This document shows, in pieces, positions 1 to 40,074 of a stretch of 40,074 nt of DNA (the stretch's first letter is position 1; each line of letters starts with the position of its first letter). The translations under genes and the position numbers were made by a program. The notes beneath the pieces are model-generated. The model saw nothing but the letters and a program-made list of their open reading frames with translations. It did not search any database and was not told the DNA's origin. This stretch comes from a virus. The stretch lies in the IMG/VR virus record IMGVR_UViG_3300019884_000004, positions 1-40,074 of that record. One strand, written 5' to 3'.

Positions 1-142
1 TAAGTAAGCGTAGTATATACTGCTGTAGTTACAGCGTTTGCAATATAGGCAGTAATACGACGTAGAGCAGTAGCTTGTGTAGCAACAAGTCCAGGTATCT
101 TTGTGAAAGTAAGACCTGTATTAGAGGTTACACTTTCTGTAG
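1..142. repeat. Terminal overlap of a circular map (left copy)
   Basis: Bases 1-142 recur at 39933-40074. The only difference is position 16 (T here, G at 39948). The tail gene on the minus strand reads in frame from 278 through base 1 into 39932, so this is a circular or permuted genome read past its start, of unit length about 39,932 bp. The repeat lies inside a coding region with no promoter or end-like feature, which argues against functional direct terminal repeats. Confidence 0.9.
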
Positions 143-278
143 TAATAGTACCTTGTCCACTAGTCGCAACAATAACAAGCAGCAGTGATCCTGCAGGAGG
201 TGTGAAAGCCCCGCTATTATACGTTGCCGCATTAGTCGTGAGTGACGTTGCGGCTTGCTGGACAACTGCTGCTGCCAT
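1..278 (-). CDS. Large tail protein, N-terminal part (continues at 39932)
   Basis: The ATG at 278 begins MAAAVVQQAATSLTT. The reading frame stays open to base 1 and continues in frame at 39932, where the rest of the gene runs down to 36539. The whole gene is about 3,672 nt (1,223 aa). This N-terminal part is a Thr/Ala/Val-rich beta-type domain ending in an LRRITAYIANAV stretch, as in many phage receptor-side tail proteins. Only a weak AGG precedes the start. The T/G mismatch between the two copies of the overlap changes a Tyr codon (base 16) to Ser (base 39948), so the sequenced population may be mixed. The receptor or substrate is unknown. Confidence 0.85.
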   Translation of the reverse strand, partial: MAAAVVQQAATSLTTNAATYNSGAFTPPAGSLLLVIVATSGQGTITTESVTSNTGLTFTKIPGLVATQATALRRITAYIANAVTTAVYTTLT

Positions 279-286
279 AATCTAGC

Positions 287-676
287 CTATGTGTTAGCTG
301 CGGTGATGGTAAAGCTATTCACAGTAACTGTTTGTCCACTATTAATAGTGGTATTGTCCAGAGTCATATCTGTACCAATACCTCCCTGAATAGCAGCTGT
401 AGTACCATCTGTTTGCGTGATACGAAAATACCCAGCTGTACCAGTACCTGTTGCTTGGCCAGACCACTTAGCCGCAAGAATAGCTTTAACGCCAGCAGCA
501 GCAGTTTCCATCCAGTTTGAAGGGAGGGCGATCTCTAGTAGCTTACTGCCGGTTGCTGGTGTAGCAATAGTAACAGGTTCTGTGCCTGTCCAGATCTGGA
601 ATTTCGGGTTAGGGATTGCCGTTTCTATAGCCTCAAGCTTGGCATTGTTAACTGTCACACTGTATCTGTAAGTCAT
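287..676 (-). CDS. Phage structural protein, beta-rich, 129 aa
   Basis: Starts MTYRYSVTVNNAKLEA and has an AGGAG seven to eight bases before the ATG. It resembles a family I know from many tailed phages: an N-terminal SVTVNNAKL strand, an LLEIALPSNW motif in the middle and a C-terminal DMTLDNTTINSGQTV region. No enzymatic motif is present. It sits between the 229-aa tail protein and the large repeat-containing tail protein in the late operon, so it is probably a virion or tail-associated part. Its exact role is unknown in this family. Confidence 0.8.
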   Translation of the reverse strand: MTYRYSVTVNNAKLEAIETAIPNPKFQIWTGTEPVTIATPATGSKLLEIALPSNWMETAAAGVKAILAAKWSGQATGTGTAGYFRITQTDGTTAAIQGGIGTDMTLDNTTINSGQTVTVNSFTITAANT

Positions 677-679
677 AGT

Positions 680-1369
680 TTACTCCTGTATGTAATGTAA
701 TACGCCTTGGAAGGCCTTACGTATTCCTGTCCAAATTGTCACCTCGTCTGTCGTACTGAAGTCTATTTCATCTGTTTCCATAGCCGTAGATATACCGTCC
801 CAATCAAGATAATACAGGCCGACTTCATCCCTCTTTAGGAGAGGTTTAGTCCCTATGAACGTAGCATAATGCTCATTGCCTGATTTATCAAAGATCTTGC
901 CTACTGGCTGATCTGGAGCCGTTACAGGTATAGTACCTGCTACGTCTTGGAACATTGTACTGAAATCACTTGGGTCTAGCCATATGCCCTCCTCACCATT
1001 TAAGAACATATCACCAGGAGCATACGATGCCCCCATCGACACTGCCCCCGCAAATGTAATAGGAATACCATCTGGTGCATACCAGAATGCTGGACTTTCA
1101 CTAATGTAAACGCGTCCAATATTATCTACAGGTATACCTGCTACCCAGTTCTTAGGGGGGCCAACTGTTGTAACTGCTAGACGACCGACCTGGTCATATG
1201 ACAGGCCAGCCACTTTGTACAAACCCGTTGTCGCTTGCGTAACTGTAAGACGACAATCAGGCACAAGGGGGGTGCCACCATTGAACCCAGCAGGGAACGA
1301 TGCGTCAACCTGTGTAGTCAACAACTTGCCCTGTGTGTCTTTGAGGATCATTGTACCGTTGAGAGACAT
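680..1369 (-). CDS. Tail protein with the first half of a LamG/ConA-like domain
   Basis: I chose the ATG at 1369 (MSLNGTMILKD) because AGGTG lies at good spacing before it; an upstream in-frame GTG at 1378 lacks that. The C-terminal part contains the motif GIWLDPSDFSTMFQDVAG followed by DKSGNEHYA, then YLDWDGIS and EVTIWTGIRKAFQG. In related phage proteins this series opens a concanavalin/LamG-like jelly-roll domain of about 200 aa. Here the protein stops seven residues later (VLHYIQE), so only the first half of the fold is present. The second half appears to lie at the 3' end of the large tail gene near 36750-37162. It is probably receptor- or glycan-side tail material. Confidence 0.8.
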   Translation of the reverse strand: MSLNGTMILKDTQGKLLTTQVDASFPAGFNGGTPLVPDCRLTVTQATTGLYKVAGLSYDQVGRLAVTTVGPPKNWVAGIPVDNIGRVYISESPAFWYAPDGIPITFAGAVSMGASYAPGDMFLNGEEGIWLDPSDFSTMFQDVAGTIPVTAPDQPVGKIFDKSGNEHYATFIGTKPLLKRDEVGLYYLDWDGISTAMETDEIDFSTTDEVTIWTGIRKAFQGVLHYIQE

Positions 1370-1487
1370 TCTGTTCACCTACTTGCTGATTGATATTCAT
1401 AATCAGGGCATTGACTTCACCCCACGGTCGTTGCATTAAGAGCTTAACTATATAATCAAGCTCTTTGTCATTAAGTTCTATCTTCAT
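1305..1487 (-). CDS. Small conserved phage protein, 60 aa
   Basis: Begins MKIELNDKELDYIVKLLMQ, followed by RPWGEVNALIMNINQQV. The pattern of a leading beta strand, LLxQRPxxEV and INxI is common in small proteins next to phage tail genes. The start at 1487 overlaps the stop of the collar fibre gene as ATGA, a translational-coupling arrangement. A longer in-frame extension upstream would lie within that gene and looks non-biological. The 3' end overlaps the next gene by about 65 bases. Function unknown. Confidence 0.7.
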   Translation of the reverse strand: MKIELNDKELDYIVKLLMQRPWGEVNALIMNINQQVGEQNVSQRYNDPQRHTGQVVDYTG

Positions 1488-2665
1488 ATCTTGATGATCT
1501 TGTTGACCACCACGCTGGGCTGCATGTTGTTGAACGCAGTGCCCGAGCCGGTGGCATTTGTTCCATTGATACCTGCCCAAGCATTATTAGATCCAAAAGT
1601 TCCACTCCAAGTATGGCTGTGATTTTGATTTATCCAGCCTGTAACGCCAGTATGTTCATGCCCACCAGCTCCGCTAGTCCAATAGGAGTATCTATAGGCA
1701 ACTGTTCCACCTTTACCATTTTGGAGTCCAGGCCACATATCAGCTAAGCCATAAAACGCGCCGTTATCGCCGGGCACACCAGCAATGTGCTGGTGATCAC
1801 CCACTGCACTGGTGGTAAAGTTGTGGGTGTGATCTGAACTTACAGTACCAGTATTTCCACTAACAGTTGTCGCATGTGAGTGAAGTTGATCATTAATAGT
1901 ATGAGCATGCGAAGGAATATTAGTGGTAGCTAATGCAGTGGTTTCTGCACCACCAACTGCAGCTAACCAATTATTAGGCCCTGAAACAACTGTACCGCCA
2001 ACACCAATAGTAGTACGTCGGCGTAAATCTGGTAAATTGAATGTAGTGCTTCCATTGCCCACTCCCCAAGTAGTACCAATTACAGCAAATAGAGCAGCAT
2101 AAGTAGTTCTTGATACTGCATCACCATTACATACTAAATAGCCAAATGGAGCTGTAACACCAGCAAAGTCAAGCATAGTTCCAACAGGTATTGTATTACT
2201 AATATTACCTTTGTCATCCCAACGCATGCGTTCTACGCCTAGTGTCACCAAAGCTACTACACCTGGAGAGACTTTATAGAATCCGGTATCAACTTCGCTC
2301 GTAAATCTTAAAGAAGGGGCAGTTACTGTACCGTCTTGAATGCCAAATGGTTTAAAAGTATCATTAGAAATATCACTAAACTTAAATGCAGACATACCGC
2401 CTATAGCTACACCTATGGCGTTTATAGAATCTCTAAAGAAACCAAGACTATTTTGTGTATTAAAGGCTAGAGAGGGGGCCAAGACTGAACCATTGATAAG
2501 AAGCAATGGCTCTGTAGGTCCAAGTAAACCATCTCTGGTCATAATGTTATTCATCTGCACAGCAAGGTCGCCGGCAGTAGTATTTGCCCATTCTGCCTCA
2601 ATAATATCCCCGTCTACGACAGGGTTAAGAGGTAGCGTGTAAAAACCGTTCGAGTCACGTGGCAT
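1484..2665 (-). CDS. Tail fibre protein with phage tail-collar domain
   Basis: The ATG at 2665 (MPRDSNGFYTLPLNPVV) is preceded by AAGGAG at six bases and is a typical start for this family. The N-terminal part (to about 190) is a Gly/Ser/Val-rich fibre region. A tail-collar domain follows: GTMLDFAGVTAPFGYLVCNG, then YAALFAVIGTTWGVG and FNLPDLRRRT. The C-terminal 150 residues are rich in His pairs (SHAHT, DHTHN, DHQHI, GHEHT, NHSHT), which in homologous fibres coordinate metal along a trimeric shaft. It is likely a receptor-binding or short tail fibre. It sits directly after the internal virion protein genes. Confidence 0.9.
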   Translation of the reverse strand: MPRDSNGFYTLPLNPVVDGDIIEAEWANTTAGDLAVQMNNIMTRDGLLGPTEPLLLINGSVLAPSLAFNTQNSLGFFRDSINAIGVAIGGMSAFKFSDISNDTFKPFGIQDGTVTAPSLRFTSEVDTGFYKVSPGVVALVTLGVERMRWDDKGNISNTIPVGTMLDFAGVTAPFGYLVCNGDAVSRTTYAALFAVIGTTWGVGNGSTTFNLPDLRRRTTIGVGGTVVSGPNNWLAAVGGAETTALATTNIPSHAHTINDQLHSHATTVSGNTGTVSSDHTHNFTTSAVGDHQHIAGVPGDNGAFYGLADMWPGLQNGKGGTVAYRYSYWTSGAGGHEHTGVTGWINQNHSHTWSGTFGSNNAWAGINGTNATGSGTAFNNMQPSVVVNKIIKI

Positions 2666-2666
2666 T

Positions 2667-4541
2667 CTATTCTCCTTGGCTAGCGCCAAATGATCTTGCC
2701 GGTGCATTGACAAGCATCTGCATCATAAATTTCTCTTTAGCACTTAGAGGCGCTCCCCTCAGCTTTTTTGCATCCATGAGAGCAATAAACTTTTGTGGGT
2801 CAGCTAACGCTTCATCTACTACGCCTAGTGTTTTCCTATTAGCTGCACCAGTAACAAGGTCTACCAAAGGTCTTGCTTTCCAAGCACCAGTTGAGCTAAC
2901 AGCACGGCTAACAGGTCCACGAAGGTCACCGATGTCGAGCTTCGAACCTCCTACGTCTGCAGTAGGATTAAACAATTCTCGTTTACGTAGTGTCTCGGTT
3001 ATACCTTTAATGTCAGTATATCTTTCTGGGTCAAGTTTACTTTCTTGTGCAATTAAAGCATCACGGAGATCTGCGGCTTTCATAGCCGGTATATCCTCTC
3101 CGCCCACTTTATAAAGTCTCTGTTGCCCAGTTACAGTACCAGCATCACTCCTAAAGTTTTGACGTATCTTATTAGCTGCATTTATATCATCAAGATCTTT
3201 ACTAACTTTTAAGGCTGCATCATCCATACGTGAAAATACATCATTAGAATAAGCATTGCCCATAAAACTAAGTGACTCACGTACCTTATCTACGGCTGGT
3301 ACACCCTTAAATTTACCCAATCTGTCATAATGAACTTTAAGACCTTGTACAGTCAGGCCTGGTGTTTGAAGTGCACCAAGAACTTTAGTTATTTCATTCT
3401 TTAAAGCTGGATTTTGCCAAACTTCATTAGAATGTAAGACAGGATCTAATTCCTTCTCTAAAACTGTACGTGCGCCATCATCTACTTTAGCCTTATCTAA
3501 TATAGCACTGCCAGTTGCTTTAATCTTATCAGCTCGTTTTGCAATATGCTCAGCTGAGTGTATAGAAGACGTATCATTAACAAGTTTATTAAAGGTATCT
3601 ACTGCTTGCTGTCTATCAATATCCTCAAAGCCTGCAGCTTGTGTATTTCTATTCCTTGCGCCCCCCTCCATAGCACCTAATCTGGGACTATCCGCTACTG
3701 CAGCAGTAGTTTGGGGGACACGTGCAGGGGGAGCGTTTCTGACTGCTTGTTCTGCAAGGTCAAGGTCTTGTTTACCAAGGGTCTTCTCAAAGGTAGTGTA
3801 TGCCCTACTTTGTGCATTCTTCATAGTAGGCACAACTGCTTTAGCTATTGGCCTAACTATAGCAGATGCACCAGTTATTACACTAGGTGCAACTGTGCCC
3901 ACAGCGCCTGCTTGTATCATATTTCCTAAACGTGTATCGCCTTCTTCTGGTTTAGCTATACCTGCAGATAAAGCACCTTCTGTCCCTGCAGCCGCCGCTC
4001 GGCCAAGATTAAAGTACCTACCACCAAGTTGACCGGCAGCTTGAATCGCCTTGCCCACCTTAGGTAGATGTGCCAGGGCTGTGCCTACACCACCAGTAGC
4101 AAAGGTAAGGGGGAGCGTAGCTATAGCTTGACCTGCTATGCCTCCGGCTGTACCCCAACCACCAAGTCCTTCACTCTCTTTCTTCCACTCTTCCGATGCA
4201 GCTATGTCTTCTGGCGTCTCTTTACCTATTAACTCCATAGCTCCACGGTAAAGACTCTTTGCATCACCTACAGCCCCCCTTCCAAACTTTTCATAGAAGG
4301 GCATGTTCTCATACTTCGGATCTACAGGCGGCGTTGCTTCTATTTTAGTAGGTGTCTGTGCTGCTATAGTTTGAGGCAACATAGGTCCACGAAATCCTGG
4401 AGATCCAGGTGGTCCTGAAGGTACTTGTACTGGTGGCTTAGGTGCATACTGTTTCTTAAGCACGGCTGCAATAGCTTCGTCTGACATATTGTCAGGAAAC
4501 TCGCCTACTGTACCATCTGGTAGGTCAACTTCTTTAGTCAT
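2667..4541 (-). CDS. Internal virion / ejection protein, 624 aa
   Basis: Starts MTKEVDLPDGTVGEFPDNMSD, a short N-terminal motif (V-x-LPDGT-x-x-FPD) found on many podophage virion proteins. A proline-rich stretch and a Gly/Ala-rich segment with possible membrane affinity (about 120-200) follow, then a long helical, charged C-terminal region. No peptidase or transglycosylase catalytic motif was recognised. By position, after two other helical virion proteins and before the fibres, it is probably ejected with the DNA or builds the inner tail channel. GGAG precedes the ATG. Confidence 0.75.
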   Translation of the reverse strand: MTKEVDLPDGTVGEFPDNMSDEAIAAVLKKQYAPKPPVQVPSGPPGSPGFRGPMLPQTIAAQTPTKIEATPPVDPKYENMPFYEKFGRGAVGDAKSLYRGAMELIGKETPEDIAASEEWKKESEGLGGWGTAGGIAGQAIATLPLTFATGGVGTALAHLPKVGKAIQAAGQLGGRYFNLGRAAAAGTEGALSAGIAKPEEGDTRLGNMIQAGAVGTVAPSVITGASAIVRPIAKAVVPTMKNAQSRAYTTFEKTLGKQDLDLAEQAVRNAPPARVPQTTAAVADSPRLGAMEGGARNRNTQAAGFEDIDRQQAVDTFNKLVNDTSSIHSAEHIAKRADKIKATGSAILDKAKVDDGARTVLEKELDPVLHSNEVWQNPALKNEITKVLGALQTPGLTVQGLKVHYDRLGKFKGVPAVDKVRESLSFMGNAYSNDVFSRMDDAALKVSKDLDDINAANKIRQNFRSDAGTVTGQQRLYKVGGEDIPAMKAADLRDALIAQESKLDPERYTDIKGITETLRKRELFNPTADVGGSKLDIGDLRGPVSRAVSSTGAWKARPLVDLVTGAANRKTLGVVDEALADPQKFIALMDAKKLRGAPLSAKEKFMMQMLVNAPARSFGASQGE

Positions 4542-4543
4542 AG

Positions 4544-6139
4544 TTACTCCAACATACCTGTTGCAGCATTAAACTTCTTTCGTCTAACTGCAGTTGCAAC
4601 TGGTGCTTTGTCTGTAGCTCTCCGTTGTAGTGGACCACCTGTCTCTGCATCAACTCCTATACGTGCGAGTTCTTTCCTTAAGCTTTCTTTATCAGTAGCA
4701 TACCGTCCTGCTTGTATAGTAGGATCTTCACCTGGTATTGGTTGTAGTGGTTTACGATACTCACTCATAAGAATGCTAGCGCGTTCCATCTCAGCAGGGG
4801 GGAGCTGTGCTGTGACAGGAGGTCCTTGGCTAACATTTGTAGGCACATTAGCACCTGGAGGTATCCCAGGAGGCATAGCACTTGCAGGTATAGGCATAAC
4901 AGGTGTCTGTGGTGCTACGGGCGCAGATTGTGCTCCAGGCACTACAGGTGCCCCAGGTGTCGATGGAAGCCCTAAAGGATCATTCGGGTCTACAGTAGGT
5001 CCATATGGATCAGGGAATGCTTTACCAACTTGCGGATAATCAAGATCAATATACTCTTGACGAACATTTCTATAGAAATCTTTAGCAATCTTAGCACGTG
5101 TCTCTAGGTTTTTCCTAATGACACCTGGATTCATACCAGGAGCAATAGTGGCAGCTCTCCATGCATCTTGTTCACCACCACTTAGGGCTGTACCGAACTT
5201 TTCATGCCTTTCAACTAGAGCTGCTTGATTTTCATAATTCTTCCACCAACTAGCTGCTTCTTGTGATTTCTTACCGGCTGCTGGATTCCATGTACCAGAG
5301 AGCTTATCAAAGGCACCACCAAGTCCACCATATTCATCTTTATATGTTGAAGAGACATTATTTAGACCTTCTGAGGTTTCTTTTGCAGCTCGTATAGTTT
5401 TTGCTACAGTATTGGGTACAGGTTTACCTGCCTTGGCAGTACCTGCTGCAGTTGCCTTAGTCTCTGCAACGTTCTCAGCTCTTTCTTTCTTAAGTTCCTC
5501 TAGTTTAACTAATACATTATCATGTTGAGTTTTCCATAACTTTGTAGCCTCTCGGTCATCCTTATACCGTATCATATTTTCTTCAAGACGCTTACGTTCA
5601 AAGTCAAGCTGATTACCTTGTACCTCAAGTTTAAGGTCACGTGCTTTTTGAGCTTCGCTAGACTTCCATTCGCGAGCTTCTTGACGCTCGGGTTCCTTAA
5701 ACAATACATCTTCTTGATATTTAGCCGCAAGAGCTTTAGTGAGCGGATTCTTTGCACCTTGCTGTGCCCACTCAAGATTTTGCTGTTGTGTTGGTTGAAC
5801 AGGGGAGGACATAAGTGGACCTTGGCCTTCCTGAACAGGTCCAGGTACTTCGAACTGTGAGGTTTGTGGTCTTGCTCCTATCCACTGGTCTGCCTGAGCT
5901 TTCATAGCCTTAGATAATTGTGCTTCCCTTTCACCTGTTTGTTTCTCAGCATATATACCAGCAATTTGCTGAATAGCAGGCGCAAGTTGTTCTGCCCAAT
6001 GTGGGGCAGCATAATATCTGCCTATCATTTCGCCTTTAGGCTGTTCAATACGCTGTTTGCGTAAGAAGTCAATATTTGCTCGAGCACGCTTAACTTGCTC
6101 GAGTTCTGCATCAAAGTCAGATAAGGCTGCTTTTGTCAT
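4544..6139 (-). CDS. Internal virion protein, helical, 531 aa
   Basis: Residues 1-260 are strongly helical and rich in Lys/Glu/Gln. A Pro-rich linker (about 385-455, many PGAPV and PPG steps) follows, then a charged C-terminus. There is no recognisable enzyme motif. The gene starts five bases after the previous one ends and lies in the block of three large virion genes between the tail nozzle and the fibres. This position and composition match podophage ejection proteins, which form the trans-envelope conduit. The specific function is inferred from context only. Confidence 0.7.
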   Translation of the reverse strand: MTKAALSDFDAELEQVKRARANIDFLRKQRIEQPKGEMIGRYYAAPHWAEQLAPAIQQIAGIYAEKQTGEREAQLSKAMKAQADQWIGARPQTSQFEVPGPVQEGQGPLMSSPVQPTQQQNLEWAQQGAKNPLTKALAAKYQEDVLFKEPERQEAREWKSSEAQKARDLKLEVQGNQLDFERKRLEENMIRYKDDREATKLWKTQHDNVLVKLEELKKERAENVAETKATAAGTAKAGKPVPNTVAKTIRAAKETSEGLNNVSSTYKDEYGGLGGAFDKLSGTWNPAAGKKSQEAASWWKNYENQAALVERHEKFGTALSGGEQDAWRAATIAPGMNPGVIRKNLETRAKIAKDFYRNVRQEYIDLDYPQVGKAFPDPYGPTVDPNDPLGLPSTPGAPVVPGAQSAPVAPQTPVMPIPASAMPPGIPPGANVPTNVSQGPPVTAQLPPAEMERASILMSEYRKPLQPIPGEDPTIQAGRYATDKESLRKELARIGVDAETGGPLQRRATDKAPVATAVRRKKFNAATGMLE

Positions 6140-6144
6140 AGTAT

Positions 6145-7281
6145 TTATCCAAAGGCACTACCAATACCACCACCAAGTGCACCACCAGCCGATGCACCTG
6201 CAGCTGCACCTGCAGGTCCACCATACATACCACCAATAATAGCACCACCAGCAGTACCTATCCCAGCCATTAGACCACCTTTCTTTTTCTGAGCTAGATT
6301 ATAGTTATCTAATTGGGCTTGATATTGTTGCTGTGCTGCTCCAGTCAAATCTGCTGCCCCCGCATTACCTTGGTTAAAGAAGCTATTAAACGAGAGTGCA
6401 GGTACACCACCAGCTGAACCCATAAGAGCTTGATACTCGCTGAGGGGGAGCTGTCTTTGCATGAGAGCTTCTTGTAATTGGCGCGTACGATCCTGTTCAC
6501 TAGCTCCTCTAGAAAGCATCTCAGCTTGATTACCAGTATTAAAGTCTTGTAGTCCTTCACCATACTGCTGGTTACGAAGGCTATTAGCATACTCTGCAGA
6601 CTTAGTTTGTTCCCCTACTCCTTGTTGACGTGATGCTAAGCTACGGTTAAAGATGTCACCATAAGCACCCATAGAACCTAGTAATGCTTGCTGTTGGGCA
6701 TCATTCATCTTCTGACCTTGGGACTGCATAGCAGCTTGCCAAGCAGGAGAACCTTCGGTAATACCTTGTGCTTTAAGTCTAGCTTGTTCAGCGGCATTAC
6801 CTTGTTCAAGTCCAGGTTGTAACCTAGACATCATTGCTTTTTGTATTTCTTGTACAGAACCAAAGCCAGCACCTGCAAGAGGATCTAGACTATTAAAATC
6901 TAGCTGACCCCAATCTTGCATACCGCTTTTATCAATAGGCTGTTGTCCTTGCCATCCTTGGACATCGGTCATACCACTCATATCAAGTGGTTGACCCATA
7001 GCATTTTTAATACCTCCAAGCATACCTGTAGCTTGGTCAGTTAATGCCTGCGTATTACCTCGCTGAGCATCTAATATTTTCTGATACTCAGGATTATACT
7101 GTTCTGTCTGAGACCATGTACCATCTGGACCTTGAGTCCAAGAAGATGAACCAGCTGGTCCGCTTTGATTTACCCGATTAGCTTTAGTTTGATACTCAAA
7201 AGCTTCCTTATTAAGGCCAGCTTGTTGCTCAGCTAATGCCTTATAGTCAGGCGGAGGCGGTGCCTTTTGCGAACTGGTCAT
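6145..7281 (-). CDS. Virion/DNA-ejection protein with glycine-rich membrane tail
   Basis: Starts MTSSQKAPPPPDYKALAEQQ. The body is Gln/Ala/Gly-rich and helical. The last 45 residues are a small-residue hydrophobic stretch (AGIGTAGGAIIGGMYGGPAG and onward, ending GGIGSAFG), like the glycine-zipper ends of many phage injection proteins that insert into membranes. GGAG stands seven bases before the ATG. The start overlaps the 3' end of the acetyltransferase gene by 35 bases. It is probably the first of three ejected proteins in this operon. No catalytic residues were seen. Confidence 0.75.
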   Translation of the reverse strand: MTSSQKAPPPPDYKALAEQQAGLNKEAFEYQTKANRVNQSGPAGSSSWTQGPDGTWSQTEQYNPEYQKILDAQRGNTQALTDQATGMLGGIKNAMGQPLDMSGMTDVQGWQGQQPIDKSGMQDWGQLDFNSLDPLAGAGFGSVQEIQKAMMSRLQPGLEQGNAAEQARLKAQGITEGSPAWQAAMQSQGQKMNDAQQQALLGSMGAYGDIFNRSLASRQQGVGEQTKSAEYANSLRNQQYGEGLQDFNTGNQAEMLSRGASEQDRTRQLQEALMQRQLPLSEYQALMGSAGGVPALSFNSFFNQGNAGAADLTGAAQQQYQAQLDNYNLAQKKKGGLMAGIGTAGGAIIGGMYGGPAGAAAGASAGGALGGGIGSAFG

Positions 7282-7687
7282 TATAAATCTCCAACCATTT
7301 ACATTGTGACTTATACATACTCAGAATATTCTCCCCACCATCGGGAAAAACATCCGGAATAGTACAAACTAAGTTAAAGCCAAGTTTTAAAGCAAGATTA
7401 ACTACAGATTTTTTACCTGTAGAAATCTTAGCGAAGATAACTTCACATTTGGCCTGGTTGAAGGGATAATCAAATGCGGCCCACATGAACGATCTAGATA
7501 ACCAATACTTATTTCCAACTACGTGCATTTCACATGATTTACCTGTCCAATGATCATATGCAACAACACCTCGTATATAACCGTTACTATCTTTATTGCC
7601 CAAACAAACTAATCCATTTGTATACTCAATGTTATTCATATCAAGCAGCCATTTCCGAAGATATGGTTGATCAAGATATTCAATCAC
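7247..7687 (-). CDS. Phage GNAT-family acetyltransferase
   Basis: I chose the GTG at 7687, whose GTGA overlaps the TGA of the tail nozzle gene; AGGTGG lies just upstream. The protein (146 aa) has the phage GNAT pattern: a GVVAYDHW-type strand, CEMHVVGN, the W-x-x-AFDYPF segment, and late in the chain LALKLGF before a FPDGG turn, the region that in GNATs holds the acetyl-CoA-binding helix. Such genes are common between the nozzle and the injection proteins in podophages and may acetylate a virion or host protein. The substrate is unknown. Confidence 0.8.
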   Translation of the reverse strand: MIEYLDQPYLRKWLLDMNNIEYTNGLVCLGNKDSNGYIRGVVAYDHWTGKSCEMHVVGNKYWLSRSFMWAAFDYPFNQAKCEVIFAKISTGKKSVVNLALKLGFNLVCTIPDVFPDGGENILSMYKSQCKWLEIYNDQFAKGTASA

Positions 7688-9276
7688 AGAGGTCCACCTG
7701 CTCTTATTGTAAAGTCTGTGGCAACCCATGTTGTTTCTACTTCGGTTGTCAAATTAAGCATTAATGAAACAGCAGTGCCCATTCCTTCTCCAGAAGCCCA
7801 ATCCTTTTGTACAAGGTATCCACCTGACCATTTACTAGTACCCCATAGTGCCTGACTCCAAAGGGCGGCAGATGACTTTGCTACAGAACCAGTTGGAAGA
7901 TCTAATTCCGGTGTGAGGTAATCATAAACAATCTTAGCGTTATATCCTGCTTTACGTGCACCCATAAAAGTGGGCCTATAAAGTCCTACTTGCTTTTGTG
8001 AAGTAGGAGAATCGAAGTTCGAAAAAGCTTGCTGACACTTTGAGAGAATATTTGTACCACCAGAGCCATCAGCATTCACGTTGTCTCTGTCACCAGTCCA
8101 TGCACGAAGTACTCGTCCTTTACTATCTCCAAAGTAAGGGATGGTGGATAAACGATGCCAGCATCGTGCATCCATGTTAGTAAAAGTACACCATGCATTA
8201 TTTGGCACGCTATTAACTAATTGACCAGTTTCTCCAGCATAAATAGTCGGAACATTAATGATCAATAAGTTAATAGCGGGGAAGTATTGCAATTCCCAAC
8301 CATCCATATCAAAGAGGCTTGAAGTCAAATCACTAAGCAAAAACTGAATCTTTTTACTATAGATACTATTTTCCGCTTGGTTAACTTGTGTAGATACTAA
8401 TACTGAAGCCATAGAGACAATACCAGTACTTGTCAAATAAAGCAAATCACCAGATATGTCATTAAAATACCTCCGACCACGGATGGGGGAGCCAATAAAA
8501 TAGGTACCAACATGCTGCCAGGTTGCAGCCTGCATTACATTAACACCAGAAAAGACTACCGCTTCACCATTAGATGATACAGCAACTAGTTTATCATTTG
8601 ATCCCTCACCAGAGTCTACAGACCAAGTAGCAAGCGTTGAGAGATAGCCGCCCTTCTTAAAGAAAGGACCAAAGTCAAAGTAATTAGCTATACCATAGAT
8701 TGCATCAGGTTCAAGAAACCATCCACGAGTATCATTTACTGGTACAAACCACAAACGATGTTGATGAACAGTGACTTGGATAAATGAAGCAGGATTTACA
8801 TTCTTTATAGAACCAGTATCCAATCCATTCCCAAGTGCAAGTCGCTGTATACCTGGAGTGCTATACCAAATAGGATTATCAACACCATTAACAAATAAAG
8901 TATGAGTGCCCGCCACATTAGCAAAACTCACAGACTGCCAGTAATTGTTGTTTAAAGCAGATAGTATAGGAGTACCAACTGGTCCTGGCGTTGTAATGTC
9001 AAACATCTTACGATCGCCGAATGCAAAGAGCTTCGTTTGACCAGTACGGTTTATCCAACTTCCTATTGTTTCTACCGTCCCTAAAATGCCTGATGCATGT
9101 ACTTGGTATCCTTTACGTACCATACAGCCATATGGTTGCGGTACAAGATTAATTAGTTTAATGGCATCTGTAGGCGACATCATTGCCAAATTATCATAGA
9201 CATTTAGTCCTCCTAATGGAGAAGGAAGTGTCTTAACCTTTAAAGAGGTTTGTTGTACGCCGAGTGACTTATCCAT
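7684..9276 (-). CDS. Tail nozzle / stabilisation protein, 530 aa
   Basis: A beta-rich protein with a repeated aromatic/Asn/Gly pattern (KLFAFGDRKMFDIT, THTLFVNGVDNPIWY, DLLYLTSTGIVSM), as expected for the beta-propeller-bearing nozzle proteins of podophages (T7 gp12 and P22 gp10 types). It follows the adaptor gene directly: its ATG shares an A with that gene's stop (TAATG). It probably forms the distal tail tube through which DNA and ejection proteins leave. The fold assignment is from sequence pattern and gene order and has not been tested. Confidence 0.8.
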   Translation of the reverse strand: MDKSLGVQQTSLKVKTLPSPLGGLNVYDNLAMMSPTDAIKLINLVPQPYGCMVRKGYQVHASGILGTVETIGSWINRTGQTKLFAFGDRKMFDITTPGPVGTPILSALNNNYWQSVSFANVAGTHTLFVNGVDNPIWYSTPGIQRLALGNGLDTGSIKNVNPASFIQVTVHQHRLWFVPVNDTRGWFLEPDAIYGIANYFDFGPFFKKGGYLSTLATWSVDSGEGSNDKLVAVSSNGEAVVFSGVNVMQAATWQHVGTYFIGSPIRGRRYFNDISGDLLYLTSTGIVSMASVLVSTQVNQAENSIYSKKIQFLLSDLTSSLFDMDGWELQYFPAINLLIINVPTIYAGETGQLVNSVPNNAWCTFTNMDARCWHRLSTIPYFGDSKGRVLRAWTGDRDNVNADGSGGTNILSKCQQAFSNFDSPTSQKQVGLYRPTFMGARKAGYNAKIVYDYLTPELDLPTGSVAKSSAALWSQALWGTSKWSGGYLVQKDWASGEGMGTAVSLMLNLTTEVETTWVATDFTIRAGGPL

Positions 9277-9989
9277 TATCTACCTACATTCCATGAACCA
9301 TCTGGAATATTCCATTCTCCTATGAGACCAGAACCAGCAGATGGTGTTAAGGAGAGCACAGGTGCACCTTTATCCTTGCCTATTAAGGTCAAGAACATAC
9401 GCATAAAGTCAGCCTTTGCTGACGTGGTGTCAAAACCCTTTAATTCATAGAACTTTAATCTTAAAAACTTAATTAGAAGCCAGGGTGCATAGTGAATCTT
9501 ATCACCATCCTGTGATACTATTTCAATCTCGGAGTAGTCAGGTCTAACTACCCAATTCTTCTTTATATACTCAATAGTTATATTAGTAGATGGAGACTTA
9601 GGAACGGGGAGGAACATAATCTTGTCTTGATAGACCCGATAGCGCATACCGGCAGATGCTCCCACTCCACTCCTAAGCCTACTCCATTCTTGCGGTGACT
9701 TTGGACCAGCTAGAGCACTGTTGCCTGTATTGTCCCATTGAGTTTGATCAATGAAGTAAAGCCAGTCATTAGGCAATGGATAACCATCCTGCCCATCAAC
9801 AGTATCAAAGTTAAGAAACTTCGTGAATTGCTGCCAGGGATAATACAGATTCAATTCATTGCCAGCACTATTCAGTAAAGAAACGAGCTGGACAACCTGC
9901 GGATCATCCGTTACAATAGACGATGGTGCAGGTAGCCCTAGCTCTCCAGCCACTTGCTTCACCAAAGTGAGTGCTGACCAGTAGTCCAT
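9276..9989 (-). CDS. Head-to-tail adaptor (tail tubular A-like), 237 aa
   Basis: Begins MDYWSALTLVKQVAGELGLP and carries the helical adaptor pattern LLNSAGNELNLYYPWQQF, then GYPLPNDWLYFIDQTQWD and a conserved YRVYQDKIMFLPVP strand. Proteins of this design (T7 gp11 and P22 gp4 functional class) dock under the portal and connect it to the nozzle. Position just before the nozzle gene supports this. The start follows the preceding stop by one base. Confidence 0.8.
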   Translation of the reverse strand: MDYWSALTLVKQVAGELGLPAPSSIVTDDPQVVQLVSLLNSAGNELNLYYPWQQFTKFLNFDTVDGQDGYPLPNDWLYFIDQTQWDNTGNSALAGPKSPQEWSRLRSGVGASAGMRYRVYQDKIMFLPVPKSPSTNITIEYIKKNWVVRPDYSEIEIVSQDGDKIHYAPWLLIKFLRLKFYELKGFDTTSAKADFMRMFLTLIGKDKGAPVLSLTPSAGSGLIGEWNIPDGSWNVGR

Positions 9990-9990
9990 A

Positions 9991-10551
9991 CTATGCTTTC
10001 TCTTCGTTCGCTGCCATAAGCTTAGCTACTTGTTGCTTAAGTACCTCTATCTCTGAATCACGCTTTTCAAGCTCGTTCTTCAACATAGTGATAGGGGCGG
10101 CAGATTTAGCTGACTCGAGGTATGCCACAGCTTTTTGTTTCATTGAGTTAAAACTCATGAAATGTCGGCTGTTAGCATCTGAAAGTCCAGCTAATTGCTC
10201 GAGCGTGAAGACATTGAGTGCCTTCAGCTCGGCAATCTGACCTACAGTCAGGAACGGCACCTCTTCAAGGCGTGTTCCATCCTGTACAGGAGTCAACTTC
10301 TTTTGAAAGCGATCCCATTGTAAAGGAAACCTATCTCTGTATATTTGATGTGCTTTGTTAACGAGCACATCTCTAGACCCAGGGGTAATGATTTTAACCA
10401 TTGGGATTTCGTCAAAGATAGGTCTTCCTTCAGCGGCAGACTTCGTCTCATTTTTCACTGCAGCTAGAAAAAATTGCACAAAAAGGCGCTTGTCATCCTC
10501 TGACTGGATAGAGTCAGAGGTGACTACGCCATCATACTCTTCTGTAGGCAT
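9991..10551 (-). CDS. Head-region protein with SAM/HhH-like C-terminal domain
   Basis: 186 aa. The N-terminal half has no recognised motif. Residues around 95-150 (FLTVGQIAELKALNVFTLEQ, LAGLSDANSR) read like a short helix-hairpin-helix or SAM-like module. The C-terminus (about 155-186) is a coiled coil ending KLMAANEEKA. Proteins of this composition occur between capsid and adaptor genes in other phages, but I know of no established function. The start shares its A with the upstream stop (TAATG), so translation is probably coupled. Confidence 0.65.
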   Translation of the reverse strand: MPTEEYDGVVTSDSIQSEDDKRLFVQFFLAAVKNETKSAAEGRPIFDEIPMVKIITPGSRDVLVNKAHQIYRDRFPLQWDRFQKKLTPVQDGTRLEEVPFLTVGQIAELKALNVFTLEQLAGLSDANSRHFMSFNSMKQKAVAYLESAKSAAPITMLKNELEKRDSEIEVLKQQVAKLMAANEEKA

Positions 10552-11708
10552 TACTTATCCTTCTTTGGTGCGGGTTTATCAGTCTTCTTGTCGCCTTCTT
10601 CTTTTACATGCAAGTCGGCTTTAACTGGGGGCAGCTTGGCTCCTTCTTCGCGTTCTTTCTTTGAACGCTCTTCAGGAGTAAGATCGTCTAATTTCTTCTC
10701 AGAAGCTTTCTTACGCTCTATTTCCTTGAGACGCTCATCTTCTTTCTTAGCAGCAGTTTCCATTTCTTTAGCAAGCAGCTTTACTTCTTCAGGGCTTGTC
10801 TTCTTCTCGACATTCTGCCGGATCTCTTCGTCTCTTACAACACCTTCTTTAGGTTCCCGATGTGGTTCTTTTTCAGCTTGCTTTGCTTGAACTGGAAATT
10901 CACCCTTAGGTGCCTTAGCTTCAGCGGCCAACTTCGATTCATCAGATGTAAATTCTACAGGATGTTTCTCTTGGTCTGCTTTTACTCGCTCAGAGTGCTG
11001 CCGATCGCGCTCAAATGTCTCACGACTGGTTTTATCTCGCTCTGCCATCTTCTTATCATGCTCAATAGCTTCCTTCTCTTCCTTCGTCATAGAGGGGGCG
11101 GCTGAAGCTGTGCCTGTAGAACCGAACTGATGGTTAGTATTCATAACAGGAACTGTAGACCTGTTTGTGAAGCCTGCTTCAATTGCAGAACCAACTGGGA
11201 CATCTGCAGATGCAGTAACAGTCTTCATGGTAAAGCCGGTATGGACAGGGCCAGCACCAGCATCACGACTACCGCCACTACCAGCAGCACCAATACCATA
11301 ACCAGCAGTATACGGTACATTTTGGGCAGCTCCGTTCACTACAGCGCTCGTTTTGCCACCACCAATGTACATAATCGTAGAGTCTACCACAGTTTTATCT
11401 GGCCGTGATATACCTGGGATATAGTCATCTGTGAAGCTATATGTTGGGCCATTTGTTACTTGAACCTCTTTTGTGCCTTGTGGTCCAACATTTGGTCCAA
11501 AGCCAATACCAGTAGACAATGCACCTGTAGATGCATTATCATTAGCTACACCACCGCCTGTTTGCCAGTTACCACCGGGCGGATAGTCTTTGTCATTGTC
11601 CCTGGGCGAACCCTTAGGACCAGACATTAAATCAAAGATAACGGGCGTACCCGCACTTGGATTTGCCTTATTTTCAGCCTTTGTTGCGCCAGGTAGTCCA
11701 GCGGGCAT
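10551..11708 (-). CDS. Charged virion-region protein, 385 aa
   Basis: AGGAG lies close before the ATG. Residues 1-200 are Gly/Thr/Val-rich and look beta-structured. Residues 205-385 are very rich in Lys, Glu and Asp (KEEKEAIEHDKKMAERDK, then many EK and KK steps to KKTDKPAPKKDK) and are probably helical or disordered. No domain is recognised. In the capsid-to-tail interval such a protein could be a decoration, neck or internal DNA-associated protein. I would not choose between these. Confidence 0.6.
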   Translation of the reverse strand: MPAGLPGATKAENKANPSAGTPVIFDLMSGPKGSPRDNDKDYPPGGNWQTGGGVANDNASTGALSTGIGFGPNVGPQGTKEVQVTNGPTYSFTDDYIPGISRPDKTVVDSTIMYIGGGKTSAVVNGAAQNVPYTAGYGIGAAGSGGSRDAGAGPVHTGFTMKTVTASADVPVGSAIEAGFTNRSTVPVMNTNHQFGSTGTASAAPSMTKEEKEAIEHDKKMAERDKTSRETFERDRQHSERVKADQEKHPVEFTSDESKLAAEAKAPKGEFPVQAKQAEKEPHREPKEGVVRDEEIRQNVEKKTSPEEVKLLAKEMETAAKKEDERLKEIERKKASEKKLDDLTPEERSKKEREEGAKLPPVKADLHVKEEGDKKTDKPAPKKDK

Positions 11709-11723
11709 AATAATCTCCTTTAA

Positions 11724-11740
11724 GAGGGGACTAGCCCCTC
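11724..11740 (-). terminator. Hairpin between late genes
   Basis: GAGGGG/CCCCTC stem with a 5-base loop in the gap after the proline-repeat gene. Downstream on the minus strand is only TTAAAGG, not a U-run, so it is more likely an attenuator or RNA-processing/stability element than a full terminator. It would separate abundant capsid messages from downstream tail messages. Confidence 0.45.
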
Positions 11741-11745
11741 AGTTA

Positions 11746-12132
11746 TTAAGACGAAGGTGTCGGTGTAGGACCTGTAGGCACAAACACTACGACCCATCCA
11801 ATTTGCGGTGCCCATATGACCTTCGACACCAGCCTAGGTTCATCTTCACCAGCATCTGGTGGAAGATAGATAGGATGTGATGGAAATGGCGGCAAACTTT
11901 GATCAGGACGCCCACCTTGACCACCTGGTAAACTATTGTCAGGATAACCACCTTGACCACCTGGTAAACCTTGATCAGGATAGGGTTGATTCCCAGGCAA
12001 TCCTTGATCAGGACGTGGCTGGAATCCTGGCAATGTATTGTCAGGACGTCCCCCTTGTCCACCAGGCAAACTATTGTCAGGACGGGCACCACTGTCGCCC
12101 ATAGGGGTAATTAATGCGATAAAAGATTGCAT
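11746..12132 (-). CDS. Proline/glycine repeat protein next to capsid
   Basis: 128 aa. Begins MQSFIALITPMGDSG. Residues 17-82 hold six repeats of [RY]PD[NQ]xLPG-x-Q, spaced about 10-12 residues. The C-terminal part (IYLPPDAGEDEPRLVSKVIW, then a VVVFVPTGP strand) looks globular. The nucleotide repeats are also visible between 11880 and 12090. The gene lies 15 bases after the capsid gene. Similar short repeat proteins follow the capsid gene in other podophages, but I know no proven role. A capsid-surface or head-fibre function is a guess. Confidence 0.7.
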   Translation of the reverse strand: MQSFIALITPMGDSGARPDNSLPGGQGGRPDNTLPGFQPRPDQGLPGNQPYPDQGLPGGQGGYPDNSLPGGQGGRPDQSLPPFPSHPIYLPPDAGEDEPRLVSKVIWAPQIGWVVVFVPTGPTPTPSS

Positions 12133-12147
12133 CTGAGACCTTTCAGG

Positions 12148-13131
12148 TTACTCTACCATCAAACCCTGGAACTGCATCCCACTGCATGTCAGGTTGCCAG
12201 CCCAGGCCAAAATTTGTACCGCTGCGTCCTGGTTCACCGAATACCGTTGTCCAGGAGACAGGGGGACCATATTCCGATCACGGTGAGGACGGAAGTGGAA
12301 GTACTTCGTGTTCAGGAAGTATGCGGTGCTCACTGGCATATAGCCGCCAATACCACCATCCAGAACCACGTCAGCATCCATGTACTTCACGGTAACGAAA
12401 CCGAGGTTAGCGCTGCTACTATCTGTGAAGCGTTGAGCTGCTTGGAGGCTACCCATGTAGAAACCCCAGTAGTTATTATCTACCACGATCAGGTCAGGAC
12501 GATCGCTACCACGAATGCACTTAGCCCAGAGACGGTTCCAATAAGTCTGGATGTTAGCAGATGTAGTCGCGGCACCACCATCGGTGCTTGCGTCAAATGT
12601 TTGGTTCCTCCAGAAGGGCCACGTGTTACGGTCAATACCACCAACAACACCACCAGTGGCAGGAGCGGGGACGATTTGCTTGAGGAGACCGTCGACCTGC
12701 TTCCCTGCTGCGGCACTGCCATCGGCATAGACGCCCTGTGCAAGCAGGTTCGCCATGGATGACTCGGCCACGTTAATGCGAGCTTCGAGGAGGTCAATTA
12801 TCTGCTCCTTCCCGTTGTTCTGCAATTGATCTAGGCCAGAGATAGTCACTGGGCATGCAGCTTGCTTGATGTCATACTGTGCAGCGCTAATAACGTCCTG
12901 CGCAGCAACTGGCAGCAAGTCATAGCCAGCATACCAACCAGCATTACCATTTGCTTGGTATGAAAGCTCTTGCATAATGACGTTACCACCGCCAAATGGC
13001 TTTACGTTGCCCTTCTGCTGCAGACGAGACAGAAGTGCATTGTTCTTGGTAACGTTGTCGGCTATTTTGCCGGTACGAGATTGAATGGTTGTGGCGATGA
13101 TGTCACTTACCGCCGCGTTTGCGAATGCCAT
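12148..13131 (-). CDS. Major capsid protein
   Basis: 327 aa. Starts MAFANAAVSDIIATTIQSRT, with AAGGAG before the ATG. The sequence (NALLSRLQQKGNVKPFGGG, a QELSYQANGNAGWYAGYD stretch, then DRPDLIVVDNNYWGFYMGS, and a C-terminal NQDAAVQILAWAGNLTCSG) is that of HK97-fold capsid proteins annotated in many podophages. It lies after the scaffold gene and before neck/tail genes. Codon use is more GC-rich than its neighbours, consistent with high expression. It assembles the icosahedral head with the scaffold and portal. Confidence 0.9.
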   Translation of the reverse strand: MAFANAAVSDIIATTIQSRTGKIADNVTKNNALLSRLQQKGNVKPFGGGNVIMQELSYQANGNAGWYAGYDLLPVAAQDVISAAQYDIKQAACPVTISGLDQLQNNGKEQIIDLLEARINVAESSMANLLAQGVYADGSAAAGKQVDGLLKQIVPAPATGGVVGGIDRNTWPFWRNQTFDASTDGGAATTSANIQTYWNRLWAKCIRGSDRPDLIVVDNNYWGFYMGSLQAAQRFTDSSSANLGFVTVKYMDADVVLDGGIGGYMPVSTAYFLNTKYFHFRPHRDRNMVPLSPGQRYSVNQDAAVQILAWAGNLTCSGMQFQGLMVE

Positions 13132-13273
13132 TTTTTGGCTCCTTAGAAGGTTTCGGTTTAATGTCTACCCGAGGTTCACCTGGATCATTCCGTGTCTGGC
13201 GAATAAGAGGCACCACAACTTCGCGACTAACCGGGGGCGATAGACCTGTTAAGTGTTTCATAAGTCTGTTCAT
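13103..13273 (-). CDS. Small basic protein between scaffold and capsid, 56 aa
   Basis: A short gene starting MNRLMKHLTGLSPPVSREVV and ending EPKNGIRKRGGK. AGGA precedes the ATG, which lies two bases after the scaffold stop. It overlaps the first 29 bases of the capsid gene, so ribosomes finishing here could reload at the capsid start. The C-terminus is strongly basic. No homology recognised. Close packing and a good start context support a real gene, but no independent evidence is available. Confidence 0.5.
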   Translation of the reverse strand: MNRLMKHLTGLSPPVSREVVVPLIRQTRNDPGEPRVDIKPKPSKEPKNGIRKRGGK

Positions 13274-13275
13274 GT

Positions 13276-14331
13276 CTATCTTCCTGATACGTGCTCAAAA
13301 GCGCTCTCTATTGCACCACGGAGGGATTCCGCATTGTTTACATGCATCGGTGTGCTTGAGGGTTGACTCTTCACTGAGGCTGATGCTTGCAGCGCCTTCT
13401 GTGCACGAGCGTCACTCGCGGACAATTGTTGCTGTTGCGTATCAACCTGTGAAGTTACTGGACCTTCTGCAGCCCAAGCAGGATTCATTCTAACTGCCAT
13501 ATTGTATGCTTCGCCAGGCGTCAGATAACGCCCACGTTTAGCATTCATCTCTATAAGATCTGCCATGTCCCCACGAACCTCTTCAAAGTGGGAATAAGTG
13601 ACTGGATCTTCCGCCATCCTATCAACTTCTTGCTGAGCCTCAGTGCGGGTTCGACTTTCTCTCATGCGGTCGAGTTCCTGCTGTTGCTGAATGAAGTTTT
13701 GGATAGGCGATAATTTCTGCTCGAGAAGTTGTTCAAGGGCAGACTTTGTAGGGTCTGCTTGTTCACCTGCTAAAGCAGAGTCTAGCTCTCTAATATCAAT
13801 GCCGTAGTCCTTAATGAGCTTCGCCATTTGGTGAGCTTTTTGGACTGGGGGCGCTGTAGCAAGAAAGTGTTCGACTTGCAATAGGTTAGCGATGGCTTCC
13901 AATGGCTTGCCATAAGCCATTATGTGAGCCTCGTATGGACGAATAACTTCTGAGAACTGCTTATGAAATTCCCTTGCTTGATTATTTTCACCAAAAGCTT
14001 TAGTTATCTCTTTCTCTCTACGATGTACTTCTGCTTTAACTTCAGGATCAAGTGAAGCCCACTTCTGAGCAATAGCTGGCTTCCAAGATTTAGGTACTAC
14101 GTCTGTCGGCGCCGGTTTAGCTTCGGAAGCAAGCGGGACTGCAGTGGCTGGTACTTCTGTCTTGTCTTGAGTTGACTCAGGAGAAGATGAAGGACTTTTG
14201 GGCTCATCAGTTTTCTCACCAGGAGGTGGTGGAGGAGCAGGAGGGGGCGATGCTGCCACAGGCGGTGGCGCAGGAGTGTCCTTTTCCACTTGCTCTACTG
14301 CATTATCTAATGCTTCTCTAAGTTCGCTCAT
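13276..14331 (-). CDS. Head scaffolding protein
   Basis: 351 aa with composition typical of phage scaffolds: a Pro/Glu/Ser-rich N-terminus (about 20-75, with PPPAPPPPPGEK), a WKPAIAQKWASLDPEVKAEV motif, long amphipathic helices (100-240) rich in Gln and Glu, and a helical C-terminus (SLRGAIESAFEHVSGR) likely to bind the capsid. Position between portal and capsid genes fits. It guides procapsid assembly and is lost or cleaved before DNA packaging. The ATG overlaps the preceding stop as ATGA. Confidence 0.85.
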   Translation of the reverse strand: MSELREALDNAVEQVEKDTPAPPPVAASPPPAPPPPPGEKTDEPKSPSSSPESTQDKTEVPATAVPLASEAKPAPTDVVPKSWKPAIAQKWASLDPEVKAEVHRREKEITKAFGENNQAREFHKQFSEVIRPYEAHIMAYGKPLEAIANLLQVEHFLATAPPVQKAHQMAKLIKDYGIDIRELDSALAGEQADPTKSALEQLLEQKLSPIQNFIQQQQELDRMRESRTRTEAQQEVDRMAEDPVTYSHFEEVRGDMADLIEMNAKRGRYLTPGEAYNMAVRMNPAWAAEGPVTSQVDTQQQQLSASDARAQKALQASASVKSQPSSTPMHVNNAESLRGAIESAFEHVSGR

Positions 14332-14498
14332 TTTAACCCTTTTCGTAATGCTCTAACATGACCAAAAGCTTTTACTCGCTTATCAGCCTCGTTGAATTCT
14401 TTACCCACATACTGTGGAACACCAACTGTCTTAGCAAACAATGGGTTATGTGCCACAGCTGCCATAAATCTCTTTTGTTTAGATGAACTACTTGGCAT
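14328..14498 (-). CDS. Small conserved phage protein (MPSxSKKQ type), 56 aa
   Basis: Reads MPSSSSKQKRFMAAVAHNPL, FAKTVGVPQYVGKEFNEADK and then a basic end. The MP-S-K-Q-x-R-x-M-x-A-x-AHNPxFAKxVG pattern is shared by many short phage proteins encoded near portal and scaffold genes. Its stop overlaps the scaffold ATG (ATGA) and its start overlaps the upstream gene by 11 bases, so it is tightly packed in the late operon. Function unknown. Confidence 0.75.
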   Translation of the reverse strand: MPSSSSKQKRFMAAVAHNPLFAKTVGVPQYVGKEFNEADKRVKAFGHVRALRKGLK

Positions 14499-14799
14499 AC
14501 TCGTTCTCTCGATTCCAATAGCCCTTATCCATCATTGCTTTCTTAATATCTTCCAGTCGCTCGTTGCTATCTGCTACATAGTGGCGCCTGATGGGTAAAC
14601 CCTTGAGCTCTGCCGTTGGCACCACATTATGTTTTGCGCAATGATCACGTACACCAGCTCGTCCACGAATGATAGTACCATCAATAGGGGATATGACATC
14701 AGGTAAATCTGGCATGATAGTGGGGCCAGTAGATACCCGCTTCGGTTCAGTACCTTTTTCATAAGCTACGCCATCAATGTATATCCAACATTTACGCAT
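14488..14799 (-). CDS. Conserved phage protein next to portal, 103 aa
   Basis: The first third (MRKCWIYIDGVAYEKG) is followed by the motif PTIMPDLPDVISPIDGTII and then RAGVRDHCAKHNVVPTAELK. The PDI/PDL-x-x-x-x-S-x-x-DG-x-x-I-x-x-R-x-x-x-RxHx-x-x-H pattern is typical of a widespread phage protein of about 100 aa located between portal and scaffold. A metal site from Cys/His residues (C53, H56) is possible but not established. The start overlaps the portal stop by eight bases. Confidence 0.7.
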   Translation of the reverse strand: MRKCWIYIDGVAYEKGTEPKRVSTGPTIMPDLPDVISPIDGTIIRGRAGVRDHCAKHNVVPTAELKGLPIRRHYVADSNERLEDIKKAMMDKGYWNRENEYAK

Positions 14800-17149
14800 T
14801 TCGTTTCACCTCTTTAGCTTGCTTTAACTTCTGCTCATGCGTTTGCTGATCTTGTGAACCTTTAGCCATTCTATCAACCATATCAAATAATGACTCTTCC
14901 CTACTATGCTCAATTTTCTGTCTATGCTGTTGAGAATTAGCTTGAAGATCTTGCTGATTCTTCATAGCTTTGAACTTCATTTCTTGCAGATTTGTCATCT
15001 GTTTCATCTTTGCCGCAGCCACATCACTTTGTTGCTTTATTTGGGCAGACTTTGCGTCTCCTTGAGTTTTTGCTTCAATTCGCTTAATCTCAGCGTCGGT
15101 TTTCTTTTCTTCGGGGGTAGGTTCGGGTGGGGCTCCTGCGGCTGCTTGTTGGGCTTTGAGCTGGTTGTCGAGTTCACGGTCTAGCATCCCTTCTATATCA
15201 CGAGCACCTTTAAAGCCAGAGACAACCCACTTCAAGATATTGACAAGCAGTGGAGCCATCTGTGGCGCCTGTTGAATCATTGCCGTCGCTTGGGGTAGAT
15301 AACCCGCCACAGACGACAACAATTCAATTCTATCTTGCTTCTCCATAGCATAATCAGCTTGCGCCATCTGGTCAGAAGTGACAGTGATCCTCCACTCAAA
15401 TCCTTCTTCGGACTGGAGCATATCGAGGGCTTCGTCTGCCATTTGGGCATCGTCTGTTCTGAGTATGTTGCTTTTACGCTTGAGGATTTCGGGGTCATAG
15501 TGTTTGACCATGATCTCCGCTTTGAGTCGAAGAAGCTCGCTTGCAAAGAACGCAATCTCGTCCTGAGTATCCTTAATGCGTACTGAGGCGAATTTCGCCT
15601 TAATCTCTTGAGCTCCAAGGGTCTCAGAAGCTTTTGATGCTCCCCTGACAATATCAGATATTCCAGTGAGCTCATAGATCTGTGCCTTTGTTGACTCACG
15701 AGCCTCGTATAATCTTTGAAGCGCTTGGACAACTTTGTCGAGGGGGAGCCAATCCACTGCACCTTGGACACCGCCTTTCTCTGCAAACATTGCCCAATCG
15801 CTGACTGGGATCATAATGTTGTCTACCCCCTCCTGAAGCATCCTTTGGATACCCGATGCGGAGGAATCATAGACACCAACAGCCTTTACTGCCTTTGTAA
15901 GGAGACTAATTCTATTATTTAACTGATCCAACTCTACATACTGATCTTGAACAAAGTAGTAATCAGGGCGTGGAACAGTATTACTTGTAGTAATATTAGC
16001 AAAAAGAGGTTTAGGACAAGGCTCAAACCCAACCAGATTAAGAAAATCGTCTTTCTCGTCCAAAATCTCCTCGTAATCCTTGCAAAGCCAATAGATCTTT
16101 CTATCAAGGCGGTCCCATATTTCATAAATACACGCCTGTTGTACTGCTTGATGCGTAGGCGTAGATGCCACAGGATATATGGACATGTTCGCTGTAAGGG
16201 GGCGATAGTTTAGCGGAATCTTTTCTGCTAAGTCTTCACCGAACCTCTTGATCAGCGCTTCATGGTCCATATAGACGCGGCGTCCAGCCCAGCGACGTTC
16301 TTCCCATATACGGCATGGGCTCCAGATGAAGTCCTCCCAGTACACATAGTCAATGCATACCCTCTGATCAGTGATCTTTTTGAAGGTCATGACCTGTGGT
16401 GGAGGGGGCGGCATGACTGGTGGCGGTGGTACAGCCTGCTGTTGTAGCCCCATTGCAGGAGAAGGTCCTCCTGGGCCGGGCAGAGGCTGACCACCGCCTT
16501 GAGAGGGCATAGTAGGTGGTGCCTGAGGTGGCATTTGAGGGCCCTGCGGGGGCATTTGAGGAGGCTGACCACCGCCCTGAGGGGGTACAACAGGAGGTGG
16601 TGGTTGTATAATTGCCTCTGCTTGAACCTTTTGCTCGTCTGGTGCAACTCCTTTAGCAAATCCCGAGTTAAGCGGTGTATCAATGCTTCTTGTACCGCTA
16701 ATAATGACTTCTACATCCTCTATATCTGTCTCGAGACGCAACCATGCTTGTCCAAGACCAGGAACTAACCTGTCTAGAACTACGTATTGCATCGTAGAAC
16801 TGAATGTATCTCGTGGATCATCCTTATCTGGTGTTATGCAACGTTGTAGAATGATCGCAGCTACTCGTGCAATGTCATCACTATAGTCTACGAACTTCCT
16901 TCCGACATCTGGCTTCGGCATCTGGGCATACATTGCCGCTTTTAGGATCTTTGTATTCGCATAGAACAGGTTAAACCATTTTTGGTGTGAATCTAGGGCA
17001 TCCCGTTCGTCTATAAAGCGACGTACTACCTTCCGTGCTCGCTCATGGAACTTCTTTAGCTCACTCTCGGCGTAATTGATCTCAGTTATCCACCTCTGAT
17101 GGGGCGGCATGTCATGAGGATCTTTGATGACTGGTGAGCGGTCAGACAT
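14792..17149 (-). CDS. Portal protein, P22-like
   Basis: 785 aa, in the size range of P22-type portals. The N-terminal wing/stem region includes WRL-type helices. The conserved segment DYVYWEDFIWSPCRIWEERR lies at about 267-286. A long helical, Gln/Lys-rich C-terminus (about 675-785) matches the barrel/coiled-coil end of this family. Residues 183-252 are an inserted Pro/Gly/Gln tract (repeated PPQ, PPQG and QGGG units) not normally present in portals. The portal forms the dodecameric DNA channel and headful gauge. It is followed by head genes and preceded by TerL, sharing TAATG with its stop. Confidence 0.9.
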   Translation of the reverse strand: MSDRSPVIKDPHDMPPHQRWITEINYAESELKKFHERARKVVRRFIDERDALDSHQKWFNLFYANTKILKAAMYAQMPKPDVGRKFVDYSDDIARVAAIILQRCITPDKDDPRDTFSSTMQYVVLDRLVPGLGQAWLRLETDIEDVEVIISGTRSIDTPLNSGFAKGVAPDEQKVQAEAIIQPPPPVVPPQGGGQPPQMPPQGPQMPPQAPPTMPSQGGGQPLPGPGGPSPAMGLQQQAVPPPPVMPPPPPQVMTFKKITDQRVCIDYVYWEDFIWSPCRIWEERRWAGRRVYMDHEALIKRFGEDLAEKIPLNYRPLTANMSIYPVASTPTHQAVQQACIYEIWDRLDRKIYWLCKDYEEILDEKDDFLNLVGFEPCPKPLFANITTSNTVPRPDYYFVQDQYVELDQLNNRISLLTKAVKAVGVYDSSASGIQRMLQEGVDNIMIPVSDWAMFAEKGGVQGAVDWLPLDKVVQALQRLYEARESTKAQIYELTGISDIVRGASKASETLGAQEIKAKFASVRIKDTQDEIAFFASELLRLKAEIMVKHYDPEILKRKSNILRTDDAQMADEALDMLQSEEGFEWRITVTSDQMAQADYAMEKQDRIELLSSVAGYLPQATAMIQQAPQMAPLLVNILKWVVSGFKGARDIEGMLDRELDNQLKAQQAAAGAPPEPTPEEKKTDAEIKRIEAKTQGDAKSAQIKQQSDVAAAKMKQMTNLQEMKFKAMKNQQDLQANSQQHRQKIEHSREESLFDMVDRMAKGSQDQQTHEQKLKQAKEVKRNA

Positions 17150-18462
17150 TATGCTATCCTATGGTCTCTCATTTGCTTATCAGCATTATCAAGATATAAC
17201 TCGTCAAGACTATAACCAAGTCTTTTTTCAACCTCGATGTCAATGATAGATTGAGGTTTCTTTCGTTTACACACAACGCACATATACCCAAACGCATCTG
17301 CATAATCTGAACACCAATCATGTAAAGGTTTATCACCGAAGATTAGACGTGTCTCATCCCACTCTCTATGATAACCCTTTAGTGCTTCAATTAAGTCTTC
17401 CGTTTCATCTTCTTCAAAGTAAATTAAAGGAAACACTTTACGTGTCGCGCTTAATCTATCCTTTACCTTATGATCTGGTACTATACGTGGTATTATACCT
17501 TCAATTAGAAATTGTTCTACTATTGACTTCTTTGTTTGGAGATTCTTTGCCCTAGCGTCGTGGGGGAGCCACACATCGCCAAGTTTATCACCTAAATCAA
17601 ATAATATACCTATATAATGCAGAATGTCCTTGCCAGATGCCGCATATACTTTAACTACTCTTATATTTCCCTGGAGGTCTTCTTGCCAGAAAACCATCAC
17701 AGTCGCGTCAGTGAACCCCAGGTCAAAAACTACATTTACTTTGAGGGCAGGATCTAGAAGTCCGTGTTGTACCCTTCCTTCAAAGAAAACGCTATTTATC
17801 TCATCCGCGTAGATGGCCCCCTTGAGGGCGGCATCAAACGAGCATTCATACTCTTGAGCATATTCTTCGGGATCCATGTCATCCCGAAGGGACAGGAGCT
17901 CTTCTCTGTTAATAATTCCACTTGTAGAAGCTCTAAGAAGTAGGGTGTAGTATCTTGCGGGTAGACTACAGCCTCGTTTATACTCATTATAGAAGAGATT
18001 CTTCCCTCGTGGAGTGGAAGCAAACACCCACCAACCATTTCGGTCTGACAAAGCTGGTCGAATGATTGTACTAAAGACTGAAGGTCTGAAGAGTGCATAT
18101 TCGTCCCCTACACCACCATCAAGATACATACCACGAAGACTGTCAGGATTATCAGCACCCAGGCAGTATATTGTGCGATCGCCGTGGAGAGTAATTTTGA
18201 GTTCACTCTCTGCCGGAGGCTTGCTAAAATACCTCTCACCGTAGTCCTTTAGGTACTGCCATGCGATGCGCTTTGATTGTCTATATGTGGGGCCGACATA
18301 CGCGAACTGAGGGCGATCGAGTGGACACTCCAGGGCACCCACGATGACGTCATTAACCAGTGCGACCGTCTTCCCAGCTCTGCGATGAGTACAAAGCACT
18401 GCCCACCGCTGCCTCCGATTATGGAAGTCGAGGAACGCGGGACGTGGTTCATACTCTTTCAC
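17149..18462 (-). CDS. terL: Terminase large subunit (ATPase and nuclease)
   Basis: 437 aa. Walker A is THRRAGKT (25-32). Walker B is MYLDGGVGDEYA with D120/E121. The coupling-motif region is VFASTPRG (147-153). The RNase H-like nuclease begins VVFDLGF with D247, continues LPHDARAKNLQTKKS and ends near HDWCSDYADAF. This is the packaging motor that translocates DNA into the head and cuts it. The start is GTG at 18462, overlapping the upstream TGA as GTGA, a coupled start. It belongs to the terminase type found with P22-like portals, consistent with headful packaging. Confidence 0.93.
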   Translation of the reverse strand: MKEYEPRPAFLDFHNRRQRWAVLCTHRRAGKTVALVNDVIVGALECPLDRPQFAYVGPTYRQSKRIAWQYLKDYGERYFSKPPAESELKITLHGDRTIYCLGADNPDSLRGMYLDGGVGDEYALFRPSVFSTIIRPALSDRNGWWVFASTPRGKNLFYNEYKRGCSLPARYYTLLLRASTSGIINREELLSLRDDMDPEEYAQEYECSFDAALKGAIYADEINSVFFEGRVQHGLLDPALKVNVVFDLGFTDATVMVFWQEDLQGNIRVVKVYAASGKDILHYIGILFDLGDKLGDVWLPHDARAKNLQTKKSIVEQFLIEGIIPRIVPDHKVKDRLSATRKVFPLIYFEEDETEDLIEALKGYHREWDETRLIFGDKPLHDWCSDYADAFGYMCVVCKRKKPQSIIDIEVEKRLGYSLDELYLDNADKQMRDHRIA

Positions 18463-18788
18463 TCCAGTTTGTCCTTCGGTATAATATCTACCACGTCGTT
18501 GTCCATTTCGCCCTCTTCCGCCCGCTTATAGCTCAATCTATCTCTTGTTAACCACGGTATGTCCACTACTATACGCTCTTTATCTGAGTCTGGAGCCGTG
18601 GCGGGGAGCAATTTGCTGATAGCTTGTACAAAAACTCGTGCATTCTGGTCATTCTTGCCTGCAAACTCAGTCAACCAGGCTGCGCCACCTAAATTATCAA
18701 AGGCTTCGCGGAATACTTCCCGCAACTGCCTGGTAATCTTCTGCGGAGAGGCAGGGAGGGACAGATCTGTGTTTCTGAGGTTTTGCAT
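18459..18788 (-). CDS. Probable terminase small subunit, 109 aa
   Basis: First gene of the late operon and coupled to TerL by a GTGA overlap. Starts MQNLRNTDLSLPASPQKITR. The N-terminal half is helical (ITRQLREVFREAFDNLGGAAWLTEFA, split by a small-residue turn), compatible with DNA-binding helices. The middle (NARVFVQAISKLLP) is helical and the end is acidic (EEGEMDNDVVDII). Direct homology is not obvious, and the call rests on size, position and operon. No strong Shine-Dalgarno is seen before the ATG. DNA repeats 175-220 bases upstream could be its binding site. Confidence 0.65.
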   Translation of the reverse strand: MQNLRNTDLSLPASPQKITRQLREVFREAFDNLGGAAWLTEFAGKNDQNARVFVQAISKLLPATAPDSDKERIVVDIPWLTRDRLSYKRAEEGEMDNDVVDIIPKDKLE

Positions 18789-18817
18789 AAATCAAAAAGA
18801 ACAGCGCCTAAAATATA

Positions 18818-18826
18818 ATTATAGCA
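18818..18826 (-). promoter_or_regulatory. Late-operon promoter (extended -10)
   Basis: On the minus strand TGCTATAAT is a perfect extended -10 (TGnTATAAT). The -35 region is weak. The start of transcription would fall near 18811, giving a leader of about 23 bases before the small terminase gene. It probably drives the entire leftward late operon. Confidence 0.6.
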
Positions 18827-18916
18827 CGAGAAATTGAAAATAGGAAATCCTAATTTGTGTGCTCCATGCAACGAGTGCAACACCCCGGTTACACTCCGCA
18901 TTTAGCACCAAATTTG

Positions 18917-18925
18917 TGTTATAAT
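18917..18925 (+). promoter_or_regulatory. Rightward extended -10 promoter
   Basis: TGTTATAAT matches TGnTATAAT. No good -35 is present 16-18 bases upstream, as is usual for extended -10 promoters. It faces the early arm and would give a leader of about 460 bases before the gene at 19392. Confidence 0.5.
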
Positions 18926-18943
18926 ACCGCTTATTAAGCGGTA
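18925..18943. promoter_or_regulatory. Palindromic operator over the rightward start site
   Basis: TACCGCTTATTAAGCGGTA is a perfect 8+3+8 palindrome beginning at the last base of the -10 hexamer and covering the expected start of transcription. Dimeric repressors bind sites of this form. As RNA it would also make a 5' hairpin. Confidence 0.5.
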
Positions 18944-18961
18944 GTACGATGAATTACGTTG

Positions 18962-19011
18962 CCAAGTGACGGATTTTGTACTTATATTAATTTACCAAGT
19001 GACGGATTTTG
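18962..19011 (+). repeat. 17-bp direct repeat, 33-bp period
   Basis: CCAAGTGACGGATTTTG occurs at 18962-18978 and again, identical, at 18995-19011. The 33-bp period equals about three helical turns, so both copies face the same side of the helix. Candidate small-terminase (pac) or initiator binding site. It lies just upstream of the small terminase gene. Confidence 0.75.
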
Positions 19012-19027
19012 CCTTTGTGTGATGTGG

Positions 19028-19080
19028 TAGCCGGCCCCGCATTGTGAAGTGGCCCACCGCCTGACGGGGTACAGCCTTTC
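19028..19080. other. GC-rich island with short inverted repeats
   Basis: A GC-rich stretch inside an otherwise AT-rich region. CCCCG (about 19034) can pair with CGGGG (about 19063), and GTGAA with TTCAC further out. No U-run follows. It may form a structured transcript leader or DNA element; no known element is recognised. Confidence 0.3.
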
Positions 19081-19092
19081 ACTATGTGGAAT

Positions 19093-19126
19093 GTAACAGA
19101 TTGTAAAAGAGTAACAAAATGTAGTA
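19093..19126 (+). repeat. GTAAYA half-site array, upstream cluster
   Basis: GTAACA at 19093, GTAAAA at 19103, GTAACA at 19111 and GTAGTA at 19121, in the same orientation with spacings of 10, 8 and 10 bases. This is the same half-site as in the larger cluster at 19241-19369 and in front of three promoters of the early arm. Confidence 0.6.
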
Positions 19127-19143
19127 AAATTAATACTTTTTAC

Positions 19144-19173
19144 TTAGAAATAACTAAAGTACTAGATTATAAT
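19144..19173 (+). promoter_or_regulatory. Possible early promoter inside the AT-rich region
   Basis: A perfect TATAAT at 19168-19173 with a poor -35 (TTAGAA, 18-base spacer). It lies between the two GTAAYA clusters and could give a leader of about 210 bases to the gene at 19392. AT-richness makes chance occurrence possible. Confidence 0.3.
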
Positions 19174-19240
19174 TGATTTATCAAATTAAATAACAAATAA
19201 AAAAAAGTTTGATACAAAAGTTCTAGATCTCTAGTTCTTT

Positions 19241-19369
19241 TGTTACATTTGTTACTTTTGTTACAAAAGTAACTAAATGTAGATCTTTAACAATTTAGTA
19301 GTAAGTAGTAACATTTGTAACAAGTAGTAATACTAGTAACATTTGTAATAGTAGTAAGTTTTAGTAACA
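19241..19369. repeat. Phased GTAAYA array before the first early gene
   Basis: TGTTAC at 19241, 19250 and 19259, then GTAACT at 19269 in the opposite orientation. A second group reads GTAACA 19308, 19317, GTAATA 19327, GTAACA 19336, GTAATA 19345, GTAAGT 19354, GTAACA 19364. The period is 9-10 bases, close to one helical turn. The first group faces the second, so the array is roughly an inverted repeat. It is probably the binding array of a regulator or initiator. Confidence 0.8.
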
Positions 19370-19391
19370 TTATCATTGAAAGTTTGACATC

Positions 19392-19739
19392 ATGACACAA
19401 TCTATTGGCTCCTTCGCTCGCAATCTTATCGCTACTCGCAAGGACCTTAGCAATAGCCAAATTGCTGAGCTCGTTCGTGAGCAGTTCAAAGACCAAGGCG
19501 CTAAGACCACGATGAACTGCATCGCGTGGTACAAGTCCAACATGAAGAAGACTGGCTACAAAGCAGTCACAGTAGTGCAAGAGCGCACGCTGGCAGCAAT
19601 TCAAGCTGAGCTTGACGAGGCTAAGAATCTCGTTGAAATGCTTGAAGAAGAGTTAGAGCTCAAGAGCAACGAAGAAGCTGAAGAGATTAGAGCTAAGTTT
19701 GAGTACTACAAAGCTCTAGTAGAGAAGCAACAAGCGTAA
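19392..19739 (+). CDS. DNA-binding-like protein, family member A, 115 aa
   Basis: Residues 4-56 carry the shared domain: SIGSFARNLI, LSNSQIAELVREQF, then TTMNCIAWYKSNMKKTGYK. The T/S-N-x-x-I helix followed by the T-T/S-x-x-C-I-A-W-Y-K helix resembles a helix-turn-helix. Residues 65-115 are a Glu/Leu coiled coil (LDEAKNLVEMLEEELELK), suggesting oligomers. It is the first gene of the early arm, right after the GTAAYA array, and its strong similarity to the gene at 20621 shows a duplication. No strong Shine-Dalgarno. The DNA-binding function is an inference. Confidence 0.85.
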   Translation: MTQSIGSFARNLIATRKDLSNSQIAELVREQFKDQGAKTTMNCIAWYKSNMKKTGYKAVTVVQERTLAAIQAELDEAKNLVEMLEEELELKSNEEAEEIRAKFEYYKALVEKQQA

Positions 19740-19748
19740 AGTAGAACG

Positions 19749-19768
19749 AGTGGGGAGCAATCTCCACT
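19749..19768 (+). terminator. Short G-rich hairpin after family member A
   Basis: GGAG/CTCC stem with a CAAT loop, extended by three pairs across a two-base bulge, followed by CTCTTTTG. It is a weak terminator or attenuator in front of the small gene at 19788. Confidence 0.4.
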
Positions 19769-19787
19769 CTCTTTTGAAAGAAATACC

Positions 19788-19946
19788 ATGTTTGACGTAG
19801 TTACAAGTTACATCTGCCCACCCATTCCATTCAGAAATTATGACTGGTGTGCAACGTACGACGGTTATGAACCAGGCGATCCAATTGGATACGGCAGGAC
19901 AGAACAAGAAGCAATTCTAGACCTGCTCGAGCAACGCGAAGACTGA
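19788..19946 (+). CDS. Small conserved phage protein, 52 aa
   Basis: Reads MFDVVTSYICPPIPFRNYDW, CATYDGYEPGDPIGYGRTEQ and EAILDLLEQRED. The pattern PPIPxRxYDWxAxxDGYEPGDPxGxGxTExEAIxDLLE is typical of short proteins shared by many phages and prophages; their role is unknown. It follows family member A by 48 bases and is closed by a clear terminator, so the two probably share a transcript. Only a weak GAAAG precedes the ATG. Confidence 0.8.
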   Translation: MFDVVTSYICPPIPFRNYDWCATYDGYEPGDPIGYGRTEQEAILDLLEQRED

Positions 19947-19951
19947 GAGGG

Positions 19952-19976
19952 GGCCACATTAGTGGCCTTTTTCTTT
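19952..19976 (+). terminator. Rho-independent terminator
   Basis: Perfect GGCCAC-ATTA-GTGGCC stem-loop followed by TTTTTCTTT. It ends the first early transcript. Confidence 0.9.
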
Positions 19977-20159
19977 AACCCAAATACCCAGTGGGTTATA
20001 GAAAAGCGCTCGGCCGACGGCCAGGGGGCGACAATCTAAGTACTTCGGCCAATGCTCGTTGACTTTTGATTGGCATGTGTCGCGAGGCATGCGCAAAAAA
20101 AATTTCAGCAATTTATATACGGCCATAGGATAGGATGATCGTATATATTATATATTGTG

Positions 20160-20190
20160 ATCACATCACAATCACATCACAATCACACGC
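20160..20190 (+). repeat. 11-bp tandem repeat next to a -10 hexamer
   Basis: ATCACATCACA at 20160-20170 and again at 20171-20181, then a partial third copy ATCACACGC directly abutting TATAAT at 20191. The inner palindrome TGTGATCACA (20156-20165) overlaps the first copy. It occupies the place of the -35 and spacer, as expected for an operator. Confidence 0.7.
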
Positions 20191-20196
20191 TATAAT
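20191..20196 (+). promoter_or_regulatory. Possible regulated promoter (-10 only)
   Basis: TATAAT directly after the 11-bp repeats, without a recognisable -35. If active it would transcribe the noncoding stretch 20203-20394 and then the genes from 20395. It could need an activator bound to the repeats. Confidence 0.35.
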
Positions 20197-20333
20197 ATAT
20201 TAATTAGTTTGGTAAAAGATATGTATTTGCCACGACGATTGTTCCCCCTTCAAGCAACAACCACGAACAATGCGGTTCAAACTCCAGGTCTACGGTGTGG
20301 TACATCTTGTAACGATATTGGCAAAAAAAGTAG

Positions 20334-20362
20334 TTTACATGGAAGAAAAACCATGATATAAT
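20334..20362 (+). promoter_or_regulatory. Sigma70-type promoter before family member C
   Basis: TTTACA (20334-20339), 17-base spacer, TATAAT (20357-20362). The start would be near 20369, giving a leader of about 25 bases. The initial transcript contains ACACAAAATT, also found just after the promoter at 22245. No GTAAYA pair stands in front of this one. Confidence 0.85.
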
Positions 20363-20394
20363 TATATCTTAGACACAAAATTTCACTAGAAAAT

Positions 20395-20619
20395 ATGAAA
20401 AAATTTGAAACAATTAGAGAGTATGTGTTCTATCAACTTTCAATTGATTTCCATCAAACAAATGATGAGATCAAGAAAAAGACCAGACGATATTTCTACG
20501 GATCAAAGACAAGCATCGCCAACATCATTTTTTATAGAAAGGAGTTTGAAAAACAAAGGCCCGAAATTGTCTCCCCCCTGCATCAAGTGATTCTCAACTC
20601 ATTCAAGAAGGTTAAGTAA
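20395..20619 (+). CDS. DNA-binding-like protein, family member C, 74 aa
   Basis: A diverged member of the same family: TIREYVFYQL, then TNDEIKKKTRRYF, then SKTSIANIIFYRKEFEKQ, aligning with SIGSYARELI, SNQEIRDMVLLRF and AKTSIACIAWYKSNMKK of the next gene. It lacks the coiled-coil tail and is more basic. It sits first behind a strong promoter and one base before member B, so the two are co-transcribed. No clear Shine-Dalgarno in its 25-base leader. The function is inferred to be DNA binding. Confidence 0.75.
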   Translation: MKKFETIREYVFYQLSIDFHQTNDEIKKKTRRYFYGSKTSIANIIFYRKEFEKQRPEIVSPLHQVILNSFKKVK

Positions 20620-20620
20620 A

Positions 20621-21007
20621 ATGTCAAATTCTATTGGTTCTTACGCTCGTGAACTCATCATTGCCCATCCCGATAAATCTAATCAAGAAATTCGTGATAT
20701 GGTTCTTCTCAGGTTCACGGAAGCCAAAACAAGCATTGCCTGTATTGCCTGGTACAAGTCGAACATGAAGAAGACAGGCTTCAAATCTGCCCCCCCTCCA
20801 CGGACTCTAGAAGTAGTTGAAGAAGAGATCATCTCGGTCAAGTTGAAGTTGGCTTCACTTGAAGAAGAGTACGAGTACATGAAGATCGAGCAACAAGAAG
20901 AGATCAAGAAGAACTACGAGTATTACAAGTCGCTCCTCGAGAAAGTTGAGAAGCCTGAAGAAGAAACAGAAGAGAATGAAGAAGAGCAACAAGAAGAGAG
21001 CAAATAA
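20621..21007 (+). CDS. DNA-binding-like protein, family member B, 128 aa
   Basis: Residues 3-55 hold the family domain (SIGSYARELI, SNQEIRDMVLLRF, AKTSIACIAWYKSNMKKTGF). A SAPPP linker follows, then a coiled coil (about 65-110, EEEIISVKLKLASLEEEYEY) and a very acidic tail (EEETEENEEEQQEESK). The layout domain-linker-coiled coil is the same as in the protein at 19392. The acidic tail may contact polymerase or modulate DNA binding. That is a guess. Confidence 0.85.
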   Translation: MSNSIGSYARELIIAHPDKSNQEIRDMVLLRFTEAKTSIACIAWYKSNMKKTGFKSAPPPRTLEVVEEEIISVKLKLASLEEEYEYMKIEQQEEIKKNYEYYKSLLEKVEKPEEETEENEEEQQEESK

Positions 21008-21094
21008 ATGAGCATAGCAGAAGCAATCATGGTCTGGATCGTCATAGTGTCAATTGGAGCTCTTCTCGAGTTGGTTAGCAAGGAAGACAAATGA
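21008..21094 (+). CDS. Mini membrane protein, 28 aa
   Basis: MSIAEAIMVWIVIVSIGALL followed by ELVSKEDK: one hydrophobic helix and a charged C-terminus. The ATG comes right after the previous stop (TAAATG), and its own stop overlaps the next start as ATGA. This tight coupling is the main evidence that so short a frame is real. Confidence 0.55.
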   Translation: MSIAEAIMVWIVIVSIGALLELVSKEDK

Positions 21095-21177
21095 GCTTCT
21101 GGGAGTGGTTCTGGACGGTGTCAGTTTTGGCATCGATCATCGTCATCGTGATCTTTTATGCAGGAGGCAAGAAATGA
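21091..21177 (+). CDS. Mini membrane protein, 28 aa (second)
   Basis: MSFWEWFWTVSVLASIIVIV followed by IFYAGGKK: an aromatic N-terminus, one TM helix and a basic end. ATGA overlaps join it to the 28-aa gene before it and the 89-aa gene after it. Two tandem single-TM mini-proteins of the same length could be partners in the inner membrane. No homology recognised. Confidence 0.55.
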   Translation: MSFWEWFWTVSVLASIIVIVIFYAGGKK

Positions 21178-21443
21178 AATTGTTAGCTAGGACAAAGGAC
21201 TTTGCAACAGGTGCAAAATGGTCCGACTGGGAAGAGTGCGAAGACACAGTGGGTCTCACAGAAGAAGAGTGCAAAGAGCTGATACATGAATGGTCTGATC
21301 TGCCCTCCCTTCAGATCGTGAATGACACAGCAAGTTGGGCGACGCCCTACGAGTTCGAGGAAATCAAGATTGTTCACGACAAGTTTGATGTTGAGTGTTA
21401 TAACAAGATCATGAACGGAACATATCTCAAGAACGGAAAGTAA
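21174..21443 (+). CDS. Unknown protein, 89 aa
   Basis: I chose the ATG at 21174, whose ATGA overlaps the stop of the preceding mini-protein; AGGAGG lies about nine bases upstream. Begins MKLLARTKDFATGAKWSDWE, acidic in the middle (GLTEEECKELIHEWSDLPSL), and ends NGTYLKNGK. No recognised family. A longer in-frame upstream extension would run through both mini-protein genes and is unlikely. It is followed by a G-rich hairpin. Confidence 0.65.
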   Translation: MKLLARTKDFATGAKWSDWEECEDTVGLTEEECKELIHEWSDLPSLQIVNDTASWATPYEFEEIKIVHDKFDVECYNKIMNGTYLKNGK

Positions 21444-21449
21444 CAGGTC

Positions 21450-21474
21450 AAGGGGGTAATCAATCTGCCCCCTT
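21450..21474 (+). terminator. G-rich hairpin after the 89-aa gene
   Basis: AAGGGGG/CCCCCTT seven-base stem with an 11-base loop, followed by CTCC rather than a U-run. Attenuator or mRNA-stability element rather than a strong terminator. Confidence 0.45.
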
Positions 21475-21513
21475 CTCCTGGTGCTTTTGCCAGATCAGAT
21501 ATAGGAGACACAT

Positions 21514-21702
21514 ATGTTCAAAGTGACACAAATTTTAGAGACAGGTGAGGAATGCACGGCGTACGAAGGCAGCGAGGTTCAATGTTATGCCTGGATCCAC
21601 GAGAATTGTGATGATTATCCAGAGTCTCAGTTCGCTGTCGAAGATTCTGCCCCCCCTCCGCACTATCCGGAATATGACGACTTCGAGGATGATGAAGTAT
21701 GA
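21514..21702 (+). CDS. Small acidic protein, 62 aa
   Basis: AGGAGA stands at good spacing before the ATG. The sequence begins MFKVTQILETGEECTAYEGS, has an aromatic/Cys middle (CYAWIHENCDDY) and ends with APPPHYPEYDDFEDDEV. Highly acidic C-terminus. Phage proteins this small and acidic can be DNA mimics or host-enzyme inhibitors, but there is no direct sign of either here. Its stop overlaps the next start as ATGA. Confidence 0.7.
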   Translation: MFKVTQILETGEECTAYEGSEVQCYAWIHENCDDYPESQFAVEDSAPPPHYPEYDDFEDDEV

Positions 21703-21950
21703 ACAAAGTTCATGCATGTCTTTTAGCTCTGGCTACAGCCATGAGCATCGCGGTTCTTCACTCTACGTACGCCGTCGAGTATGAGTATGCCACAGAGTCG
21801 GAGCAGGAATGCTTCACTGATAGCTGCGTAGGTTGCATTGACGACTGTCTCAAGGCCGAACAATATGTGGACGACTTCTTAAAGGAACAAGATGCGAGAA
21901 TCAACAAAGTCACCAAGAACCCTGCACATCCGCACAACACTAGATATTAG
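21699..21950 (+). CDS. Secreted Cys-rich protein with signal peptide, 83 aa
   Basis: The N-terminus MNKVHACLLALATAMSIAVL with HSTYA is a signal peptide (basic start, hydrophobic core, likely cleavage after TYA). The mature part, about 58 aa, starts VEYEYATESEQE and contains a cluster CFTDSCVGCIDDC with regular spacing, suited to disulfides or metal. It is encoded in the early arm among regulators, coupled by ATGA to the gene before it. An early exported phage protein could alter the envelope, for example to exclude superinfecting phage. This is inference. Confidence 0.7.
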   Translation: MNKVHACLLALATAMSIAVLHSTYAVEYEYATESEQECFTDSCVGCIDDCLKAEQYVDDFLKEQDARINKVTKNPAHPHNTRY

Positions 21951-21954
21951 TCCT

Positions 21955-22197
21955 ATGCAAGAACAATCAATAGAATTAGATTGCCCCCCAGGATGGGCTA
22001 GGCCGGACTACTTCATAGCCGAGGTCATCAAAGGCACAGGCCTAGAATTAAGAGAACCGGTGTTTAAATGGTTCGGCAACTGGAAGTGGGACTACAGCGA
22101 CGTACAAGAAGAACAATGGCTTACACTCCGCCCCCTCCTGAAGAAGCGAATCGAGTCCTTGTTCGAGCGTGGCGTAATTAGATACGGGAGCTGGTAG
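21955..22197 (+). CDS. Conserved phage protein, 80 aa
   Basis: Start taken at ATG 21955 (MQEQSIELDCPPGWARPDYF), because the upstream in-frame extension overlaps the secreted-protein gene and lacks a start signal. Motifs: CPPGWARPDYFIAEVIKGTG, then FKWFGNWKWDYSD and LLKKRIESLFERGVIRYGSW. This pattern is shared by many short phage proteins of unknown function. The gene ends just before a strong promoter with GTAAYA boxes. Confidence 0.75.
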   Translation: MQEQSIELDCPPGWARPDYFIAEVIKGTGLELREPVFKWFGNWKWDYSDVQEEQWLTLRPLLKKRIESLFERGVIRYGSW

Positions 22198-22200
22198 GAT

Positions 22201-22250
22201 GCAACAGGAAGTAACAGGGTATTTACATTGAGTAAAATCCGTGTTATAAT
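22201..22250 (+). promoter_or_regulatory. Sigma70 promoter with paired GTAAYA boxes
   Basis: GCAACA (22201) and GTAACA (22211) are 10 bases apart. The second starts 11 bases before TTTACA (22222-22227). A 17-base spacer follows, then TATAAT (22245-22250) with TG one base ahead (extended -10). The arrangement is identical at 26772-26821 and 32346-32395. Confidence 0.9.
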
Positions 22251-22284
22251 ATATTTTAAACACAAAATTGGAAGTTATAGTCCC

Positions 22285-22473
22285 ATGAAGAAAGATCTAG
22301 ACCAGATGAGCAAGATTGAGTTGCTAGAATATTCTAAGAGGGCAAGATACATGTTAGGCAAAGTCTATAGTGAAAGGATGGAATTAGAGAAAGAATTAGC
22401 AGAATCAAAGCTAGAGTTGCTCAAACTCAAGAAACAATTAGCACAAACAGTGGCCCCCAAGAAAGACCAATGA
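22285..22473 (+). CDS. Coiled-coil protein, 62 aa
   Basis: Starts MKKDLDQMSKIELLEYSKRA. An upstream in-frame TTG lies inside the promoter, so transcription would begin after it; the ATG at 22285 with GGAAG before it is the credible start. Leu/Glu/Lys heptads (MELEKELAESKLELLKLKK) predict a coiled coil over most of the length, ending APKKDQ. It could be a partner of the family proteins with coiled-coil tails, but nothing in the sequence proves that. Confidence 0.7.
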   Translation: MKKDLDQMSKIELLEYSKRARYMLGKVYSERMELEKELAESKLELLKLKKQLAQTVAPKKDQ

Positions 22474-22483
22474 GGAATTGAAA

Positions 22484-22699
22484 TTGAAGATTCAAAAGTT
22501 AGGCGTTAGGCCTCCCGCGAAGTGCCAGCTCTGTCATGAGCCAATAGTAGATGTGTTCATCGACGGAGCCACAAAGACAGGACAATGGGCCTATATGTGC
22601 ACAGCATGCCATCTAATACATGGCTATGGACTAGGCATCGGACGTGGTCAAAGATACGTTAGGAAAGCAGATCAACAATGGGTAAAGACAAGCAAATGA
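22484..22699 (+). CDS. Zinc-ribbon protein, about 71 aa
   Basis: There is no ATG. Two in-frame TTG codons lie at 22478 and 22484, and GAGGA at 22472 is at good spacing for the second. CQLC (with HEPIVDVF after) and CTAC in AYMCTACHLIHGYGLG form a CxxC-x(about 22)-CxxC zinc ribbon. The ending GRGQRYVRKADQQW is basic. The pattern CxLCxxPIxDxFxDGxTxxGxWAxMCxxCHxxxGxGLGxGxGQxY is common in small phage proteins of unknown role. Confidence 0.75.
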   Translation: MKIQKLGVRPPAKCQLCHEPIVDVFIDGATKTGQWAYMCTACHLIHGYGLGIGRGQRYVRKADQQWVKTSK

Positions 22700-22821
22700 A
22701 AGCAGCACATCTCTATAACACGGGTCTCTACTCTAAGACCGACTACATAATAGATCGGGCTTTGATGGCAGTCATTGTCATCCTGCTATTGGTCTATCCA
22801 TTCATGGTTTGGGTTGTTTAA
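22696..22821 (+). CDS. Mini membrane protein, 41 aa
   Basis: MKAAHLYNTGLYSKTDYIID then RALMAVIVILLLVYPFMVWV V: a polar N-terminus and one long hydrophobic helix reaching the C-terminus (tail-anchored type). ATGA overlap with the zinc-ribbon gene stop indicates coupling. It is followed by a small terminator. Unknown function. Confidence 0.55.
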   Translation: MKAAHLYNTGLYSKTDYIIDRALMAVIVILLLVYPFMVWVV

Positions 22822-22830
22822 TCAATATCG

Positions 22831-22849
22831 CCCCCACTCCGGGGGTTTT
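22831..22849 (+). terminator. Short terminator or attenuator
   Basis: CCCCC-ACTCC-GGGGG stem-loop followed by TTTTAC. A short stem but all G-C. It sits between the 41-aa membrane gene and the gene at 22863. Confidence 0.6.
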
Positions 22850-22862
22850 ACAAGGGGAAAGT

Positions 22863-23069
22863 ATGGCTACAGTGACACACAAGGATATAGTTGATGAGAT
22901 CATCAAGGGCAACGGCGTCTATCAAGGTGATCCGCCAGTGTACAGCATCGTGGAGTATCAGAGTGCATTTGGTAGTACCTGCTGGGGATTGAACTACACA
23001 CGTGAGAATCATTATGACTTCTCGGACTATGTGCATAACCCTAAAGTGATCTTTGAAAGGAAAGAATGA
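22863..23069 (+). CDS. Unknown protein, 68 aa
   Basis: The ATG at 22863 is preceded by AAGGGGAAAG. Begins MATVTHKDIVDEIIKGNGVY, continues DPPVYSIVEYQSAFGSTCWG with NYTRENHYDFSDYVHNPKV, and ends FERKE. The order of a helical start followed by strands with paired aromatics looks globular. No family recognised. Its stop region overlaps the next start. Confidence 0.7.
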   Translation: MATVTHKDIVDEIIKGNGVYQGDPPVYSIVEYQSAFGSTCWGLNYTRENHYDFSDYVHNPKVIFERKE

Positions 23070-23332
23070 TGAGAAAGACAAATCTGAAGTTGGTCTCTAT
23101 TGGTGGCAAGAAGGTTGAACGTCCTCGGCCGGTTGTATGCGACTACAAATTCAAGCATAAAGAGAAAGAAACACATTCCAGAACGCCAGAACAGGCAGTG
23201 GTTGCAGCAGTCAAAAGGATCCTGGCCAAGGAGTATACGTCAGGTGCCATCTATGACAAGAACAACAAGCTTGTTGCCATAGTGCGCAAAGTCCAGGGCA
23301 AGATCTTCTTAGAAGGCAAGCTGTTCAAATGA
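23066..23332 (+). CDS. Small basic protein, 88 aa
   Basis: Two adjacent start codons (23066 and 23069), the first overlapping the stop of the previous gene. Lys/Arg/Val-rich: MRKTNLKLVSIGGKKVERPR, then KHKEKETHSRTPEQAVVAAV and a C-terminal beta hairpin (NKLVAIVRKVQGKIFLEGKL). It may bind nucleic acid on account of charge; no known domain. The stop overlaps the LuxR-type gene as ATGA. Confidence 0.65.
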   Translation: MMRKTNLKLVSIGGKKVERPRPVVCDYKFKHKEKETHSRTPEQAVVAAVKRILAKEYTSGAIYDKNNKLVAIVRKVQGKIFLEGKLFK

Positions 23333-23517
23333 AACTCACGCCAAGACAGAAAGAAATCATAGTCTTGGCTGGTCAGGGGACGAGCACAACAGAGATAGCA
23401 AAGAAGCTCTCGATCGCCCCCGCCACAGTGACTAAGCACTTTCGCAATATCTTCTTGAAGCTCAACATCAAAAGCAAATCTCTTGTTCTAATAGGAAGAT
23501 CAACAAACCATGACTGA
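23329..23517 (+). CDS. Stand-alone LuxR/GerE-type HTH protein, 62 aa
   Basis: MKLTPRQKEIIVLAGQGTST then TEIAKKLSIAPATVTKHFRN and IFLKLNIKSKS: the complete GerE pattern L-T-x-R-x-x-E-x-x-x-L-A-x-G-x-x-x-x-E-I-A-x-x-L-x-I-x-x-x-T-V-x-x-H-x-x-N-I-x-x-K-L. There is no receiver or ligand-binding domain, only the DNA-binding unit. It is likely a phage transcription regulator for the middle or late switch. It is coupled to the preceding gene (ATGA). Confidence 0.85.
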   Translation: MKLTPRQKEIIVLAGQGTSTTEIAKKLSIAPATVTKHFRNIFLKLNIKSKSLVLIGRSTNHD

Positions 23518-23734
23518 ATGGATCAAATCGCCAGACCCTTATGACAACACCAAGACTCTACGAGAGAACAAGACTCGTGATCGTGGTACCATTGAGTGCA
23601 ATCAGTGTGGCTCCCCTGTCAAGCTGAATGCCGCGATGTACCCGCCTGACTACTGTGCACAATGTGATAAGTGCAACTGCCTATACAATCTGAGTGGCCA
23701 GGAGCTCAAGCCTAAGGATCAGTGGGAAGAATGA
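23510..23734 (+). CDS. Zinc-ribbon protein, 74 aa
   Basis: Begins MTEWIKSPDPYDNTKTLREN. CNQCGSPVKLN and CAQCDKCNC provide CxxC pairs about 20 residues apart, a zinc ribbon, with one extra CxC. The start overlaps the LuxR-type gene by eight bases. It is the last gene before a clear terminator, so it ends the small-gene operon. It may act in transcription or in nucleic-acid binding. No closer match. Confidence 0.7.
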   Translation: MTEWIKSPDPYDNTKTLRENKTRDRGTIECNQCGSPVKLNAAMYPPDYCAQCDKCNCLYNLSGQELKPKDQWEE

Positions 23735-23742
23735 TAACCAAG

Positions 23743-23769
23743 ACGTACGCCCTAAAAAGCGTACGTTTT
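23743..23769 (+). terminator. Rho-independent terminator
   Basis: ACGTACGC/GCGTACGT perfect eight-base stem, eight-base A-rich loop, then TTTG. It separates the small-gene operon from the replication operon. Confidence 0.8.
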
Positions 23770-23804
23770 GTCACAAAAGTTTCTAAAAGAATATAAAATA
23801 GGAT

Positions 23805-23833
23805 TGTACAAAGGAACAAAAAAGAACTATAAT
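23805..23833 (+). promoter_or_regulatory. Promoter of the primase-helicase operon
   Basis: TGTACA (23805-23810), 17-base spacer, TATAAT (23828-23833). No GTAAYA pair in front. The leader to the ATG at 23872 is about 32 bases. Confidence 0.75.
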
Positions 23834-23871
23834 TAATATTCAAGTGCGCTAATAATTTAACAAGGGGTATT

Positions 23872-25881
23872 ATGGCAGAATTAGCCTTGGCTAGACCACT
23901 AGCCTCAAATGATCAGTTGTCATTCCAGTTTATGTATGAGGATTTGGCGAAGTCTGGCTTAACTCAAGAAGACGTCAGATCATATCCAGTAGCCCCGATA
24001 GCGATGGGCACATGTCCTGGGTATTGCATCCCATATGCAGATCCTCGTATGTATCGTATTAGGTACAAGCGCGACGAGGACAAGTACATCCAACCTAAAG
24101 GCATAGTCAGCGTCTGGTGGTCTCACACTCAGAACAAAGAAGCATTCCGCACTGCCCCCACTCTATACATCATTGAGGGGGAGAAGAAGGCAGCCAAATT
24201 CGTAAAGACATGGCCGCATCTTCCAACACTCGGGATTGGCGGTTGCTGGATGTTCCTCAAGAAGAGTGATACTGGGGCACGAATGCTGCTCCCCGAGATC
24301 CTCAGCTGCTTAACTCCAGGCATGAATGTTGTGGTCATCTTTGACAGTGACATTATGTCTAAGCCAACGGTTCAAAACGCCGCATATGCTCTAAACCAAT
24401 TGCTCCTTCAGCAAGGCTGCAACCTCAAGTTATTTCGTACACCTACAGGTAAGGGCGTTGACGACTGGCTCGTGGCAAGCCCAGGGGCAACGCTCCATGA
24501 CCTCAAAGAAATACCGCTCGAGCAACTCGAGGTAGGGCGAAAGGCAGTGTACGATGTACTTGGTCTTCTTCTCTCAGATAAAGGTCTTCCAATCCCAAAT
24601 GAACATAATCTACAAAAGCTAATCAAGTTCTATCTTGGTGATAGCTTAATTTGTGATAAGAGGCAAGGCCTAAAGCGTAATGGCAAGTATGTCTCGACCA
24701 GATCACTTATGGGTGAATTAGTCAACTATATCCAAGGGCAACATATTGCCAATGCCTATGTCTCACGCATTGAGAATGCTCTCGAATACTTTGTTGAAGA
24801 AATCCAATGTGACTTAGTTAAGGAAAGATTTCTTGCTTTAGAATGGGACGAAGAGGAACGACTTAATACATGGGGCCAAGAATACTTTGAATCTGACATG
24901 CCTGAGTACTGTGCTGAGTGGGGCAGATTGCTAATGACAGCACTTGCACTTAGAGTCATTTATCCAGGTACAAAGGTCGACTTCATTCCGATTCTAATCG
25001 GCCCCCAGTCTATCGGAAAGACCACATTCTTCGAAGACCTATCAGTATTCGATGGCGAAAGATACTATTATAGCTGTAGCAATCTTACACCAGACCGCGG
25101 TGACGACCAACGTACTCAATGCACTGCGTTTAATGCAAACGTTGTTATTGACCTCGGGGAGGGGGCAGCATTCGACCCGCGTAAACTCAGCCAAGAAAAC
25201 TTCAAGCAGTTCATCACGCAGGTCCAGGACGAGTTCAGGCCTCCCTATAGCAAGTCGACCGTAAAGATTCCACGCAGCTTCATTTTCGTTGGCACATCAA
25301 ATAGGCGTGACCAGATCGCCGATCGTTCTGGTAGTAGACGTTTCCTCCCTATCTATGTGTCAAAAGTCCAACGGCTCCCATATGAGGAGAAGCTCCAGAT
25401 CTTGGCTGAGGTTGTAGCTAAGCGTCATGAGATTACAGATACAAGATGGTATGACCTGAACGTAGATTGGAACAAAATGCCTCTTCCTCTTAAAGAGAGC
25501 ATGCCACATATACATGATGTTCAAACACTTGTCAATACTCAGTTTGATAAGGGTGATACCTTCTCGGACTATGTTCTTAAACTACTTGAAGCAGGAGAGG
25601 CAGCACGATACAGAAACATTACATACTCTACTCTTGAAGGCGATCTGTTTATATCTAGTGGTTATCTTTCAGCTAGGTATACATATAAGATACAAGAAAG
25701 TCATGCTAGAGCAAGGCTCAATGACCTAGCGCTTAGTCCTACATTCCCGTGGAAGCTCGAAGTAAACAGGCCACGTCTCAGTCAATTAATAATACCAGAA
25801 GGCTATCTGGCATATTATACTGATGGTGTGGGTGATCCAGGTCAAATGTTAACAGGTTTTAAAGCGAGGAAAAAGACATGA
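23872..25881 (+). CDS. Primase-helicase (Toprim-like + SF3/VirE-type helicase)
   Basis: 669 aa, with AAGGGG before the ATG. The N-terminal part has a Toprim-like module: IIEGEKKAAK (E102) and VVVIFDSD (D158, D160), as in DUF3854-type phage primases. The C-terminal part is an SF3-like ATPase: Walker A GPQSIGKT (377-384), Walker B VVIDLGE (424-430), sensor FVGTSN (472-477) and arginine finger GSRRFLPI (487 onward). It should prime and unwind DNA at the phage fork. It is the first gene of its operon and overlaps the ligase gene by ATGA. Confidence 0.9.
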   Translation: MAELALARPLASNDQLSFQFMYEDLAKSGLTQEDVRSYPVAPIAMGTCPGYCIPYADPRMYRIRYKRDEDKYIQPKGIVSVWWSHTQNKEAFRTAPTLYIIEGEKKAAKFVKTWPHLPTLGIGGCWMFLKKSDTGARMLLPEILSCLTPGMNVVVIFDSDIMSKPTVQNAAYALNQLLLQQGCNLKLFRTPTGKGVDDWLVASPGATLHDLKEIPLEQLEVGRKAVYDVLGLLLSDKGLPIPNEHNLQKLIKFYLGDSLICDKRQGLKRNGKYVSTRSLMGELVNYIQGQHIANAYVSRIENALEYFVEEIQCDLVKERFLALEWDEEERLNTWGQEYFESDMPEYCAEWGRLLMTALALRVIYPGTKVDFIPILIGPQSIGKTTFFEDLSVFDGERYYYSCSNLTPDRGDDQRTQCTAFNANVVIDLGEGAAFDPRKLSQENFKQFITQVQDEFRPPYSKSTVKIPRSFIFVGTSNRRDQIADRSGSRRFLPIYVSKVQRLPYEEKLQILAEVVAKRHEITDTRWYDLNVDWNKMPLPLKESMPHIHDVQTLVNTQFDKGDTFSDYVLKLLEAGEAARYRNITYSTLEGDLFISSGYLSARYTYKIQESHARARLNDLALSPTFPWKLEVNRPRLSQLIIPEGYLAYYTDGVGDPGQMLTGFKARKKT

Positions 25882-26765
25882 ATTTCAGACCCTTACTTGC
25901 CGCAACGGTCGAAGACGTCAGGCAGGTCACGTATCCAAAGATAGTGTCCCCTAAGCTAGATGGCATACGATGTATCATCCTGGATGGCAGAGCAGTTAGT
26001 CGTAACCTCAAGCCGATTCGTAACTTATGGGTACAGCATTGCCTTAAGGGTTTACCCGATGGCTTAGACGGTGAACTAATCGTTGGCTCTCCTACTGGAG
26101 ATCTGGTGTTCAACCGCACGACTAGTGGTGTGATGTCAGAGTCAGGTTCTCCAGACTTTAAATTCCACGTCTTTGATATAGTCCATCTATTTCTTGGATA
26201 TGAAGATAGGTTTTTGCCACTTTACCAAGAAGAAAATAAAACATTTGAGCATCCGTTTGTAGAAAATATGCCCTATCATCGCGTATTTAATGAAAAGGGA
26301 CTTTTAGAAGCAGAAAAATATTATCTTGCATTAGGTAATGAAGGCATCATGCTTCGCAGTCCTAGTGGCAAGTACAAGTTCGGGCGTAGTACAATGAACG
26401 AACAGATCCTCTTGAAGCTGAAGAGGTTCAGGGATGGGGAGGCTGTGATTGTAGACTTCGAAGAAGGGGTACATAACCTCAACGACCCAACCGTAGACGT
26501 CATGGGCCTTACACGCCGTAGTTCGCACCAGGACAACAAGGTGGGTAGCGGGAGAGTAGGCACATTAATCGGTAAGGACTGCGTAACAGGTGAGCTCTTA
26601 GTCATCTCCCCCGGTCGTATGACACAGGACGAGCGTATCAGGTATTTCAAGGCCCCTACTCTGATGCTAGGTCGTATAGCGAAGTACAAAACCTTTGACT
26701 ACGGTAAAGTGAATGCCTCCCGCTTCTGTACTTTTCAAGGATTCAGAGACAAAGACGATATGTAG
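25878..26765 (+). CDS. ATP-dependent DNA ligase
   Basis: 295 aa. Nucleotidyltransferase motifs: I, SPKLDGIR with the adenylated Lys26; LDGELIV (63-69); III, FHVFDIV (96-102); IV, EGIMLR (155-160); V, LLKLKR (178-183). The C-terminal 100 residues look like an OB fold. The minimal size is usual for phage ligases that seal Okazaki nicks. A DNA rather than RNA substrate is inferred from the replication operon. It is coupled to the helicase gene by ATGA and followed by a promoter. Confidence 0.9.
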   Translation: MNFRPLLAATVEDVRQVTYPKIVSPKLDGIRCIILDGRAVSRNLKPIRNLWVQHCLKGLPDGLDGELIVGSPTGDLVFNRTTSGVMSESGSPDFKFHVFDIVHLFLGYEDRFLPLYQEENKTFEHPFVENMPYHRVFNEKGLLEAEKYYLALGNEGIMLRSPSGKYKFGRSTMNEQILLKLKRFRDGEAVIVDFEEGVHNLNDPTVDVMGLTRRSSHQDNKVGSGRVGTLIGKDCVTGELLVISPGRMTQDERIRYFKAPTLMLGRIAKYKTFDYGKVNASRFCTFQGFRDKDDM

Positions 26766-26771
26766 TTGGGT

Positions 26772-26821
26772 GTAATAGAGTGTAACAGGGCATTTACAAC
26801 GGGAGAAAAAGGCGTTATAAT
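26772..26821 (+). promoter_or_regulatory. Sigma70 promoter with paired GTAAYA boxes
   Basis: GTAATA (26772), GTAACA (26782), TTTACA (26793-26798), 17-base spacer, TATAAT (26816-26821). Box spacing is 10 and 11 bases, as in the other two copies. The transcript would start near 26828, at the foot of a GCAAC/GTTGC hairpin (26829-26843). Confidence 0.9.
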
Positions 26822-26856
26822 TAATATAGCAACAGCACGTTGCGCTAGGAGATTAG

Positions 26857-27240
26857 ATGGAACTAAAAGAGTTAGGTACTACTATAGATGCTCTCTACTC
26901 ACTAAGGCAATCCCGCCTCGAGAAGCAGAGAGAAATAGACGAGATGAAGGCGCACGAAGCTCACCTCAGGCAAGCTATTATAGCTATGCTCGAGGATGCT
27001 GGACTCGCCAAAGCCTCAGGTGGTATGGCTACCGCAGGGATTACGTTAAAAGTTGAACCGTTAGTAACAGATTGGGATCCAGTATTTGAGTATATCAGAA
27101 AGGAAAACAAATTTGAATTGATTCAAAAGAGAATTAGTGCTCCAGCATGGCGAGAGCTGAAAGAGTCAGGTATCTTGGTGCCTGGCACCGAAGAGAATCC
27201 AGTAGTTGATATTTCTTTAACTAAGTCTACAAGGGGTTAA
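26857..27240 (+). CDS. Conserved phage protein of the replication module, 127 aa
   Basis: TAGGAG precedes the ATG. A long N-terminal helix (LGTTIDALYSLRQSRLEKQR, EIDEMKAHEAHLRQA) is followed by a motif VEPLVTDWDPVFEYIRKENK and by RISAPAWRELKESG with IPG/VPGTEENP after it, ending DISLTKS. This pattern recurs in phages right before SSB-like genes, with no known activity. It is first behind a boxed promoter. Confidence 0.8.
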   Translation: MELKELGTTIDALYSLRQSRLEKQREIDEMKAHEAHLRQAIIAMLEDAGLAKASGGMATAGITLKVEPLVTDWDPVFEYIRKENKFELIQKRISAPAWRELKESGILVPGTEENPVVDISLTKSTRG

Positions 27241-27243
27241 GTA

Positions 27244-27912
27244 ATGGCCACAGATCTGACAACCATACAAGAGCGGATTGCACAACAGATCGCTCGACAG
27301 CAAGAGACAGCAAGTGGGCTTCGTACCACAGGTGCATTCATCAAGTTCAAAAATGCCCAGATGAAGATAGATGGCACACCGATACCGAACAACATGGTCG
27401 ATGTGCGAGTTCTGGCAGCAGTGGGAGAGCGAACATATTATGAAGGAGAGTACGACGCCGACAAGGTACAAGTTCCTGATTGTTATGCTGTCAATAGTGA
27501 TAAACCTCATCCTGAGGCGGCGCATCCTCAAAGTGAGCTCTGCAGGGACTGTCCACATAACAAGTGGGGCACAGGACCTAGAAAGCGCGGAAAGGCCTGT
27601 CGTGAAGGTGCTCGTATCGTGGTTATACCGGCTAATGTCCCGCTGAAGACAGCTCCCCTTTATATGGCTAAAATCCCAATCACCTCTCTAAGCACAGTCA
27701 CGGCGTTCACCTCGAGATGCAGTCAGTCTGGCAAAATGATGGGTGAATTTGTTACACAGTTGTCTGTGGTCGAAGACAACAAGTCATTCTTCAAAGTACA
27801 TCTCAATATCAAGGAAATTACCGCGGATATGGACCAGGCAGAACTCTTGGCAAAGCAAGATGAGGCATTTGACCTGGCTACATCTCCATACCCGGATATT
27901 GAGACAACCTAG
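27244..27912 (+). CDS. Probable single-stranded-DNA-binding-like protein
   Basis: 222 aa. The central Cys motif CRDCPHNKWGTGPRKRGKAC lies at about 100-119 and may hold zinc. The C-terminal part has strands and an acidic tail (ATSPYPDIETT). Proteins with a C-x-x-C-P-x-N-x-W-G-x(n)-G-K-x-C motif occur in the replication regions of many phages and are suspected SSB analogues. It lies between the primase-helicase/ligase operon and the DNA polymerase genes. The SSB role is an inference from context and composition. Confidence 0.6.
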   Translation: MATDLTTIQERIAQQIARQQETASGLRTTGAFIKFKNAQMKIDGTPIPNNMVDVRVLAAVGERTYYEGEYDADKVQVPDCYAVNSDKPHPEAAHPQSELCRDCPHNKWGTGPRKRGKACREGARIVVIPANVPLKTAPLYMAKIPITSLSTVTAFTSRCSQSGKMMGEFVTQLSVVEDNKSFFKVHLNIKEITADMDQAELLAKQDEAFDLATSPYPDIETT

Positions 27913-27928
27913 ATTACAGTCCCCTTGT

Positions 27929-27948
27929 CATCGGTGCAGTTGCCGATG
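27929..27948 (+). other. Perfect 6-bp stem-loop
   Basis: CATCGG, an eight-base loop, then CCGATG. It lies just before the terminator at 27955 and may aid termination or protect the 3' end of the SSB-like message. Confidence 0.5.
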
Positions 27949-27954
27949 TCTTTA

Positions 27955-27986
27955 TCCCGAGCGGTCAACACTGCTCGGGACTTTTT
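27955..27986 (+). terminator. Rho-independent terminator
   Basis: TCCCGAGC/GCTCGGGA perfect eight-base stem, ten-base loop, then CTTTTTCC. It ends the SSB-like transcript. No promoter is evident between it and 28006, so the polymerase genes may depend on read-through. Confidence 0.85.
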
Positions 27987-28005
27987 CCACTTTAAGGATT
28001 AGTAT

Positions 28006-28242
28006 ATGCTGAAATTTGATGACAGGACCCAAAAGGCAATCGCCATCACGGAAATCCAATTACGCATAGCTGAATTACGTGGTTTAGCAAAGTTATTGAA
28101 AGAGGATAAAAAGGATAATAAAGATATGATGCGTAATGTTGAGCGCATAGCCAACATAGCATCATTTCAAATGAGCATCGAAGCACTTGAAAAGACTCTA
28201 CAAATCATAGGAGAAATAGATGCTGATATCTCTAGACTTTGA
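28006..28242 (+). CDS. Helical protein before DNA polymerase, 78 aa
   Basis: AAGGATTAG precedes the ATG at workable spacing. The whole chain looks alpha-helical and charged: TEIQLRIAELRGLAKLLKED, then SFQMSIEALEKTLQIIGEID. The gene overlaps the start of the exonuclease gene by 23 bases. No family is recognised. As first gene of the polymerase set it could be an accessory subunit, but that is context only. Confidence 0.65.
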   Translation: MLKFDDRTQKAIAITEIQLRIAELRGLAKLLKEDKKDNKDMMRNVERIANIASFQMSIEALEKTLQIIGEIDADISRL

Positions 28243-28780
28243 GTCCGAGGCCATCGCCCCCCGGCCGCTCTATCCTCCAAAGCCTGTGGGTTTAGCTACA
28301 TGGCAAGATGGTGAACCAAATGGTGGGTATAGTGCTTGGGGTCATCCAACAGGCAATAATGCTGATATAGAAATAGTAAAGCAAGCCTTAAAGAGTCTAC
28401 TTGAAAATGAAAATAATTGGTTTGTTTTTCATAACGCTCCTTTTGATTGTGATATTATCCAGGTACATTTTGGCATCAAAGTGCCCTGGGATCGTATACA
28501 TGATACTATGCTAATGGCTTTCCTTATGGATCCGTATGGGGAGCTATCATTAAAACCTTTAGCAGAGCGTCATCTCGGTGACCCTCCGGTTGAACGTGAC
28601 GTGGTTAGAGATTGGCTCGTACAACATGGTATTGTAAATGGTAATGCGAAAGACTGGGGTGCACACATTGCCAAAGCACCTGCAGAGATTGTTGGCCCCT
28701 ACGCTATAGGAGACGTACGTAAGACATTGAAGCTCTACAAATTTCTATTGCCAAAACTTCAAGCAAAGGGGATGATGTGA
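28220..28780 (+). CDS. DNA polymerase I 3'-5' exonuclease, separate protein
   Basis: 186 aa with all three DEDD exonuclease motifs: ExoI LDFES (D6, E8), ExoII FHNAPFD (H71, N72, D76) and ExoIII YAIGD (Y161, D165). This is the proofreading domain of a family A polymerase, encoded alone. AGGAGAAATAG stands before the ATG. Its stop overlaps the polymerase start as ATGA, so the two should be made in equal amounts and probably act as one complex. Confidence 0.9.
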   Translation: MLISLDFESEAIAPRPLYPPKPVGLATWQDGEPNGGYSAWGHPTGNNADIEIVKQALKSLLENENNWFVFHNAPFDCDIIQVHFGIKVPWDRIHDTMLMAFLMDPYGELSLKPLAERHLGDPPVERDVVRDWLVQHGIVNGNAKDWGAHIAKAPAEIVGPYAIGDVRKTLKLYKFLLPKLQAKGMM

Positions 28781-30060
28781 ACGCATATGAACGAGAAATA
28801 CGGCTGATGCCGCATACCATTGCAATGGAGGAACGTGGCATACATATAGATGTCCCCCTCCTTCGCCAGGACATGAACTTCTACTTTGACAAGATGTCAG
28901 AAATGGACGACTTCATCTCGGCAAAGTGTATGCGCAAGGTCGACGTGGATAGCAATGACCAACTCGCCGATGCGATCGAAGCAAATGGTTTGTCCAAAGG
29001 TTTTGCTTCCACACCGACAGGCAGACGTAGTACCTCAAAAGAGTCATTGATGGGGGCCATAGCTGATCCTGAATTGCTTGGTGCATTGCTCATCCGTGGA
29101 TCACTAGCTACTTGTCTTAGGACGTTCTATCAGCCTTGGCATGCAGCCGCTCGAAAAACAGGAAAGCTTTATGTCAAATGGAACCAAATCAGAAATTACT
29201 CCGATACTGGTGCTAGAACAGGACGATTCAGCTCTTCGCCAAATTTCCAAAACGTACCTACAGACTGGGACAAATTGCTTGTACAGCTTGGAAGTATTGG
29301 ATACAAGCTTAGTTTTCCGTTGCCACAGATGCGGAAATACATTATTCCTGCACCTGGATTCGTTCTTATTGGGAGAGACTACAGGTCACAGGAGATGCGG
29401 CTCCTAGCACACTTCACAGGTGGGGCACTGATGGAGGCACTCATAGCTAATCCTGAGCTAGATGTCCATGAGATTGCAGGAAAGCTTGCAAATATCTCGA
29501 GGAAGTTATCAAAGACTATGGGCTTTGCCATCTTGTATGGTGCAGGTGCACCTCGAGTGGCAGAGCAGTTGGGCATCACGGTATATGAATCTAGAGACCT
29601 TAAGGCACGATATCTTAGGGCTATGCCTGAGATCAAGAAGTTCACGAAGGAGATCAATGATAAAGCTGCTTTCGGCGAAGGAATAACCACACTCGGAGGT
29701 CGGTATTATGCAATTCAGTCCCCCTCCATTATCAAAGGTGTGTTAAAATCATTTGAATATAAGTTGGTGAACTATAAGATTCAAGGTTCAGCAGCAGACC
29801 ACACAAAGGAGGCTATGTACACTTATAGTACCACCACAAAGACAGGGCATCTATTATTGACGGTTCATGACCAACTCGTCGCCGAGGTGCCAGAGGATGA
29901 TATAGAGTCTGAGCGTAAGATCTTCGCCAATGCAATGGACAGTTCATTTGCAGATGTGCTAAAGGTAAAGATGCTCTCAGATGAAAAGATTGGTCATAAT
30001 TTTGCTAGTCTTGAAGCATTTGAAACAGACAAAATAGCAGAACTTATTGGAGTAAGTTAA
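28777..30060 (+). CDS. Family A DNA polymerase, polymerase domain
   Basis: 427 aa, the fingers/palm/thumb part only. Motif A is GRDYRSQEMR (D201, E206, R208). Motif B is RKLSKTMGFAILYG (R242, K246, F250, Y254). The region NYKIQGSAADHTKEAM is typical. Motif C is TVHDQLVAEVP, where HDE is normal: D365 is kept but the Glu is Gln366. Phe250 at the Phe762 position indicates discrimination against dideoxynucleotides. The exonuclease is the preceding gene. Together they replicate the phage genome. Confidence 0.92.
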   Translation: MNAYEREIRLMPHTIAMEERGIHIDVPLLRQDMNFYFDKMSEMDDFISAKCMRKVDVDSNDQLADAIEANGLSKGFASTPTGRRSTSKESLMGAIADPELLGALLIRGSLATCLRTFYQPWHAAARKTGKLYVKWNQIRNYSDTGARTGRFSSSPNFQNVPTDWDKLLVQLGSIGYKLSFPLPQMRKYIIPAPGFVLIGRDYRSQEMRLLAHFTGGALMEALIANPELDVHEIAGKLANISRKLSKTMGFAILYGAGAPRVAEQLGITVYESRDLKARYLRAMPEIKKFTKEINDKAAFGEGITTLGGRYYAIQSPSIIKGVLKSFEYKLVNYKIQGSAADHTKEAMYTYSTTTKTGHLLLTVHDQLVAEVPEDDIESERKIFANAMDSSFADVLKVKMLSDEKIGHNFASLEAFETDKIAELIGVS

Positions 30061-30725
30061 TGGAAAAGCAGATCTTATTTAAACAACCGTGGGGCTTTTC
30101 AAAGCTCGACGTATTCCGAACTTGTCATGCAAAGTTTAAGTACCAATTCATTGACAAGTTGCCTCAACCCAGCAGTGCAGCACTTGAACGTGGGGGCGAA
30201 ATTCATGAAGCCATTGAAAGTTATCTTAATGGATGGGCGACGACGCTTCCTCAAGAAGTGGAGCCGTGGAAAGATGCATTGGATCTCATTAAAAAGGAAG
30301 ATTATCATGGAGAAAAAGCCATCGGAATCGCGCGTGATTGGAGAATCCTCGCCGATTGGTTCCACCCCAGCACCTGGCTCAGAGTCAAAATGGATACCTA
30401 CTATAGGAGCAAACAAAAGCTCCACGTCATCGACTACAAGTCAGGAAAATATCGTGTCCCCTCCACCGACCAAGTCGAGCTCTATGCCATCGCAGGAGTC
30501 TCAATCTACCCCGACATCGACGAAGTCGAAGCCGAGTTCTGGTTCATCGACACTGGTGACATCTATAAGAAACTTTATAAAAGGGAAGAGCTGATTGAGC
30601 TCCGCAAGAAGTATGAGCAAGAGTCAGACGCGATGTACGTCGAGGCACAATGGAAACCACAACCGTCTAAGGAGTGCCGATGGTGCCCCTATAGCAAGAC
30701 AAAGGGGGGGCCATGCCGCTATTAA
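30060..30725 (+). CDS. Cas4/RecB-like nuclease with Fe-S-type cysteines
   Basis: 221 aa. SKLDVFRTCHAKFKYQF gives the first Cys; RGGEIHEAIESYL holds the conserved His; LRVKMDTYY holds the Asp; VIDYKSGK is the D-x-K of the PD-(D/E)XK centre; ECRWCPYSKTKGGPC supplies three C-terminal cysteines. The Cys-1 + Cys-3 pattern is that of 4Fe-4S exonucleases of the Cas4/AddB type. It is likely a 5' or end-processing exonuclease for recombination. The start shares TAATG with the polymerase stop. Confidence 0.85.
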   Translation: MEKQILFKQPWGFSKLDVFRTCHAKFKYQFIDKLPQPSSAALERGGEIHEAIESYLNGWATTLPQEVEPWKDALDLIKKEDYHGEKAIGIARDWRILADWFHPSTWLRVKMDTYYRSKQKLHVIDYKSGKYRVPSTDQVELYAIAGVSIYPDIDEVEAEFWFIDTGDIYKKLYKREELIELRKKYEQESDAMYVEAQWKPQPSKECRWCPYSKTKGGPCRY

Positions 30726-31087
30726 AGCGTGAGGCAGAGATAGAGTTCGAGTGTCGTGTAATAGCTGAAAGGACAAAATGCAAACTACTGAAGATCCAGG
30801 GAGTGAAGGGTTGGCCAGACAGGATATTGTTGATGCCGACAGGGAACGTCGCATTCCTCGAATTCAAGACCCCAAGTGGCCAATTGTCCCCCCTCCAGGT
30901 CCACCACATGACAATGCTAAGATCGATGGGGTTCCCGATCTTCGTTCCGAGGTCGAAAGAGCAATTTCAGCAAATTATATCTCTGATGCTTTCGCTGCCA
31001 GCAACTGGGAGCCTAGACCATATCAAGTACGTGGCGTCGACTGGCTCCTACGACCTGAAGCAGCTCTCTTCCTTCCTCCTGGACTAG
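30713..31087 (+). CDS. VRR-NUC family nuclease
   Basis: 124 aa. The core is GVKGWPDRILLMPTGNVAFL, then EFKTPSGQLSPLQ, with catalytic D (PDR), E-x-K (EFK) and Q. Then comes the MGFPIFVPRSKEQFQQII end typical of the family. Such small VRR-NUC proteins in phages resolve branched DNA. The last 35 residues are extra compared with usual members. Its 3' 310 bases are also the 5' end of the helicase gene, read in another frame. Confidence 0.88.
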   Translation: MPLLKREAEIEFECRVIAERTKCKLLKIQGVKGWPDRILLMPTGNVAFLEFKTPSGQLSPLQVHHMTMLRSMGFPIFVPRSKEQFQQIISLMLSLPATGSLDHIKYVASTGSYDLKQLSSFLLD

Positions 31088-32349
31088 GTAAGACGGCGAT
31101 GGGCCTTATGGCAATAGTGATGCTCAGAGCCATGAAGCTCAACTATAGGACTTTAGTTTTGGCCCCCAAGACAGTCTGTATCACCACGTGGATGACAGAA
31201 CCGAAGAAGTGGGCACAATTCCAGGGCCTTAAGGTTGGCTTCGCGTGGGGGCCAGATACTCGAGAAAAAGTGTTACTTAATCAATCTTACGATATAGTGG
31301 TGATGAACTATGATGGTCTTGCTTGGGCTGCACCGTTGCTGGCAAAAGGTCACACTTTTGGAGTATTGCTTTGTGATGAGATTACAAGGCTTAAAAACCC
31401 TCAGTCTAAACGTTTTAAAATACTCAAGCCTCTCCTTGATGGGTTTGCTTTTCGCTGGGGTTTCACTGGTACTCCTTGTGCTAACGGTTTGCTGGATCTA
31501 TTTGGACAAGTGTATATCCTGGATCAGGGGAGAAGGCTAGGCAAGTACATCACTCATTTCAGGTTCGCTTACTTCTACCAACTGCCCTATGACAAGTTCA
31601 GGTACTATATCACTGAGACACGTCAGAAGCAGTTGATAGATAAGATAAGCGACCTAGCTATGTACGTATCCGAGAAGGAATGGCTTGACCTCCCCGAGCT
31701 ATTGCATATCCCCATTCCGATTACGCTCGAGGAGAAGACAAGGAAGCAATACGACGCTCTCGAGAATGACTATATCCTAAAACTAAGTGATACAGCAGTC
31801 ACCGCCGCCAACGCCGGAGTACTTACCTCTAAACTGAGACAAGTGACAGGGGGAGCTGTCTATACTGAGTCTCCGGCCTGGTCAGAGGTAGGTACAGAGA
31901 AGCTTGACCGACTCGAAAGCCTAGTCGAAGAGATGGCAGGTGAACCACTCATCGTAGCTTATCTCTTTGAACATGAATTGATTAGGATAAAGAAGAAGTA
32001 TCCAAATGCATTAGTGATAAAGGGTGGGATGTCACCTAAAGCGGTGGCAATTACTGTAGAGGCATGGAACACAGGCAACGTACCACTACTACTGGTACAA
32101 CCTGCGTCTACGTCCCTAGGGCTTAACCTCCAGTTTGGGGGTGCAGCCATATGTTGGTTCTCTATGACTTACAACTTAGAGGACTTCATTCAGCAAGTGA
32201 AACGACTACATAGAAGCGGTCAGAAGAATGCCGTAAGAAACTACATGCTACTAGCAACAAAAACCATAGATGAAAGGGTCTCCGATGTACTAACCAGGAA
32301 GAATGCTACCCAAGATGATGTAAATGAAGCCCTTAAGTTCAAAATGTAA
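30778..32349 (+). CDS. SNF2-type helicase
   Basis: 523 aa. Motifs: I, FLPPGLGKTAMG; II, LLCDEITRLKN (DEIT in place of DEAH); III, GFTGTP; IV/V, VQPASTSLGLNLQ; VI, QQVKRLHRSGQ. The ATG at 30778 (AAAGGA before it) is the only in-frame start ahead of the helicase domain, which begins near WEPRPYQ. The N-terminal 75-80 residues look unstructured and come from sequence that also codes for the VRR-NUC protein. It probably remodels branched or bound DNA in phage recombination. Confidence 0.88.
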   Translation: MQTTEDPGSEGLARQDIVDADRERRIPRIQDPKWPIVPPPGPPHDNAKIDGVPDLRSEVERAISANYISDAFAASNWEPRPYQVRGVDWLLRPEAALFLPPGLGKTAMGLMAIVMLRAMKLNYRTLVLAPKTVCITTWMTEPKKWAQFQGLKVGFAWGPDTREKVLLNQSYDIVVMNYDGLAWAAPLLAKGHTFGVLLCDEITRLKNPQSKRFKILKPLLDGFAFRWGFTGTPCANGLLDLFGQVYILDQGRRLGKYITHFRFAYFYQLPYDKFRYYITETRQKQLIDKISDLAMYVSEKEWLDLPELLHIPIPITLEEKTRKQYDALENDYILKLSDTAVTAANAGVLTSKLRQVTGGAVYTESPAWSEVGTEKLDRLESLVEEMAGEPLIVAYLFEHELIRIKKKYPNALVIKGGMSPKAVAITVEAWNTGNVPLLLVQPASTSLGLNLQFGGAAICWFSMTYNLEDFIQQVKRLHRSGQKNAVRNYMLLATKTIDERVSDVLTRKNATQDDVNEALKFKM

Positions 32350-32395
32350 CGGGATGTAATAGGGTATTTACATTGGGCGAAATAGGCGTTATAAT
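32346..32395 (+). promoter_or_regulatory. Sigma70 promoter with paired GTAAYA boxes
   Basis: GTAACG (32346), GTAATA (32356), TTTACA (32367-32372), 17-base spacer, TATAAT (32390-32395). Third copy of the same layout. It drives family member D and, past a hairpin, the nucleotide genes. The first box contains the helicase stop codon. Confidence 0.9.
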
Positions 32396-32398
32396 TAT

Positions 32399-32425
32399 AT
32401 TTGTAGCTGCGAAAGCACTACAAAT
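32399..32425 (+). promoter_or_regulatory. 5'-terminal mRNA hairpin with GAAA tetraloop
   Basis: ATTTGTAG/CTACAAAT stem, one bulged C, then TGC-GAAA-GCA. The GNRA loop is a stable fold. It starts about where transcription should start, so the mRNA of member D would carry a terminal stem-loop that could protect it from decay. Confidence 0.65.
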
Positions 32426-32453
32426 TTCTAACTAATTTTTGAAAGATTTGAAA

Positions 32454-33113
32454 ATGGAAACAGCCAATTTGCAAGAGATGAGCTTCACTGATTTGCTTGA
32501 TATCTACACCACCCGTTGTGAAGAGTTGGGCAAGGAGCCAGATGATGCTCATAAGACTAAAGAGTCACTCATTGAGGCAATCAATGGGCTCCAAGGTAAT
32601 GGTGAAGACACTAGTGGTCAGGACACCGGGAATGCTGACTCTTCAGATAAGAAACAGAAGTACAATAGTTCCGGTAAGCGTGGTCCGAATCAAGGTATTG
32701 GTGCATTTGCCAAGGAACAGATTGTTCAAGGCAAAACAAATCAGGAAGTGCTCAACATGATAAATGAGCAGTTCCCTACAGCTAGGACTTCTATGTCTTG
32801 TATCGCCTACTACCGCAATGCGATCAAGAAGGGCAACGGTGGTGGAGGAGGCGGTAAGACTTCGGGCGATCCTGCTGCCCTCCGTGCCAAGGCTGCTGAG
32901 CTCATAGCAAAGGCAGAAGAGCTCGAGAAGAAGCAGCGTGAAGAAGGTGTAAAGGGCGACATTGAGTCCAAGATCCGTGCTGAAGTTGAAGAGCGTATCC
33001 GCGCCGAGGTTGAAGCGAAGTACGCCGAAGTCAGGAAGCAGATGGAGGCTGATGCCAAGAACATGGAGGAAGCCACGACGCCTCCTGACCAGCAGACACA
33101 ACCCGCCGAGTAA
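32454..33113 (+). CDS. DNA-binding-like protein, family member D, 219 aa
   Basis: The ATG at 32454 (METANLQEMSFTDLLDIYTT) is used because an upstream TTG has no better context. Residues 1-45 form a helical N-terminal module, followed by a polar linker. The family domain is at about 82-128: GIGAFAKEQI, TNQEVLNMINEQF, ARTSMSCIAYYRNAIKK. A Gly-run linker and a long charged coiled coil (RAKAAELIAKAEELEKKQRE onward) end the chain. It is the largest of the four members and lies behind a promoter carrying GTAAYA boxes, so it may regulate itself. Confidence 0.85.
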   Translation: METANLQEMSFTDLLDIYTTRCEELGKEPDDAHKTKESLIEAINGLQGNGEDTSGQDTGNADSSDKKQKYNSSGKRGPNQGIGAFAKEQIVQGKTNQEVLNMINEQFPTARTSMSCIAYYRNAIKKGNGGGGGGKTSGDPAALRAKAAELIAKAEELEKKQREEGVKGDIESKIRAEVEERIRAEVEAKYAEVRKQMEADAKNMEEATTPPDQQTQPAE

Positions 33114-33117
33114 CAAC

Positions 33118-33140
33118 AAGGGGAGTTAACAGCTCCCCCT
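33118..33140 (+). terminator. G-rich hairpin after family member D
   Basis: GGGGAG/CTCCCC stem with a seven-base loop, followed by CCTCTCATTT. Probably an attenuator, as the nucleotide genes follow in the same direction with no own promoter seen. Confidence 0.45.
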
Positions 33141-33158
33141 CTCATTTAAGGATATATC

Positions 33159-33443
33159 ATGAACCGTCAAAGATTTCTTGAACTACTCGATGAAAATATC
33201 AAACTCATGGAGAAGAAACACGAAGACTATGGAAGCAATAAAGGGGGCGATACGCCTCTTGCAGATTACTTCCCTTTCGGCGACAGGTCATACGTCCAGA
33301 TGCTACATGTGAAGACACTGCGCCTGAAGACATTAGTCGAGGGCAACAGGGAGCCGAACCACGAGAAGGTCATAGACACAGTACGTGACCTTATAAACTA
33401 CGCCGTGTTCTACCTAGATTTCCTAGATCCAGACGTGGAATGA
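33159..33443 (+). CDS. All-alpha NTP-pyrophosphatase-like protein (DUF1599 type), 94 aa
   Basis: Begins MNRQRFLELLDENIKLMEKK, then HEDYGSNKGGDTPLADYFPF and GDRSYVQMLHVKTLRLKTLV, ending with EKVIDTVRDLINYAVFYLDF. The KxxDYG, K-T-x-R-L and DxxRDLINYAV elements match small phage proteins related to MazG/dUTPase-type all-alpha folds. It may hydrolyse a (d)NTP; in T4 such an enzyme (gp56) removes dCTP for hmC-DNA. Activity here is unproven. Coupled to the synthase gene by ATGA. Confidence 0.7.
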   Translation: MNRQRFLELLDENIKLMEKKHEDYGSNKGGDTPLADYFPFGDRSYVQMLHVKTLRLKTLVEGNREPNHEKVIDTVRDLINYAVFYLDFLDPDVE

Positions 33444-34264
33444 GGATGACCTATGAGCGCAATTACATGAATCTAATAGATCATGTAATACTCAATGGTG
33501 ATATCAGGCCCTCCAGAGCGGGTCTGACTCGGAGTCTCTTCGGTCAGACCTTAAACGTTCCAGGGCTAGCAGAGGGTTTGTTCCCCTTGCTTACAACCAG
33601 ACAGCTATATCCAAAGTCTGTTCTTGGTGAACTAGCTGCCTTCTTGAAGGGGGCAGAATACTTGTCTACGTTTAAGAACTTTGGGTGTCACTACTGGGAA
33701 GACAATGCTCGAGCATGGAGTGAGAACTTCGGGCGAGACACAGAGGATATGCGCGTAGGTAAAATATATGGTGCAAAGTGGCTAGACTACCATGGTATCA
33801 ATCAGTTACAAGTCTTGTTAGAAGGTTTAAAAAAGGACCCATACTCCAGGCGTCATCTAATGATTACCTGGGATCCGTCGGAGACCGATCAGTGTCTTCC
33901 CCCTTGCCATATCATAGCTCAATACTATGTTACTATTGGACCTACCCTTCACTGCAACGTCTATATGCGGTCCGTGGACTTATGTCTTGGTCTACCGTCC
34001 GATGTTATCCTTTATGCTGCTCTCCTGTGTCTTATCGCCAAGGAGCTCAATCATGCTCCAGGACGACTCAGTTTCCAGCTCGGAGACACACACGTCTACG
34101 AAAACCACATCACTGCGTGGGACAAACAAGCGATAAATCCTATTAAGAAAGGAATACTTTATGAACTTAGATCTTCAGCTTCTATAGAAAGCTTTGTGCC
34201 AGATGACTTTATCTTTAAAGACTACGAAGGATTTCCAAGGATTCATTATGACCTCAATGTATGA
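33440..34264 (+). CDS. Thymidylate-synthase-family enzyme, probable dCMP (hydroxy)methylase
   Basis: 274 aa with the TS core: FPLLTTRQL, E64 in GELAAFL, VGKIYGAKW, DPYSRRHLMITWDP, the catalytic Cys156-His157 in LPPCH, R178-S-V-D180 and GDTHVYENH. At the base-selecting position the usual LPFN reads LPSD (Asp188). In TS this Asn recognises dUMP. Asp is found in dCMP hydroxymethylases such as T4 gp42, and the Asn-to-Asp change makes TS accept dCMP. The neighbouring genes (two NTP pyrophosphatase-like proteins, dCMP deaminase) fit. The product could be 5-hydroxymethyl- or 5-methyl-dCMP. Confidence 0.85.
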   Translation: MRMTYERNYMNLIDHVILNGDIRPSRAGLTRSLFGQTLNVPGLAEGLFPLLTTRQLYPKSVLGELAAFLKGAEYLSTFKNFGCHYWEDNARAWSENFGRDTEDMRVGKIYGAKWLDYHGINQLQVLLEGLKKDPYSRRHLMITWDPSETDQCLPPCHIIAQYYVTIGPTLHCNVYMRSVDLCLGLPSDVILYAALLCLIAKELNHAPGRLSFQLGDTHVYENHITAWDKQAINPIKKGILYELRSSASIESFVPDDFIFKDYEGFPRIHYDLNV

Positions 34265-34649
34265 CGACGTGGCCAAGTTCCACAAAGAGATACTAAAAGT
34301 AGATCCTCCCCTCCTCCCTACCCTTACGTCTGACCTCTTCACTACCGAGAAAGTCAGATTCTTAAATGAGGAGTTAGAGGAGTATGCTACTGCCGCTTAT
34401 GAGGGGGACATTGTCAAAGCTACAGACGGTCTCCTGGACCTTATTTATGTTGCGCTTGGTGCTCTTTATAGTATGGGCGTCCCTGTTAATAAATGTTGGG
34501 ATGCTGTTCAAGCAGCTAATATGCGGAAAGTAAGGGGGACGACACACCGCGGCAACGAGGTGGATGCAATCAAGCCTCCAGGATGGGTGGCACCTGATGC
34601 CGAGATAGCACGGCTGATCGGGAGGCATATTGATGCGTCCAACGATTAA
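34248..34649 (+). CDS. MazG-like nucleotide pyrophosphohydrolase, 133 aa
   Basis: AAGGA stands seven bases before ATG 34248. Helices LFTTEKVRFLNEELEEYATA (E-E-x-x-E) and KATDGLLDLIYVALGALYSM (D-x-x-x-D) are the metal-binding pairs of the all-alpha MazG/HisE fold, followed by VPVNKCWDAVQAANMRK. The C-terminal KPPGWVAPDAEIARLI region resembles other phage members. Likely substrate is a (d)NTP, perhaps dCTP or dUTP in the nucleotide pathway of this operon. It overlaps the genes on both sides. Confidence 0.82.
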   Translation: MTSMYDDVAKFHKEILKVDPPLLPTLTSDLFTTEKVRFLNEELEEYATAAYEGDIVKATDGLLDLIYVALGALYSMGVPVNKCWDAVQAANMRKVRGTTHRGNEVDAIKPPGWVAPDAEIARLIGRHIDASND

Positions 34650-35055
34650 GGCAACTATGTTGGACATCGCCTATGTGCTTAGTCAAAGGGCGACATGCTC
34701 TAAACTAGCCGTAGGTGCAGTACTTGTAGATGAGTTCAATAGAATTATAGGATCTGGATATAATGGGACACCGCATAATTTTCCACATTGTACTGACATT
34801 GATTGTGGGGGTGCTACTTTACCGTCAGGATCAGATAGATGTATGGCGGTACATGCAGAGCAAAATGCTTTACTCAACTGCAGCGACATACATAGAATCT
34901 CAGCCTTGTACGTCACTCACCCCCCTTGTCTCAGATGCACAAAAGAGCTCCTCAACACCTCCTGCAAAATCATCCATGTGAGATACAGCATGCCCTATGA
35001 CATGAATGCATCTAAAATGTGGGTCAAGGCAGGTAGAGATTGGAGCTTTGAATAA
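34633..35055 (+). CDS. Deoxycytidylate (dCMP) deaminase
   Basis: Start at ATG 34633 (MRPTIKATMLDIAYVLSQRA). Motifs: SGYNGTPHNFPHC, zinc-site VHAEQNALL with the catalytic Glu, and PPCLRCTK (P-C-x-x-C). About 140 aa, similar to phage dCMP deaminases. It turns dCMP into dUMP and so balances the pools for thymidylate; in T4 it coexists with the dCMP hydroxymethylase. It is the last gene of the rightward arm, before a bidirectional terminator. Confidence 0.9.
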   Translation: MRPTIKATMLDIAYVLSQRATCSKLAVGAVLVDEFNRIIGSGYNGTPHNFPHCTDIDCGGATLPSGSDRCMAVHAEQNALLNCSDIHRISALYVTHPPCLRCTKELLNTSCKIIHVRYSMPYDMNASKMWVKAGRDWSFE

Positions 35056-35074
35056 AGGGGCCAAAACGATCGAT

Positions 35075-35166
35075 AAAGGAGCGATTTGAGGAGCCAAAAG
35101 GAGGCCGGGAGGAGATTTTGGCCGTAGGCCCTGATAGGCCTACGACGTTTATTTTGACGCTCCTTT
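35075..35166. terminator. Nested terminator between convergent operons
   Basis: CGTAGGCC/GGCCTACG (35123-35144) is a perfect eight-base stem followed by ACGTTTATTTT on the plus strand. Outside it, AAAGGAGCG (35075-35083) pairs with CGCTCCTTT (35158-35166). GGCCAAAA (35059) can pair with TTTTGGCC (35115). It would stop transcription from both sides. Confidence 0.8.
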
Positions 35167-35339
35167 CATTGCTGCATTTTGATTCCATTTGGGTCTATTT
35201 CAATAAGTTTAGGTGGTATAATGATTATCCAGCCGTCAGGCTCACAGTAGACAAGTTTCTCTGTCAAGTCAATGACGAAGTAGCATTGCCCAGACATCGC
35301 TGTACAACCACATAGGAGTAGGGCGGCTAGATATTTCAC
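35166..35339 (-). CDS. Small lipoprotein, 57 aa
   Basis: The GTG at 35339 overlaps the stop of the GH12-like gene (GTGA). MKYLAALLLCGCTAMSG has a lipoprotein signal with Cys12 as probable lipidation site (LLLCGC). The mature part includes CYFVIDLTEKLVYCEPDGW, then IIIIPPKLIEIDP with paired prolines. Size and last position in the late operon fit an outer-membrane spanin component or an envelope exclusion protein. No spanin partner was recognised, so the role is open. Confidence 0.65.
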   Translation of the reverse strand: MKYLAALLLCGCTAMSGQCYFVIDLTEKLVYCEPDGWIIIIPPKLIEIDPNGIKMQQ

Positions 35340-36385
35340 TTCCAAACTTTATAATTATCTATCTGCATGTCGCACGTCTCCTCCACTGCCTCAATGCCAC
35401 ACTCAATGTCAACTAGATACTCGTCGCCATTGACCCAGCCTTTAGATGCTGCATGGTCAAAGAAGGCAGTCAAGTTCAGAGTACGGTCGTTGACATCCAC
35501 GTCGGGTTTGAAGACAATGAACCTCCAGCCATTACCGAAGTTCTCGACATAGTAGACATGCCACACCAGCCCTTCTAGAGTGACGTCGTGGTTATACCAT
35601 GCAGGGTTTGATCCGTTAGGATGTCCACCATAGTCCCCCCAGTTCACAAGTTGAATCATGAACTCATGCGTGAGGGGGGCATTGTTGAAGCCCCAGATTT
35701 GATCAGGCACCTTCTGAAACCAGATATCATAGACTAGCTGCCCCAGACCAGTAGGTGGTGCCATGTGCTTCCATTTAAAGGAAGAGTGAATAGGGGGCAG
35801 ATTATCTACCTTCAACGGCAGAAATGTACCTGGTGTTTCGCCTGATGGTGCTACGTTAGAAATAGACCCGTCAGGTAGCTCCACATCAAGACCGCCAGGA
35901 TTAACCCAGTCGCTGTGATAGCCAGGCTTTGCGCCATAGATATTAGTAAGGTAAGCTTTGACTTCGTTTGAGCCTTTAGGAAACTTACCGGCTACGCGCC
36001 ATGAGACACCGCCACCGGCATTGGGCTCTGCGTTACGCCCAATGTACGACTCGTACTGGTTACCATTAGGACCAGAGTACGTGCCACGAGTCATGCCCTG
36101 TACCCCCCACGTATCGTCTTGGATCCAGTACGCAGGGTCACCGACTTGGAGAAAGGTTTTACTATTCACCATACGCAGCTCGACCTCTTGAGAAGGTCCA
36201 GGTGCAGGCGATGGCGACGGCGGTGTAGGTGTCGGACTAGGTGCTGGTGATGGACCTGGAGATGGTGCAGGACCGCTCGAGGGAACGAATGACCCTGTAA
36301 ATGTCCCCGTGAATGTGCCAGTTAATTCGCCCTCAGGCATAGGTGCCGGAGATGGAGGTGGTTTTCCTCTTTCAAATAAAGCCAT
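35336..36385 (-). CDS. Tail-associated GH12-like (concanavalin-fold) glycanase
   Basis: 349 aa. Residues 1-65 are a tether of PSP/PAP repeats with three TGTF/TGSF units. The catalytic-type domain has THEFMIQLVNWGDYGG, with E241 in place of the nucleophile of GH12 (family form HEIMIWL), and VDIECGIEAVEE near the end, with E332 as candidate acid/base. W-rich strands (WGVQGMTRG, LVYDIWFQKVP, GWRFIVFKPD) fit the jelly roll. It may cut host glucan or capsule, or only bind it. AGGAG precedes the ATG. Confidence 0.6.
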   Translation of the reverse strand: MALFERGKPPPSPAPMPEGELTGTFTGTFTGSFVPSSGPAPSPGPSPAPSPTPTPPSPSPAPGPSQEVELRMVNSKTFLQVGDPAYWIQDDTWGVQGMTRGTYSGPNGNQYESYIGRNAEPNAGGGVSWRVAGKFPKGSNEVKAYLTNIYGAKPGYHSDWVNPGGLDVELPDGSISNVAPSGETPGTFLPLKVDNLPPIHSSFKWKHMAPPTGLGQLVYDIWFQKVPDQIWGFNNAPLTHEFMIQLVNWGDYGGHPNGSNPAWYNHDVTLEGLVWHVYYVENFGNGWRFIVFKPDVDVNDRTLNLTAFFDHAASKGWVNGDEYLVDIECGIEAVEETCDMQIDNYKVWK

Positions 36386-36386
36386 G

Positions 36387-36530
36387 TTAGCTCCTTACTA
36401 AGAATTGTGCGGCTACCCAACAGGCCAGACCTGCAGCTATGAGGTTGAATCTACTTGTAGGTATATTAATAGCACCTAAAACAAATAGCACAAATGCAGC
36501 GACTAGCAAAACTATATTCAAATAGTTCAT
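36387..36530 (-). CDS. Two-TM mini membrane protein, holin candidate, 47 aa
   Basis: MNYLNIVLLVAAFVLFVLGA, a short turn INIPTSRFN, then LIAAGLACWVAAQFLVRS. Two hydrophobic helices separated by a conserved-looking P-[ST]-x-R-x-N-L turn. AGGAG stands at good spacing. Similar proteins of about 45 aa are frequent in phage late regions and are sometimes called holins without proof. It is located between the large tail gene and the GH12-like gene, near where lysis genes may lie. Confidence 0.7.
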   Translation of the reverse strand: MNYLNIVLLVAAFVLFVLGAINIPTSRFNLIAAGLACWVAAQFLVRS

Positions 36531-36538
36531 ATTAACTC

Positions 36539-36667
36539 CTAAATAAAGGGGACTGTTGTTAAATACTTTATCACTTCTTCCATACGAACCTCCATTTCTT
36601 CATCATTTACTGCTATAGCACATCCTGCTAATAAGCTGCTAATACAAATAGATACAAGAACCATCAT
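36539..36667 (-). CDS. Possible internal lipoprotein gene in the tail gene 3' end, 42 aa
   Basis: In the same frame as the tail gene, ATG 36667 would give MMVLVSICISSLLAGCAIAV, an ideal lipobox (LLAGC), followed by NDEEMEVRMEEVIKYLTTVP FI. Upstream is only a weak GGAT. If it is translated separately it would be an outer-membrane-type lipoprotein (o-spanin-like). If not, the tail protein ends in a transmembrane helix. Both readings are odd. Confidence 0.25.
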   Translation of the reverse strand: MMVLVSICISSLLAGCAIAVNDEEMEVRMEEVIKYLTTVPFI

Positions 36668-39600
36668 TATCCAGGGCGGTATTTCAAACTGATACCACCT
36701 CGGGCGACGGTTAACTCGTCTAATTACACCAGGTCTGACCTCTACAGTAGTAACAGCAGGCATCTCAGCACCAGTCTTCATGGCTACATAGTTCTCTATG
36801 TCTGCAACTTGTGCTGCGTTGCTAAATTTACCTCGAGCAATGAACTGGTACATCCTTCCCTGGAACGGCTCTTTATTTCCTGCCCCTGCACCGAAGTAAA
36901 ACTTATACTTACCCATCATGCCACCAAGGGGGGCGACATCCATATCTGTCTGTACTCCGTTTGTTCTACTAATAACTGATGGTCCCCCAAGATCTATCAA
37001 GCTCGTCAGTACCTGTGGCTCAGTCGTAGTAATAGATGCATAGTCGCTCTCTACGACAGGGGCTGTACCCTTGACATTGAGGTACGTCCTCGTTGCCGTT
37101 GTCCTCATGCTGAAAGCACCAGGGTTGACCAAAGCGTCAGGACTATACTCAAAGACTAAGCCTATTGCAGTTGGTGTACCTAAGCTAGCCTGTAATGTAT
37201 CACCAGTCTCTGTGACAGCAAGATTAGCTGTTACTATTACACCAGTATTAGCAACTAAAGTATCGGCCCCCTCTATCTTTGCTAGATTAGCAACAATCTT
37301 TACATCTGTATCATTAGCAGTCAGTACATCTGGCGACTCTATCTTCGAGAGGTTAGCTTCAATCTTTGTATATACAGTAGCACTTAGAGCATCAGCTCCT
37401 TCTGTTCTTGCAAGATTGGCACTTACTATTACATCGGTGTCATTAGCTTGTAAGCTATCACCAACTTCAGTCTTTGTAAGATTAGCATAGATAGTAGGTT
37501 GATCTTCTGCAGATGCAGTAGCAAGTAAACTATCCCCGACTTCAGTAACCGTAAGATTACAATTAATAGTTTCAAATGAAACTACTATGCCATCAGAAAC
37601 TAAGGTATCTGCCCCCTCTATCTTTGAGAGCGAAGCACTTACCGTTACGTCTGTGTCATTAGCTGTTAGGGTATCTGCCCCTTCTGTTCTTGCGAGATTA
37701 GCAGTTACTGTTACGTTTACATTAGAAGCTATACTATCAGGTAGTTCTGTCTTTGAAAGGGCGGCACCTGTTATAACGTCTACATCGGAGACGAGGCTAT
37801 CAGCAAGCTCTGTCTTTTCAAGGTCAGCAACAACAAATCCTGATATAGGTGCTGTTGCTATGTTTAGTCCATCGAACTTCAACGGCTGGGTTGGAACACC
37901 CGACGCCGTATGCATGTAAATATAAGCATTGACAAGGCAGTTATTCCACGGCCCTGCAATAGTACTAGTAGCAACCGAATGCCTATTAATCCACTCATTT
38001 TCTAAAGGTGGATTAGATGCAGTATCTACAGCTGAATCGAAGTAAACTACTCCAGCCTTTTCATGTATACGTAACCATGAATAAGGAAGTGGATTTGAGT
38101 AATAAGCAGGTTCAACTATAGCTAAAACAGTTGTTACAAAGTTATCCTGCTTTACAGCTTTCAGGGCTCCATCGGTGTCTAAAGCCCATTGAATAGTACG
38201 ACCACCAGTAGGTGTCTTAACACCAATACCAGTTTCAATACCGCCTACATTACCAGTTAGCCGTATTGGTTGAACGAATCTAAAGAAGAGTGAACTCTCA
38301 ATTAAGCGATAAGTTTGCTTAGAAATAAGAGCTGCTTGATTACCAATAACTGCTGATGTTATATTTTCAAACGCAGTTCCACCAGTAAATTCTAGTGTAG
38401 CACCAGCAGTAACAGCATTCCACTTCGCAGTATCAATTGGAGCTTCAAAATCCTCTGTGAAGGTTTCAATAAGAGGATTTACAATACTTGCAGAAAGTGT
38501 ATCAGCAAGTTCAGTTTTAGCTAGATTGGCTGTACGCGATACCCAGAAAACTGTACCATCAGAGGATACAGTGTCGCCCCCTTCTGTCTTTGAAAGGTCA
38601 GCAGTTAGTGGGAGCCATGTGTCGACTACTGAGCCATTAGCTACTAAGCTGTCTGCTGTCTCAATAATAGCTAGATTAGCTGTTAAGGGTATTAATGCAG
38701 CTGTCGCAGTGTTAACTGCATCTATCTTTAGTGGCTGGAGGGGGACACCTGCCGTCATTGTCCCCATATAGGTATAGATATTGACCTGGCAGTTGTTCCA
38801 TGGTCCCGCAATAGTACTAGTAGCAACTGAATGCCTATTAACCCAATCGCCTTCAACTGGAGGATTAGACGCGGTGTCTGGGGCCGAATCCCAGTAGGTT
38901 ATACCTGCCTTCTCACGTACGCGTAGCCATGTGAAAGGAAATGGATTTGTATAGTAAGAGGGCTCAACTGTTGCAAGAACAGTTATATTAAAGTTATCTT
39001 GCTTTACAGCTTGTAAAGCACCTGTTGTATCTAGGAACCACTGGATCGTACGACCACCAGTTGGTGTCCGAACCCCCATACCATTCTGTACACCAGATAA
39101 ATCACCTGATACACGTATTGGCTGAACAAATTTCCAGAAAAGCGAGCTCTCAAGAAAGTTATAAGTTCCTTTTGAGATAATAGTCGCTTGATTACCATCG
39201 ACCGCCGATGTTATAGCCTGGACAGAAGTTCCACCCTCAAAAGTAACACTTCCGCCAGTAGCATAGGGAGTCCACTTTGCTGTGTCAAGTGGAAGTTCAA
39301 AGTCCTCTTTAAAGGTCTCAAGCAGCGGGTTTACACTAGCTACAGAAACTAGAGTATCGGCAACCTCTGTTTTAGCAAGGTTAGCCGTTCGTGCTACCCA
39401 AAAGACTACGCCTGCCGAGGATACTGCATCGCCCCCCTCAATCTTTGCAAGATTAGCATTTAAGGGGGGGTATAGTGTCTCAGTGACACTACCATCTGCA
39501 GCTAGAGTATCTGCCTCTTCAGTAACAGTTAAGTCAGCAAGTGTAGGTGGTACACCTGTACTTGAATCAATCTCAATGCACAGTGCACAACGTGGGGCAT

Positions 39601-40074
39601 TATAAGAAGTTGCTTGAACTGTATCCGAAGTCCAACCATCATTACGGTAATGTGCTGAATGAGTTGAAGAGGGCGAGCCATATGTCAAAGCTGTAAGTTG
39701 AATCCAACCAGTTCCAACTACAGCAGGCGTACCACTACCAGTATCAGAGTTAACACAAGTAACAATGGGGTTAGTAGTCAGCGCTGGTGCTGGCATCACC
39801 ATATTGCCGACTGTATTAGAGGCTATAGAATTGCCTATACCAAATTGTCGTACCGCATCTGTCCCAATACGACTTATACCAGTTATTGCTGCTACTTCTA
39901 CAAAACCACCAGTAAAAGCAAGATTACCAGTATAAGTAAGCGTAGTAGATACTGCTGTAGTTACAGCGTTTGCAATATAGGCAGTAATACGACGTAGAGC
40001 AGTAGCTTGTGTAGCAACAAGTCCAGGTATCTTTGTGAAAGTAAGACCTGTATTAGAGGTTACACTTTCTGTAG
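36539..40074 (-). CDS. Large repeat-containing tail protein (main part)
   Basis: This is the continuation of the gene starting at 278 (joined through base 1 to 39932); bases 39933-40074 duplicate 1-142. Total about 1,223 aa. After the N-terminal domain come two tandem copies of a domain of about 200 aa (38700-39335 and 37845-38480; NPLxETFxEDFE to TSTIAGPWNNC). Sixteen LxxTExxDxL repeats follow or lie between, ten of them clustered at 37185-37835. Next is the second half of a LamG/ConA-like domain (LVFEYSPDALVNPGAFSMRT to GRMYQFIARG) and a C-terminal hydrophobic helix. It probably forms a long fibre or receptor-contact structure. Confidence 0.85.
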   Translation of the reverse strand, partial: TESVTSNTGLTFTKIPGLVATQATALRRITAYIANAVTTAVSTTLTYTGNLAFTGGFVEVAAITGISRIGTDAVRQFGIGNSIASNTVGNMVMPAPALTTNPIVTCVNSDTGSGTPAVVGTGWIQLTALTYGSPSSTHSAHYRNDGWTSDTVQATSYNAPRCALCIEIDSSTGVPPTLADLTVTEEADTLAADGSVTETLYPPLNANLAKIEGGDAVSSAGVVFWVARTANLAKTEVADTLVSVASVNPLLETFKEDFELPLDTAKWTPYATGGSVTFEGGTSVQAITSAVDGNQATIISKGTYNFLESSLFWKFVQPIRVSGDLSGVQNGMGVRTPTGGRTIQWFLDTTGALQAVKQDNFNITVLATVEPSYYTNPFPFTWLRVREKAGITYWDSAPDTASNPPVEGDWVNRHSVATSTIAGPWNNCQVNIYTYMGTMTAGVPLQPLKIDAVNTATAALIPLTANLAIIETADSLVANGSVVDTWLPLTADLSKTEGGDTVSSDGTVFWVSRTANLAKTELADTLSASIVNPLIETFTEDFEAPIDTAKWNAVTAGATLEFTGGTAFENITSAVIGNQAALISKQTYRLIESSLFFRFVQPIRLTGNVGGIETGIGVKTPTGGRTIQWALDTDGALKAVKQDNFVTTVLAIVEPAYYSNPLPYSWLRIHEKAGVVYFDSAVDTASNPPLENEWINRHSVATSTIAGPWNNCLVNAYIYMHTASGVPTQPLKFDGLNIATAPISGFVVADLEKTELADSLVSDVDVITGAALSKTELPDSIASNVNVTVTANLARTEGADTLTANDTDVTVSASLSKIEGADTLVSDGIVVSFETINCNLTVTEVGDSLLATASAEDQPTIYANLTKTEVGDSLQANDTDVIVSANLARTEGADALSATVYTKIEANLSKIESPDVLTANDTDVKIVANLAKIEGADTLVANTGVIVTANLAVTETGDTLQASLGTPTAIGLVFEYSPDALVNPGAFSMRTTATRTYLNVKGTAPVVESDYASITTTEPQVLTSLIDLGGPSVISRTNGVQTDMDVAPLGGMMGKYKFYFGAGAGNKEPFQGRMYQFIARGKFSNAAQVADIENYVAMKTGAEMPAVTTVEVRPGVIRRVNRRPRWYQFEIPPWIMMVLVSICISSLLAGCAIAVNDEEMEVRMEEVIKYLTTVPFI
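37185..37835 (-). repeat. Cluster of LxxTExxDxL protein repeats
   Basis: Ten near-tandem units of 20-24 aa such as LARTEGADTL, LSKIEGADTL and LTKTEVGDSL, separated by ANDTDV-type linkers. Six more single units flank the duplicated domains. The DNA copies are diverged but clearly related, as expected from repeat expansion in a fibre shaft. Confidence 0.85.
37845..39335 (-). repeat. Tandem domain duplication, offset about 855 bp
   Basis: Copy one 38700-39335 and copy two 37845-38480 code for the same domain. Stretches such as GCAATAGTACTAGTAGCAAC are identical at 37956 and 38809. Two TE repeats and linkers lie in between. Confidence 0.85.
39933..40074. repeat. Terminal overlap of a circular map (right copy)
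   Basis: Same as bases 1-142 except G at 39948 in place of T16. See the left copy. Confidence 0.9.

Follow-up and report, generated by a model that had tools for sequence, protein, structure and literature searches.

We describe a family of phage proteins that share a domain of about 50 residues and whose genes are associated with a repeated DNA box, and we hold with moderate confidence that they are helix-turn-helix (HTH) regulators which act on direct repeats to control both their own synthesis and the promoters of the replication module. The window, that is, the whole stretch of DNA that was analysed, comprises the 40,074 nucleotides at positions 1 to 40,074 of the virus record IMGVR_UViG_3300019884_000004. 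It encodes four members of the family:

19392-19739, plus strand: P0001, the domain (residues about 3-55) followed by an acidic coiled-coil tail
20395-20619, plus strand: P0002, a divergent short paralogue without a coiled coil, whose end lies one base before the start of P0003
20621-21007, plus strand: P0003, the domain followed by an acidic coiled-coil tail
32454-33113, plus strand: P0004, an N-terminal two-helix (HeH/SAP-like) unit, a linker, the domain (residues about 80-130) and a long coiled coil

An earlier note, made from the sequence alone, had claimed that these four reading frames share the domain and that three of them have coiled-coil tails, and both claims were confirmed. The full motif is present in P0001 (SIGSFA, SNSQI and AKTTMNCIAWYK) and in P0003 (SIGSYA, SNQEI and AKTSIACIAWYK); it is almost full in P0004 (GIGAFA, TNQEV and ARTSMSCIAYYR) and partial in P0002 (TNDEI and SKTSIANIIFYR), where the SIG helix motif is absent. 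A profile that excluded the P0002 row was used to score 650 ORFs of the window; it found the set of P0001, P0003 and P0004 strongly (82.5, 80.6 and 77.9 bits) and P0002 weakly (about 19.3-19.7 bits, against 2.1 for the next ORF), and revealed no further copy among these ORFs. Nonetheless, none of 20,000 shuffled versions of the P0002 sequence scored as high, the best of them reaching 10.2 bits. P0001 and P0003 are 46% identical across 110 residues, tails counted. AlphaFold2 predicts long helices in the tails of P0003 (residues 63-110 or 63-127) and P0004 (140-207), and the tail of P0001 is homologous to that of P0003. P0001, the first early gene past a divergent intergenic region, has an orthologue in the related genome G001 (71% best tblastn identity) and homologues of 34-51% in other contigs of the family, while P0002 has no tblastn match in the nearest phages, G001-G003.

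No curated family yet describes this probably DNA-binding domain. Neither Pfam nor NCBIfam has a convincing match or an above-cut-off model over it, and the earlier note's statement that its function is undescribed held for both databases and for the papers searched. Domain homologues do occur in five unnamed PHROGs (phrog_17205, phrog_38698, phrog_34102, phrog_17767 and phrog_21789), whose sole function label is virion-protein, on phrog_21789. The matches to phrog_17205 have E values of 3.3e-17 for P0004 (residues 57-208), 2.8e-6 for P0001 and 8.5e-6 for P0003, that of P0002 being not significant. Several tailed-phage groups carry the domain (Pamexvirus-like, Xiamenvirus, Steinhofvirus and the window's uncultivated family), and relatives recovered by tblastn include gp21 of RDJL Phi 1 and the "TolA" proteins of ZQG1 and of a Stenotrophomonas phage, a label that seems to stem from the coiled coil alone. 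Many relatives end in an acidic tip such as DPLD or DFLE. Each domain-bearing virus record holds one to six copies, mostly two to six; because several copies per genome are common in this group, the four in the window, which had been taken for a heavy investment, are not unusual.

The predicted structure of the domain consists of three confident helices (pLDDT 93-98), which in P0003 (mean pLDDT 90.6) span residues 5-15, 21-31 and 39-51. The domain is basic, with a median pI of 9.6 and a net positive charge in 90% of 58 members. Its best fold matches in the PDB are nearly all HTHs (Lrp/AsnC, Fur/PerR, Pax paired domains, Sleeping Beauty RED and DeoR), with weak scores (E about 1) that must be read in the knowledge that small three-helix bundles resemble HTHs easily; by sequence, the PDB gave only low-complexity or chance matches. 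A LuxR-type identity was considered and rejected: helices 2-3 of a 12-row profile aligned to a LuxR-type response regulator (E=0.05), and this alignment was lost with a 58-row profile. In bacterial genomes of Albimonas and Hyphomonas, and in the relatives L044 and L059 (with L061 below the cut-off), the domain is fused to a ribbon-helix-helix domain, which is absent from all four window proteins. HTH DNA binding, as the earlier note proposed, is thus partly supported and is the best-supported reading of the domain: the modelled basic three-helix fold, the weak HTH matches, the ribbon-helix-helix fusions and the association with boxes described below all point to it, and from these we infer the binding itself.

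The boxes and promoters of the window that bear on this reading are as follows:

19241-19369, no strand assigned: array of GYAAYR boxes in steps of about 9 bp, arranged as inverted sets, three on the minus strand and then six on the plus strand
20156-20193, no strand assigned: cluster of ATCACA/TGTGAT iterons in an AT-rich stretch ahead of the P0002-P0003 operon
20334-20362, plus strand: P0002-P0003 operon promoter, TTTACA, 17 bp, TATAAT, without a twin box
22201-22250, plus strand: twin-box promoter, GCAACA-N4-GTAACA, -35 TTTACA (22222), 17 bp, -10 TATAAT (22245), preceding the ORF 22285-22473
26772-26821, plus strand: twin-box promoter preceding a DUF7307-like gene (26857-27240)
32346-32395, plus strand: twin-box promoter, GTAACG-N4-GTAATA, -35 TTTACA (32367), -10 TATAAT (32390), preceding P0004

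The array is located close to the GC-skew minimum, in a divergent intergenic region of 78% AT, and contains the window's densest 200 bp for boxes; in 19085-19391 GTAAC/GTTAC occurs 10 times, against a mean of 1.5 and a maximum of 6 in 1000 shuffles. Two members had been said to lie directly behind GTAAYA elements, and indeed P0001 follows the array and P0004 follows the twin box at 32346-32361. A twin box consists of two GYAAYR boxes, about 9-10 bp from start to start, adjoining a -35; three twin-box promoter sites are present in the window where 0.00 were expected. The promoter at 26772 is conserved before the DUF7307-like orthologues of seven genomes (G001, G002, G003, G024, G050, G061 and G065), and that at 32346 before the P0004 orthologues of six (G003, G004, G024, G052, G060 and G061). 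A promoter similar to that of the operon is found upstream of the P0003 orthologue in G001, G002 and G003, the same three genomes in which the ATCACA/TGTGAT cluster (6 copies in 80 bp), a candidate for a separate operator or origin, is kept. Since the twin boxes lie upstream of the promoters and would not be transcribed from them, a DNA role is the simpler one, and we rejected the idea that they are leader-RNA repeats bound by a protein.

The association between boxes and domain genes extends to other phages. In the window, in G001, G002 and G003 and in the distant G065, the record's densest cluster of boxes precedes the first domain gene, with 9-14 boxes per 200 bp against a shuffle maximum of 5-7. 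Among related phages outside the window's genus, a twin box lies within 320 bp upstream of 11 of 19 domain genes and of 6 of 409 others (Fisher p=4e-13), and within 200 bp upstream of 9 of the 19 and 5 of the 409; such p-values overstate the association, because domain-gene promoters contributed to the definition of the box, the box itself served to recruit some of the contigs, and the genomes, being related, lack independence. When 2.9 million viral contigs were scanned by DNA alone, domain genes were then found immediately downstream in L087, L090, L095, L098 and L106, and in G060 a domain gene, judged by its coordinates, stands behind a twin-box promoter. At equivalent places G005 and G040 have an altered box, in the form of GTCRCA pairs; in G005 the letters are altered together at several promoters, and the third-helix sequence is nearly unchanged despite the differing box. 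In G006 and G035 domain genes occur that lack the box, and many upstream regions read in Pamexvirus-like and other phages contain no twin box comparable to GYAACA before their domain genes, so the GYAACA box accompanies only part of the domain family.

Could the boxes then be operators of a host regulator, with the domain genes merely members of its regulon? Direct repeats of about 10 bp beside the -35 (pho/Cpx-type boxes) are recognized by many OmpR-type winged helices, and the position of the twin boxes would suit a host activator. Moreover, G062, a member of the window's phage family, and contigs nearly identical to it have a twin-box promoter and no detected domain protein, and relaxed scans found boxes without a detectable domain in G049, L093, L096 and L104, although some of these domain-less matches may be due to chance or AT-richness. 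We regard this explanation as somewhat unlikely, given that boxes are packed most densely at the domain gene itself, as is usual under autoregulation, that the box letters shift in concert in G005 and that the hosts of these phages probably differ. A phage-encoded candidate was also discarded. The GerE-like ORF at 23329-23517, which alone among the scanned ORFs of the window matches GerE, went undetected in G001, G024 and G060; these genomes retain the boxes, so it is not the boxes' common binder.

The setting of the array, together with the second cluster at 20156, would also be compatible with replication-origin iterons, the domain proteins then being origin-binding or replisome-loading factors with secondary effects on transcription. 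In Pamexvirus, ZQG1, Xiamenvirus and Steinhofvirus, relatives of P0004 follow the helicase, and by analogy the acidic tips recall SSB tails. But an origin would not need the twin boxes at 22201, 26772 and 32346 to sit exactly beside sigma-70-type promoters, and the GC skew also changes sign because the direction of transcription does; we judge this alternative decidedly unlikely. It seems highly improbable that the domain serves protein-protein contacts or the virion and does not bind DNA. Copies do occur within the portal-ADP-ribosyltransferase protein of L058 and, as two copies, within the MuF-ADP-ribosyltransferase virion protein of Pamexvirus-like phages (L172 and L173 are portal/MuF and ADP-ribosyltransferase relatives). 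The window copies, however, contain neither portal/MuF nor ADP-ribosyltransferase domains, the majority of copies are small early or replication-module proteins rather than virion parts, and the basic surface, fold matches, ribbon-helix-helix fusions and box association all argue against such a module.

In the regulator model that we prefer, the shared unit would be a phage HTH DNA-binding domain. P0001 and P0003 would be dimeric regulators in which the basic HTH recognizes the GYAACA-type box while the protomers pair through the acidic coiled coil, and direct repeats spaced by about one helical turn would be bound cooperatively. Arrays at the regulator's own gene would mediate autoregulation, and twin boxes would control the replication-module promoters and that of P0004. 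Such a place, immediately before the -35, is compatible with an activator that contacts sigma or alpha, repression being also possible. P0004, which lies behind the helicase gene and joins a second putative DNA-binding unit to the domain, is probably an accessory protein of the replication module. For a single-stranded DNA-binding protein its relatives' acidic tips are suggestive, but alongside its P0004 relative JWX encodes a DUF2815 protein, a member of an SSB-like family, and we did not adopt this candidate. A more elaborate proposal, which we think unlikely, is that the domain defines a hitherto unrecognized phage HTH family whose duplicated paralogues in one genome have split their DNA specificity, each being under the control of an iteron set of its own (GYAACA before P0001, ATCACA before P0002-P0003), and together wire replication-module transcription and perhaps the firing of the origin, with the domain reused in replication-module proteins and virion-borne effectors.

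The association of box and gene turns a "hypothetical protein" into a testable regulator-operator pair. If this pair were confirmed, a phage group so far without a transcription circuit would gain one, many phage genes could be named, and the presence of the same domain in small early, replication-module and virion-borne effector proteins would be explained.

Among known systems, the GerE/LuxR HTH (PF00196) is linked to the domain by the single 12-row-profile alignment, and no domain member matches the Pfam GerE model. Lambda CII is an HTH protein that acts on direct repeats at a phage promoter, an arrangement that our model shares with it and with the C protein of P2, no sequence relation having been found to either. 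P2 C is an HTH repressor with direct repeats spaced by 22 bp on either side of the -10 (PMC4752584), whereas the twin boxes of the window are 9-10 bp apart and upstream of the -35. To Apl of phage 186 and the recombination directionality factors, too, no sequence relation was found; the coiled-coil tails are a feature of the domain family, and no integrase gene was seen among the window genes scanned, which were part of the ORFs. Apl binds cooperatively to direct repeats with a spacing of 10-11 bp close to early promoters, which it regulates (PMC7498355), and, if our model is right, the putative binder of the 9-10 bp repeats described here would resemble it in recognizing direct repeats about one helical turn apart.

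Four open reading frames (ORFs) of the window, all of them intact, carry a shared unit of about 50 residues, hereafter called the domain:

19392-19739 (+), P0001
20395-20619 (+), P0002, retaining the domain motif in its second half only
20621-21007 (+), P0003
32454-33113 (+), P0004, with a two-helix unit at its N-terminus and a long coil in addition to the domain

A profile made without the weakest member, P0002, and scored on the 650 window ORFs of at least 30 codons separated exactly these four (82.5, 80.6, 77.9 and 19.3 bits; next ORF 2.1), and P0002 scored alone reached 19.7 bits versus a best of 10.2 among 20,000 shuffles. P0001 and P0003 (46% identity over 110 residues) are, on their sequences, paralogues across almost their entire length. 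This separation, this paralogy and the make-up of P0004 confirm the four-member family described in the earlier note; no orthologue of P0002 was detectable in the nearest relatives. Four copies, called a heavy investment in the earlier note, are not unusual, since the domain, found in 50 of the 51 records searched, occurs in 1-6 copies per record (mostly 2-6) and multiplicity is thus common in the group.

The domain family is previously unrecognised: Pfam and NCBIfam hold no family containing it, and in PHROGs it is present in several unnamed families. A tblastn search with P0004 matched 63 phage records. In the phages PaMx28, ZQG1, RDJL Phi 1 and JWX a helicase directly precedes the P0004 relative, with thyA and dCMP deaminase nearby, and the gene order in the window resembles theirs:

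28777, DNA polymerase
30060, PD-(D/E)XK nuclease
30778, SNF2 helicase, before P0004
33159, nucleotide gene, after P0004
33440, thymidylate synthase, identified by sequence and position

The family A polymerase is divided between two ORFs, one for the exonuclease and one for the polymerase (28220-28780 and 28777-30060); both pieces recur in relatives, where ~320 bp separate them in one divergent phage, G061, and ~890 bp in another, G050. Many helicase-linked relatives end in an acidic tip (e.g. DPLD, DFLE, DPLA). Besides its union with a coiled coil, the domain is joined to a HeH/SAP-like two-helix unit, to a ribbon-helix-helix (Pfam RHH_1/RHH_3; Albimonas, Hyphomonas and the record L044), to a portal and an ADP-ribosyltransferase (contig L058, 2390-5053) and, in two copies each, to Pamexvirus-like MuF-ADP-ribosyltransferase virion proteins (contigs L172, 863-4453, and L173, 626-4441). 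Portal and MuF proteins with such a transferase are believed to enter the bacterial host by injection.

The earlier note had guessed at helix-turn-helix DNA binding. AlphaFold2, given 48 aligned rows, predicted helices at 5-15, 21-31 and 39-51 (pLDDT 93-98) followed by a long coil. The best Foldseek matches in the PDB were nearly all helix-turn-helix proteins, yet with E ~1, and the best named matches in a viral structure library include proteins of RDJL Phi 1, Xp12, Xoo-sp2 and JWX, phages from domain-carrying groups. A median pI of 9.6 makes the domain basic; P0001 and P0003 have acidic tails. On this evidence a helix-turn-helix is probable rather than proven.

The GTAAYA elements reported in the earlier note proved real and structured. 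At 19241-19369 boxes repeat at ~9-bp steps, with 10 GTAAC/GTTAC in the 307 bp around them versus 1.5 expected, and three promoters share the pattern GYAAYR-N4-GYAAYA-RGGYA-TTTACA-N17-TATAAT, in which two boxes (the twin box) form a direct repeat beside the -35:

22201, twin-box promoter
26772, twin-box promoter
32346, twin-box promoter

Such promoters stand at orthologous genes in the close relatives G001, G002 and G003. The divergent phages G024, G050, G052, G060, G061 and G065 have them too, and in G005 and G040 pairs of a different box, GTCRCA, occupy a similar position. One gene behind a twin-box promoter, 26857-27240, lies within the replication module; its product has a weak Pfam match (DUF7307) and the PHROG label "minor head protein", a virion label that is doubtful. 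Elsewhere in the window, an AT-rich non-coding stretch (20156-20193) contains a cluster of ATCACA/TGTGAT iterons that is kept in G001, G002 and G003 and is a candidate origin or second operator, and a ACCAAGTGACGGATTTTG-like sequence occurs in two copies, 33 bp apart, in the divergent intergenic region (18953-19011), as it likewise does twice in G001. A primase-helicase (23872-25881) bears DUF3854 and VapE-like domains, and a 1087-aa ORF (36539-39802, -) has no Pfam match and a weak PHROG match only.

The boxes keep company with the domain genes. Counted apart from the window and G001-G003, a twin box lies at most 320 bp upstream of 11/19 domain genes versus 6/409 others, and at most 200 bp upstream of 9/19 versus 5/409 (11/24 versus 11/527 in an earlier tally that counted those four), figures that are inflated because the box recruited some of the contigs and the genomes are kin. 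In the window, its three close relatives and G065, boxes are clustered more densely before the first domain gene than anywhere else in the record. A DNA-only pattern matched four viral contigs, among which three are closely related to the window, and all four have the domain (by our rough estimate, ~0.6 chance matches were expected in the collection); two relaxed scans yielded 17 previously unseen contigs, five with the domain. A domain gene stands directly 3' of a twin-box promoter in contigs L087, L090, L095, L098 and L106.

As to what binds the boxes, the helix-turn-helix-like candidates identified among proteins common to G003, G024 and G060 are the domain proteins. A host factor nevertheless stays a serious rival because G062, which its capsid and terminase genes place in the same phage family, carries a twin-box promoter and no detectable domain protein. 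That promoter (L101, 7645, and near-identical contigs) lies 5' of a 93-aa ORF that has no Pfam match and, by eye, a winged-helix look. A 62-aa ORF of the window with a GerE/LuxR-type helix-turn-helix (23329-23517; E=1.7e-14) was rejected as the common binder: it is present in G002 and G003 and was not found in G001, G024 or G060.

What the sequences point to is a phage domain family, probably helix-turn-helix, whose genes within one uncultivated family of phages are tied to a conserved operator-like box. Cooperative binding to direct-repeat operators one helical turn apart is known from phage 186 Apl and factors related to it (PMC7498355), and P2 C binds direct repeats at the switch promoter of P2 (PMC4752584). 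The candidate domain-box system would work alike, although the domain is not a sequence member of either; its mechanism would be of a known kind, whereas the family and its putative operator are new.
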